Source: Schistosoma haematobium (taxonomy: Eukaryota; Platyhelminthes; Trematoda; Strigeidida; Schistosomatidae). From it: a DNA stretch of 64,000 nt. The stretch spans positions 63,586,591 to 63,650,590 of the forward strand of contig NC_067195.1 of the NCBI RefSeq assembly GCF_000699445.3. The letters run 5' to 3'. Positions 1-64,000 of the stretch are shown piece after piece (position 1 is the stretch's first letter; every line of letters starts with the position of its first letter). The notes beneath the pieces are model-generated. The model was not told the origin of the DNA, made no database searches, and worked only from the letters and a program-made list of their open reading frames with translations. A program made the position numbers and the translations under genes.

Positions 1-2820
1 AAGCCTGTCTAGAGAAACGCAACCTATTGTTGTTAACCTTATTTCCATTCTAAACTTCTTGATCTATTTTGTATTTATGTTAACCCAATATTCTAACAGT
101 CCTGATTAATGCTCACATGTATTATCGTAATGTTATATTGATTAGTTTTCATGACACACTAGCTCAATCGATAATTAAAAATTGTCGTCTATATAAACTA
201 ATTAGCTTTGATGGTTCGTTAACAAGCTTTATTAGCATTTACATGCTTCAGCGACATAGACTTGTTTAAACATCAAGCTCTAGCAAATATGACCTGTAAA
301 TAACGTAAATATACATTGACTAACAATGCAGCAAGGACTAAATAGTTATCTGGATCTAATTCTTAGTGTTCCTTCGCTTAACACCTCATCCTGTTTTAAA
401 CTATGCACTATCCTGTAATATCTTTTCTTCCGACCACTGCCTGCCTAATTTCAAATTCTCGAGTTCCATTGCCAAACAACAAGGATGACACTTCTTTAAA
501 AACATACGGTGAGTTTCAGCCATAAGTTTTCTGCAATCATAAGGTCATTTTAGATGGCTCGTTCAATGGTGACCGCACAATTATCTGGATTCGTTCGGTT
601 GTTCTGATCCGAGTGAGTGGCAAAAACGTCAACAGCATCAAGCACCTTGGAATTAATTGCCATACTGCATGTTTTACTCTGGATACTTTTGGATCATTAC
701 TACTCCTCACGAATGGCGTTATATATGTCGTCCACTGAATAATCTAATTTTCAAAAATAATCCAGGCGAGTTCAACTATTTTACTTAATGATTTTTCACT
801 TAACGCGTATATGTTTTCCGGTTCCTTTTGCTATATATTTGTAAGTGTCCCTAGGCTAAATGCAGTAAGTTCTTATGGAATGTTTATAACGCATCATATT
901 CCTGCCTGAAGTTTTACAAGCAGTCTAAACTTTAAAATTATTTTCTGGTCATGTTCATTATTTTTAAATCGTCATATACGTCAACAACTTGCATGTTAAC
1001 CTGGCCCATACATACGTTTTACTATATCTTCATATCATTTGAATTTAGAAATCATCTGAATCGCCTTTAACATTTATCAATAAACCCATCATAGTCGTTG
1101 TTGCTAATCGTATTTGGGGTTTATGGATTGGTTTATCATATTAGCAGCCTAAAATGCGAACATAGTTTAGATAATAAGATTAAAAATTTAGATACTATCA
1201 ACTGCACTAGTAAAATAACTAAATCCCTAGGTAGCTGTTGGCTAAACAAACGTTTAAAATCAAAACTCCGTAGCCTACTAGAATTAACACTAAACGAATA
1301 TTTCTGAATTGAAATTTATAATTAAATTAGGCGTCTCGGATTCTTTAACGTTATAAATTTCTGATAATTTCGAATCACCTAAAGCAACAATACCTATTTT
1401 TCCACTGACTAATCCTCATCCAACACTATAACTAGTTAAACGTAATAGTTTCAGGATATCGTCATAAAGCATTGTCATAACTTGACAATCACGTAATATG
1501 ACTGATAAAATTAATGAAACTATTAACAAAATCGGTCAACAAATTGACTTATAATTACCATTAAATGGTGTTGTTTTCTTGGTATCTTCATCCATCACAG
1601 ATGATTACAGTATGTTTCTCTATCAGTTGCTCATTCAGTAAATATCTCAAAACCTTGTCAGTCTAATTGATGGTTTAGCGACACAATCCTGCATGCAAAT
1701 AATCAGTATAAGCAGTCGAGCAAATCTCCTGCAAACTGAAAACATCAATGTCGAATTTACCTCAACACTGACTAAGGTCCAAGCCATTATCATAGACATG
1801 AGTTGGGAGTGTACTCCCCTGGTTACAACTTATGTACTCCCTGTTAATCACATGAGCATCACTCACTATTAATCATCTTGTAAAAACTTATTTAGCTAAA
1901 TACATCTTGCAACACCACATCACTTAGTAATATGACACATAGGCTTAACTGATTTCAATAACTTATAACCACTATATCTCAATTAAATCGTATTCCGCCT
2001 TATTATAAACTGCATACTTGCAACTGACTTGTATGCCCAATCAGCCAGCAAGTATAAATGTAAATAAATAGTCTGCCACAGATCAGAACATTGAGTCCAG
2101 AGCATGTCTCTTACGAATACACTCATGTTTAACGATTTGTTCCTAGCTATCTGTCCAAAATTCATATGATCATCACTCATGTATTTAAATTTTGTTTTGA
2201 TGAACATTCATGTGTATTAGTAGTATTACTAAATTCTATCACGGCCAAGTAAAAATGAGGTTGAGAAAATCTCCCTTAACTAAATAAACCGTATCAAACT
2301 AACTGGAACACTAGTTGAAATTCTTTTCCACGTTACTACTTTTGTTCCTTCAGTTAGCCTACTAATACAGATGCAATTGGAATTCAACTCATTAGGACAA
2401 CTTACCGGCATAATCGTTATTTGATTTCATAATTTAAACCAAAACTAATACCAATATTAACATTTCTACAATATTCATTACTTTAATATTTCTAAACACA
2501 AAATACTTACTACCTATACGTCAAGTTATTAACCAACGGCTATTAACACGCATTGTTTTATTATTATTACTGTAATCTCATTTTTTATAGCTCAAATAAT
2601 CTTCACCCAAATTGTCATTTTAAGTGTGTTAAGCATGAAGGCATATTTTTTAAAAAATTATTACATGTATTTCCCGACCAGATGCTGCCGCCTTCTTTTT
2701 GATTTATCTTTCAGCTTACCAATACCCGGAGGATTCTTATTAACCTTGGTAACCTCCGGCGTGCGACGATCCCATCCAATTTGGTATCGAACCAACATCA
2801 CGTTGATTCTGGTGGGAGAG
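1..2820. other. A/T-rich sequence without a recognisable gene
   Basis: No long open frame, splice-bounded exon series or recognisable protein motif was found on either strand. The sequence is uniformly A/T-rich with short homopolymers. Short ORFs of 60-75 codons here show no family resemblance. It reads as intergenic or intronic host DNA, possibly with old repeats too decayed to see by eye. Confidence 0.6.
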
Positions 2821-2822
2821 TA

Positions 2823-3245
2823 GTGTAGTGGCATTAGACCATAACCACACAATCTTCAAAGCTGAACACAAGACTACTCAGAAAGTAGATATTCAATATT
2901 CAACACGGAGAAATACCTAACAATGGAGAAGGCGCGAAGAAAGAATTGAATGGACTGGAGTTGATCGAGTGGCATGGCTCCGCCATGCAGGCGTGGTCTC
3001 TGCTGAATGTTACCTTCTATCTTCTATTCATATTAAATATATTGTTCTTTCTCTAGCCTAACCTTGTTCTACATCATGTATTGGTAATTGATACGATACA
3101 GTGAGTTGGTGTAGTCGATGGTGTGACTTCCACGTAAGATCTTATAGATTAGGCAGCTATATCATGACAAATATACAAATTTAGGATTAGGTCTATTATT
3201 AGAGCAGTACTAATATCATAGTAGACCATAGTTCTACAGGTTAAC
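2823..3245 (+). repeat. Dispersed repeat family D, copy 1 (about 420 bp)
   Basis: This stretch aligns by eye with 22829-23235. Shared blocks include GGCATTRGRCCHTAA at the start, the AGATATTCAA block, the TGCAGGCGTGGTC block, CATATTAAATATATT and an end block at 3224-3240 (TAGACCATAGTTCTAC here, TAGACCATAATTCTAC in copy 2). A shorter piece of the same family lies at about 11870-12010. The copies are roughly 70-80 percent alike, so this is an old family. No coding capacity is conserved. It stops immediately before the Gypsy pol fragment. Confidence 0.7.
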
Positions 3246-3260
3246 AACTCCTGGCAACCC

Positions 3261-4904
3261 TTGGCATTTTTCTCTAGAAGGTTGCTAGACACCGAATCAA
3301 GGTACAGCACATTCGGCAGGGAACTCCTAGCCATGTATTGTGCTGTACGACATTTCCAACACTATATCGAAGGCCGTGAATTCACTCTTTTCACGGACCA
3401 TAAACCGCTCACTTTCTCGTTAAGCTCTCCTTCTGACAAGTACTCTCCCCGTGAGTCTCGACAACTGGACTACATTTCGCAGTTTACTTCAGATATTCAA
3501 CACATCTCTGGAGCAAACAATGTAGTCGCAGACGCCTTATCTCGCATAACTTCCTTGAACAGTTTCCAAGGAATCGACCTTCTTAAACTCGCCGAGCTTC
3601 AAAAAGAGGACACTGATCTTCAGCACGAGTTATCGTCCACAACACTTAAACTACGCATCAAACAGATGGGAACAGGTAAGGAAACCTCACTGTGTGACAC
3701 ATCTGCAGGTAGGGATCGCCCAATCGTGCCGAAACATTATCGATGCAATGTCTTCAATACATTGCACAAACTTTCTCATCCAGGTGTTCGTGCAACCATC
3801 AAACTTATAGCAGAACGGTTTTGCTGGCCTGGAATGAATAAAGACGTGAGGGAGTGGGCACGCTCCTGTGTAAGCTGCCAAAAATCTAAGGTTATCAGAC
3901 ACAATAAATGTCCCTTAGGCTCATTTAAAACTCCCGATGCTCGTTTCGACCATGTTCATCTGGATTTGGTAGGACCTTTACCAGATTCAAATGGATACGC
4001 TTACCTCTTAACCTGCGTAGACCGTTTCACTCGATGGCCAGAAGCAGTACCTATCAAGGACATCACTGCTGAAACAGTGGCCCGCACCTTCGTCGAACGA
4101 TGGGTAGAAAACTTCGGTTGCCCTTCAACCATCACTACAGACCGCGGACGTCAGTTTGAATCTGACCTTTCCCGTCGTCTGACCACACTTTTAGGAAGCA
4201 CTCGCTTCCGAACGACTGCCTACCACCCACAAGCAAACGGGTTGGTAGAACGTTTTCACCGACAACTAAAAGCTTCACTATCAGCTGCAAACGTTTCACA
4301 GTGGACGGACGCTCTTCCACTCGTCTTATTAGGTATCCGCAATGCAGTGAAAGCTGACATTGGATACACTGCGGCTCAACTCGTTTATGGAACGACACTT
4401 CGACTTCCAGGAGAATTCGTGGATCCTTCATCCTCTTCAATGAACATGGATCTAACCTCCTACACGAACAGGCTTACAAACGCAATGCGTTCAGTTAAAC
4501 CTGCTTCCACTCGACCTCAATCAACTGATGTTTTCGTTCAACCTGACTTACGATATAGTACACACGTTTTCGTTCGTCGAGACTCGCATCGACGACCCTT
4601 CGAATCAGCATACGAAGGACATTTCAAAGTTTTTCAACGCGAACCGAAGTACTATATAGTCGATAAGAACGGAACCAACGATAGCATCAGCATCGATCGC
4701 TTAAAAGCAGCGTATTTAGAAGGAAATCCTATTCACGTCGACTTTCCTTCGTTACAATCGAACGACACTACTCCACTAATAATTCCTCAACCGACAACCA
4801 ACACCAGCGATGATACTCCGAATGTTTCTGAAAATAAACCTAAAACGACGCGTTCTGGAAGAAGAGTAAGATTTCCAGAACATTTAAACGACTACTGCAC
4901 GTAA
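3261..4904 (+). CDS. Ty3/Gypsy retrotransposon pol fragment: RNase H end plus integrase
   Basis: A 547-codon open frame encodes the C-terminal part of a Ty3/Gypsy polyprotein. Residues 1-95 are the RNase H tail (TDHKPLTF, ending in the typical ADALSR). Residues 165-215 are the integrase HHCC zinc-binding domain (HKLSHPG, then CVSCQKSK). The integrase core follows with all three acidic residues visible: HLDLVGPLP near residue 230, TTDRGRQFE near 291 and [13 protein letters not shown] near 328. The C-terminus ends in a basic [17 protein letters not shown] tail. Protease, reverse transcriptase and the first part of RNase H are missing: the frame begins abruptly beside repeat D, so this is a 5'-truncated copy and the listed ATG is not a true start. 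No internal stops suggest a fairly young copy. Schistosome elements such as Boudicca or the Saci group are likely relatives; I cannot assign one. Confidence 0.92.
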
Positions 4905-5290
4905 GGCACTACTCGACATTTTATATTATCTCGATTTTTCTTTTGACAATATATAATATTTAAAAAAAAAACAATTTTAATATGCCTATATGTTTATATT
5001 TTTATTTTAAAACAAAAAAAACGAAATTATTTTTTAACGCTATTACGTGTGCTTGAGTTTATTTTCCATTTTTCGCCGACATTGTGTTTTTACGCACATA
5101 CGAGTGTATTTCGACATGCACTTACATATTCTTTTTTCTTTTCCAGGACGGCTGGAAAAGAACGATGCAGCTTACGAGGAGTCGAAATTTTCGTTGTAAC
5201 TTTTTCTTTTTTTTACTATGTTGTACCTCGGTCCCATCTAACAAGGAAAGACGACCAGACGCTGCTACACTTAGTAAGCTATCAGAAGAG
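4905..5290 (+). repeat. Gypsy 3' untranslated region and probable LTR remnant
   Basis: Directly downstream of the Gypsy pol stop lies very T/A-rich non-coding sequence with A runs (4962-4971, 5017-5022) and T runs. This is where a polypurine tract and 3' LTR belong. No 5' LTR is present in the window to compare, so the LTR limits cannot be set. Confidence 0.4.
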
Positions 5291-5650
5291 TGTTTACCAA
5301 CGACAGTGGTCTGTAGCGGTAAATAAATCCCCAAAATAAATAGCTCTAAGTTTTCGACATTGGATGCTGCCCATATGTTTTAGTGGACTCATCTAGCTGA
5401 AGGCGCTCGGTCAGGCATCCGCACCAGATCACGTGTGGTAACGCCGTGCTCAACATCAACCGCAATCGCTAGCTAGATTAGATCAGAGAATTCCGATATA
5501 TTGGTTATCGCCAAATACACTCTTCCGATCTCCTCGACTCTGTCTTTTGATTTCTCTGGGTGGGAACGAAATATATTAGAAGGTGTTACTGGTAGTAGCG
5601 TTGTCAAACACTGAATACCTGTGACATCATCAAACTCATGGAAGAGGTTT
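5290..5650 (-). repeat. Dispersed repeat family A, copy 1
   Basis: This is related to 20890-21230 in the same orientation and to 26830-27190 plus 28591-28680 in the opposite orientation. Landmarks are AATAAATCCCCAAAAT, GACATTGGATG, AGCTGAAGGCGCTCGGTCA, CACCAGATCACG and, at the far end, GATTTCTCTGGGTGGGAACGA. The strand is set so that the 26830 copy reads +. This is the most diverged copy. It lies between the Gypsy remnant and the CR1-like pseudogene. A short ORF recurs in the two better copies, but its frame is not kept here, so it is probably non-coding. Confidence 0.7.
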
Positions 5651-5654
5651 ACCA

Positions 5655-7085
5655 TCAAAAGTATAATGGTAACTTACCGTGACCGATGTGCATTAGCACA
5701 CACCTCCTAGCACTGATTTCTAAGCCCCACTCCCGAGCACATCTAACTAAATCGTCTAAGTCAGCTTGAAGATCCAGATGATCAGCCTCACTCTTTATTG
5801 TTCTCCAGATTTTTACGTCATCCGCAAACGATAATGTCGACGACCTAAGCAACAGCGGCAACTCATTAACGTAGAGAAGGAAGAGCAGAGGGCCTAAGAT
5901 AGTGCCTTGGGGTACACCACTTTTGACCGGCTTCCAATCGGATAGCGTCCCATTGACTCTTACTCTCTGTCTGCGGTCACACAAGAAGTTGCCTATCCAC
6001 TCCTGTACGGTACCTATTATTCCGAAGCTCGTAAGCTTCTGCATAAGACCTACGTGTGAAACCTTGTCAAATGCTTTGCTAAAATCTATGAATATCACAT
6101 CGACAGACAGACCGTTATCTAGGGCTGCTGTCCAATCCTCTCTCGCAATAAGCAAGTTAGTCAAGCATGAACGCTTGTTATGAAATCCGTGTTGCTCAGG
6201 AGCTAACAGATTGTGTGAAACTATGTGGCTCAGCAACCTAACCCGAATTATCTTTTCAAGCAACTTAACGACCATGCTAGTTAGACTGACAGGCCGGTAG
6301 TTAGATACGATCTGTATCTGACCATCCTTAAATATAGGACTGACTATAGCGTCTTACCAATCTCTAGGGTGTTGGGCGAGTGAAAGGGGCATGTTGAAGA
6401 GTGTCGCAAGCGGTTTTGAAATAATGTCCGCAAGAGATGACAGCAGCCGTGGATGTAACCCGTCAGGGCCCGGTATCTTACAAGGTTTGAGGTTAGTTAT
6501 CAACGGAAGGACAGTTTCCTCTGTCACCTGTACAGATTCAATAGCTGGTATCTCGGTGTGAGTGGGACAAGTATTTGCTACAATAAACGTAGAGTAGACC
6601 TCGCTAAAATAGGTTGGAAAAGTCTCAGCTTTTGCCCGATCTGATCCAGCTAGTAAATCTGAATTTTCGTGTAACAGTAACGAGGGAATACCATCACTAC
6701 GTTTCATTCGCCGTTTAACATACGAAAACAATCGGTTCGGACAAGTACGGCTATCAAATACTAACTGTCGTTCGTACGTGATACGGGATTTAGCTACGGT
6801 TTTCTTACAAATATTCCGGAATTTTCGGTACTCACACTTAAATTACGCGTGACCTGTCAACAAGAATAAGTCCCAGAAGTGTTTCCTACGCTTTAACTGC
6901 TTCCCGGCATCCTTATTAATCCATGGAGGGCAATGTGATAGCTTACATGCTGACCACGGGATAAACGGCGACGTTACGGACTCGAATTTAGCCTTAAACT
7001 TGTTCCATTCGTCTTCGATCGATCCATCCGCGTCGACCGACCAACCAGTCAAGATAGCACAATTTCTGATTGCCGGAATATTATA
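5655..7085 (-). pseudogene. CR1/jockey-like LINE reverse transcriptase, truncated at both ends
   Basis: Read on the minus strand, one frame runs from about 7085 to 5655 with only two in-frame stops (TAA at 6843-6845 and TAA at 6354-6356). The residues flow smoothly through both. It encodes the linker after the endonuclease (around PPWINKDAGKQLKRRK) and RT motifs: PGPDGLHPRLL, NYRPVSLTS, motif A IDFSKAFDKVSH, motif B SGVPQGTILGPLLF and the catalytic FADD box in LSFADDVKIW. The sequence is cut at 5655 just after the thumb begins, where repeat A starts, and at 7085 beside a TA dinucleotide run (7082-7100). The endonuclease and 3' end are absent. The motif set fits the CR1/jockey superfamily rather than RTE. 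Only two substitutions creating stops means it has decayed little. Confidence 0.88.
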
Positions 7086-7109
7086 TATATATAATATATT
7101 GCACAACTA

Positions 7110-8640
7110 AGTATTAAGTTATATGTATTTTAATCTTCTATAACAACACAAAACATTTCCGTTCCACCTGTTTCAAATCGACTTCTCAGTAGTGTCGTGT
7201 CGCAGCTGTAACCCAATCAGGACCAACTGTGATTTGTAGGACTATTTCGATTCACATAAAACATTTTACGGTTCTGTGGGTAGATTTTGGGAGTAACCTG
7301 TCGAAACGCGTAAATGTAATATATTTTGTCATTCTATAACCTATCTGAAGAAACAAGTTATCATACACTAGACATTTGGTGTTCATTTTAAGGTCCTGAA
7401 GACGGACTATCACAGTTGAATGTTAGGTGGGACATGTGGCTGAAAAATCTACATCAGTTAACGTCACGTAGGTCTCGGAGTGGACTCAAATCTTTTTTCA
7501 GTGAGTAGACACAAGGAACCGCGATCGTATCCTGAGGTAAATATATCAGGTGTTGCTTATTCCTTGGAACATTAGATTATGTGTATTTTCGGGATGCACC
7601 GGCAAATGCTCTGTCGTTAAGGTCAAAAGAAATAGAGATGCGTCAAAATTAAGGTAATTTTGAAGTGATTCGAAGTCCACGTTTGAGTCACTTTTTAGTT
7701 TTTCGGTATGATGAGGACTGGTTTAGTTTACTTGTTCTCTTCACATGACAACATCAGAACTTCTGGAACCTAACATGCTGGGGTCTTTTAGATGATTAAC
7801 GGCAACTATGTATCTGCTTTTATATTGTTTGTTTGTAACCTGTAATGGGGTCTCAGTCAAATTATCTCCATGTCCTCAATCTCTACTCTTTGGAAGCCTC
7901 TGGGTATTAGCCTTTTAGATTTGACCAATTATGACCCGGACGATCCTGTGTGATATTTTGTCATGCGTTTATTTTCGTATTTATCTACATGATTAAATAG
8001 GAACTTTTATTAGTGTAAACTCTCATATCTGAAACTGTTTGCATGTTTGCGAGATCGCCATATTTCATTATGCCTGTGGGCTATATAAATTAGTACAACC
8101 AATCATGATGAGTAAATCAACACACGTGAAACAATGTAACACGCATTTATTTATCGTTTCGAACATTATGTTTGGTTAGTTGGCAAAATTTGGTCAAAAT
8201 ATAATCACCACAAACATCTCATATTTCACATACTGTTTCTGCATTGGTTTCAACCATTGTAGTACTGGTGTTTAATTAATTTAGTAACTCGAAGTTATAC
8301 GAAGTAATTGAGCATGAGAGATGGATCTAGTTGTAAAAGTGATAAGGGAGAGCAAACTACGGAAGACTCGGTAGCATTTGCCGTTTCCTTCCTGTTGCCT
8401 TGGTAATTATTCTGCTTCATAACGTGCGCGAATGAACTTATCTGCAGTTGCTAGATCGTTCCACTGGCTGTACTGAAATATATGTTTGCTTTTCTTTTAT
8501 TCTGCTGCTGACATATCACAACTCCAGTGACTGCGGAAAACGACAAACATCATTCGTTTACATCAGAAATGGAGTGAGCCTTAAGATCATTCCTTGTTCA
8601 TCATTGACGGATTGCTATCAAATGTTATAATAATATCTAT
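7110..8640. other. No gene recognised
   Basis: This is unique-looking A/T-rich DNA between two LINE remnants. No convincing motif or long frame was seen on either strand. A CTGTCGAAACG-containing block near 7297 has the look of a dispersed repeat end, but no second copy was located in the window. Confidence 0.5.
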
Positions 8641-8644
8641 TTCT

Positions 8645-9793
8645 GGTTGTTGTGGAACAATCAATTGAATGGAATTCATCACTCTACATCAACTTCATTG
8701 ACTACGAAAAAGCATTTGACAGCGTGGACAGAACAACATTATGGAAACTTCTTCGACACTACGGCGTGCCTCAGAAGATAGTCAATATCATACGGAATTC
8801 CTATGATGGATTAAACTGCAAAATTGTGCATGGAGGACAGTTGACAAACTCGTTCGAGGTAAAGACCGGTGTCAGGCAAGGTTGCTTACTCTCACCCTTT
8901 CTCTTTCTCCTGGTGATCGACTGGATCATGAAGACGTCAACGTCTGAAGGGAAGCACGGGATACAATGGACATCTAGGATGCAGTTGGACGATCCAGACT
9001 TCGCAGATGATCTGGCCCTTCTATCCCAAACGCAACAACAAATGCAGGAGAAGACGACCAGTGTAGCAGAAGCCTCAGCAGCAGTAGGTCTCAATATACA
9101 CAAAGGGAAAAGCAGGATTCTCCGATACAACACAGAATACACCAATCCAATCACAATTGACGGGGAAGATTTGGAAGATGTGAAAACCTTTACATATTTG
9201 GGCAGCATCATTGATGAACAGGGTGGATCTGATGCAGATGTGAAGGCGCGGATCGGCAAAGCAAGAGCAGCATATTTACAACTGAGGAACATCTGGAATT
9301 CAAAGCAACTGTCAACCAACACCAATGTCAGGATTCTCAATACAAATGTCAAGACAGTTCTACCGTATGGGGCAGAAACCTGGAGAACTACGAAAGTTAT
9401 CATCCAGAAAATACAGGTGTCTATTAACAGTTGTCTACGCAAAATACTTCAGATCCATTGGCCGGACACTATTAGCAACAACGTACTGTGGGAGAGAACA
9501 AACCAGATCCCAGCGGAGGAAGAAATCAGGAAGAAGCGCTGAAAGTGGATGGGACACACATTGAGTAAAGCACCCAACTGCGTCACAAGACAAGCCCTCA
9601 CATGGAATCCTGAAGGCTAAAGGAAAAGAGGAAGACCAAAGAACACATTACGCCGAGAAATGGAAATAGACATGAGAAAAATGAGCAAGAATTGGATGGA
9701 ACTAGAAAAGAAGGCCCAGGACAGAGTGGGTTGGAGAATGCTGGTCAGCGGCCTATGCTCCATTGGGAGTAACAGGCGTAAGTAAGTAAGTAA
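8645..9793 (+). pseudogene. RTE-clade LINE (family RTE-1), copy 1, 5'-truncated
   Basis: The open part (8652-9542) encodes RT from motif A onward: [27 protein letters not shown] and FADDLALL, then [10 protein letters not shown], the YGAETW block and [13 protein letters not shown] at 9540-9542 replaces the expected tryptophan of the RWKW block. The same frame then continues (GHTLSKAPNC, TWNPEG), meets a TAA at 9618-9620, and runs on through [12 protein letters not shown] to [13 protein letters not shown]. It ends in an AAGT tetranucleotide tail at about 9778-9795, the usual RTE-type 3' end. Endonuclease and the first RT motifs are missing. Unlike the other three copies in the window it has no GAGT duplication in the HYGV-P region. 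It cannot be autonomous. Confidence 0.93.
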
Positions 9794-9795
9794 AT
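9778..9795 (+). repeat. AAGT tetranucleotide tail of RTE-1 copy 1
   Basis: Three to four tandem AAGT units directly follow the last coding block of the LINE. The same tail, reverse-complemented, is found at 27203-27220 at the 3' end of copy 2. This marks it as the element's own 3' terminus rather than a host microsatellite. Confidence 0.8.
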
Positions 9796-9799
9796 ACAT

Positions 9800-11425
9800 C
9801 AGGCATGCCAGTTTACTGACTGTGAATATAGACGTGACAAGCTTATTTGTAAATAGTTTTTAATATTATTTGTATTTATTTTGTCAATCTTTCACTGTAC
9901 GTATATTTATCATCAAATGATTGTACCTGTTTTTTTAGTAAATGACCTTGATCACACCTCTCGTTGTGTTACTGACATAGCGCGACATACTGTTGCTTGC
10001 TACCAAATACATTGCTATACACACACACACACCTTGTTCTACTTTCGCTTGTGATTGAGCTAACTGCACTCTAAATCAAATATTATCTGCATTTATAGAC
10101 TGTGAGTCGGAATATATCATACCGAACATTGGTTAACATTACTGGAGAGTCCAACAACCTGAACGGAATTACCGAACATTTATAATTGTGGATTCTCAGT
10201 ACCAGACCCAATCCGAACACGCATCAACTTGGTGAACTTAAGTAAAGTCCCAATTCTTCTGTTGTATTTGTAACAATTAACACTATTATTTACTCTTAAT
10301 AACTTGGTAAATACTTTTTCACGTTCATATTTGTCTGGTCCACCACAAGACAAAATCAAATTATTACAAACGATACTATTTTCACTTCAGTTAGTTACTC
10401 AGCTGGGTTGATAAATTATAAGGAACGAATTTAGATGCTTTTAGTCAGTATCACAGTTGGCGCGCTTTATGAAGGTTGCGTTGCGACGTGCAACTGACGG
10501 CCAAGGCTAGATCCAAGTGAAGTTAGGGGCTTCTAGAAATCTCAACCTTATATCCCTCTGGAATATCTGAGGCTTTAATGATGGTGCAGGACGAAGTCAC
10601 CTGTTCCACATCTGTTTTCGGTGGCATATCTCAAGGGGGCTGAAAGAGGGTAAAAGAAAAAGAAAGGTCGAGAAGCAGAGCAGACAATGTTCATGGAGGA
10701 ATATTTAAGGTATGACTACAAAATGTTCTGCCCCACAGACATGGGTGGATTGAAGGTATCTCTTCATCATCATGTTTGCTGGTCAGTAACACCACCCTCC
10801 CTCCCTTTGTGATGTTAAGCTATCTTACGCTTGTGGTATGTATGAAGATTGCTATAATCTAAGCTCCTTGTTGGAATACACTGTCTCTACTAGTTCCATG
10901 TTACAAGCAAATCAGATAGTTAAAGCATTTGTATTATGGGTTAGACACCCATTTAGTATATCACACTGCTATGAAGATAACTAATGATAAAAGTTAAAAA
11001 ACAGGTGAGACTATATGTGGTTTAAGGATGACAAGGTCTAGTAGCAAATCAAAGTATATGAAAGAGTATAAGATTGTAAACTTTTCAGGGTGAGAAAAAC
11101 AAAACATTGAGAAACTCACAAGAATTTGATGATAATAATAATTTAGGACATTATAAGCTTCTTATGATCGGCCTTAGTTGATCAGCATCCATAGGATTGG
11201 TGAGTTATCTATGTACTTGCAATAGAAAAAATAGGGCATGCCACTTAGGAAGAATAATGTCTTCAACTTTTAGAGAGATTAGAAAATTGACAGTGAGAGT
11301 TAGGAGCATAAGGCCATGATTAATAATCAATGAATAATAGGAGAGGATAAACCATGTGTTCTGTAATTTGGTTATTTTCATATTAATAACAATGAGGTTA
11401 GTTATATTCTTGTTCTATCTAGATA
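9800..11425. other. No gene recognised; short CA microsatellite
   Basis: A/T-rich sequence. A short CA run sits at 10019-10032. The segment 10440-10800 is slightly more G/C-rich than its surroundings and might be an old repeat, but it has no open frame and no second copy that I could find. Confidence 0.5.
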
Positions 11426-11429
11426 TTAG

Positions 11430-12200
11430 GCGGTCCATAATAAAGTGCCCAGTTGGTCGGCGGGAGTTCAAGTTATAATTGAAGCTCTTTCGAGTCTAGT
11501 AACAGGGTTATTAGCTCTTTGAATTTGGTAAGAATTTTAGTTACGGATAAGTACTAGCAACCTGTTCTATAATAGACTATGCCGTACTGTAAAAACGTAC
11601 AACGCATTTTTTGGTGCTTTAAGGTAAGTAGTGTATGTGAGTTGTTTCTCAGTCCATAGGCTCGGTCATGGATCATAGTTGGGCAGGAGGTTGGAAATGA
11701 GAGTCCACATATTGCTTTGTATAGAAATATTAGGTTGTTCTTTAGCCGACGATACCATAAAGGTTCTAAATAGAGGTGCTTATATCCATAATAAAGTGCC
11801 CCATTGGTTGGCGGGATTTCAGGGAATAGTCGATGGGTGTATGCGAAAGAATTCATTCACTAAATCAAACAGCATGGCTCGGTCTCACAGACGTGGTCAT
11901 TCTGTGCAGCTTTCCTTCACTCGCATTAAGTATATTATTCTATCTTTACCCCAAAATATGCTCTTCAGAAGCTCTAGACGTTAATTTCCTGATCCTTACT
12001 ATACGACGAGTTAGGATATACAATCATGGAACTGCCAAGTATGCCTGCTTTCTAGAAAGTCATAAGGTGAAGTTATCACATTTACATCCACCTTCTTGTT
12101 CGAAACCTTGAAGACTTTACGGGCCTTTTGTTCTTAAGCTCCACTTGGACGTCAATAGATTACGATGGCTAATATATTAGTAAAAGCAGATTCTTTTTTG
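11430..12200. repeat. Mosaic of dispersed repeats, including D and E pieces
   Basis: Three repeat signals overlap here. A 40-bp block near 11435-11475 (AATAAAGTGCCCAGTTGGT) recurs imperfectly at 11785-11825. About 11870-12010 matches the interior of repeat D (CGTGGTCATTCTGTGCAGC and ATTATTCTATCTTTA). About 12045-12200 matches 48020-48180 closely (block TTTACATCCACCTTCTTG, here called family E). The D-E junction suggests a composite element or one insertion beside another. Short ORFs over this stretch are not conserved between copies. Confidence 0.6.
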
Positions 12201-13495
12201 AGACATTAAAAAGAAGAATATATGGGCTAACTCAAACAATATTAATAGGAGAGATGGAATATAACTAGCTGTCCCCTGGCAACTAATAATTAATAAGTAA
12301 ACCTGATCTCCTTATTTCAATTTGATATATCTATGTCATAGTAACTAATTGATAGATAATACGTTCAACGATTCAAATCCGTTATCTTATCTGAATATGT
12401 TAAACAATTGACTGGAACATTAAAAACAACACACACTTTCAATTACATATACATTCCTCTTTGAATTCAGCCTTTTATTTTATTTTGTTTACTTATCTTA
12501 CTTATTTATCTTCATTTAATGCAGGATGTGGCATTTGTAATTGATTTCATATATAAAAATGATATGTTTTCTTAATATACACAGACCGAATTCAATATTT
12601 AGTTGATTGAAATTTCTTCTCACATCACTTGCGTATAAACACATTCTGTTGTCTTAACACTTTTTGGTTCCATAACACATACCTTGCCCTTATGAGTACA
12701 AAAACAATTTGTCATAACCTTGAATTTACTTTGTAATCCTTAAGTCATTCTATGGCCTAGGATAACACGACAATTTTTCTCATTCTTTCCATTGATTATT
12801 TTCAAATGAACTTTTATTTGGTTGACCTTTATTATTATTTTTCATATTTTTTCATATAAACATGTCTCTTACACATTAATGCAAATACCTATTTATAAAA
12901 AAATCCTTCACGTTGATTGGATGACTTATTCAGTATACAGTAAACCGAAGAACCATGTACCTATTTATATTCGATAATTTTGTGTTGTTTGATTATATTT
13001 TCCTTGAAAAAGCTTGGACCAGATTGCCAGGCGAAACGTTGGATTTACTTAAAATTCATTCGCTGAGATTTTACAAATATATTCTTCTTTTTAATGTCTC
13101 AAATTAACTCGGCGCCCAAATATTGTGAAACTATTCGTTCAAATTTAGACGAAAATTCTTATTTAAGATTCTTTTTTGATTGTCACAAATCGATTTTATT
13201 CTTGTGTGTTTGTTTATTTGTTTACTACTTATTTATTATTAATGGCTTTATTCGACAGTATATTTTTGTACAATATAGAATTCTCAGCACAGGGTATTTC
13301 AACAAGTTGCGCACAAAAACAGCAACAAATACAAAAAGGGAATAAAAGAGTTTAAAAAACCGAAAAACTGTACAACTTTTCAAATTAAAGACATGTTAAG
13401 AACGCAGGTTATTGACTTGGTTAATTCTAACTACCTGTTCGTCACAGAGTATATTTTTTAGGTAAGGTATTATAGACCATTACCAACAGACCAAC
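12200..13495. other. No gene recognised; family E fragment near 13165
   Basis: A/T-rich sequence. Around 13165-13210 a block related to 48165-48200 appears (GATTCTTTTTTGAT, then CACAAATCGAT), a further piece of family E. No gene-like frame was seen. Confidence 0.45.
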
Positions 13496-13499
13496 AATC

Positions 13500-15465
13500 A
13501 GTGCGAGACAAAAAGCTCATTCATTTCTATGTGATGTAAAGAGGAAGAGATAGGCATACATACAGTGAGATCACCCGCATATTTCATAAAAGTGTCTACT
13601 GTGGATGATGGCAGACCATGCAGAAAAAAAGAGAAAAGAAGAGGTGAGAGAACAGTTCCTTGTGGTACACCTTCATGGGACAGTAGAGACTCTGAACACT
13701 TTCCTTCAAGTACAGTGTACTGTTCCCTTCCAGGGAAGTAGGAACATAGTCAGTCGATTATCCAGCTGTCAGTGTTGACGCTGATTAACTTGTTAATTAA
13801 ACGTTGTCCTGGTATAGAATCAAAAGCTGAAGTATAGTCCAGAAAAGCGCATCGAACATACTTCTTACCCTTCTCTAAGTTGAACATTATATTGTGATGC
13901 AGAACAGCAACAGCATCTAAGGTGACTCTTTTGGATCTGTAAGCAAACTGATACGGATCAATATGCTCTTTTGTCGCAGACTGAAGTGGAAGTATCAATA
14001 ATTTTTACATTGTTTTGAGGAAGGGTGAATTTATTGCAGTAGGTCTAAATTTCACATTCTTATCACCAGATACTTTATTTGGTACAGGGATTATCTTCGT
14101 CCCTCTCCACACTTTCGGTATGAGACTAGATGAAAAGGATCTGTTAAAGATGGTCATGAATGGATAATATAGGACGTCAGCACACTTGTTAAAAAGGATG
14201 TTTGGGATACCATCAGGTCCCAAACATCGGGATGAATTAAGCGACTGGAGACATCTTCGTACATCAGTCTCAGTGAAAGTAGGAACACAGCTATTATTTA
14301 AACCCGTGGATAGAGGGAGTATCACATAAGATGACTGACGTACAAAATACTTAAGTCACAAACATTCAGCTGGTTATCACTCCTAAACTGTCTGTCACCT
14401 GTAAGTTCTTTAAAGAGTTTTCACATACTTCAAGAGTTTTTTGCAAAACAAGAGTTTTTGAGTAAACATACAGTTGAGACGTCTCATCTCTAGGTTTATC
14501 AGACCATTTAGCTTACGAAATTCATTAGAGTTTTCCTCCTTGTACATTCTTTCTTTCACCCTCCGTAGTCATTTTAGTTGTGAAGATGTAAGTCGATCAA
14601 AACTTACAGAAATGGTTTCAGTGGGACAACAAATATCAAAACAGTATTTAAGGTACCAAGTGATAACATCAGTAGTGATTTCTAGTGAGTCATCTGTAAA
14701 TAATTCCCAGTTAGTCATATGAAACATGTTTTTCAGATTTCGGATATTTTCTTCTGAATAGTTCCTATATTTGACTTTCTTGGTTCGATGTAAGAGTGTA
14801 CTCTTCCCATGCTTTCCATATACTTTGGGTAGGACACGAATTATACAGTGATCCGAGCTAGACAATGGAGCACGTTTACGAGTCGCATATATAACCACAT
14901 CATTAATGAAAACGAAGTCTAAATGAGCATTCAAACGGGTAGGAAAATCTACTACATTTTGGTGACCTAGTGACGTAAGGAAGCTACAATCACATAAATT
15001 GAAATCACCACACGCAACTGAAAGTGAATCACTGAAGGCAGTAACAGCGAATTCATCAGCAGAAACAGATAGCGCAGATGACATACAGTCTGGAGTCACG
15101 TGGATATTGTTAACATAAACACATTTGTATTTATTCAGATGTTTTGGACGACATCTTAGAGTTAGACAGTCGATAAAGTCATTTGAAAACTTGAAACACA
15201 CAAACGAAGATTGACACCAGTTTACGTTTACAAACGTAACTACACCGCCGCCATACCTCTTTTTATTGTATGATCGATCCTGACGATAAATTATGAAATC
15301 ACGTAGTGGTACTAGGCAGTCGTCCTGTGAATCATTTAACCAAGATTCTCGAATTGTGATGACACTACAATTACGATACATATTTTGACTTAGTGGGAAT
15401 TGCAGATGGTCTACTTTGTTGGTTAGTGATCGGCAGTTAGAAATGGGCAGTTCGGGAATCGACAT
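13500..15465 (-). pseudogene. CR1/L2-like LINE endonuclease-RT, dead copy
   Basis: From 15465 down to about 13500 most of the protein lies in one minus-strand frame broken by several stops. 15465-14569 is an apurinic-type endonuclease: TIRESWLN, RYGGGVVTF, ACGDFNLCD and the terminal SSSDHCII, all expected catalytic blocks. Then come RT blocks: CLGPDGIPNILF, motif A CAFLDYTSAFDSI and motif B EGVPQGTVLSPLLF. TAA at 14005-14007 and TGA at 13747-13749 interrupt the frame. The catalytic YADD box reads YAGD at 13570-13581, so the first aspartate of the pair is glycine and the RT could not work even without the stops. The 3' end after the palm is missing. Motifs place it in the CR1/L2/jockey superfamily, in a family distinct from the 5.7-kb copy. 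Confidence 0.88.
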
Positions 15466-18375
15466 AATATTATTGTTCTTTCTCCTTAAAGCATATTACC
15501 AGCCACCACGATGTCTTTTATAGTACCTTTTTGCAACTTGTGCAGTGAAAGGTCGTAGGATTTTCATAAAAGCGCCTGAAATAACTATGCGATTAATGGA
15601 CATAACGATAAGTTAAAACAAATAAAAAACATATAACCTGTTGAAATAATTAGATGGCAGAAACACGTAGCACAGATATTTAAGCAGAACGCCGTCAAGA
15701 CTGTTTCTAGCTCCTGGACGATATTCAAAAATTAGTAAATTTTAATTATATCAAACTACTATCCACAGAATCGACTGTAGTTAACCTCATTACTTACACT
15801 ACCTCTTCTCTCTCTCCTGACTCTAGTTCGTTATGTTTTTTCCCAATCTTGATAGGGGTCGAGGGACTAAGTTAATTTCCTTTAAATATTGTTATACTAT
15901 GGACAGTTGAACTGTCTCTCATAACATCCTGCCCGTCGCCCTAATCATCTGCTTTAAAATTAAATCATGACACCATCTTCTACTAGCTACTCACTTTTCA
16001 ACCAGTAAGTTACAAGTTCAAACTATCGTCGAATTTGGTTTGGACGGCCGAATAATAGCCCCACACTAACAGTGTGATTTGAACCGTACATGGCGAATGA
16101 ATTACATTTGACACTTCTTAACGTTTTCTAAGTCTTACTATAGACATGTCGATGCCTGTATTTTTGATGTGTAAACATGTCTAACACTACCTGTCACCGA
16201 TTCTTTTTTATCACCTCTTCTGCTTTCGTTTCCTAATGACTGCATAAATTTTCGTCAATTTATGCTTGAGTCGACTTCGCTGCCAGTGATGTACAGATCA
16301 TATCGACATTCATCTTATATTCATCATTTTAGTAGGTGCTTCTAAAATCCGCTGGTCTTCCGTAATCTGTTTTAAGTTATTAATATATAGTTGTCGTGTT
16401 CCCAGCTATCTGAACGTTATCGTTCTGAGCTGCTTCAGGATGAATATATGAAGACAAGGGTCAGATTGTGAATAAGACAAGCTTATCTAGTGTTGGTTGT
16501 GCTTGAATTTGTCATTCCTCAGTTAACCACATAGTATTAGAATCTTTCTTCTTGAAGATCCGTAAATGGAAGCTGATTTGTCATTATATATGGAAATTAT
16601 ATTTGAAATAATCTCAGCGATTGAAATTTAAATAGGGAAGCTGATTTGTTTTAAAGGTTCTACTGACCGAAGAGTATGGACACAGTCCATGGAACGAGTT
16701 CTCGAAGGTGATTACGCATAGCACTTTTAGTCTTATCCTTTAGTGTGTTATTAATGTATTCAACATTTTTGCTTAACAGCATGGAGTGGTTAGTTGAAAT
16801 GTAGGTTAGACACCTAATATTTAGGTACTTGTACTAGATTTTTATTCTCTTATCTTGTTTTGTTCCAATGTGACTGGTTTTTTCTTTCCCTACTAGGTGT
16901 ATTCAGACTATCGTCGCTCTCTGATGCTTCTCGTGTGTTTTAGTTCTTGTACAGACTTCTAAGTTAAATAAACTTCAATGCACTTAGATTCTTCCTTGTT
17001 TTATTTCTAATTAACTCTGGTTTAAACACTTACTACTTTTATCTTCACTTTTGGACCAGTAACGGGACACTATTTGAAGGTGTCATTAGCCGAACATCGA
17101 ACTACAGTTCGATTGAAATATTTTCCCTTTGCTGTTTAAATAGTCACAGTTGTTGAATTAAACACAAACTAATCAAGTATATGACTTTCATCATTTGTAG
17201 ATAGTACCGATAAATTTCCCAACGAATGTTTCTTCGTAAGTTAGGCAGGCTTTACGAGGAAAAGTAGTTCTACTTTAAATGTACTAAACAAACGACATTT
17301 TAATTATTCAGGACGTAGCGAATTGTGATCTTCGCAACCACTTGACCGAAGAGTAAATGACTGTACACCACGCCCCACAGTACCAGTGTACATACCCCCA
17401 TATACATATGGTGTAGCTACTGAATTTCATAGGAAAAAGTAGCTGTGCGACTCTGGGTCAGATTTCCTGTGAGTTTTAAAACAATTCTGGGAATAAACTA
17501 ACTCGTTTATCTGACGTCGGTTGTATATTTCGCTGGAATTTTTCATGTTTTCATTGCTAGTTCCTTATTTCCTGAGTTGGTGCTTTTGAATACTGATATT
17601 GTTACAGTGGTCGTATTTAGCAATCAAATTACTTTCCAGATTACCAGAAATTAAATAAATATTCTTCATATGGAAAGTGTAGTTAGAAATCTTATCGTCA
17701 AACCCTTACTTTTCAAAGCTGTAACTTTACATCGCAGTCTTGCCTTCGGGAGTTTGGTCACTTACACTTTAGGCGGTAACTGAACTACTGAATCGGATCT
17801 CGGTTGTCATGTAACGGTCCCGGCAACTCGAGGCCAGTAAACTTCCAAGTACGTGTTATGTCACTAGACGCTCCACTTTCGGAAACCTTAATATTGGTTT
17901 AAAACCGCACCCGGACACTAGCTTCCTGCTTCTTGGTCACTGTCGTTGGTCCGAATTTCGACCTTGAGGAACGGAAGAGGTCTGTTGCTTATTTGTGTCT
18001 TCTACTGACTGTAAGAACACGGAATATATATAACTATGTGTTGCCCGTTGACTGGATGTGTAGCTCATATGCTGTGACCTAGTTGACACCAATGTCATTG
18101 GGATTAACAATCAACCTAGCTTATCCTATTTCGATAGCATGTGAACAGTTCCTTTAGCTATTGGCCCGAATGAATAAGATATTACCAAATTAATTTATTA
18201 CGGGAAAAGATTAGAAACGTACACAGTGAAACCGCTTCCACATGCCTCGACCTGTTCAGTGATTCACCGTACAGTATAGAAATGGTTTACCACGAAGAAT
18301 AGTTGGGGATCAGTGACATTTTATCGGCTCCAAATAGCGACTAAATATAAGCTTCGAGTTCGCTGCAGTCGACTG

Positions 18376-18500
18376 GGTTGTTTTATTTAAACACATAAGC
18401 ATTGGCACAAGGAGGCACCAAATAAATGTGCTCCACATAAGTCATTCGATTTGTGTGAGGGTTGGGATACTACCTGGGTGTCCAAACCGAAGCAGGAATT
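18376..18500 (+). repeat. Repeat family F fragment
   Basis: About 125 bp matches the start of the longer repeat at 44660-45310. The landmarks are CAAGGAGGCACCAAATA, GTCATTCGAT and CCAAACCGAAGCAGG. It is embedded in the duplicated 3.4-kb block, so it occurs again near 50897-51020. Confidence 0.75.
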
Positions 18501-18976
18501 CGATTGAAATGACATACTGGCAATTCTGCCCATAAGTTTCCAGCTTATGAAGAATTTAAAGAACTTGACAAAAACGCGAACAAGCTTATCTGTAATAGAT
18601 GTGCTATGATAACTCTCCCACAAATATATATAGAAATGTCTGTGTTTGTAACAGAGGTATTAAACCGGATAGGAAGGCCATGATACATAGAAAACACCGA
18701 GCTATGCTAAATTAAGGTAAAGCGGCTGTGTAATATAATATTTATTTGTGTATGTCTGAGTTCGCGTACATCCGTAAGACCAGATGAAACAATGATAAAA
18801 TATCCAAAGGATATTGTGTTGTTTTTTAAAGATTGCACATCTAAGCATAATAATACACAAAATGTGTCGAATTTCATGATAAATAGCGTGAGCTTAACTA
18901 TGAACAGGTACAAAACGCAGCGGGAGAAAAATGATCTGTATTCAAAGCTGTAAAACGAATTGTCAATTCAAAGTCG

Positions 18977-18988
18977 TAGCTATATATA
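18977..18988 (+). promoter_or_regulatory. TATA-like motif upstream of the satellite ORF
   Basis: The A/T stretch CTATATATAG lies about 110 bp before the ATG at 19095 and is preserved in copy 2 near 51497. It could be a core promoter for transcripts of the array, but such strings are common in A/T-rich DNA and nothing else supports it. Confidence 0.2.
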
Positions 18989-19094
18989 GTTGCGGCTCTT
19001 CGATCATATCTCATCGTTTCTTCATTTCTGTCGTTGATGATTGGAACTCACGCTTCGGTGATATAACAGTTTCCGGAAAAATTATGTTCTTAAA

Positions 19095-20723
19095 ATGAAG
19101 ATCAACATTACAATACATTATCACTTCAATTCATCATTCGCCATACAACTGTACGATCCCACATTGAAACAGCATCATTGCCATCTCACCCACTATATGG
19201 AATCATCCTTCTCTGTTGTTCCCAATGCGACGACAGACAACGCTAGTGCGTCTCTGCGCTTTCAGGAACAAGAACAACTGCACAACTACACTCAACAAAA
19301 TAACCTCTCTCAAACACTAACAAACAACACAATCAACAGACACCACGTCATTCACACACACACAAACACAAACACACACAATAAACTAAACGCTCTTACA
19401 CTTATCACGCAAACAAACACGTCGCTAGAAACACAAACAATCATCAATACCACACTACATTATCACTTCAATTCATCATTCGCCATACAACTGTACGATC
19501 CCACATTGAAACAGCATCATTGCCATCTCACCCACTATATGGAATCATCCTTCTCTGTTGTTCCCAATGCGACGACAGACAACGCTAGTGCGTCTCTGCG
19601 CTTTCAGGAACAAGAACAACTGCACAACTACACTCAACAAAATAACCTCTCTCAAACACTAACAAACAACACAATCAACAGACACCACGTCATTCACACA
19701 CACACAAACACAAACACACACAATAAACTAAACGCTCTTACACTTATCACGCAAACAAACACGTCGCTAGAAACACAAACAATCATCAATACCACACTAC
19801 ATTATCACTTCAATTCATCATTCGCCATACAACTGTACGATCCCACATTGAAACAGCATCATTGCCATCTCACCCACTATATGGAATCATCCTTCTCTGT
19901 TGTTCCCAATGCGACGACAGACAACGCTAGTGCGTCTCTGCGCTTTCAGGAACAAGAACAACTGCACAACTACACTCAACAAAATAACCTCTCTCAAACA
20001 CTAACAAACAACACAATCAACAGACACCACGTCATTCACACACACACAAACACAAACACACACAATAAACTAAACGCTCTTACACTTATCACGCAAACAA
20101 ACACGTCGCTAGAAACACAAACAATCATCAATACCACACTACATTATCACTTCAATTCATCATTCGCCATACAACTGTACGATCCCACATTGAAACAGCA
20201 TCATTGCCATCTCACCCACTATATGGAATCATCCTTCTCTGTTGTTCCCAATGCGACGACAGACAACGCTAGTGCGTCTCTGCGCTTTCAGGAACAAGAA
20301 CAACTGCACAACTACACTCAACAAAATAACCTCTCTCAAACACTAACAAACAACACAATCAACAGACACCACGTCATTCACACACACACACACACAAACA
20401 CACACAATAAACTAAACGCTCTTACACTTATCACGCAAACAAACACGTCGCTAGAAACACAAACAATCATCAATACCACACTACATTATCACTTCAATTC
20501 ATCATTCGCCATACAACTGTACGATCCCACATTGAAACAGCATCATTGCCATCTCACCCACTATATGGAATCATCCTTCTCTGTTGTTCCCAATGCGACG
20601 ACAGACAACGCTAGTGCGTCTCTGCGCTTTCAGGAACAAAAACAACTGCACAACTACACTCAACAAAATAACCTCTTTCAAAATCTAACGACCAAAGTCT
20701 CTCCCACTCTTACAGTTGACTAG
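19095..20723 (+). CDS. Open frame through satellite array 1 (doubtful protein)
   Basis: An ATG at 19095 opens a 542-codon frame that ends in TAG at 20721-20723. Because the unit is 342 bp, each adds exactly 114 residues in the same frame. The predicted product is a repeat protein rich in Thr, Asn, Gln and His, with no signal peptide, membrane segment or known domain. Against a real gene: in array 2 units range from about 324 to 352 bp and the frame closes early (TAA at 51847-51849), and in array 3 most units carry frames of only 71-75 codons. The frame is most likely a by-product of a stop-poor, CA-rich satellite whose period happens to divide by three. A transcript here would change that view. 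Confidence 0.25.
   Translation: MKINITIHYHFNSSFAIQLYDPTLKQHHCHLTHYMESSFSVVPNATTDNASASLRFQEQEQLHNYTQQNNLSQTLTNNTINRHHVIHTHTNTNTHNKLNALTLITQTNTSLETQTIINTTLHYHFNSSFAIQLYDPTLKQHHCHLTHYMESSFSVVPNATTDNASASLRFQEQEQLHNYTQQNNLSQTLTNNTINRHHVIHTHTNTNTHNKLNALTLITQTNTSLETQTIINTTLHYHFNSSFAIQLYDPTLKQHHCHLTHYMESSFSVVPNATTDNASASLRFQEQEQLHNYTQQNNLSQTLTNNTINRHHVIHTHTNTNTHNKLNALTLITQTNTSLETQTIINTTLHYHFNSSFAIQLYDPTLKQHHCHLTHYMESSFSVVPNATTDNASASLRFQEQEQLHNYTQQNNLSQTLTNNTINRHHVIHTHTHTNTHNKLNALTLITQTNTSLETQTIINTTLHYHFNSSFAIQLYDPTLKQHHCHLTHYMESSFSVVPNATTDNASASLRFQEQKQLHNYTQQNNLFQNLTTKVSPTLTVD
19115..20690 (+). repeat. Satellite array 1: about 4.6 units of exactly 342 bp
   Basis: The block ACATTATCACTTCAATTC begins at 19115, 19457, 19799, 20141 and 20483, giving four successive periods of 342 bp. 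Units are nearly identical; the visible changes lie in the CA-rich tract (near 20390) and in the last unit, which has AAACAA where the others have AGAACAA. Each unit has a conserved core of about 240 bp and a variable CA/AAC-rich part. The array ends at about 20690 in unrelated sequence. The same satellite forms arrays 2 and 3. Confidence 0.97.
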
Positions 20724-20889
20724 ATCAAACTGGCGCGTTGAGTACTTGTCCTTGATCTTAAACTCTGGATTTTCTGTTCTGATATCATGGAACTAGGTTT
20801 TTGTGTTGCTAGATCATTTTCGGTGGTTTTTGAGGATATAATAGTTGTCTTCGTAGCATGTTATCTAATGTGAGTAATTTAAGTTGTAT

Positions 20890-21230
20890 TTTTTAACTGG
20901 TTCAACATGTATCGGCGAATCAATCGTGAAAATCAATTGGTTTGTAAGACTTTGACATTGGATGGTGACCACACTGGTTTTAATGAACTCGCCTAGCTGA
21001 GGGCGCTCGGTCATGCATCTGCACCAGATCACGACTGAAAACGACATGCTCAACATCCCCTACAGTCGATAGCCAGATAAGATCTTTCGATCCTCGATAT
21101 AATGGTAGTTTATCAAATATATATCTTCGAACCTCCTCTTTTCTGTCTTTGGATTTCACTTGGTGGGTACGATTCATATTAGGGGGTATTAATGGTTAAA
21201 GCGTTTTCAAATTCTGAAGACCTGTGTTAT
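20890..21230 (-). repeat. Dispersed repeat family A, copy 2
   Basis: This matches 26830-27150 in reverse complement at high similarity and 5290-5650 more loosely. Landmarks on the + strand are TGACATTGGATGGTGACCA, GGGCGCTCGGTCATGCATC and CACTTGGTGGGTACGATTC. A 63-65-codon minus-strand ORF starting MNRTHQVKSKDRKEEVRR is shared with copy 3, but its high conservation follows from recent common origin and does not prove coding. Confidence 0.8.
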
Positions 21231-21239
21231 CTTCAATCT

Positions 21240-21780
21240 CTACTCGTTTTGGTGTACGTTGTAGTTTGTCTATAAGTCTGAATTTGTCACCATAGCAAGC
21301 TCGTTGATTAGCAGGTTCGCAGTACAATGCTGAGGACAGTCGTCCGTCAAGTTTGGTTAGCGCAAGTATTAGGATTTTAGAGGTGAGTCGTAAGAAATTG
21401 ATTAAGTATAAAGATTGTGGGTGATGGTGTAACGTCATGTGCTATCTTAAACCCACACACTTTATTCTAGCTTCCAAACAAGCCAATCTATCCATTCTTC
21501 TTAATCCACGTTTTGAACTTTTCACTTATTGGCTTATTTGTCCCGACTGTTTTTACATGGACGTATGTGTATGTACTTCTTATCTCACTCATCATATGTC
21601 TGTGGTTTATTTTATCTGACTATGAACATCGATTAAATCGATTTGGCTCACTCACCTTCTTCGTTTCGCATCATTTTGTTTTGCTTCGCTTTCCGAGCAA
21701 CGACTGTACACAATATACGTATTCAAAATTTCACTCTCTTATTTGAGTTACGTAATTCAGTTTTGCATCAACGTTCCCGT
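21240..21780. other. No gene recognised
   Basis: A/T-rich DNA between repeat A and a degraded endonuclease region. Short open frames overlap one another without family resemblance. Confidence 0.45.
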
Positions 21781-22825
21781 ATTTCTCGAAATCAGTAACC
21801 CCGAAGAATGTAATCCAAATTTAAATGTTGTCTATCCTTGTGAAATTGTAAAGTTAGATCCAATGATAATTAGTTGTACCGATAACGAGTCATCTGATAT
21901 AATTCGAATTCCTGTCATTGTAATACACACTTGCAGTAACTGTGCAGTGCTCTACGGGCAAGGTAATTGCAACTGGCATCGATTTATTTAAACTGTGCAA
22001 ATCGCCGAAAGTATGCTTAATATCAGTTAATTCTCCTCAAATTAAAATGGAGTTAAAACAGACCAGATACCTTGGAAATCAATGTATGGAACATGTTACA
22101 TATACATCAGGCGTAAAACGTAAATACAGTCTTAGATAACCACTTATTTGCATACATAAACCGAATTATCTTGCTAATCCAGTTCCCTAGATTTACATTA
22201 TGGCTCTATCATATGTTAAGGTCAAGAACAGTCAGGAGACTTTTATTTCGCATCCCCTGTTACTCTGCCGGCAACGGTAAATATATTACAAATGATGAAA
22301 ACGTCGTTGAATTTACTCCCTCTCAAAATACGGTTCTTATATTAGCAAATACCACGAGTATTCACAGAATTATGACCTATTCTCTAACATGCTTCTTCAT
22401 GATATCTCTCAGTTTTTTATTCTTTCATCCAATGCTTCTCTTTCCAACAAAATTAGTGAACCTACACATTTTAAATTCAAACATTTTACTTATTGCGAAG
22501 ACGTGGTGCAATGCATCCATGTTTCATCACTCCTTAAACGTAAATAACTATGTTTTCTTGAGACCCGATGGACGCCATGGGATAGAAAATGGTACGATTA
22601 TCTATGTCTGTTTGAAAATCCAAGATTGTAACTTTGAGACTGAATGTTTTGATGCTATAGATGACTCCATTAGGGTTATCTTAAATTGTGTTATTTTACT
22701 TGATATTGTGGTTATGGCGGTTGTGATATTGATTCATTACCCTTTTTATTTCTTTGTACGGAATGACCTGAATTGTGCATTTTTCATCTCTGAATTGAAA
22801 CACGTGTCCAGAACTAGAAATACTT
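21780..22825 (+). pseudogene. Degraded LINE endonuclease N-terminal fragment
   Basis: The 22171-22845 frame and the short frames before it resemble the 5' part of a non-LTR retrotransposon. The stretch around LNSNILLIAKTWCNAS followed by NNYVFLRPDGRHGIENGT has the layout of the second and third endonuclease blocks (E-T-W, then R-x-D-R with a glycine-rich strand), with the catalytic glutamate changed to lysine (AKTW) and the usual GGG changed to ENG. No GDFN or SDH block follows, because the sequence is replaced by repeat D at 22826. I am fairly sure of the LINE origin but not of the clade. A hydrophobic stretch (YSLTCFFMISLSFLFF) could suggest a membrane protein instead, but no other evidence supports that. 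Confidence 0.5.
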
Positions 22826-23235
22826 GTGGTGGCATTGGGCCCTAAACACAAAGTCATCAACACTGAACACGAGATAACTGGGAAAATAGATATTCAACAT
22901 TTAAGCCGGAGAAAATACCAACAACAGAGAAGGTGGGAAGAATTAATTCAACTACATCAGGTGGCATCTCTCAGCCTTGCAGGCGTGGTCACTCTGTATA
23001 ACTTGTCTTTACTCACATTAAATATATTATTCTATCTTTAGCCTAAATGTGTTTAGAAACTTCAGATATGTTAATCGTTATGATACGATGAGTCAATGTA
23101 GACAATGATGTGAATTCCACGTAAAATCTTATATATTAGGCAGTCACATCATGACATATTTACAACTTAAGGATTAAGTCTATTATTATAGTAATACAAA
23201 CAACGGAGTAGACCATAATTCTACATACTCATTTT
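22826..23235 (+). repeat. Dispersed repeat family D, copy 2
   Basis: This aligns with 2823-3245 over its whole length. It begins at GGTGGCATTGGGCCCTAAA and ends after TAGACCATAATTCTAC. It truncates the endonuclease fragment upstream, so it either inserted there or belongs to the same element's later part. Confidence 0.75.
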
Positions 23236-23239
23236 TTTA

Positions 23240-26200
23240 AAAAGTGATTGAGATTACAGTTCTTAATACTGTTACTATAGATACTTATATGGAGTCAAGT
23301 ATTATCCTCCTAGCAAACTGTACGTCGTCTATCCCACGTTCGTCTGTACGCCTGGAGGAAGAGACATTCAAATTTTTACGAGGCATGATTGGAAAATAAT
23401 TAGTAGCAAATGGATTTAAGAAAGTTTTGAAATAGAAACAGGGATGAAAAAATCAAGGTGGAGTGCTCAAGTTAGTTCGAAAATCAAGACCTGTGTTTGA
23501 AACAAGTGTGAGGGTATCGCAAGCAATAATGAAGACGACAAATGCAAAAGGGAGAAATGGCAGGAAGATCGTAGTAGAGGTGCATTACGTAAGTACATGT
23601 TTAGATATAAAACAGAACAAAACTGTGTACATTGTATACATTTAACCTAAAGATCACATGGAAAGATATGTTTTATACAAAAAAGTAATCTAGAACTACA
23701 GATACTCAGTATTAAATGTTCAAAATGGGTTGTGTATGTGGTACATATATTGACTGAAAACTAGCCTCAGTTAGAATTAGAAAATGCAGCGATATGTAGT
23801 CTTAAAGAGGATTAACACCGTCTACAATTAATATGATACCAAACAACCAAAGTATATGAAACTGTTTTTTAGGTAGAAGTACTGACCAAAAACTATAACA
23901 CACCGAAGTGAACAGGTAATCTCAGAAAGTGAGTTATAGCATACAAATACAATTTAAAGGATATTATATAGGGCAGTGTACAAAGTCTAGAGCATAAGTA
24001 CCAAATCATATATGGTTATACAATTTTAAGTGTTAAGATAGGGGTCCGAATTGAACCAACTAATCCAGAAAGTATGAGGGTTATGGCATCCAAACACAAC
24101 GTAAGTTGTAGTATGCACAATCTAAAATACAAATTATCATCATATAGGCTTATGAATGTTTTGGAAATAATAGATTAGGGTTCTGTCAGATAGTCAAGAC
24201 GGGTCTGTAATTATATGCACATGGTCATGTATGTTATGAATATATTTAACTGAGATCTTGACATACAGTATAAAATATACCGTTTATACGTGTGTGTTTC
24301 TGAACAGAGTTGCCTTTCGTAACTCCATGCGAATATAATCCGTCTTACTCTGGGAACAGGTTACAGACTTATCACATTCAATATCTATCCTAGTAATATG
24401 CCAGATTTTGAACTGCTCGATGCAGCAGTCTCCGATCTCCCGCTTTCAGGGAAAACTTTATCAGTTTCGAGGAAGCTGCATTGAAAAACCTTGGGGAGAC
24501 TCAATCAAAAAATCAAAATTACCCTGAAGTGAGGCTTTTTATTTATAATTTCAAGTTATTTTCGGGAAATCCCCAAAAGTTTTATGTTTTCGTCAATATT
24601 TCCCCAAAGTTTGTGGAAAACTACGAATTTTTATGACTTTAGGGAGACATCCTGTCTGTTCCACTACGAAATGTTAAGTATTGTTCACCGTTCATATCCA
24701 AGTACCTTGCTGATAGTCGGTTTCTCTGTTTTTCAGAATCTTTCTCTGACGGTACAGCTACGGAACGTCTGACATCTGGAACAAACTCGACATACGCGTT
24801 TTCTCAAGATCATAGTTCACACCAAGCGCTCTACAAGTCTATTTATAACAACCATAAACTTAAATGTTGCATTGCATGAACACATAGCACGACCAATATC
24901 CTAACACAATTATGCTCAGATTGGATCTGGCGTGTAACGTGAAAGCGATGTCACTTTGGAAAATATTTTGAAGATTACTCAGTATATCTGAAGGAACGAA
25001 CTGATATTCACTTTTATAGATTATATTTATTTAACAACAACATGACGAATAAAAGTCCCCAGCTTATTCTCTTGCATAGCCTCACTAGCTACACTCTTAG
25101 GTGCCGATGGCTTTGATTTAAATTAACGAGTGTAATACGACTGAAAGCCTGAGTATAAATTCTTGAGGAAAAGACCCTTCACTGAACTTCGTCTTTTTAA
25201 CTTTTAATTTCCATTTTGAACCGTATTATTCTATTGTTGTGGGGTAAATGCTGATTATGGAGCAGCGACTTATCGATCGGAATAATGACACATAAGACAC
25301 TCACGAACGGTCTAGAGTTTCGATTGGCCCTGCTTCCTTGTCTAGCCCAACCACTTGAGTCCAGAATACAAGTATCAGCCTCTGAGATATGAATCATTAC
25401 ATTTCAGACATACTCTGTTTATATACCAATCAAACAAACCACACCGTACCATAAAATAGAAAACAACATTTGTACAATATTTAATATGTGAAATAAATAC
25501 TGACCAATAGGAAGTGTATATTTAAAGTCCAAGGACACCATTAGACTTAACATGATAATTATTGGTATATTTTTCCGAATATCCTAACAGAGCATGGGAA
25601 AATCATACCACTCCAACATGGTGTTAGGTAGCCCGCTCGCGGAACTTCCTCATTTGTTCTTGTTTCATTTTCTTACCCCCTTTTCTCTTCCGAGATCTTG
25701 TTACCATATAGAGGGCATGCAGCAAATCATACGCGATAGCTGTGGAAGAAATTAAATTCTACGAGGTGAGATAACCTGCTAGAAAGGAAAAAGACATCCA
25801 TGGAGTGTCGTCGAATACCGAAGGAGTTGGTCGTCATTAATTGAAAGTCAAACACTGAATGTGTTAATTGTCAAGACAATAGAGCTCAAGTGTTCATTCA
25901 CTTCCTTATTTCGTATGGGGATTACATTTCCTGTTACTCCGTAATGAATGTCAAGAAGCGCTGTGTGTTTGAAAAGGTAACCCTGCTCTCCACTACACCT
26001 TACTAGAGTTCGAAGTAAAAACCTATTCAATACAAGTCTGGTTTCTTCTATTGGTTGTCACATTAGCTTTCTCCTAGAATCGACTTCCATTGGAATATCG
26101 GTTCGATCAAACTACCCAACATGAACATTTCAGTTCTGTATGCATTGTACGCATTTATTCTGCCTGAGATGTTCGCACATAAGGCCAAAAGGATGATTAA

Positions 26201-26825
26201 AAAAGTCCAAATCACATGCTTCTTCAACAGGCAATCCCAAAGAATATTACTGTCCAAAGAGTTTAAGGCTGCTCCTATGCCGGTATGAAAACAAAACAGT
26301 ATTTGACAATTTATTTGCTCCCTGACCGCTGGATTAAAATTATCTCACAATCGAAAATAAGGTGTATATAATTTTAAATGCCTAGTCAATAGTAAGATGT
26401 GCATGCATTCAGTGGGCACCAGTTGACTTGGTCAATAATTTAGTGTGAATGTAATTTAAATAATTAATGAACAGTTGGCTTAGCCAGATGTGGCCCATCA
26501 CAAGATCGATATAATTCTAGTTCTCAACGATAACTCTTGGGGCCAGCTCATGGTTTTTGTTTTGTTCACCACTAATCATGCTCGATACTAAACAATCGTG
26601 TTATACTGATGCATAATTTTCGGAATGCTATATTTTCTATAAATCTTGAATAATTAATCGATCATTGTGAAAAAGAACAATGTCAGTCCATCCACTTAGT
26701 TGCAGTACTAGATCATACCGGGTTAGTTTAGTCAATTATAAGGATGCCGCGGGTGTTCAGAGTTTAACAACGCATTTATAAGTAACACCTTTATAATCGA
26801 AGTATGTCAACCAAGTCAAATCAGA
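23240..26825. other. No gene recognised
   Basis: 3.6 kb of A/T-rich DNA without long frames. Small ORFs (60-66 codons) near 23463, 24584, 25197, 25848 and 26063 have no recognisable family and no splice context. Nothing repetitive was detected against the rest of the window. Confidence 0.5.
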
Positions 26826-26829
26826 ATTT

Positions 26830-27193
26830 GGAAGTGAAGAGGTTCGAAGATGTTGAAGATGCCATGGACATTTGGAGTTTGACAACGTTTTAACCAGTAG
26901 CACCTCCTAATATGAATCGTACCCACCAAGTGAAATCCAAAGACAGAAAAGAGGAGGTTCGAAGATATATATTTGATAAACTACCAATATATCGAGGATC
27001 GAAAGATCTTATCTGGCTATCGATTGTAGGGGATGTTGAGCATGTCGTTTCCAGTCGTGATCTGGTGCAGCTGCATGACCGAGCGCCCTCAGCTAGGTGA
27101 GTTCATTAAAACCAGTGTGGTCACCATCCAATGTTGAAGACTAACAGAGCTATTGATTTTGAGGTGTGTAGCACAGTACTCGTGATCTGGTGC
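26830..27193 (+). repeat. Dispersed repeat family A, copy 3, interrupted by an RTE insertion
   Basis: This copy reads + and is the reverse complement of copy 2. Its end segment is tandemly repeated: CGTGATCTGGTGC at 27057-27069 and again at 27181-27193, and AATGTTGAAGACT at 27130-27142 and, past the insertion, at about 28638-28650. The RTE at 27205-28579 split the second repeat, so the family resumes at 28591 and runs to about 28690. Confidence 0.8.
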
Positions 27194-27204
27194 GGATGCG
27201 AGAC
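27194..27204. repeat. Target-site duplication (left) of RTE-1 copy 2
   Basis: GGATGCGAGAC here is repeated exactly at 28580-28590 on the other side of the LINE. Joining the flanks restores a continuous repeat A sequence, so this is a genuine 11-bp target-site duplication. Confidence 0.9.
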
Positions 27205-28579
27205 TTACTTACTTACTTACACCTGTTACTCCTCGTGAAGGAGCATAGGTCGCTCACTAGCATTCTCCATCCAACCCTGTCCTGGGCAATCCTTTCCAGC
27301 TCCTTCCAGTTGTAATTCATCCTTTTCATATCTGCTTCTATTATCCGACGTAATGTGTTACTAGGCCTTCCTCTTTTCCGCTTCCCTTCAGGATTCCAAG
27401 TTAGAGCTTGCCTCGTGGTGCAGTTTGACGATTTGCGTAATGTATGTCCTATCCATTTCCATCGTCTTTTCCTAATTTCCTCTTCAGCTGGAAGTTGGTT
27501 TGTTCTCTCCCACACAAGGCTATTGCTGATGGTATCCGGCCAATGGATGTTGAGTATCTTGCGTAGACAGCTATTTATAAATACTTGTATTTTCTTGATT
27601 GTGGTTGTTGTAGTTCTCCAAGTTTCAGCTCCATACAGTAGAACTGCCTTGACGTTCGTATTGAAGATTGTGACTTTGATATTGGTTGAAAGTTGTTTTG
27701 AGTTCCAAATGTTCTTCAATTGTAGGAATGCGGCCCTTGCTTTGCCAATCCTCGCCTTTACGTCTGCAACTGAACCTCCATGTCTATCGACGATGCTTCC
27801 CAGATATGTGAAGGATTCTACATCTTCCAGAGTTTCGCCATCAAGGGTGATTGGATTGCCGTTCTCCGCTTTGAATTTGAAAACCTTGGTTTTCCCTTTG
27901 TGTATACTGAGGCCTACTGATGCAGAGACTGCTGCTACATTGGCTATCTTTATCTGAATCTGTTCACGTGTACGTGATAGGAGGGCTAGGTAATCTGCGA
28001 AGTCCAGATCGTCTAATTGGTTCTGAGCTGTCCATTGTATTCCGTGTTTTCCTTCAGATGTTGAGGTCTTCATAATCCAGTCGACCACCAGAAGAAAGAG
28101 GAAGGGAGAGAGTAAACAGCCTTGTCTGACTCCGGTCCTTACTTGTAATGCATCTGTCAGCTGTCCTCCATGCACTACTTTGCACTGTAGTCCGTCGTAT
28201 GAGTTCCGGATGATGTTGACAATCTTCTCAGGTACTCACTCCATAGTGTCGAAGAAGTTTCCATAATGTCCTCCTATCTACACTGTCGAATGCCTTTTCA
28301 TAATCAATGAAGTTGATGTATAGTGACGAGTTCCACTCAACTGATTGTTCGACGATGATACGCAGTGTTGCAATTTGGTCTGTGCACGACCGATCCTTTC
28401 GGAATCCAGCTTGTTGATCTCGAAGTTGGGCATCTACTGCATCCTTCATCCGGTTCAGCAACACTCTGTTGAAGACTTTCCCTGGTATTGACAGTAGTGT
28501 AATGCCTCTGTAGTTTTCACATTTGCTCAGATCTCCTTTCTTTGGAATCTTGATGAGGTGTCCTTCTTTCCAGTCCATT
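27205..28579 (-). pseudogene. RTE-clade LINE (RTE-1), copy 2, 5'-truncated, with target-site duplication
   Basis: Minus-strand coding runs from about 28579 (GHLIKIPKKGDLSKC) through AGFRKDRSCTDQI, motif [28 protein letters not shown], the catalytic-box region (FADYLALL, where FADD is expected: Asp to Tyr) and YGAETW to [13 protein letters not shown]. An AAGT tail lies at 27203-27220. A GAGT tandem duplication at about 28228-28240 shifts the frame after LLRHYGV; the frame resumes in 27213-28175. The lost second aspartate of the catalytic box and the frameshift each abolish RT activity. Endonuclease is missing. The copy is bounded by the 11-bp duplication GGATGCGAGAC, the normal product of target-primed insertion. 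Confidence 0.93.
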
Positions 28580-28590
28580 GGATGCGAGAC
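28580..28590. repeat. Target-site duplication (right) of RTE-1 copy 2
   Basis: An exact repeat of 27194-27204. It lies directly at the truncated 5' end of the LINE. Confidence 0.9.
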
Positions 28591-28690
28591 CAAACACAAT
28601 AATCCAGGTGAGTTCAGTGAAATCAATGAGGTCGGTATCAAATGTTGAAGACTTAAAGGACTATTAATTTTGGGGATTTATCTACCCCTA
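28591..28690 (+). repeat. Repeat family A, continuation of copy 3 after the RTE insertion
   Basis: CAGGTGAGTTCAGTGAAATC and the ATGTTGAAGACTTAAAGGA block continue the family A sequence begun before the LINE. AATTTTGGGGATTTATCTAC is the reverse complement of the block seen at 5315-5335. Confidence 0.75.
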
Positions 28691-29039
28691 CAAATAAGAA
28701 GAGAATGGAAGAGATGAGTGTCACATGTGAGCAATGGAATTCAAAAAGCTGTGAAAAAATTGTCGGATGTCTAGGTAGTATTAGAAGTCTGGAATAAAGT
28801 GCATAAACCTGGTTATGTATCCTGTGTCTTCCGATTTAAATATATATTTAAGGAAGAATATATACCTCTTACAGATATTAGAATTGCCACATGAAATCAT
28901 AAACATAAGTTACACTCATTTCAGAACATATCACTTGAAAGAATCCACTGGATTTATTTTTGGAATAAGCAGCGTTTTTATGTGTTGAATTCCTGGTAGT
29001 GGTTTGGATATTGAACGAGCGTTTATCTTTCAGCGGGAA

Positions 29040-31019
29040 ATGTTATGTGGTCGATCATCGGATGTTCCTGAAACAAAAGAGGGTATCTTGGGTATGTTAG
29101 TAGTTTTGTGTCATTACTTACGTCTAACATAGACAAAAATGATGTTGTTAAAGGCAGTGCAATGGATGAGACTGGACAGCGCGATTGGGACGAAAAATCC
29201 AGGATCCAGGATGAAGACGAACTGTTAGGTAGATCAGATGAAAATCACGACTTGTCATATGAAACCCATTCTAACGAAACCGGTAGCTTTAGTGAGTTCC
29301 ACACTGCAGTTGAAGGCTTTAACGATTCGGAAGAGGGGAGTGGTGACTTTTCCATCAACACGAAAAAAAGCAATTTCGTCAAAATCTCTACCGTTACATC
29401 AGAGGATGTCGATCCTTTTGAGGATGTCACTGCTGCTACTAATGAAATAACCGACAGAAAAACAATTTCACCGATTGAATGGGACAGAGTTTCTGATGAC
29501 GAAAGCGAGAACAGAGACGAACTTCATGCCGACGTCCCAGGTGATGAGTTTTCTAAAGAGGAAGAAGCCCAAAACTCAGTTCGGTTTTCTGGTGTCAGAG
29601 CTCATACCTGCACAAGTGAGAGAGGAAATCACATTGATTCGCGTCTTTTCCGTTCTACAAAGTATTTTCTTATCAAGAGCAATAATTTTGAGAATATCGA
29701 AATAGCGAAGTCTCGGAATGTATGGGCTACGACAAAGGGCAATGAGACAAGACTGAATAAAGCATTTTTTGACTACAACAATGTTTTGCTCATATTTTCT
29801 GTGCGTGAGAGTGGTAGATTTCAAGGATTTGCGCGCATTATCGCATCGTCAGACCCTCGGATCAAGGTTGACTGGGTGTTATCTTCACGTATGAGTACTG
29901 GTCTCCTGAGTAATCCTTTTCGAATTAAATGGATATCCAAGTTTGTTGTTCATTTCAGTTGTTTTGATTGCTAGGTCTGACCTCCCTTTCACAAAGACTG
30001 GGCATCTCTTGAATGCATGGAATGAAGACAAACCTGTGAAAATCGGGAGAGATGGTCAGGTGAGTATATTGAATATCAACTCATTGCATTTCAGGAAATC
30101 GAACCTACATGTGGCGAGGCACTATGCCGGTGTTTCGGTAAAGATGAACTTGGGGAAGAACAGAAACAGCCGAACACAGTTCAAGCTATTGGCGAAAGAA
30201 TCAGTCGTAGAAACGCATTTGAGAGACTTGGAAAAATCGTTGGTCGCCATGGTCAAACGAGTCATAATGGTTCTCGTGTTGTTGGGTTGAGCAATCAAGA
30301 CAACACTGGACTGTTGGGGGATGCTACTGGGACAAACCAACGATATATGGCATCTACTGAACGAAGGAGCTTGATGAATTACCCTTCTATAACACCTTTG
30401 ATCAACAACGATGGTTCGCGGCTAACCTCAACGGGAACTACACCACTATTGCAAGTAAACGCAGCTGCCGCTGCAATGGCAGCAGCTGCAGCTATGGCTG
30501 CAATCAAATCATCTGGACCACAGTCAATAGGTGCTTTTGCCCGAAGTGGAGCGAACACTCTCAATCCCACAATGAACTCCAGACTGCCCATACAACCACC
30601 TAATTTCCCTAACATATTCTCAACCTTCCCAAATTCGGGCGGTTCTTTCTCACGTTTGAATGTATCTAGTTCCTCTAACGCAACCCTGCTTCCGTTTTTA
30701 CAACAACAGCAACTTCGTATATCTGGATCAGCGGCGAATGCCGCCGCAGGTGCTGTTCTTTCACAAGCAATACAACAAGCTCGTAGCCTATCCAATCCTA
30801 ATGTGATAAGTCGACCAGGAATACCACTCAATCCTGTGGCAAACAGTGTGCCTGTAAAGTCTCATGCCGAAAGAAGTCGTTCGCGTTCTGCTAGCGACAG
30901 CACAGCTTACAGTTATGCTCGTGAACGTAATCCAAGGCATCGGAGAACTGACGGTTATGTAGAAGAAGAGTCTTCACGATTTGAAACAATTCGACGGAAG
31001 TCACATTCCCCGAGGTTAG
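29040..31019 (+). CDS. YTHDC1: YTHDC1-type m6A reader, 5' exons (YTH domain)
   Basis: The product is a homologue of YTHDC1, a nuclear protein that binds N6-methyladenosine in RNA and affects splicing and export. Inferred exons are 29040-29082, 29133-29940, 29975-30059 and 30095-31019, joined by introns of 50, 34 and 35 nt. All junctions are GT-AG and keep phase. The N-terminus is acidic (Glu/Asp/Ser-rich). The YTH domain starts at [16 protein letters not shown] and continues through [31 protein letters not shown], then (next exon) [11 protein letters not shown] and [13 protein letters not shown], into EIEPTCG. The two cage tryptophans are in VW and DW. After the domain come an alanine-rich run and a Ser/Arg-rich tail. 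The start ATG at 29040 is uncertain; 29162 or an upstream exon are alternatives. The donor at 31019 is chosen because it restores phase with 39894; the stronger-looking 31014 donor does not. Confidence 0.9.
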
Positions 31020-31920
31020 GTGTTATTGAACAGTGGACACAAGAATCAAAAATTTGTGCTAATTTATATATTATTTATATATGGACTGTTTCACATCTAG
31101 TTAACCACATTGTTTTATCGTGCTTTACGTGAACTGTTGAATTTTTTCATTTTTGATGCTAGCAACTTGCTTGTACCATGGCCACATGTGGCTTCCATGA
31201 ACAATTAACATTAGATTTCATATTTTTGAATGTCCGGTTACTAACATAGTTATGATAGTAGGCACGTAAAGAACTAAAAATCTTCAGAGGTTCTTGTGTA
31301 CATCAAATATGCCCATTTTGTAAGTGAAATTTGGCTTAAGTTTGCTTGTGTTGAGGTTTTGTTAGTCTTCATTTCCTGAAGTGAAGTTAATGTTTGGTGG
31401 CATATGATTTAATCCATTTCTTTTTAGGAATAATACAGGTAAACGATGTTTGTGGGTATTTAATTCCCTGTTTTCACGTATTTTGCATTAACATTTGTTT
31501 TCATTTTCAATAATGTGTCTTCGCTCACATGGGAACTCTTGGTTTGGTTTCTATCGTCAAGGAGGCGTGAAATAACATCAAGGCATGGAAATTATGAAAG
31601 TGAGTCAAAATATTTCTGTTGTTTCTAGCTTTCTGGTTCGTGCATATTTCGTCCGTGAATCGCTTAGTGTCGAAGTATATTCGTCGAGTAACGCCCTGTG
31701 TAATGTGACTCATACATAAACACTGGTGAACTATTATTTCAAACATCGGTAAAAGTTTTTCATAGCGTGCACAGTCATAATTACGTCATCAGTTGACTGA
31801 ATATCATGTAAAATGATTTTCCACTGATTGGATCTATGTAACTCCGATTATGTATTTGTAAGCCATCGAACCTCGTGTTCAAATAACCCATCGCTGATCA
31901 ATTAATAGTGCTAATTGATT

Positions 31921-33505
31921 GATAAGTGCGTACAAGAAAGGACAAAAGTCCTCTTGTGACAATCACAGAGGAATCAGTTTGACTAATATAGTGTCTGAAA
32001 TATTAGCTTCAATAATACTTCGACGCCTAACCAAAGCTCGTGAAGAGCAGACTAGAGAAAATCAGTCTGGTTTTCGACCTGGACGTGGTTGTATAGATCA
32101 AATATTCACATTACGTCAGGTTCTAGAACACGTTCAGACGCCCCACAATGGTAGTATTTATCGACCTTAAGGCGGCATTTGTTGATCGTAAGGTTCTATG
32201 GCAGTGTTTGTCACTGAAAGGAGTACCAAAGAAGTACATTAACCTTATAAAGGCTCTCTACTCGAACACAACTGGTAGAGTGAGAGCTTATGGCGAACTA
32301 TCATCAGAATTGATTACCTCAAGTGGTGTTCGTCAGGGCTGTCCACTCTCTCCATTCTTGTTCAACTTTGTCGTTGACATGCTTTTAGAGATAACACTCC
32401 TCATCTAAATTTCCAGGGGTTGAACTTCTACCGGGAGGTTCACTTGTTGACTTAGAATATGCTGATGACATAGTTTTATTTGGTGAAGACGCTGACAAAA
32501 TGCAGAGTCTTCTGACCACTCTAAGCAACAATGCAGGCATGTTCTGCATGCGATTCTCCCCCTCGAAATGCAAAATGTTGCTTCAGGATTGGGTTTCATT
32601 GACACCCGAACTAATGATAAGGAGTGAAGTAATTGATCATGTCGATCGCTTCACTTATCTTGGAAGTCTCATCAGCCCTTGTGGTCTGGTGTGTGACGAA
32701 ATCTCAGCACGGATACAGAAGGCTCGACTAGCTTTTACCAACTTGCGTCATTTATGGCGTAGGCGAGATATCCGTCTATCAACCAAAGGACGGATTTACT
32801 GCGCAGCAGTGAGACATGGCCGGTAAGAGTAGAGGATATTCGTAGGTTACTAGTATTTGATCATATGTGTCTTCGGAACATTGCTCGTATATCCTGGGAC
32901 CATCGAGTAAGTAACACAGTTGTTAGGAAACGGGTACTAGGTAAGGATGGCAAATCAATTGATGACGTAGTGTAACCTCATCAGTTGAGATGGCTGGGAC
33001 ACGTGTTACGTATGCCCAACTACCGACTGCCTCTACGTGCGATGTTCAGTGGTATAGGAGTAGGTTGGAAGAAAGCAAGGGGCGGCCAGACCAAAACATG
33101 GCACAAGTCCATGAAGTCACTGACAAGTGGTCTGAGTCATGTCGGTAGGTGTAGACTACCTGGTTGGGGACCGCGAGACGAAAGCAACCGTTGGTTAGAG
33201 ACCCTGAATGACATGGCTCAAAATCGTTTGCAATGGCGCAGGTGCATACAATCTTTGTGTTCTCCCAAATTTTGATCTCCTTATTCCTCCTTGTCTCTTT
33301 TTTTCTCCTCTCAAATTTATTTCACTGTATTATACTCTTTAAGTAACATCTCCAAACACTAATCTTCCCGATTACTGCTTACACTCTTATTACCTCTACC
33401 ACTACGAGATTTGAATCGACCACTGCATCTCTATGCTGATGTGGTGTGGTAGCTCGAACTGATGTACGTACGTTCGAAGTTTTACGTTGTTACTGATTGA
33501 TTGAC
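31921..33505 (+). pseudogene. RTE-like LINE (family RTE-2), degraded copy in the YTHDC1 intron
   Basis: RT pieces in shifting frames match the intact copy at 57.9-59.8 kb. They are CDNHRGISLTN, AGFRP-type QSGFRPGRGCIDQI, motif A FIDLKAAFVDRK, SGVRQGCPLSPFLFNF, the catalytic YADDIVLFGED, FTYLGSLISP, LRHLWRRRDIRLS, RWLGHVLRMP and GGQTKTWHKS, ending in WRRCIQSL. Frameshifts near 32155 and 32405, a deletion after CAAVR (near 32815) and a TAG... TAA-type break near 32972 disable it. It starts abruptly at the KKGQKSSC block, so it is 5'-truncated. The 3' end is a TGAT/TGAC-type tetranucleotide tail at about 33492-33505, comparable to the GACT tail of the 57-60 kb copies. Confidence 0.9.
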
Positions 33506-33616
33506 AAGAAAATCTGCTAGTAAGTTACTTCCACTGACAACCCATAGATGTCTGGTAATCAAAACGAGAAACATGTTAATCGAGCGCTTATTAATGTTTT
33601 GTTTTGTATTCTTATA

Positions 33617-36600
33617 CATACGCCTGTTACTCCTCGTGGAGGAGCATATGTCGCCCACCAGCACTCGCCATCCAACCCTGTCCTGAGCGATCCTTTCCAG
33701 CTCCTTCCAGTTGTTATTCATCCTTTGCATGTCTGCTTCCAATTCTCGACACAGTATGTTTTTTGGCCTTCCTCTTTTCCGCTTCCCTTCGGGATTCCAA
33801 GTTAGGGCTTGCCTCGCGATGCAGTTTGATGATTTGCGTAATATATGTCCTATCCATTTCCATCGTCTTTTCCTAATTTCTTCAGCTGGAAGCTGGTTTG
33901 TTCTCTCCCAGAGAGGGCTGTTGCTGATGGCATCAGGCCAGCGGACACTGTCTTACGTAGACAATTGTTTATGAATACTTGTACCTTCTTGATGGTGGTT
34001 GTTGTAGTTCTCCAAGTTTCAGCTCCGTACAGTAGAACTGCCTTGACGTTCGTATTGAAGATTCTGACTATGATATTGGTTGACAGTTGTCTTGAGTTCC
34101 ATATGTTCTTCAATTGTAAGAATGCGACCCTTGCTTTGCCAATCCTCCCCTTTACGTCTGCATCTGATCCTCCTTGTTCATCGATAATGCTTCCCAGGTA
34201 TATGAAGGATTCTACATCTTTCATAGTTTCGCCATCAAGTGTGACTGGGTTGGTATTCTCCGTGTTATAGTTGAGGATGTTGCTTTCTCCCTTGTGTATG
34301 TTGAGGCCTACTGATACAGAGACTGCTGCTACACTGGTTGTCGTGTGTATGGGGTAGGAGGGCTAGGTAATCTGTGGAAGTCCAAATCGTCTAATTGGTT
34401 CTGATCTGTCCATTGTATTCCGTGTTTTCCCTCAGATGTCGAGGTCTTCATAATCCAGTCGACCACTAGAAGAAAGGAAGGATAAGAGTAGACAGCCTTG
34501 TCTGACTCCGATCCTTACTTACAATGCATCTGTCAGCTGTCCTCCATGCACTACTTTGCACTGTAGTCCGTCGTATAAGTTCCGGATGATGTTGACAATC
34601 TTCTCAGGTACTCACTCCATAGTGTCGAAGAAGTTTCCATAATGTTCTCCTATCTACACTGTCAAACGCCTTTTCATAATCAATGAAGTTGATGTACAGT
34701 GACGAGCTCCACTCAACTGATTGTTCGACGATGATACGCAGTGTCGCAATTTGGTCTGTGCACGACCGATCCTTACGGAATCTAGCCTGTTGATCTCGAA
34801 GTTGGACGTCTACTGCATCTTTCATCCGGTTCAGCAACACTGTTAAAGACTTCTCTTGGTACTGACAGTAATGCGATGCCTCTGTAGTTTTCACTTGTTC
34901 CTCCTCCCAAATCTTCTTGAATATAAGGTGAAGCATGTTTGTAGTTACTTCGATGTCTGACTTCAGTGCTTCAGCTGGTATATTGTCAGGTCCTGCTGCT
35001 TTCCAGTTCTTGATTTGTCTGATGGCCATCCCGATTTCTCTGGTCGTTGGTAGAGTGACATCTATAGAAAGGTCTGTGTGTGCTGGTTCGATGTCCAAGG
35101 GTTTCAGTGGAGCTGGTCTATTCAAGAGTTCCTCTGTTCTTGAATATCAGTGGTTGGCCTGCGTTTTTTGTCTTTGACCGGTCTCTCTATATTACTATAT
35201 TTGCCTGCTACTTTCTTCGTTGTATCGTAAAGCTGTTTCATATTTCCTTCTGTTGCGGCTTTTTCCACCATGTTGCTAGTTCTTCCACGTATTTCTGCTT
35301 GTCGGCTTTAATGCTCTTCTTCACTTGCTTGTTTACTTCTATGTACTCACTTTGTGCTTGAATATTCTCTGCTCGTGTTCGGCTGTTGCTAATTGCTGTC
35401 TTCTTGTTCTTCCTTTCCTTGATCTTGTCCAGTGTTTCTATAGAATTCCATTCTTTATGATGATGCTTCATGCGACCCAGAACATCCTGACACGTTGAAG
35501 TTAATGCTTCTTTGATACCTTTCCAGTCGTCCTCCATAAGTTTCTTCTTCCTTCAGTAGGTTCTGTAAGGTTTTGAACCTGTTGTTGAGAGTTATTTTGA
35601 ATTGGTTGAGTTTGTTAGTATTTCGAAGGAAGGCTGTATTGAACCTTTGTAATGCTGTTCTCCAGTTGTCCAGTGTTTCTCTATCTTCAGTTTTAAATTG
35701 GCCACAACTAGGTGATAATCTGAGGCCGTGCCAGCTCCTCTCCTGGTTCTCACATCTTCCATTGTCCTTCGGAATATTTTATTGATGCATACATGATCTA
35801 TCTGGTTCTCTGTGGTGTGGTCCGGTTAGATTCATGTAACTTGGTGCATATGTTTGTGTGGAGATATTGTGCCGCCTGTAACCAATTTGTTGAATGCACA
35901 TAGATTTGCAAATCTTTCCCCAGTTTCGTTTCTCTCTCATAGTCCATGTCGTCCCATGATATTTTCATACCCGGTGCTGTCTATTCCAACTTTGATTGAT
36001 TGATTGATTGCAGCCACTCATAGAATTGATCTTTATTGTCGTCGTTGCTATCATTGGTGGGTGCATAACACTGGATAACATTCACTGTAATTCCCTCCTT
36101 CTTTGTTTTGAATGATGCTTTGATGATTCTGGATCCGTGAGATTTTCATCGTACAAGTGCCTTTCGTGCTACTTTGGACAGCATTAGAGCAACTCCCTGA
36201 GTGTGTGTGGAGCATTTTCCTCTTCGTGACCGGAGTATGTCAGCAACTCTCCCGTATTTAGCCTTTGTTGTCCAGCTTGGGTCCTATGGGTTTCGCTAAT
36301 TCCCAGTGCTGCCAATTTGTATCTCCTCATTTCCGTTGCTATTTGGCTGGTCTTTCCGGTCTCCCACATTGTCCGGACGTTCCATGTACCTATAAAAATT
36401 GTTGCTCTAGTCCTTAGAAAGGGCGTCGGCCTCGTGACTTCCGAAAAAATTCGGCTTTCACCATGAGGCGTTATAGTTCTACTAAATGAAGACCTTCTAA
36501 CTCCCAGGACAGAGTTTAAATGGTTTGAATTAATTTTTCTGGTTAGCGTTTTACTTGGCGAGTTAGTTTTCTAGGGGATGGGGTCGCTAACCCCATGCCC

Positions 36601-36660
36601 AACCCTTCTCTTTTACCTAGGCTTGGGACCAGCAGTAACTCTAGAAGAGCTTCAGGCGGA
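33617..36660 (-). pseudogene. RTE-clade LINE (RTE-1), copy 3, nearly full length, antisense in the YTHDC1 intron
   Basis: Read on the minus strand it starts with a 5' leader (GGTTAGCGACCCCATCCC near 36570), then the endonuclease N-terminus (TMWETGKTSQIATEMRR, GISETHRTQ). The connector follows (MEDDWKGIKEALTSTCQDV), then RT blocks ([42 protein letters not shown]-type [16 protein letters not shown]). Lesions seen: the GAGT duplication at about 34605-34615 that ends the RT frame after HYGVST, a compressed and frameshifted catalytic region (34340-34500), and no AAGT tail. From 33622 to 35547 it is nearly identical to copy 4 at 45317-47242. Being antisense, it would be removed with the intron. Confidence 0.92.
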
Positions 36661-37198
36661 GTTAATGATAGCAAAGCTTAGAATATATTTCAGGAATAAC
36701 TATAAAAGGCACGAAGGGCAAAAAATAAAGGCGGTTATGGCATTGGTGATAGGATATGGACTGTAGTAATGATAGTTGACAAATTAACTTGTGTGACGAA
36801 AAGCCTAAATTAATACCCAAATTCAAAATATAGGGGAAGACAAATGCATTCAGTTCATTGCGACCATTTTGATCTATTTCATGAATGGTCTCTACCGACA
36901 ACTCATGCTTAACTTGCGGATATTCGTCCGCTACACAATTTCGTATGAGACCAGGTTTTGGGTTGATTGATTGATGAGGTTTTTCGTTTTGACCGAACTC
37001 AACCGTTTTCCGAAACTATATATACCAACATAACGCAGATATACGATTTGACCGAACACTCCTAAAATTCAACTACCTTATTAAAGAATTCGTGAAAACC
37101 TAGCAGCTTCCAAACTTGTACATGAGCTTATTTACCACGTATTCGCCTTAGATTTATTTGGTATAGTAGGGATGTATCTGCTTCATGTTCTGTGTGGA

Positions 37199-37330
37199 GT
37201 GGTTGCTTAGTGGGTAGGGAGTTTAACTTCCAGTCACAGTCCATGATTTGAACTTCGCTCCACTTGCTTTGGTTCGGCCGGCTAAGTAATATCACCAGCC
37301 CCCACTTAGAGTATGACTCATACCAAGGTA
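37199..37330 (+). repeat. Possible tRNA-derived SINE head
   Basis: TTGCTTAGTGGGTAGGGAG (37203-37221) resembles a pol III A box. TGATTTGAACTTCGCTCC about 25 bp later resembles a degenerate B box, in the usual order. The boundaries and any tail are not visible. It may instead be chance. Confidence 0.35.
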
Positions 37331-37614
37331 CCTACTGAATAATTAATTTCTTTAACAATTTTCGATCCTTGGGGAACAGATGACGTGGGTTAAGAGGTGT
37401 TAAAGTAATTTGGATTACCTGTAGATTCATCGGTTAAGTACGGTAATTAACTCCAAAATCTGCTTTCTAAACTAAATTTGTGAGTGCCATTGGAATTAAG
37501 TGCATCAGATAGCCTGACAAGAAATTAGTCTCTTGGCTGGAGACTCAATGACTTTGGGTATGTAGATTATATATAATATAAATGGGTCTTTTAAATTATT
37601 TGTTTGAAAATGCT

Positions 37615-38142
37615 CAGGTTGAGTTTCTATACGTCTGCTTGAAAAATGTTGCTTCTAGACTTGCTGGTACTCATTTTGACAACACAGGATGATGTTTTTG
37701 AGCAAGTTGGTCACGTGTTTCCGTAATCTTGTCAAGTTTGGTGAATCAGGATTTCAAAATTATCATAAATTAATCGGAAACTGTCGACGTACATCGCCTG
37801 TAACTCAAGCAAGTTTGTTTGTCTATCGATAGGCATGTAAACTTATCAATCCAGACCGTTTCGTCGTGACCGTAAAGTATAGACTACTTGGTTACAAGCA
37901 TTTGAACCTAAGTATGTTCAAAGCACTAGATATAACTACAGGGAAAGTATTACTGATATTCAGCATAAAATACCAGATCCTGGTAACAAATTGGTAGAAA
38001 CTTCGTCAGCGACCCGTGGTAATTGGCGAGATTACCAAAGTACGTAACCAACTTGCTCAAAAACACCATTGTGTTGTCAAAATAAGTATTAACCAGTCCA
38101 GAAGCAACACTTTATATCCGAATGTATCGAAGCTCATCCGGA
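37615..38142. repeat. Inverted repeat with about 115-bp arms
   Basis: 37615-37731 is the imperfect reverse complement of 38029-38142. Shared blocks are GTTGCTTCTRGACT, ATTTTGACAACACA and GTTTTTGAGCAAGTTGGT. Arms are about 75-80 percent matched with a spacer of roughly 300 bp. It could be a foldback mobile element or two opposed copies of one repeat. Confidence 0.75.
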
Positions 38143-39893
38143 ACAATTTCATTTAGTAGATCCAATTTTATCGACTTCCTTACCAAACGTATGTATCATT
38201 TACATACTGTAGACCGGTGATATCATTCGAATGTGTTGTACTCTTTCTCCATACGCTTCAATCTATTAACCTTATTCGACTTGATACGTAAGGGAAAAAT
38301 AATGAGCTGGATGAAGTATATCCCAAAGTCATTGGTCAGGATGAACTTACAGAACTAAAGACAGGTATCTGGACAAAAGTTCTTTTGGAGATTTTTAGCA
38401 TCTGAAATCTTCCTTTGAATCTGATTGGTGGAAGAGAGACCAATTTCAGTGCCTGAATCATTTACGCCCGGAGCATACAGTCTAAATCGTTGAGGGTTTA
38501 CTTTCGTAACACCTTTATGGAAATAATAATGGATCATATTTCATGTTAGATTTTACTATGTCAGACGTTGCTTTTGGTTACTTTGAATACCACACCAAGC
38601 TGAAGAACCAACTTAAAACTCCCAGTTCACACAGCCTCATTTTTCGCGAAGTTCAATCGACTTTATTTAGGTTTTTCCCATAATAATTCATGAGAAGTAC
38701 TTTACAACTCTAGGTTAGCAATCGTTTTAGTGTACTAAGGTGTCTTAAAACAATTCTCCATACAGAGTTCTCAATCCGGAAAAACATTGTTGTACAGTTA
38801 ATAACTAAGAAACTGACATTTTTCTGGTGATTCCTTCATCTTTTAGATTTGTGCACGGTCCTTTTAAAATTTCACATAAAGCACTCGTCTTCTTCACTGG
38901 GTTGAGAGTAAAACGGTGGTGATCGAATACGTTTTCTTGCCAGAACCGTAAAAAAGGAAGCTGTGGACTACATTCGGTTACCGTTTACTATTCCCGGTAC
39001 CAAAAATATCTGAATACTTTGTTATTCATTATCAAACATGGGGTTGGGTTCTTCGTTAATATTTTTGGTCACTTGGTTTGTGCATCAAGTATTAAAAGCT
39101 AGGTTTGGCTATAAAGCGTTCTGAGAAAGTATGAGTATATGGTACCTACTTAAGTAATTTCTCTTCTAATGTAAGAAGTGAAACTTTATCGATAGTAAGT
39201 AAGTATTGAATAAGCTTGAGGTCTCAGAACCTCTTGACGACATGAAAGGAGAATTATTTTATTATTGATGTAATTTTTCAGCCTTCAAGGAGGTGTATTT
39301 TGTACGTAAAGTGATTTTAGTCACAGCTGTTCTAATCATTAGTTTATGCTATTATCTCCAAAACCTTCAATATTTTAACTTCCTCTGCACAACTGAATTC
39401 AACTTTCAATCACTTATCTGTTCAACTTTTCAAACAAGCTCTAAAATGTTTACGTTGAGTCATGCAATGGAGTTTTTTACATGTACTTCCGCAATAGATA
39501 TAATCTGGTTTTGAATTAATGATTATTTTACATTTGTTGTCATATAGCTGTCAATATTCATTCGAATGAATATTATAATTTGTGCTCTGTGAGACATCAT
39601 TTGTATTTGTATATAAATGTAAAGTATCGCTTATGCCTAACTAAAAATAAAAATATCTACAAAACGTTCATGTGTATGCTTGCAACTGATATCATAGAAA
39701 TGTGTTTTATCCTCTTTGTTACACCCATTGCTTAAAAACAGTATTGTCATAAAATAAGCTTTTTCCAACTAACCCTAAAAAACACCAGTGAAATTGACCC
39801 AAGTTGTGATCGTTTATATACTTGTAAGTAATTACTCAATGACTAATTTTATGATCTTACATCTACTTGTTTTGCTATTTTTATCGTGTGTAG

Positions 39894-41414
39894 GACCTCG
39901 CGGGCATAGATCTCGTAGTCGATCCAGTTCTCTCCCTATTGATCGTAATTTATTGATGACTTGGGTATGTTAGTGAATTTCGAAGTTATACGTCATAATT
40001 TTTCCCTGCAGGACTATGACGACTATGTTCAACAAGTTAGTCGTGGTATGCGACCAAATATGTATGGTGACTTGGTGAGTTTTGCCTTGAGTAGAACTTC
40101 ATGTTTCTTATGTCTATGGGTTTGCATAACTTATTATAGACAGTTTTTTTTCAAAAAGTCTTTTGTCACACTTTAAATCCTGAACTGTCAGGTCAGTCAT
40201 AGAGCGTGTTCGTGGTATACAGTAATTGGCATTCGGACCAGTTTTTTGCCTTTCCTCTTTGTAATTTTACACAAGCTCCTTTTTCTGTATTTAAAGTCAT
40301 TATGCTAGAATACTTGAATTATCTGTCGCAATTGTTTTTTACTTGATGGTTAATACTCTGGTATAAATTTGTTTTTTGGTTCTCCGATTCACTGAAGTAA
40401 TACTAAGTTAGATTTTCCAGGCCCCGATTATTATTTTGTTGGGACCATTATATTTATTAGGAAACTCGGTGTTGGGAATCAACTTATTACATGCCATGAG
40501 GAAATCTCAAACAATCCAATGTTGTTCACTTCTGAGGAGTCCCATACTAGGACGAAACGGCCGTCCAATACTTCCACGTTTTCAATGGTGATATAGCTTA
40601 GATTGATTCATGAATTCAACTATTAAAAAAAACTTGAGTCTGCCAAATATTCTAAACGTCGAAATTCGTCGATTATTATTTGTTGGTAACCAGACTAATA
40701 ATTCAATTATTTATTTTGTAGGGAAGTCGAGTTGCCGGTTCAAGTGCTTATTTACAAATTCCCCAAAGTCATGAAAATGATCTGAAAGTAAGCTTTCTAC
40801 TAATTACTTGCTTCATATATTATGCTTTAAATTGTATTATTTTCTTCGTGTTGTTAACAGTTGGATTGTAATTTTACGTGCATCTCTTCTCTGTATTTTT
40901 TCAGTATGAAGAAAAAGTAGATGCGTTTTTACGTGGTATTGGATCACGTCCAAAAGTTTCAGGACATGATCACCACTACTCACGCAGTCCTAGCCGTAGC
41001 TGTTCATATAGTCCACCTCCACCTCATCCCCACAACCGTCGTCGTGAATATTGCAGGGGTTCATCATCCTACTCCAGATCCAGGTCTCCTTCCTGTCCAA
41101 GCATACTTTTATCTAAGGTTCGACGTGGAGAGATAGATCCTGATGCTTATCGTCACCGCCCACCATCTCAATATTTATCTCCTCGTAGGAGAGACCATAC
41201 ATGTTCTCACAGCCGCTCTCCTGCAAGCTTCGGTCGTGAACTTCCAGCACAATGGAGAAAGCCTCCACAGGCTTCTGTAGCTCATTCAACTGGAAATAGA
41301 CAACGACACCAGCAAATAGAGGGGCGAGTTCCTTCACACCAAGCACGATCCCCTCGTGTTGTCTCAAGTGGAGGGTCACGAACGTACACTACAAGCAGTC
41401 GTCATCACAAATAG
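39894..41414 (+). CDS. YTHDC1: YTHDC1-type m6A reader, 3' exons (RS-rich C-terminus)
   Basis: These exons continue the gene begun at 29040: 39894-39964, 40012-40074, 40722-40787 and 40905-41414 (TAG stop). Junctions are GT-AG: acceptors GTGTAG, CTGCAG, TTGTAG and TTTCAG; donors GTATGT, GTGAGT and GTAAGC. The inferred coding sequence, all eight exons together, totals 2571 nt or 856 residues plus stop, an exact multiple of three, which supports the model. The product here is Arg/Ser-rich (RGHRSRSRSSS), then an acidic-aromatic DYDDYVQQVSRG segment, YEEKVDAFLRGIGSRP and further RS/proline-rich sequence. RS and Arg-rich C-termini are usual for YTHDC1 and link it to splicing factors. I see no domain other than low-complexity sequence in this part, so its assignment to the same gene rests on phase, strand, composition and the family pattern. 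Confidence 0.8.
40420..40620 (+). repeat. Probable hammerhead-bearing SINE (Smalpha-like) remnant
   Basis: Sequence around the hammerhead core, especially the downstream GTCCAATACTTCCACG block, looks like the conserved 3' part of the schistosome hammerhead SINE. Tail A's near 40625 (AAAAAAAA) may be its end. The 5' pol III part is not clear, so the limits are estimates. Confidence 0.5.
40532..40565 (+). ncRNA. Hammerhead-ribozyme-like core in a SINE remnant
   Basis: CTGAGGA (40532-40538) fits the conserved CUGANGA box. It is followed by stem II (GTCC, loop, GGAC), the GAAA box and CGGCCG, which makes the tiny two-base-pair stem III typical of schistosome SINE hammerheads, then the GTC cleavage site at 40563-40565. 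Stem I is poor: bases before CTGA (CACTT) and after GTC (CAATA) hardly pair. The core looks intact but the ribozyme is probably weak or inactive. It lies sense in the intron 40075-40721 of the YTHDC1-type gene. Confidence 0.7.
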
Positions 41415-41423
41415 CTGGTTGAT

Positions 41424-41854
41424 GTAAGTATTCCTTTATGTTCGTGTGTTACACTACACTACTTATGCTTTTAAACTATTTATCCATGTTATTTACATTC
41501 TGTTCAACTTTTAGAAGTTTTCTTGCCTTTAAACCGTCTTGCTTTTTGAAACTAACAGAAATGTCTAAATGCGACAAAAAACCGTTCCTGTTGATGGGAA
41601 CTACAATACGGTTTATTGTAGGAGTGCCAATTATTTAGATTTACTTGCTTTTTATTTACGTGCCAAATATTTAGATATATACATTCTCTATTTATCCAGT
41701 TCTTTGCCGAGATGAACCCGTTGCTTTCTGTAACATTTACAAACACGAATTATGTTAGTGTTACGCTGATTTTTGCAATTCAAATAACAGTAGGGTTGAA
41801 AAAGGTATATGCTTGATAAGATTATGAAAATTTGTCATTTTTATTAAATTACAG
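41424..41854 (+). other. Possible intron in the YTHDC1 3' UTR
   Basis: A strong donor (GATGTAAGTA, GT at 41424) ten bases after the stop and an acceptor (ATTACAG ending 41854) bound this segment. The downstream exon would carry the polyadenylation signal at 41977. Confidence 0.4.
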
Positions 41855-41976
41855 GTAGACTACGACTCATACCAGGTAGCTTTTCAGTCTCCACATGTAC
41901 TTATCTGTCGCATGCAATCTCAGTACTGCCCACTTCAACGTTGATTGAGAATAATGACTAACCTGAAGTGAAATAT

Positions 41977-41982
41977 AATAAA
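41977..41982 (+). terminator. Polyadenylation signal of the YTHDC1-type gene
   Basis: AATAAA about 560 bp past the stop codon, on the gene's strand, is the first canonical signal after the last coding exon. Cleavage would be expected near 42000. Confidence 0.5.
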
Positions 41983-41999
41983 GCGAATTTTAAATTCAT

Positions 42000-42825
42000 T
42001 CACCTTCACAAGTAAAGTACAGCATTGATTATTCTGATCACGTTGACCGTTCTGATATCAAACAGATTAATATATCATCAGTGAGGGGGAGGTATTGTGT
42101 TTTACATTATTGAATTTTTCAACCACTTACCACTAATTTGTAGTGACCTTAAGAACAGTTTAGAGCAAATCCACCATTCCTGCCGATTTTGAACTGTCAC
42201 TTTATGTCACAGTTGATCGGAATTATTCCGTTCATTTCAATCAACTAGTTTACCTGCCCCTTTGTCATTGACTTCATAGAATGATGCAACGTTTTAGCTT
42301 GGCCACTAGTAGCTTTCTTGCCATCTATGATTATGCAAACGAGTATTCGTTTTCTGTGTAATGCATGTATCAGCCAGCTCAGTGGATGAGAATGTACAGC
42401 GTCATCAACCAGTTCGGCATTTTATTTTAGAACCTTACGTTTAACCGCAACATAATCTACTGAGTTATTTCGCCATATCCGAGAAAGTATTAAAGTGCGT
42501 CTCCTACTTTCAAAAAGAATGCTTCGCAGTTAAATTAAAACTTATTAAATTGCTGCTCTCCTCCCCTTTGATGGCCAAACAAGTGTCTCCTACGTCACAG
42601 GTGGTGGCGGAAACCGGACAGGGTTTTTCTATCCGCATTAAAATCATGACATTTACCAACCTACTAGGCTTAATGGGACTTCAAAGTTATGTAGAAATCT
42701 CAGTGTATTTCTTAAGTCTGAGTCTTCCAAACAGGTATATCATACACGTAGTATATAAGTAAATGAGTGAATCAATCACGAAAACGTCAAACCTGTGAAG
42801 TGTTAACTCCGAAATTCTTTGTAAG
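42000..42825. other. No gene recognised downstream of the YTHDC1-type gene
   Basis: A/T-rich flank without long frames. A 70-codon ORF near 42550 shows no family resemblance. Confidence 0.45.
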
Positions 42826-42829
42826 AAAA

Positions 42830-43040
42830 TTGAATAAAAGTGGGAAAAGTGAGCAGCACTGACTACTTATCACAGCCAATTTAGATGATGCTTCACTACA
42901 GTCTTTAAGTTTGTTAGCTATTTCTGATTAAACAGGTGTACGTAGGTTGATGTACTCCAAAGATGATCTTTCAATTACAGACTTATTCACAAAGCCTGTC
43001 TATCAATGGAGTCAAATACTGATACGTCGCTAATTAATAC
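42830..43040 (-). pseudogene. Degraded LINE reverse-transcriptase fragment
   Basis: The minus strand reads VFDSIDRQAL (motif A-like), then after frameshifts KLKDCSEASSKL and CCSLFPLLFNF, the latter resembling motif B (QGCPLSPLLFNF). Several stops and frame changes lie between. The order and spacing fit a LINE RT palm remnant of RTE or related type. Confidence 0.5.
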
Positions 43041-43084
43041 ATTCTTGCACTAAGCTTTCTTTCTTTCGTGTTAGCTAGCTAGTG

Positions 43085-44652
43085 CGACCGTAGCTGCTAC
43101 CTTGACGTGGTGGTCGGGATTGCCTATCGTGGTGACCCAACTGAGCTATATTGACTAGAACATATGTTCCTGTAGGTTCTACCATGCCAGGCAGGTCGAT
43201 TGGAGAACGGTAAGACTAAAAGCAGTAACTCAAGGTCTGAGGGCGAAGTCGTACTGCTGACTGTAGAGGAGTGTGACAGCAATAAGATGTTTCCCTCGGA
43301 CAACCAGCATCCGCAGCGATTCTGCCTTCTCACAAGGAAGTAAGGGGTTAGAAAAGATCGACCCAGAAATGTTACATCTCACCTTATTTCACGGATTTCG
43401 GTTTCTGGGGATAAGGCCTTTTGAAGAACGGAGCTAACACGTTAAAATCCTCTCACACAAAGGTCGTGCGCGGCCGACCTCAAGCAGTTGCCCCTTAGAC
43501 TCTGTGGTCACGGTTTCAGGTCGTTAAGACCAAGACTAATCCAACTTCCTTTTCAGGTTCCTCAAGAAATACTCTTTCACGGTGTGGGCAGCCGGGAGGT
43601 GATATCAGCCCTCATAACTGTAAAAACACAAGAGACCAAGTTGGTCACATTCAAATCCTTCCTACACCTCCTAATAACTCTTTTACCTCCACGAATAACC
43701 CTTCTCACGTCCCTTTATCACCTTGCACCGCTAGGGCGAACGATTCGAGTACGCGGGACGTTATTTCTGGTCTCCTGAAACCACGCTCTAGACTATACCT
43801 CGGAGCTTTTAACGTCCGAACGCTGTGCGCAATAGGACAACAGGCTTACTTAGCTTGGACTTTGGAATCTGGTGCCATCGGTGTGTGCTGCGTCTCCGAA
43901 ACGCACGTACAGGATTCGAGTAGCGTCATTCATTTGACCTCACCATGTCAAAATAAAGAACCAACTCGATTCACGCTTCGTGTGTCTGGAAGCCCTGATG
44001 CTGCTCCCCATGGTCTCGCTAATGTATGTATAGCATTGAATCTTAGGGCAGAACTAGCTGTCTTCTACTGGATCCCAGTAGACAGTCACTTGTGCGCTGT
44101 CCGACCAAACGGAACAGTAAGGACTCCAAGCGATAGGGACACTCGTCGTTGCCTCTTCGTCGTCTCTGCCTATTCTCCCACTGACTGCAGCTCAGATGTA
44201 AAAGAGTTTTACAGAAAGTTTTCCGACCTTCTCCGAAAAGGTAGGCGCTTTGATGTAGTAATAGTGACTGGTGACTTTAATGCTCAAGTAGGTAAACTAA
44301 GCGAAAGGGAAAGACACCTGGATGGATCGTATGCAGTCGTGGCTCAAAGAACAGATAATGGCAACCGTCTGTTGCAGCTATTCTCAGATAACCACCTGTT
44401 TCTTGCAAATACTAACTTTAAGCATAAAGAAAAACATCTTTTAACATTGCGACCCCCTAATTCGTCCCAATGTTGGACCAAAATAGATCACATCGCTATC
44501 AGCCACCGATGGAGGGGCTCGATAGGAGACTGCCACTCATTCTGGAGCACATGCTGAGATTCAGATCATGCTCTAGTGCGAGCGCGTATCTGTCTGCGTC
44601 TTACTAGACGTAAGAAAGACGCTGCGAGGAAATCTCTTAGGGTTCTACTTGA
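43085..44652 (+). pseudogene. RTE-2 LINE 5' half: leader and endonuclease
   Basis: An open frame from about 43493 to 44557 encodes an N-terminal Thr/Ser-rich part (around TRDVISGLLKPRSRLYL) and then an apurinic-type endonuclease: LGAFNVRTLC, CVSETHVQ, VVSAYSPT, VTGDFNAQVG and KIDHIAISHRW. A TGA at 44555-44557 lies just before the last block SDHALVRA, which follows in frame; the stop therefore separates the final catalytic Asp-His pair from the rest. The element is cut at about 44652 by repeat F. A 20-base-scale match near 44145 (GATAGGGACAC, then CGTCGTTGCCT) with 57925 and 60165 shows it is the endonuclease half of the family whose RT is at 57.9-59.8 kb. Upstream, 43085-43490 is a leader without a convincing frame. 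Confidence 0.88.
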
Positions 44653-45310
44653 TGATTTATTATTTATTTTAACACATAGATATTGGTACAAGGAGGCACC
44701 AAATATATATGGGCTACACAAATGTCATTCGATATGTGTGAGGACTGTGGTACTACCCCGGTGCCCAAACCGAAGCAGGTGCTTTTCTTGGGGGGGGGCA
44801 TTCCCAGAGCCTTCGACCTGAAGGTCTGACCCACAAGGCAGTGGAGCATCATAAGGAGATGCAGTCCCATGGAAGCCGGTGACCAACAATTGGTCCACAC
44901 GCCATTTGTTCCCGCAGGATCCTAGAGCCCATGTGCACTATTGGTTTGGAATCCGGTTAAAGCGCCGGACATTCGCTTTTCGTCCTCTCATTTTCGTGAA
45001 CAACCCCCGCCACGAGAAGGCAGTGAGTAGGACTTCCCTGGCAAAGGCTATAAATGCGTGGCCATATGAGAGCATTTTGAGAGGGAGAGCGGAATCTCCC
45101 CACTCTCGGACATATCAGGGCATTTGGGGGCTAAATAGGAACAATAACGGGGCGGATTTGCATGCATATAGCATACAATTCTCTTTGAACCTAGCACACA
45201 ACAATAGCATCATGTACTGTCCCATCGCCCTTGGCAGATCAGGCAACCCGAAAGTTATGAGAACGCCATCAGGGCATACGACAGGCTAGGTACTTGACGA
45301 TAGCCAACTA
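44653..45310 (+). repeat. Repeat family F (about 660 bp)
   Basis: This starts at TTATTATTTATTTTAACACA and contains a run of nine Gs (44791-44799), GGCATTCCCAGAGCCTTCGA and, near the end, CAGGCAACCCGAAAGTTATG. Its first 125 bp recur at 18376-18500 and in the duplicate near 50900. It interrupts the RTE-2 endonuclease and is followed at once by RTE-1 copy 4, giving a nested stack. Small ORFs inside are not supported. I recognise it as repetitive but cannot name its class. Confidence 0.7.
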
Positions 45311-45316
45311 AATTAC

Positions 45317-47254
45317 CCCTGTTACTCCTCGTGGAGGAGCATATGTCGCCCACCAGCACTCGCCATCCAACCCTGTCCTGAGCGATCCTTTCCAGCTCCT
45401 TCCAGTTGTTATTCATCCTTTGCATGTCTGCTTCCAATTCTCGACACAGTATGTTTTTTGGCCGTCCTCTTTTCCGCTTCCCTTCGGGATTCCAAGTTGG
45501 GGCTTGCCTCGCGATGCAGTTTGATGATTTGCGTAATATATGTCCTATCCATTTTCATCGTCTTTTCCTAATTTCTTCAGCTGGAAGCTGGTTTGTTCTC
45601 TCCCAGAGAGGGCTGTTGCTGATGGCATCAGGCCAGCGGACACTGTCTTACGTAGACAATTGTTTATGAATACTTGTACCTTCTTGATGGTGGTTGTTGT
45701 AGTTCTCCAAGTTTCAGCTCCGTACAGTAGAACTGCCTTGACGTTCGTATTGAAGATTCTGACTATGATATTGGTTGACAGTTGTCTTGAGTTCCATATG
45801 TTCTTCAATTGTAAGAATGCGACCCTTGCTTTGCCAATCCTCCCCTTTACGTCTGCATCTGATCCTCCTTGTTCATCGATAATGCTTCCCAGGTATATGA
45901 AGGATTCTACATCTTTCATAGTTTCGCCATCAAGTGTGACTGGGTTGGTATTCTCCGTGTTATAGTTGAGGATGTTGCTTTCTCCCTTGTGTATGTTGAG
46001 GCCTACTGATACAGAGACTGCTGCTACACTGGTTGTCGTGTGTATGGGGTAGGAGGGCTAGGTAATCTGTGGAAGTCCAAATCGTCTAATTGGTTCTGAT
46101 CTGTCCATTGTATTCCGTGTTTTCCCTCAGATGTCGAGGTCTTCATAATCCAGTCGACCACTAGAAGAAAGGAAGGATAAGAGTAGACAGCCTTGTCTGA
46201 CTCCGATCCTTACTTACAATGCATCTGTCAGCTGTCCTCCATGCACTACTTTGCACTGTAGTCCGTCGTATAAGTTCCGGATGATGTTGACAATCTTCTC
46301 AGGTACTCACTCCATAGTGTCGAAGAAGTTTCCATAATGTTCTCCTATCTACACTGTCAAACGCCTTTTCATAATCAATGAAGTTGATGTACAGTGACGA
46401 GTTCCACTCAACTGATTGTTCGACGATGATACGCAGTGTCGCAATTTGGTCTGTGCACGACCGATCCTTACGGAATCTAGCCTGTTGATCTCGAAGTTGG
46501 ACGTCTACTGCATCTTTCATCCGGTTCAGCAACACTGTTAAAGACTTCTCTTGGTACTGACAGTAATGCGATGCCTCTGTAGTTTTCACTTGTTCCTCCT
46601 CCCAAATCTTCTTGAATATAAGGTGAAGCATGTTTGTAGTTACTTCGATGTCTGACTTCAGTGCTTCAGCTGGTATATTGTCAGGTCCTGCTGCTTTCCA
46701 GTTCTTGATTTGTCTGATGGCCATCCCGATTTCTCTGGTCGTTGGTAGAGTGACATCTATAGAAAGGTCTGTGTGTGCTGGTTCGATGTCCAAGGGTTTC
46801 AGTGGAGCTGGTCTATTCAAGAGTTCCTCTGTTCTTGAATATCAGTGGTTGGCCTGCGTTTTTTGTCTTTGACCGGTCTCTCTATATTACTATATTTGCC
46901 TGCTACTTTCTTCGTTGTATCGTAAAGCTGTTTCATATTTCCTTCTGTTGCGGCTTTTTCCACCATGTTGCTAGTTCTTCCACGTATTTCTGCTTGTCGG
47001 CTTTAATGCTCTTCTTCACTTGCTTGTTTACTTCTATGTACTCACTTTGTGCTTGAATATTCTCTGCTCGTGTTCGGCTGTTGCTAATTGCTGTCTTCTT
47101 GTTCTTCCTTTCCTTGATCTTGTCCAGTGTTTCTATAGAATTCCATTCTTTATGATGATGCTTCATGCGACCCAGAACATCCTGACACGTTGAAGTTAAT
47201 GCTTCTTTGATACCTTTCCAGTCGTCCTCCATAAGTTTCTTCTTCCTTCAGTAA
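45317..47254 (-). pseudogene. RTE-clade LINE (RTE-1), copy 4, near-identical to copy 3
   Basis: The minus strand carries the same blocks and the same lesions as copy 3: the MEDDWKGIKEAL connector, [37 protein letters not shown], the GAGT duplication that ends the frame after HYGVST, the frameshifted catalytic region and the start at the CCTGTTACTCCTCG end without an AAGT tail. By eye I found only about four differences from 33622-35547 (for example C/T near 45552 and C/T near 46402). It breaks off at about 47254, so the endonuclease half present in copy 3 is lacking. Flanks on both sides are unrelated to those of copy 3. Confidence 0.93.
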
Positions 47255-48213
47255 ATCCTTTATTGATCGAGACTTCAGAGGAATTGGCTTTTAATATGAT
47301 GAAGTGTTATGGTGTCGTAAGGATTAGTAGCATAAAATAACTGTTAGATGAAGTTAGTTTATTTGTCATTAACTCGATTAATTAGAACATAAATATTAGG
47401 ACTATTTTTTAAGCATATTATCTGCCACACGAAGTGATGTGGGATCCTTCTATTGCAACACTAACATAGCGGTGATATAATCGACTTGTTTCGTGAATTC
47501 TTCGGTTTTTTGTTTCTTTTTTCTCATTAGTCGCAACTGGCTTACTGTCATATGATATAAAACGTCTTCACATTTTCCTCTTAAAAGCGGACATTGATTG
47601 GTCGATAAAGATGAGGGCACCTGATATACTTTTGTACTATAGCTGTAGACGTCACCGATCTTCTTATGATTGCTTGATTAGTGACTTGTGAAGGTTAGTC
47701 TAGCGTTGATATCGTGGACTCAACCAAACTCAATGAGACCACTACTTGAGATTCTGGACTTAAAGTCGATGAATTCTCACTAAATTCTGTCTTCGCAATT
47801 GGTAGTGCGTTGCATAGCTCCTCTGGTGAAAAACACTGCTACTGCGTTTTAGTACCTTAAGTTCCTGAGACGTAGTGCAATGTTTTCTGTTTGGTTACAT
47901 CCATAAGCAGGATGGCCGTCTGTCAGTGAGCAAGACGAATCCGACCTCTACCACCAAACGGAATGTCCGTATTTTAGTTTTAGAAATCACAAATACAGTT
48001 GAGAATCGGTATATTTGTTTTCTAGAAAGTTATAAGGTGGAGTTATCACGTTTACATCCACCTTCTTGTCCGAAACCTTGAAGACTTTACGGGCTTTTTG
48101 TTCTTAAACTGCACTTGGACGTCGATAGGTTACTATGGCTAATATATTGGTAAAAGCAGATTCTTTTTTGATCCTCACAAATCGATTTATTCTTGTGTAC
48201 TGAGAAGACCGCG
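47255..48213. other. No gene recognised; family E repeat at 48020-48190
   Basis: The first 750 bp are unique-looking. From about 48020, sequence matches 12045-12200 closely (TTTACATCCACCTTCTTG), then a piece related to 13165-13210. Family E stops at the left edge of the 3.4-kb block. Confidence 0.6.
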
Positions 48214-51200
48214 GTCAAGACTGTTTCTAGCTCCTGGACGATATTCAAAAATTAGTAAATTTTAATTATATCAAACTACTATCCACAGAATCGACTGTAG
48301 TTAACCTCATTACTTACACTACCTCTTCTCTCTCTCCTGACTCTAGTTCGTTATGTTTTTTCCCAATCTTGATAGGGGTCGAGGGACTAAGTTAATTTCC
48401 TTTAAATATTGTTATACTATGGACAGTTGAACTGCCTCTCATAACATCCTGCCCGTCGCCCTAATCATCTGCTTTAAAATTAAATCATGACACCATCTTC
48501 TACTAGCTACTCACTTTTCAACCAGTAAGTTACAAGTTCAAACTATCGTCGAATTTGGTTTGGACGGCCGAATAATAGCCCCACACTAACAGTGTGATTT
48601 GAACCGTACATGGCGAATGAATTACATTTGACACTTCTTAACGTTTTCTAAGTCTTACTATAGACATGTCGATGCCTGTATTTTTGATGTGTAAACATGT
48701 CTAACACTACCTGTCACCGATTCTTTTTATCACCTCTTCTGCTTTCGTTTCTAATGACTGCATAAATTTTCGTCAATTTATGCTTGAGTCGACTTCGCTG
48801 CCAGTGATGTACAGATCATATCGACATTCATCTTATATTCATCATTTTAGTAGGTGCTTCTAAAATCCGCTGGTCTTCCGTAATCTGTTTTAAGTTATTA
48901 ATATATAGTTGTCGTGTTCCCAGCTATCTGAACGTTATCGTTCTGAGCTGCTTCAGGATGAATATATGAAGACAAGGGTCAGATTGTGAATAAGACAAGC
49001 TTATCTAGTGTTGGTTGTGCTTGAATTTGTCATTCCTCAGTTAACCACATAGTATTAGAATCTTTCTTCTTGAAGATCCGTAAATGGAAGCTGATTTGTC
49101 ATTATATATGGAAATTATATTTGAAATAATCTCAGCGATTGAAATTTAAATAGGGAAGCTGATTTGTTTTAAAGGTTCTACTGACCGAAGAGTATGGACA
49201 CAGTCCATGGAACGAGTTCTCGAAGGTGATTACGCATAGCACTTTTAGTCTTATCCTTTAGTGTGTTATTAATGTATTCAACATTTTTGCTTAACAGCAT
49301 GGAGTGGTTAGTTGAAATGTAGGTTAGACACCTAATATTTAGGTACTTGTACTAGATTTTTATTCTCTTATCTTGTTTTGTTCCAATGTGACTGGTTTTT
49401 TTCTTTCCCTACTAGGTGTATTCAGACTATCGTCGCTCTCTGATGCTTCTCGTGTGTTTTAGTTCTTGTACAGACTTCTAAGTTAAATAAACTTCAATGC
49501 ACTTAGATTCTTCCTTGTTTTATTTCTAATTAACTCTGGTTTAAACACTTACTACTTTTATCTTCACTTTTGGACCAGTAACGGGACACTATTTGAAGGT
49601 GTCATTAGCCGAACATCGAACTACAGTTCGATTGAAATATTTTCCCTTTGCTGTTTAAATAGTCACAGTTGTTGAATTAAACACAAACTAATCAAGTATA
49701 TGACTTTCATCATTTGTAGATAGTACCGATAAATTTCCCAACGAATGTTTCTTCGTAAGTTAGGCAGGCTTTACGAGGAAAAGTAGTTCTACTTTAAATG
49801 TACTAAACAAACGACATTTTAATTATTCAGGACGTAGCGAATTGTGATCTTCGCAACCACTTGACCGAAGAGTAAATGACTGTACACCACGCCCCACAGT
49901 ACCAGTGTACATACCCCCATATACATATGGTGTAGCTACTGAATTTCATAGGAAAAAGTAGCTGTGCGACTCTGGGTCAGATTTCCTGTGAGTTTTAAAA
50001 CAATTCTGGGAATAAACTAACTCGTTTATCTGACGTCGGTTGTATATTTCGCTGGAATTTTTCATGTTTTCATTGCTAGTTCCTTATTTCCTGAGTTGGT
50101 GCTTTTGAATACTGATATTGTTACAGTGGTCGTATTTAGCAATCAAATTACTTTCCAGATTACCAGAAATTAAATAAATATTCTTCATATGGAAAGTGTA
50201 GTTAGAAATCTTATCGTCAAACCCTTACTTTTCAAAGCTGTAACTTTACATCGCAGTCTTGCCTTCGGGAGTTTGGTCACTTACACTTTAGGCGGTAACT
50301 GAACTACTGAATCGGATCTCGGTTGTCATGTAACGGTCCCGGCAACTCGAGGCCAGTAAACTTCCAAGTACGTGTTATGTCACTAGACGCTCCACTTTCG
50401 GAAACCTTAATATTGGTTTAAAACCGCACCCGGACACTAGCTTCCTGCTTCTTGGTCACTGTCGTTGGTCCGAATTTCGACCTTGAGGAACGGAAGAGGT
50501 CTGTTGCTTATTTGTGTCTTCTACTGACTGTAAGAACACGGAATATATATAACTATGTGTTGCCCGTTGACTGGATGTGTAGCTCATATGCTGTGACCTA
50601 GTTGACACCAATGTCATTGGGATTAACAATCAACCTAGCTTATCCTATTTCGATAGCATGTGAACAGTTCCTTTAGCTATTGGCCCGAATGAATAAGATA
50701 TTACCAAATTAATTTATTACGGGAAAAGATTAGAAACGTACACAGTGAAACCGCTTCCACATGCCTCGACCTGTTCAGTGATTCACCGTACAGTATAGAA
50801 ATGGTTTACCACGAAGAATAGTTGGGGATCAGTGACATTTTATCGGCTCCAAATAGCGACTAAATATAAGCTTCGAGTTCGCTGCAGTCGACTGGGTTGT
50901 TTTATTTAAACACATAAGCATTGGCACAAGGAGGCACCAAATAAATGTGCTCCACATAAGTCATTCGATTTGTGTGAGGGTTGGGATACTACCTGGGTGT
51001 CCAAACCGAAGCAGGAATTCGATTGAAATGACATACTGGCAATTCTGCCCATAAGTTTCCAGCTTATGAAGAATTTAAAGAACTTGACAAAAACGCGAAC
51101 AAGCTTATCTGTAATAGATGTGCTATGATAACTCTCCCACAAATATATATAGAAATGTCTGTGTTTGTAACAGAGGTATTAAACCGGATAGGAAGGCCAT

Positions 51201-51633
51201 GATACATAGAAAACACCGAGCTATGCTAAATTAAGGTAAAGCGGCTGTGTAATATAATATTTATTTGTGTATGTCTGAGTTCGCGTACATCCGTAAGACC
51301 AGATGAAACAATGATAAAATATCCAAAGGATATTGTGTTGTTTTTTAAAGATTGCACATCTAAGCATAATAATACACAAAATGTGTCGAATTTCATGATA
51401 AATAGCGTGAGCTTAACTATGAACAGGTACAAAACGCAGCGGGAGAAAAATGATCTGTATTCAAAGCTGTAAAACGAATTGTCAATTCAAAGTCGTAGCT
51501 ATATATAGTTGCGGCTCTTCGATCAAATCTCATCGTTTCTTAATTTCTGTCGTTGATGATTGGAACTCACGCTTCGGTGATATAACAGTTTCCGGAAAAA
51601 TTATGTTCTTAAAATGAAGATCAACATTACAAT
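48214..51633 (+). repeat. 3.4-kb non-coding block, copy 2
   Basis: This is the near-identical direct copy of 15694-19114. Its left edge (GTCAAGACTGTTTCTAGC) lies at 48214 beside family E. Its right edge runs into satellite array 2. The few differences include a lost T near 48727, a lost C near 48750, a gained T near 49400 and two substitutions near 51525-51542. The small minus-strand ORFs at 50906 and 51226 equal those of copy 1 and are not otherwise supported. Confidence 0.92.
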
Positions 51634-54010
51634 ACATTATCACTTCAATTCATCATTCGCCATACAACTGTACGATCCCACATTGAAACAGCATCATTGC
51701 CATCTCACCCACTATATGGAATCATCCTTCTCTGTTGTTCCCAATGCGACGACAGACAACGCTAGTGCGTCTCTGCGCTTTCAGGAACAAAAACAACTGC
51801 ACAACTACACTCAACAAAATAACCTCTCTCAAACACTAACAAACAACTAAATCGACAGACACCACGGCATTCACACACACAATGAACTAAACGCTCTTAC
51901 ACATATCACGGATATAAACACGTCGCTAGAAACACAAACAATCATCAATACCACATTACATTATCACTTCAATTCATCATTCGCCATACAACTGTACGAT
52001 CCCACATTGAAACAGCATCATTGCCATCTCACCCACTATATGGAATCATCCTTCTCTGTTGTTCCCAATGCGACGACAGACAACGCTAGTGCGTCTCTGC
52101 GCTTTCAGGAACAAGAACAACTGCACAACTACACTCAACAAAATAACCTCTCTCAAACACTAACAAACAACACAATCAGCAGACACCACGTCATTCACAC
52201 ACACAGAAACACAAACACACACAATAAACTAAACGCTCGTACACTTATCACGCAAACAAACACATCGCTAGAAAACACAAACAATCATCAATACCACATT
52301 ACATTATCACTTCAATTCATCATTCGCCATACAACTGTACGATCTCACATTGAAACAGCATCATTGCCATCTCACCCACTATATGGAATCATCCTTCTCT
52401 GTTGTTCCCAATGCGACGACAGACAACGCTTGTGCGTCTCTGCGCTTTCAGGAACAAGAACAACTGCACAACTACACTCAACAAAATAACCTCTCTCAAA
52501 CACTAACAAACAACACAATCAACAGACACCACGTCATTCACACACACACACAAACACAATAAAATAAACGCTCGTACACTTATCACGCAAACAAACACGT
52601 CGCTAGAAACACAAACAATCATCAATACCACATTACATTATCACTTCAATTCATCATTCGCCATACAACTGTACGATCCCACATTGAAACAGCATCATTG
52701 CCATCTCACCCACTATATGGAATCATCCTTCTCTGTTGTTCCCAATGCGACGACAGACAACGCTAGTGCGTCTCTGCGCTTTCAGGAACAAGAACAACTG
52801 CACAACTACACTCAACAAAATAACCTCTCTCAAACACTAACAAACAACACAATCAACAGACACCACGTCATTCACACACACACACAGACACACAGACAAA
52901 CACACACACAATAAACTAAATCCTCTTACACTTATCACGGGAACAATCATGTCGCTAGAAACCCAAACAATCATCAATACCACATTACATTATCACTTCA
53001 ATTCATCATTCGCCATACAACTGTACGATCTCACATTGAAACAGCATCATTGCCATCTCACCCACTATATGGAATCATCCTTCTCTGTTGTTCCCAATGC
53101 GACGACAGACAACGCTAGTGCGTCTCTGCGCTTTCAGGAACAAGAACAACTGCACAACTACACTCAACAAAATAACCTCTCTCAAACACTAACAAACAAC
53201 ACAATCAACAGACACCACGTCATTCACACACACACAAACACAAACACAATAAAATAAACGCTCGTACACTTATCACGCAAACAAACACGTCGCTAGAAAC
53301 ACAAACAATCATCAATACCACATTACATTATCACTTCAATTCATCATTCGCCATACAACTGTACGATCTCACATTGAAACAGCATCATTGCCATCTCACC
53401 CACTATATGGAATCATCCTTCTCTGTTGTTCCCAATGCGACGACAGACAACGCTAGTGCGTCTCTGCGCTTTCAGGAACAAGAACAACTGCACAACTACA
53501 CTCAACAAAATAACCTCTCTCAAACACTAACAAACAACACAATCAACAGACACCACGTCATTCACACACACACAAACACAATAAACTAAACTCTCGTACA
53601 CTTATCACGCAAACAAACACGTCGCTAGAAACACAAACAATCATCAATACCACATTACATTATCACTTCAATTCATCATTCGCCATACAACTGTACGATC
53701 TCACATTGAAACAGCATCATTGCCATCTCACCCACTATATGGAATCATCCTTCTCTGTTGTTCCCAATGCGACGACAGACAACGCTAGTGCGTCTCTGCG
53801 CTTTCAGGAACAAAAACAACTGCACAACTACACTCAACAAAATAACCTCTCTCAAACACTAACAAACAACACAATCAACAGACACCACGTCATTCACACA
53901 CACACATAGACAGACACACAGACAAACACACACACAAAAAAACTAAACCCTCTTACACTTATCACGCAAACAAACACGTCGCTAGAAACACAAATAATCA
54001 TCAATACCTC
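51634..54010 (+). repeat. Satellite array 2: seven units of about 324-353 bp
   Basis: Unit starts (ACATTATCACTTCAATTC) are at 51634, 51958, 52301, 52635, 52987, 53325 and 53657, giving periods of 324, 343, 334, 352, 338 and 332 bp. Nearly all length change lies in the CA/ACAG-rich tract; the core is almost constant. Single-base markers (CCCACATTG or CTCACATTG; GAACAAGAAC or GAACAAAAAC) vary between units. The array is cut at about 54010 by the BEL LTR. Confidence 0.96.
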
Positions 54011-54600
54011 TGTTAATTTTGTTTTACATTGTTCCTACATGTTCCTTTTCTACTCTTTTGTATGTTGTTTTATACTACTTATTTACATTCAGTAGGCAGC
54101 TGTATGCCCAACAATTTTCACACTTACGTTGTAACTCAAGTTGTTCTGTAACATTCTGGAATGTTCACAGATATCTTTAACGTTTATTTTACTTATCATT
54201 GTATTTATCATTATAATCACTGTAATTTAATTACTGTAACGGTTATACACTGTTTTATGCATTTGTTTAAACGCAACAGTTTCCATATTGCTTTCTCTTG
54301 GTTCGAGTTTCGGTTGTTCATAAACTGTTATCAAATTTAGACACAGCTATCGGCTGTCTTTGGACTATCGTATGTTGTAATCATTCTTTATGTTACTCTT
54401 ACAGGAAGTCTTTGCTATTTTCATTCTTGAACGACGCGTTTAAACGCCTAGACACCTCACAAGTTGAGGTTTGTAACTAAATTTTGTGTATTATTTAATA
54501 AAGAACCGCTTTTGTAGACAAATCGTTGTTTTGGAACTTCGATTTTGCGCGTATCTCAATCGGGGTCACTTGGACGCTTCGATAGAATTAACAGTTCTCA
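54011..54600 (+). repeat. Probable BEL/Pao 5' LTR and leader
   Basis: Unique sequence starting TGTTAATTTTG follows the broken satellite and leads to the gag frame. It is A/T-rich, has AATAAA at 54497-54502 and a possible TG...CA end near GTAGACA at about 54519. No second LTR is in the window because the element is truncated, so neither the LTR end nor the primer-binding site can be fixed. Confidence 0.5.
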
Positions 54601-54710
54601 ACTTTGGTCTCATTTGGTGTGGATACGGTTCTGAACTCTGGTCCTAATTGGAGGGAATACTTGCTGTAACGAATTTGGTCGGAATCCTGTTTGGTTCATT
54701 CATCCCAACG

Positions 54711-57226
54711 ATGACTAGAACGAGAAGAATGAAGTACAACGATGACAGTTCCCAAGACACAGACAATTCCAGTGCTGAAAATATTATTCCTTCAGTTTCT
54801 AAGGTGAACTCACCTATTCCTTTAAATCTTGCCTTTGATATTGTTAAACCTAACCCTAAAGACAGTTGCTCGGTAGGAGACAACTATATAGAGACTAGAT
54901 ACAGTGTAGAAGACGAAGTGGACTCTAGGGAAAGGGAAGTAGAAAAGATTGAGCTGGAGATTAGAGAACTCCAACTTCGCAAGCGATTGCTAGAACTAAC
55001 TCCGAACTCTTCAAACAAAGTGAGAAGACCTAGGGAGACTACCGAGTTGTCGGGGTCTCGATCCGAGGATAAAACTTCAGTAGTTACGGCAAGTCATCGA
55101 TACACCAATGTACTTTTGAGCGATGAAATGCAATTCAAAGCACAGGTAGATAGTGTCAAGGCGTTATGTATGTCAGTAAGCTTACCGAAGATAGAAATCA
55201 TGAAATTTGACGGGAGCCCTCTGAAAATTTGGACGTTCATGAAGGGATTCAAGGTTAACATAGCTGACAGAGTAAATGATGACACTCAGAAATTAATGTA
55301 CTTGATACACTATTGCGAAGGTATAGCAAAGGATGCTATAGAACACCGTGTTTTATTACCAGAAAAGGAAGGTTATACTGAGGCAATTAAGCTTCTACAT
55401 GAACGGTTCGGCAGACCACACGACATCGTAGAAGCTTCCTTAACAGAACTCTTAAGTGGATCACCATTGAATCAAGACGACATAACTGGCCTACAGAAAC
55501 TGACAAGACTCATGACTAATTGTAAGATAGCCTTGTCACAGATGGGCAGGAATGCCGATCTGAATTGTTCGACCAACATAAAACGAATAGTGAAACAGCT
55601 ACCACGTAGTATGCAGTTTAAATGGGCGGAGGCCGCGGACGATATTTTAAGAAAGGGGCTAGAGCCCAATTTCGATGATTTATTGCAATTCTTAGAAAAG
55701 AAAGTGTCAATCGCAACAAACACATACGGACAATTAGCAAGCGGAAGCTATAAAGCTCAAACGACATCGAACAACCGGTCGTCTTCCATAAGAGCTAAGA
55801 TCCATACTTCGTCGATTAAAGGATCAGTCCATTGTGTAATTTGCTCCGATGCCCACGAAGTCACATCTTGCCCTCAGCTGTTGTCAGTAAGTCACAACGA
55901 AAAAGTAGAATTGCTGAAGAAGTTTAAACTTTGCTTTAATTGCTTAAAACCCAATCATCGAGCCACAGACTGCAGACAGCCCGTGTTGTGTGAAATTGAT
56001 GGATGCAAGCGACGCCATCATAGAATTCTTCACAACACAGAACCTGATGTTAAACAAGCATGTTGTAACTCTACTCATACTACTGGGACGTATTTAGGCT
56101 TTGTACCAGTCAGACTACATGGTCCCACAGGTTATGTGGATACCTATGCATTGTTAGATAATGGCTCAGACTCGACATTACTGCTTAGTGACGTGGCAAA
56201 GCAGGTAGGAATTTCTGGTGCAGTGACAAGATTAAACATATCTTCAGTAATTGGAGCGTCATCTCAGAACGCTGAACTTACCAATTTCGAAATTGAGTCT
56301 TTAGATAAGACCAACCGAATAAAAATCGAAGGTGCATATACTATAGATAACCTACCTATTAAAAGAGCAGAAATCCCACCAACGGACTTCCAAGAAAGAT
56401 GGAAACACTTGAAAGGTGTACAACTACCCTCCATAGCCTGTGACAAGGTTGGTTTGTTACTTGGTGTTGACGTTCCTGAGGCCCACTGGGTACTCGATCA
56501 GCGTATCGGAAAACCTAAACAACCCTATGCCTCACTAACTATGTTAGGATGGGCTTTATTTGGACCAACGGACCAACTTATTAAATCTTCAGTCTTCATA
56601 AACGGTTTAGAAGCAAAGAGTTCTATCGAGGATAGACCCACGCCACCCCTTTCTTTGGCCACAGTAGCGCCTGAAAACTCTTCAAATCGTTCGTTGCCGT
56701 TCATAGATGATCCTGGTTTATGCCTTAAATACTCTCCTGATGTGGCACTCTTAGTCGATAATGATGATGTACACTCACTCATAGTAGCAGCAGCCGCTGT
56801 TGAGACTGAAGATTCCAGGGTTCATCAAGGTTTACCGCCAGTTCGTTCTTCTGAATTTGACACTCCACCTGATTCAAGAAGTAACCGACTTATAGACACC
56901 TTTGATTCTGTATCTAAAGCGACAGACGAGAATCTAATGGATTTAGAACAAGTTATTTCATTACCAGCTGTTGACGATGAGTACCTTCTAAAAACTGCCA
57001 ACGATCGTCATGTCGATACAGTAGTGAATATTGACCTTAGATGTATTTCTCCTCCAGACAAAATTCTTCCAACAGATAGTGGCGAGTTAATGTCATCGAA
57101 AACATCTGTTATGTTCTCTGCCGAAACAGATCTCCCTGGTGTTTCTGACGTAAACGTTAGTGCTAAGTCTGTGATACTACTACACGAGTCATCAATTAGT
57201 TGCAAAGCAACAACAACTCAGTTCTA
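54711..57226 (+). CDS. BEL/Pao retrotransposon gag-protease, truncated before RT
   Basis: The open frame starts at ATG 54711 (MTRTRRMKYN; the frame is open further upstream from a TTG at 54648). Counting from 54648: a charged coiled-coil-like stretch near residues 90-115 (EREVEKIELEIRELQLRKR), a DUF1759-type gag core (LPKIEIMKFDGSPLKIWTF near 180, ending around 365), three zinc-binding clusters (CVICSDAHEVTSC near 394, CFNCLKPNHRATDC near 427, CEIDGCKRRHHRILH after it) and a DUF1758 aspartic protease with its active site ALLDNGSDSTLLL near 500. LGVDVPEAHWVL and TMLGWALFGPT end that domain. The rest is a linker; RT, RNase H and integrase are missing. No stop interrupts 2.5 kb, so it is young. 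From 57227 the frame runs into LINE sequence and stops at 57312-57314. Relatives include the schistosome BEL element Sinbad. Confidence 0.93.
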
Positions 57227-57341
57227 CCTGTGGCGAAGGCGAGATATCCGTCTATCAATAAAAGGACGAGTATACTACTACATCTGTGATACTACTACAC
57301 GAGTCATCAATTAGTTGCAAAGCAACAACAACTCAGTTCTA
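57169..57341 (+). repeat. BEL-LINE-BEL junction with a 58-bp direct repeat
   Basis: A 58-bp BEL segment at 57169-57226 recurs exactly at 57284-57341. Between them lie 50 bp of RTE-2 LINE (57227-57276, identical to 59227-59276) and 7 filler bases resembling the BEL sequence. After the second BEL copy, RTE-2 resumes at the equivalent of 59579. The 302 bp of LINE between these points are missing. Confidence 0.93.
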
Positions 57342-57940
57342 GGGGCGGCCAAACCAAAACGTGGCATCAGTGCCTGAAGTCACTAACTTCTAGTCTGAGC
57401 CATGTTATGTTGGTAGATGCAGACTACTTGGTTGGGGTCCGCGTGACTTTCGTAACCAATGGTTGGAGACTCTTGGTGACATGGCTCAGAATCGATCACA
57501 ATGGCGTCGGTGTATACACTCCCTGTCTTCCCTTAAACTAAGAGACTAAAATCACTTCATTCTTTCTGTCTACGAACTAATTCTTTCTTCCTATACTATA
57601 TCCTTATTGCAACCTTTGACCTAACCACTCCTATGAATCCGCTGTTCATCTTGCTGTGCTAATGAGGTATGGCAACCTGGACCGATGCACATATGTGCCT
57701 GGTCCTACGTTGTAGCTGACTGACTGACTGACTGACTGACCAACCTCTTCGTTATTGTTTTTTCTACGTTCCTCACTTTTTCCCTCTTAGATTCCCATTG
57801 TTTTGTGTCGCGCATATATATTCAGCGCCTGTACCAATATATATGTGTTCAAATAAAATAATAATAACAGTCGTCAACGTGGTGTTCGCCTAAACGGGTC
57901 CGTAAGACCTCGGAAAGATAGGGACACACGTCGTTGCCTT
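57341..57940 (+). pseudogene. RTE-2 LINE 3' end, first partial tandem unit
   Basis: This segment repeats 59579-60185 almost exactly. It has the end of the RT-side ORF (GGQTKTWHQCLKSL, then after a 2-bp shift RCRLLGWGPRDF to WRRCIHSLSSL), the 3' UTR, a GACT tetranucleotide run at 57716-57740 and an ATAATAATAA end near 57866. At about 57868 a short endonuclease fragment begins (GATAGGGACACACGTCGTTG near 57918), which joins the next unit. So this is a tail-to-head junction of two LINE units. Confidence 0.88.
57716..57740 (+). repeat. GACT tetranucleotide tract of RTE-2
   Basis: Six tandem GACT/TGAC units in the 3' UTR of the first unit. The second unit has a slightly longer tract (about 59952-59984). 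Confidence 0.85.
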
Positions 57941-59779
57941 TTGTCGTTGGAGATGGAAAAGGCGGCAGCTATAGGGAACACAAGACAGCTCTACAGACTA
58001 ATAAAAGAAACTGGAATTAATAAGTCAAGTGTAAGTGAGACTATTTCGGAAAAAGACGATACTCTCATCTGCTCTCAGTCCAGACGTTTAGAACGATGGG
58101 CGGAACACTTTAGGGAACAGTTCAACTGGCCTTCAGCTACTCTACAACTACCCTCCATTCCCAGACAGTGTGAATGGAACATTGAAGTAGGTCCCCCAAC
58201 TCTAACAGAAGTTCAAAAGGCTATAGTTAATCTGAAACGAGGAAGGGCAGCTGGTCCAGATGGATTGGCTCCAGAAGTCTTTAAGGATGGTGGTCCAATT
58301 TTAGCGATTAGGTTGACTAATATTTTAGCTAAGATCTGGGAGTTAGACGTTATTCCATCTGACTGGTCGCAATCACTTATCGTCCCAATATATAAGAAAG
58401 GGTCAAAATCATCCTGTGACAACCACGGAGGGATTAGTTTAACTAATATAATATCTAAAATACTAGCCTCGATAATTATCAGACGCCTAACTAAGACTCG
58501 TGAACTGCAAACACGAGAGAACCAAGCTGGCTTCAGACCTAGTCGTGGCTGCATCGACCACATATTCACCATTCGTCAGATTCTAGAACACAGGCATACT
58601 TATCGACGTCCGACAATGGTGGTCTTTCTTGACTTAAAAGCAGCATTTGAATTTGTAGACCGCGAGATTCTGTGGCAGTGTCTGTCATTGAAAGGCGTAC
58701 CACAGAAGTACATAAACCTTGTGAAGACTCTTTACTCGAACACTATTAGTCGAGTCAGAGCTTATGGCGAACTGTCATCTACTTTTGCAACCTCAAGTGG
58801 TGTCCGTCAAGGCTGTCCACTCTCTCCATTTCTGTTTAACTTCATCATAGACCTATTGATGGAAATAACACTCTCGTCGACTGAATTCTCGGGTATTGAT
58901 CTCCTTCCAGGAGGTCCACTTATCGACTTAGAATACGCAGATGACATAGTCCTGTTTGGTGAAGACGCTGACAAAATGCAGAGTCTTCTGGTAGCACTAA
59001 GCAACAATGCCAGAATGTTTGGGATGCGCTTCTCTCCCTCTAAATGCAAGTTGTTGCTTCAGGACTGGTCTGGGTCAACACCTGAACTAAGGATAGGGAG
59101 TGAAGTAGTTGAACGCGTTGACAACTTCACTTATCTTGGAAGTCTGATCAGCCCTAATGGGTTGGTGTCTGACGAAATCTCAGCACGGATTCGAAAAGCT
59201 CGTTTGGCTTTTGCCAACTTACGTCACCTGTGGCGAAGGCGAGATATCCGTCTATCAATAAAAGGACGAGTATACTGCGCGGCAGTTCGTTCTGTTTTAA
59301 TTTACGGCAGCGAAACATGGCCCTTAAGAGTAGAAGACACCCGTAAGCTACTAGTATTTGACCACAGATGCCTTAGAAATATTGCTGGCATCTGCTGGGA
59401 TCACCGGGTAAGTAATAGTGAGGTTAGACGCAGGGTATTAGGGAATGATGGTAAATCAGTTCATGAGGTTATGAATCTTCATCGACTGAGATGGTTGGGC
59501 CACGTATTACGTATGCCTGAACACCGATTACCACGACGTGCAATGCTAACCGGGGTAGGGGATGGTTGGAAGAAAGTTAGGGGCGGCCAAACCAAAACGT
59601 GGCATCAGTGCCTGAAGTCACTAACTTCTAGTCTGAGCCATGTTATGTTGGTAGATGCAGACTACTTGGTTGGGGTCCGCGTGACTTTCGTAACCAATGG
59701 TTGGAGACTCTTGGTGACATGGCTCAGAATCGATCACAATGGCGTCGGTGTATACACTCCCTGTCTTCCCTTAAACTAA
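57941..59779 (+). CDS. RTE-2 LINE reverse transcriptase, largely intact
   Basis: The frame of 612 codons encodes a full RT domain. Blocks in order: MEKAAAIGNTRQLYRLIKETG, RAAGPDGLAPEVFKDGG near 105, IVPIYKKGSKSSCDNH near 147, AGFRPSRGCIDHIF near 193, motif A FLDLKAAFEFVDRE near 228, motif B SGVRQGCPLSPFLFNF near 284, catalytic YADDIVLFGED near 330, FTYLGSLISP, LRHLWRRRDIRLS, YGSETWPLRVEDTR, RWLGHVLRMP and GGQTKTWHQC. It is preceded by an 80-bp endonuclease fragment fused directly to the RT N-terminus, so most of the endonuclease is deleted. A 2-bp insertion near 59643 (GTTATGTTGG) shifts the last 45 codons out of the normal GRCR-LLGWGPRDF frame. The RT palm has no lesion, but a lack of endonuclease makes autonomous insertion unlikely. 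The clade is RTE-like by the YLGS, SETW and RWLGHVLRM blocks. Confidence 0.93.
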   Translation: MSLEMEKAAAIGNTRQLYRLIKETGINKSSVSETISEKDDTLICSQSRRLERWAEHFREQFNWPSATLQLPSIPRQCEWNIEVGPPTLTEVQKAIVNLKRGRAAGPDGLAPEVFKDGGPILAIRLTNILAKIWELDVIPSDWSQSLIVPIYKKGSKSSCDNHGGISLTNIISKILASIIIRRLTKTRELQTRENQAGFRPSRGCIDHIFTIRQILEHRHTYRRPTMVVFLDLKAAFEFVDREILWQCLSLKGVPQKYINLVKTLYSNTISRVRAYGELSSTFATSSGVRQGCPLSPFLFNFIIDLLMEITLSSTEFSGIDLLPGGPLIDLEYADDIVLFGEDADKMQSLLVALSNNARMFGMRFSPSKCKLLLQDWSGSTPELRIGSEVVERVDNFTYLGSLISPNGLVSDEISARIRKARLAFANLRHLWRRRDIRLSIKGRVYCAAVRSVLIYGSETWPLRVEDTRKLLVFDHRCLRNIAGICWDHRVSNSEVRRRVLGNDGKSVHEVMNLHRLRWLGHVLRMPEHRLPRRAMLTGVGDGWKKVRGGQTKTWHQCLKSLTSSLSHVMLVDADYLVGVRVTFVTNGWRLLVTWLRIDHNGVGVYTPCLPLN

Positions 59780-60279
59780 GAGACTAAAATCACTTCATTC
59801 TTTCTGTCTACGAACTAATTCTTTCTTCCTATACTATATCCTTATTGCAACCTTTGACCTAACCACTCCTATGAATCCGCTGTTCATCTTGCTGTGCTAA
59901 TGAGGTATGGCAACCTGGACCGATGCACATATGTGCCTGGTCCTACGTTGTAGCTGACTGACTGACTGACTGACTGACTGACCAACCTCTTCGTTATTGT
60001 TTTTTCTACGTTCCTCACTTTTTTTCCTCTTAGATTCCCATTGTTTTGTGTCGCGCATATATATTCAGCGCCTGTACCAATATATATGTGTTCAAATAAA
60101 ATAATAATAACAGTCGTCAACGTGGTGTTCGCCTAAACGGGTCCGTAAGACCTCGGAAAGATAGGGACACACGTCGTTGCCTTTTTGTCGTTGGAGATGG
60201 AAAAGGCGGCAGCTATAGGGAACACAAGACAGCTCTACAGACTAATAAAAGAAACTGGAATTAATAAGTCAAGTGTAAG
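59579..60279 (+). repeat. Second tandem copy of the RTE-2 3' end and unit start
   Basis: This repeats 57341-58035 at an offset of 2238-2244 bp. It contains the ORF end, 3' UTR, GACT tract, the ATAATAATAA end, the 80-bp endonuclease piece and the first 30 or so codons of the next RT unit (EMEKAAAIGNTRQLYR). At 60279 it breaks off into satellite array 3. It shows that the LINE derivative is a head-to-tail tandem with a period of about 2.24 kb. Confidence 0.92.
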
Positions 60280-63200
60280 CGAGCGTTTAGTTTATTGTGT
60301 GTTGTGTGTGTGTGTGTGTGTGAATGACGTGGTGTCTGTTGATTGTGTTGTTTGTTAGTGTTTGAGAGAGGTTATTTTGTTGAGTGTAGTTGTGCAGTTG
60401 TTTTTGTTCCTGAAAGCGCAGAGACGCACTAGCGTTGTCTGTCGTCGCATTGGGAACAACAGAGAAGGATGATTCCATATAGTGGGTGAGATGGCAATGA
60501 TGCTGTTTCAATGTGGGATCGTACAGTTGTATGGCGAATGATGAATTGAAGTGATAATGTAATGTGGTATTGATGATTGTTTGTGTTTCTAGCGACGTGT
60601 TTGTTTGCGTGATAAGTGTAAGAGCGTTTAGTTTATTGTGTTGTTTGTGTGTGTGTGTGTGTGAATGACGTGGTGTCTGTTGATTGTGTTGTTTGTTAGT
60701 GTTTGAGAGAGGTTATTTTGTTGAGTGTAGTTGTGCAGTTGTTTTTGTTCCTGAAAGCGCAGAGACGCACTAGCGTTGTCTGTCGTCGCATTGGGAACAA
60801 CAGAGAAGGATGATTCCATATAGTGGGTGAGATGGCAATGATGCTGTTTCAATGTGGGATCGTACAGTTGTATGGCGAATGATGAATTGAAGTGATAATG
60901 TAATGTGGTATTGATGATTGTTTGTGTTTCTAGCGACGTGTTTGTTTGCGTGATAAGTGTAAGAGCGTTTAGTTTATTGTGTGTGTTTGTGTGTGTGTGT
61001 GTGTGAATGACGTGGTGTCTGTTGATTGTGTTGTTTGTTAGTGTTTGAGAGAGGTTATTTTGTTGAGTGTAGTTGTGCAGTTGTTTTTGTTCCTGAAAGC
61101 GCAGAGACGCACTAGCGTTGTCTGTCGTCGCATTGGGAACAACAGAGAAGGATGATTCCATATAGTGGGTGAGATGGCAATGATGCTGTTTCAATGTGGG
61201 ATCGTACAGTTGTATGGCGAATGATGAATTGAAGTGATAATGTAATGTGGTATTGATGATTGTTTGTGTTTCTAGCGACGTGTTTGTTTGCGTGATAAGT
61301 GTAAGAGCGTTTAGTTTATTGTGTTGTGTGTGTGTGTGTGTGAATGACGTGGTGTCTGTTGATTGTGTTGTTTGTTAGTGTTTGAGAGAGGTTATTTTGT
61401 TGAGTGTAGTTGTGCAGTTGTTTTTGTTCCTGAAAGCGCAGAGACGCACTAGCGTTGTCTGTCGTCGCATTGGGAACAACAGAGAAGGATGATTCCATAT
61501 AGTGGGTGAGATGGCAATGATGCTGTTTCAATGTGGGATCGTACAGTTGTATGGCGAATGATGAATTGAAGTGATAATGTAATGTGGTATTGATGATTGT
61601 TTGTGTTTCTAGCGACGTGTTTGTTTGCGTGATAAGTGTAAGAGCGTTTAGTTTATTGTGTTTGTGTTGTGTGTGTGTGTGTGAATGACGTGGTGTCTGT
61701 TGATTGTGTTGTTTGTTAGTGTTTGAGAGAGGTTATTTTGTTGAGTGTAGTTGTGCAGTTGTTTTTGTTCCTGAAAGCGCAGAGACGCACTAGCGTTGTC
61801 TGTCGTCGCATTGGGAACAACAGAGAAGGATGATTCCATATAGTGGGTGAGATGGCAATGATGCTGTTTCAATGTGGGATCGTACAGTTGTATGGCGAAT
61901 GATGAATTGAAGTGATAATGTAATGTGGTATTGATGATTGTTTGTGTTTCTAGCGACGTGTTTGTTTGCGTGATAAGTGTAAGAGCGTTTAGTTTATTGT
62001 GTTGTGTGTGTGTGTGTGTGTGAATGACGTGGTGTCTGTTGATTGTGTTGTTTGTTAGTGTTTGAGAGAGGTTATTTTGTTGAGTGTAGTTGTGCAGTTG
62101 TTTTTGTTCCTGAAAGCGCAGAGACGCACTAGCGTTGTCTGTCGTCGCATTGGGAACAACAGAGAAGGATGATTCCATATAGTGGGTGAGATGGCAATGA
62201 TGCTGTTTCAATGTGGGATCGTACAGTTGTATGGCGAATGATGAATTGAAGTGATAATGTAATGTGGTATTGATGATTGTTTGTGTTTCTAGCGACGTGT
62301 TTGTTTGCGTGATAAGTGTAAGAGCGTTTAGTTTATTGTGTTTGTGTTGTGTGTGTGTGTGTGAATGACGTGGTGTCTGTTGATTGTGTTGTTTGTTAGT
62401 GTTTGAGAGAGGTTATTTTGTTGAGTGTAGTTGTGCAGTTGTTTTTGTTCCTGAAAGCGCAGAGACGCACTAGCGTTGTCTGTCGTCGCATTGGGAACAA
62501 CAGAGAAGGATGATTCCATATAGTGGGTGAGATGGCAATGATGCTGTTTCAATGTGGATCGTACAGTTGTATGGCGAATGATGAATTGAAGTGATAATGT
62601 AATGTGGTATTGATGATTGTTTGTGTTTCTAGCGACGTGTTTGTTTGCGTGATAAGTGTAAGAGCGTTTAGTTTATTGTGTTTGTTGTGTTGTGTGTGTG
62701 AATGACGTGGTGTCTGTTGATTGTGTTGTTTGTTAGTGTTTGAGAGAGGTTATTTTGTTGAGTGTAGTTGTGCAGTTGTTTTGTTCCTGAAAGCGCAGAG
62801 ACGCACTAGCGTTGTCTGTCGTCGCATTGGGAACAACAGAGAAGGATGATTCCATATAGTGGGTGAGATGGCAATGATGCTGTTTCAATGTGGGATCGTA
62901 CAGTTGTATGGCGAATGATGAATTGAAGTGATAATGTAATGTGGTATTGATGATTGTTTGTGTTTCTAGCGACGTGTTTGTTTGCGTGATAAGTGTAAGA
63001 GCGTTTAGTTTATTGTGTTTGTGTGTGTGTGTGTGTGAATGACGTGGTGTCTGTTGATTGTGTTGTTTGTTAGTGTTTGAGAGAGGTTATTTTGTTGAGT
63101 GTAGTTGTGCAGTTGTTTTTGTTCCTGAAAGCGCAGAGACGCACTAGCGTTGTCTGTCGTCGCATTGGGAACAACAGAGAAGGATGATTCCATATAGTGG

Positions 63201-64000
63201 GTGAGATGGCAATGATGCTGTTTCAATGTGGGATCGTACAGTTGTATGGCGAATGATGAATTGAAGTGATAATGTAATGTGGTATTGATGATTGTTTGTG
63301 TTTCTAGCGACGTGTTTGTTTGCGTGATAAGTGTAAGAGCGTTTAGTTTATTGTGTTTTGTGTTTGTGTGTGTGTGTGAATGACGTGGTGTCTGTTGATT
63401 GTGTTGTTTGTTAGTGTTTGAGAGAGGTTATTTTGTTGAGTGTAGTTGTGCAGTTGTTTTTGTTCCTGAAAGCGCAGAGACGCACTAGCGTTGTCTGTCG
63501 TCGCATTGGGAACAACAGAGAAGGATGATTCCATATAGTGGGTGAGATGGCAATGATGCTGTTTCAATGTGGGATCGTACAGTTGTATGGCGAATGATGA
63601 ATTGAAGTGATAATGTAATGTGGTATTGATGATTGTTTGTGTTTCTAGCGACGTGTTTGTTTGCGTGATAAGTGTAAGAGCGTTTAGTTTATGTGTGTTT
63701 GTGTTTGTGTGTGTGTGTGTGAATGACGTGGTGTCTGTTGATTGTGTTGTTTGTTAGTGTTTGAGAGAGGTTATTTTGTTGAGTGTAGTTGTGCAGTTGT
63801 TCTTGTTCCTGAAAGCGCAGAGACGCACTAGCGTTGTCTGTCGTCGCATTGGGAACAACAGAGAAGGATGATTCCATATAGTGGGTGAGATGGCAATGAT
63901 GCTGTTTCAATGTGGGATCGTACAGTTGTATGGCGAATGATGAATTGAAGTGATAATGTAATGTGGTATTGATGATTGTTTGTGTTTCTAGCGACGTGTT
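60280..64000 (-). repeat. Satellite array 3, inverted, at least ten units of about 337-342 bp
   Basis: The same satellite as arrays 1 and 2 in reverse complement. GCGTTTAGTTTA starts near 60284, 60624, 60965, 61307, 61644, 61985, 62324, 62664, 63001, 63339 and 63680, and the array leaves the window. Almost all units carry the A-type marker (GTTGTTTTTGTTCC on +); the unit near 63800 has the G type (GTTGTTCTTGTTCC). One unit near 62770 has lost a T and one near 62557 has lost a G. Length changes are again mostly in the GT-rich tract. Minus-strand frames of 71-188 codons are by-products of the stop-poor unit. Confidence 0.96.

Follow-up and report, generated by a model that had tools for sequence, protein, structure and literature searches.

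A probable old local duplication around a YTHDC1-type gene on the Schistosoma haematobium ZW scaffold, with a noncoding block probably homogenised by interlocus gene conversion

Duplications that have undergone interlocus gene conversion are known from Drosophila, where, in the available part of the report (PMC2588116), identity is high in the middle of the duplication and divergence is raised at its edges. As far as the accessible text of that report and of two on human interlocus conversion (PMC3790853, PMC10172114) goes, the locus described here shares with these cases a near-identical middle and more diverged edges, but it differs in having two noncoding copies, a left edge formed in one copy by a retroelement insertion, and an adjoining locus-specific satellite. 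Among schistosomes, the subtelomeric segmental duplications of S. mansoni likewise consist of duplicated DNA on a repeat-rich chromosome, but those in the available portion of that study (PMC10900676) are interchromosomal pairs of >20 kb, whereas the pair described here is intrachromosomal and about 3.6 kb plus satellite. The SmPoMuc mucin repeats of S. mansoni, in the available text of PMC2576457, offer a schistosome case in which sequence next to simple repeats is homogenised, with gene conversion as the proposed mechanism; there, however, many gene-internal repeats are involved, and here two noncoding blocks.

Two further systems resemble the locus in its satellite. The W-elements of S. mansoni, including SMalpha W36.2 (332-335 bp), have a similar unit length and lie on a schistosome sex chromosome, but in contrast to what the consulted part of PMC8490949 describes, the satellite here has no hammerhead that we could find, occurs at one locus, in PAR2-like DNA, and on an unplaced contig, and is not dispersed over autosomes. 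The HINE/Helentron satellite carriers of oyster, in the available excerpt of PMC7492417, also show a nonrepeated flank followed by a tandem array, but here there is no common right flank, no terminal inverted repeats were found, and the copy number among the matches listed is two.

The window, by which we mean the whole 64,000-nucleotide stretch of DNA analysed, is carried by the ZW scaffold of S. haematobium (Shae.V3) at 63.6 Mb of 89.2 Mb; the assembly is nanopore-based according to the available part of its description (PMC8846543). Placement of the window in PAR2 is by synteny, from u2af2 at C1:30.59 Mb (54/54 candidates scored) together with the S. curassoni borders. Nothing on this locus or its satellite appeared in the titles and abstract openings of the open-access papers listed. 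The earlier note on this DNA had offered a W/Z-chromosome repeat as one reading, which agrees with the scaffold position, but the region corresponds to PAR2 by synteny and the satellite, confined to this locus and one unplaced contig, is not chromosome-wide.

BLASTN joined 15683-20695 to 48203-53199 in direct orientation, and a global alignment of the block over 15694-19110 gave three substitutions (at 15915, 19007 and 19023) and three 1-bp indels (16204, 16232 and 16877, each within a short run of T or C), the copies being spaced 32,520 bp from start to start. The six differences confirm the claim that 15694-19114 and 48214-51633 differ at fewer than ten positions in direct orientation, and the observation that both copies pass into the same satellite also held, the ~342-bp tandem repeat beginning at the same point in each. 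Two full copies of the block were found in the assembly among the matches listed (the best 40 of 2429 and the best 40 of 974 candidates), searches in which diverged or partial copies could be missed. As low-copy DNA of at least 1 kb present in two places at 90% identity or more, the block is a segmental duplication.

No stop-to-stop frame of the block exceeds 90 codons. Neither block nor satellite had an Rfam match at the family's gathering score; a search at E up to 1 gave two matches below that score, CRISPR-DR63 and LPR69. The block also contains two dispersed-repeat fragments (Table 1), the shorter of which has some matches elsewhere that form close inverted pairs. Parts of its last 600 bp have relatives at 64-73% identity elsewhere in the genome (30/30 candidates scored), and 29 of the 31 matches in that search were such relatives, a 47-bp piece, or other short kinds; the 47-bp piece recurs as pairs 4-5 kb apart, an LTR-like spacing.

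Table 1. Features of the duplicated locus, in window coordinates
Feature	Position	Strand	Basis or remark
Copy 1 left flank, part a	12046..12201	+	Homologous to 48016-48171, 92.3% identity
First insertion in copy 1	12202..13165		14-bp direct repeat AGATTCTTTTTTGA at 12188 and 13166
Copy 1 left flank, part b	13166..13207	+	Homologous to 48158-48198, 93%
Dispersed retroelement, terminus abutting block copy 1	13208..15693	-	Genome matches; left end 13208 inferred
Block copy 1, near-identical noncoding tract	15694..19110	+	BLASTN, global alignment, genome search
Second dispersed-repeat fragment within block, 55 bp	16580..16634	+	Sole target of 51/53 listed matches
Dispersed-repeat fragment within block, 115 bp	18382..18496	+	Sole target of 39/41 listed matches
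Satellite array A1, 4.6 units of 342 bp	19110..20695	+	Tandem repeat after block copy 1
YTHDC1-type gene	29108..41414	+	YTH-domain exon extends to ~29940; exons assigned visually at splice signals
Copy 2 left flank, uninterrupted	48016..48213	+	48199-48213 without clear counterpart in copy 1
Block copy 2	48214..51630	+	BLASTN, global alignment, genome search
Satellite array A2, 7 units of ~342 bp	51629..54008	+	Tandem repeat after block copy 2
5' LTR of putative BEL-type LTR retroelement ending A2	54011..54595	+	LTR-like pairs elsewhere; DUF1759 ORF at 54648
Satellite array A3, inverted relative to A1 and A2	60271..64000	-	Runs ~24.6 kb past window end, parts N

The sequence to the left of the two copies had been described as unrelated. 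This is correct directly beside the block, where a dispersed retroelement adjoins copy 1, but farther out 183 alignable bases are homologous at about 92%. The copy 2 flank at 48016-48198 is collinear with the two parts of the copy 1 flank, where two insertions intervene, the second of them reaching as far as the edge of the block; with 4 matches in the whole assembly (4/4 candidates scored), the copy 2 flank is not a dispersed repeat. The first insertion has a 27-bp perfect inverted repeat (12197-12223 / 13077-13103). The second appears to be of non-LTR type from our reading of its ORF at 14569-15465, for which there was no Pfam match. When the retroelement flank was searched against the genome, 38 of the 40 matches listed (the best 40 of 705 candidates) were to the flank alone, at 86-87% identity, and these 38 stop at query positions 293-308, corresponding to 15686-15701 of the window; on its left side the identical tract therefore stops where a dispersed retroelement terminates. 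Given that 48199-48213 has no clear counterpart, that the retroelement beside block copy 1 showed no target-site duplication, and that 8 of the 11 bases left of the block are equal between the copies, the join itself could be an end-joining scar.

Divergence changes sharply along the alignment. The left flank has 14 substitutions in 183 bases and one 1-bp gap (7.7% diverged), whereas the block up to 19000 has 1 in 3305 and three 1-bp gaps (Fisher p = 1.06e-17 for flank versus block substitutions); the block end at 19001-19110 has 2 in 110, and the first satellite unit 10 in 324 with an 18-bp gap. A tract of high identity that gives way abruptly at its edge to diverged paralogous sequence is the pattern by which a conversion tract is recognised, and this pair shows it. 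Weighing against conversion, the comparable diverged left flank is short, at 183 bases, and long-read assembly error could account for the single substitution and three short-run indels found in the block up to 19000.

The arrays beside the two block copies differ clearly, and by BLASTN A1 is closer to A3 (mostly about 98%) than to A2 (about 95-96%). Since the arrays thus turn over by themselves, divergence on the right-hand side is weak evidence. The satellite contains (CA)n, and in the assembly it is restricted to this locus and the unplaced contig (6/7 candidates scored); it had no match in viral and prokaryote contig collections. No type I hammerhead ribozyme was found in the satellite unit (Rfam, E up to 1), and on this result identity with the hammerhead satellite SMalpha / W36.2 was rejected. 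A common unit boundary at three array ends was also considered and rejected: on closer alignment the A3 edge fades into decayed units, and A2 ends at a putative BEL insertion, so we take its whole-number count of 7 units as coincidence. Where A3 joins a retroelement, a 9-bp stretch, AAGTGTAAG, is common to both partners.

Other retroelements are present in the window. The element after A2 is probably of BEL type, as judged from the DUF1759 ORF that follows its LTR, and the LTR occurs in pairs elsewhere, for example at C4:35825524 and 35829491 (best 40 of 621 candidates). The pair 33619-35558 / 45314-47253 was considered as a sign of a larger mosaic duplication and rejected: the repeated piece belongs to a retroelement, its second copy has a possible target repeat of 5 bp (TAAAT), and a recent insertion of the ordinary kind is the probable origin. 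Position 57227 holds a 50-bp retroelement piece identical to one at 59227, and a 59-bp segment is repeated at 57168 and 57283.

A satellite-carrying non-autonomous mobile unit of the Helentron type would account for a block followed by a tandem array, a layout resembling the left flank and array of oyster HINEs as given in the available part of PMC7492417, and the earlier note had likewise proposed a non-autonomous mobile unit, with constant ends and target-site duplications as the check. We rejected mobility on copy number, ends and the absence of target-site duplications and terminal inverted repeats, and a HINE-like origin is accordingly very improbable. Two full copies stand among the matches listed genome-wide, and the edges are other transposons or unique sequence; the array of copy 2 ends at the putative BEL element and that of copy 1 in unique sequence (1/1 candidate scored), and the two right flanks, when compared, did not match, hence there is no common right flank with a palindrome. 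In the search for target-site duplications the best direct match was 4 bp in copy 1, with none in copy 2; the end-to-end inverted match of block plus array did no better than shuffled sequence, 17 to 134 of 300 shuffles equalling its score in four tests, and none of 9 inverted pairs lay at the block ends. Selection holding both copies of a functional noncoding element identical would fit extreme identity across 3.3 kb beside a diverged flank. However, the identical tract spans the old 115-bp and 55-bp repeat fragments, which are as identical as the rest, and this argues against purifying selection, as do the lack of a long reading frame and of any Rfam family at gathering score in the block; we regard selection as a highly unlikely explanation.

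The possibility of an assembly artefact, in which the assembler or polisher entered one genuine block at two positions, draws on the nanopore basis of the assembly (PMC8846543, available part) and on a difference count in the 3305 bp that is near residual error level. Against it, the flanks are distinct on both sides of each copy, whereas a haplotig would be expected to duplicate the flanks too; polishing would not be expected to erase 8% divergence; and the adjoining arrays are clearly different. We therefore consider an artefact decidedly unlikely. Somewhat less so, though still improbable, is a young segmental duplication: a single recent event of template switching or break-induced replication would have placed block and array start at a site that happened to adjoin the older paralogous flank of 183 bp. 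Block identity on its own suggests youth, and the 57227/59227 piece, the 57168/57283 repeat and AAGTGTAAG are template-switch-like scars at the locus. Yet the order and orientation of the diverged flank are shared by both copies, with 15 bp between it and the block in copy 2 and nothing but insertions between them in copy 1, an arrangement unlikely to arise by chance, and there is neither a target-site duplication nor a common right end. Of the "recent segmental duplication" suggested previously, segmental duplication stands but "recent" is probably wrong, given the 7.7% divergence of the left flank; the block alone is recent in sequence.

The explanation we favor is that an old local duplication, since peppered with transposons, probably underwent interlocus gene conversion that made its block uniform in recent times. 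The copy number in this assembly, the collinear diverged flanks, the jump in divergence and the nature of the edges are observed, whereas the order of events and the copying process are inferred. The segment duplicated locally long ago, ~32 kb apart on the ZW chromosome, would have held the 3.4-kb block, the beginning of the satellite and no less than ~183 bp of left flank. The copies would afterwards have diverged and gained transposons, copy 1 through two insertions in its left flank and copy 2 through a BEL element that terminates its array. Later, the block alone would have been overwritten, one paralogue by the other, via interlocus gene conversion or a comparable patch of homology-directed repair, with the tract limited on the left where the copy 1 retroelement ends homology and fading on the right within the final ~100 bp of the block, ahead of the array. 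We speculate that the initiating breaks came from the adjacent satellite with its (CA)n. The broader proposal, that this one-locus satellite is a local recombination initiator whose array breaks repeatedly lead to the adjoining block taking over the sequence of the other copy, is doubtful.

YTHDC1 is a reader of m6A in other animals. That the direct repeats might delete or duplicate the YTHDC1-type gene between them, as had been proposed, makes sense in principle, but nothing indicates that it has occurred, as the assembly search showed no second copy of the gene (7/7 candidates scored). The joined YTH exons had no schistosome protein among the 120 listed of 707 matches, which length limits of the search may explain.

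The underlying process is ordinary and not surprising as biology; what this locus offers is clear edges. Dating by sequence identity alone would be wrong for this duplication, and mobility does not follow from a long near-identical repeat lying beside a satellite. If real, the locus would provide, on the ZW chromosome of a schistosome, a conversion tract whose edges are defined and which can be tested, together with direct repeats that could delete or duplicate a YTHDC1-type gene. Were the satellite an initiator as well, non-satellite neighbours would be kept in concert by a satellite, and the direct repeats around YTHDC1 would be recombination-competent, in a pseudoautosomal region.

A BLASTN search of the window against itself joined 15683-20695 with 48203-53199, and global alignment bore out the near-identity that the earlier note had reported for the 3.4-kb block lying in direct orientation on either side of the YTHDC1-type gene (copy 1 to its left, copy 2 to its right). 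Across 15694-19110 we counted six differences, three substitutions and three 1-bp indels, the indels all falling in short homopolymer runs. In its right part, each copy consists of a tandem repeat with a unit of ~342 bp. No stop-to-stop frame above 90 codons was present in the block, no Rfam family matched it at its gathering score (weaker matches were to CRISPR-DR63 and LPR69), and its end-to-end inverted matches were no better than those of shuffles. As a feature of the sequence, the duplication is real.

The left edges proved less simple than the unrelated sequence described before. That description holds only next to the block, where copy 1 adjoins a dispersed retroelement: the 300 bp ending at 15693 belong to a dispersed repeat, and its 38 listed relatives (86-87%; 40 of 705 first-look candidates scored) all end within window positions 15686-15701. 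Beyond it, homology is retained. When the copy 2 flank plus 300 bp of block (47914-48513) was searched against the assembly, four matches were returned, namely itself, block copy 1, 12046-12201 (92%) and 13166-13207 (93%), and the last two are collinear with 48016-48198; the two copies thus share a left flank, which in copy 1 is broken by an insert and a retroelement (see the table). On the right, the array following copy 2 (A2) ends at 54008, followed from 54011 by the LTR of a BEL-type element; the array following copy 1 (A1) ends in a decayed unit, and the 237 bp tested at that edge are unique. A BEL-type ORF of the window is matched by an S. haematobium protein, with an identity that rounds to 100% across 94% of the query and a few residues that differ.

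Coordinates of insertions and other features in the window
Feature	Position	Detail
Insert in copy 1 left flank	between 12201 and 13166 (12202-13165)	14-bp flanking direct repeat AGATTCTTTTTTGA
Inverted repeat in that insert		27 bp, perfect
Retroelement in copy 1 left flank	between 13207 and 15694	
Open frame across satellite	19095-20723 (+)	542 codons, left open by 342-bp units (3 x 114)
Rfam mir-3492 match	32647-32724 (-)	in DNA related to the ORF of the next row
Rfam mir-3492 match	59123-59200 (-)	inside reverse-transcriptase ORF
Retroelement copies	33619-35558 and 45314-47253	5/1940 positions differ; possible 5-bp target duplication TAAAT at the second
Type I hammerhead ribozyme	40526-40571 (+)	38.5 bits; Rfam gathering score 34
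59-bp segment present twice (57168, 57283)	57168-57341	flanks 50-bp retroelement piece identical to 59227-59276
Junction of inverted array A3 and retroelement	60271-60283	9-bp AAGTGTAAG found in each partner, and again at 58027 and 60614

With the stretch repeated by the insertion excluded, the left flanks show 14 differences in 183 bases and one 1-bp gap, versus one difference in 3305 bases and three 1-bp gaps in the block at 15694-19000 (Fisher p = 1.06e-17 for flank versus block); divergence is two of 110 at the block end (19001-19110), and in the first satellite unit it is 10 of 324 with a further gap of 18 bp. In the longer piece of the flank, 10 of 12 differences are transitions. A single clock cannot yield both divergences. 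Selection is a poor explanation of the block's identity, because old repeat fragments inside it are equally identical. The step in divergence is accounted for by recent homology-directed overwriting of the block, and the left limit of the identical tract by the retroelement in copy 1. At a mutation rate of ~8e-9 per generation, the flanks would date to some millions of generations ago, and the age of the block would be tens of thousands of generations, both roughly. Most likely, an old local duplication came first, transposons then inserted, and the block was converted last. The locus is a two-copy local duplication that probably holds a gene-conversion tract and adjoins a one-locus satellite.

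Several points weigh against conversion. The comparable flank is short (183 bases), 15 bp of copy 2 have no clear counterpart in copy 1, and the 11 bases directly left of the block are identical between copies at eight positions, a match that could reflect an end-joining scar. A1 is nearer to the inverted A3 (mostly ~98%) than to A2 (~95-96%), so exchange between the arrays, or turnover within them independent of the block, has taken place. The conversion reading draws on a single assembly.

It had also been suggested that block and array form a mobile unit. The full block had two copies among the matches listed in a whole-assembly search, both inside the window, and 39 of the 41 listed matches were a dispersed 115-bp fragment within it; a separate search with its first 2677 bp again listed two full-length copies, 51 of 53 listed matches being a dispersed 55-bp fragment. 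Both scored 40 of many candidates and may miss diverged partial copies. For the last 600 bp, 29 of 31 matches were relatives at 64-73% or short pieces. All 83 matches to the satellite fell at the window locus or on one unplaced contig (six of seven candidates scored). With the block listed twice and the satellite so confined, a dispersed mobile family is not supported. The unplaced contig, C116, carries at least 7 kb of the satellite, and may be an unplaced part, another allele or a W-linked copy of the window locus.

Compared over 54 units from all three arrays, the satellite hardly varies in its first 240 positions; the main exception is one site, where 20 of the units carry the second base. 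The CA-rich part differs in length among units. The translated satellite is matched by a predicted S. spindalis protein of 106 aa (P0147; contig of 89.17 Mb) that spans a unit junction, which implies a tandem relative in that species; the satellite is probably older than the split of the two species. The decayed last A1 unit translates as ...LFQNLTT..., closer to the S. spindalis ...PFQKLTT... than the common unit is, as expected if older variants are kept at array edges. P0147 looks like translated satellite, and protein records of this kind may be false.

Among the other repeats, the mir-3492 matches suggest by their sequence context that this family of microRNAs may consist of transposon sequence. 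The arrangement at 57168-57341 resembles a template-switch scar, and the shared 9 bp suggest that the A3/retroelement junction formed by microhomology joining.

By type, the window's YTH exon belongs to YTHDC1. Four places in the assembly match the YTH domain (this exon, one on contig C2 and a neighbouring pair on C8); the other three lack its match length and score, and no near-identical second copy was found in the assembly. The hammerhead appears to lie within an intron of this gene.

Rab-type GTPase motifs (P-loop, WDTAGQE) were seen within 87.939-87.956 Mb of the 89.17-Mb contig C1 and not in the same interval of C2; an excerpt of PMC8846543 places a small GTPase there on S. haematobium chromosome ZW. 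One of 29 u2af2-family matches was over the cut-off, at C1:30.59 Mb, so that the searchable assembly shows no W copy of u2af2, a candidate for sex determination; both Z and W copies are described for S. mansoni and S. japonicum (PMC8662593, in part). For S. curassoni, the relevant portion of PMC9387932 gives a Z-specific region at 9.2-44.2 Mb and PAR2 at 44.2-88.2 Mb. If S. haematobium resembles it, u2af2 would by synteny lie within the Z-specific region, with the window (63.6 Mb) in PAR2.

Converted duplications in Drosophila, in the section of PMC2588116 concerned, have diverged edges, the same picture as proposed here, and simple repeats have been proposed to have a role in gene conversion in an S. 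mansoni mucin family (PMC2576457, in part). That the satellite initiated breaks is speculation; duplication and satellite together are a real but ordinary feature.
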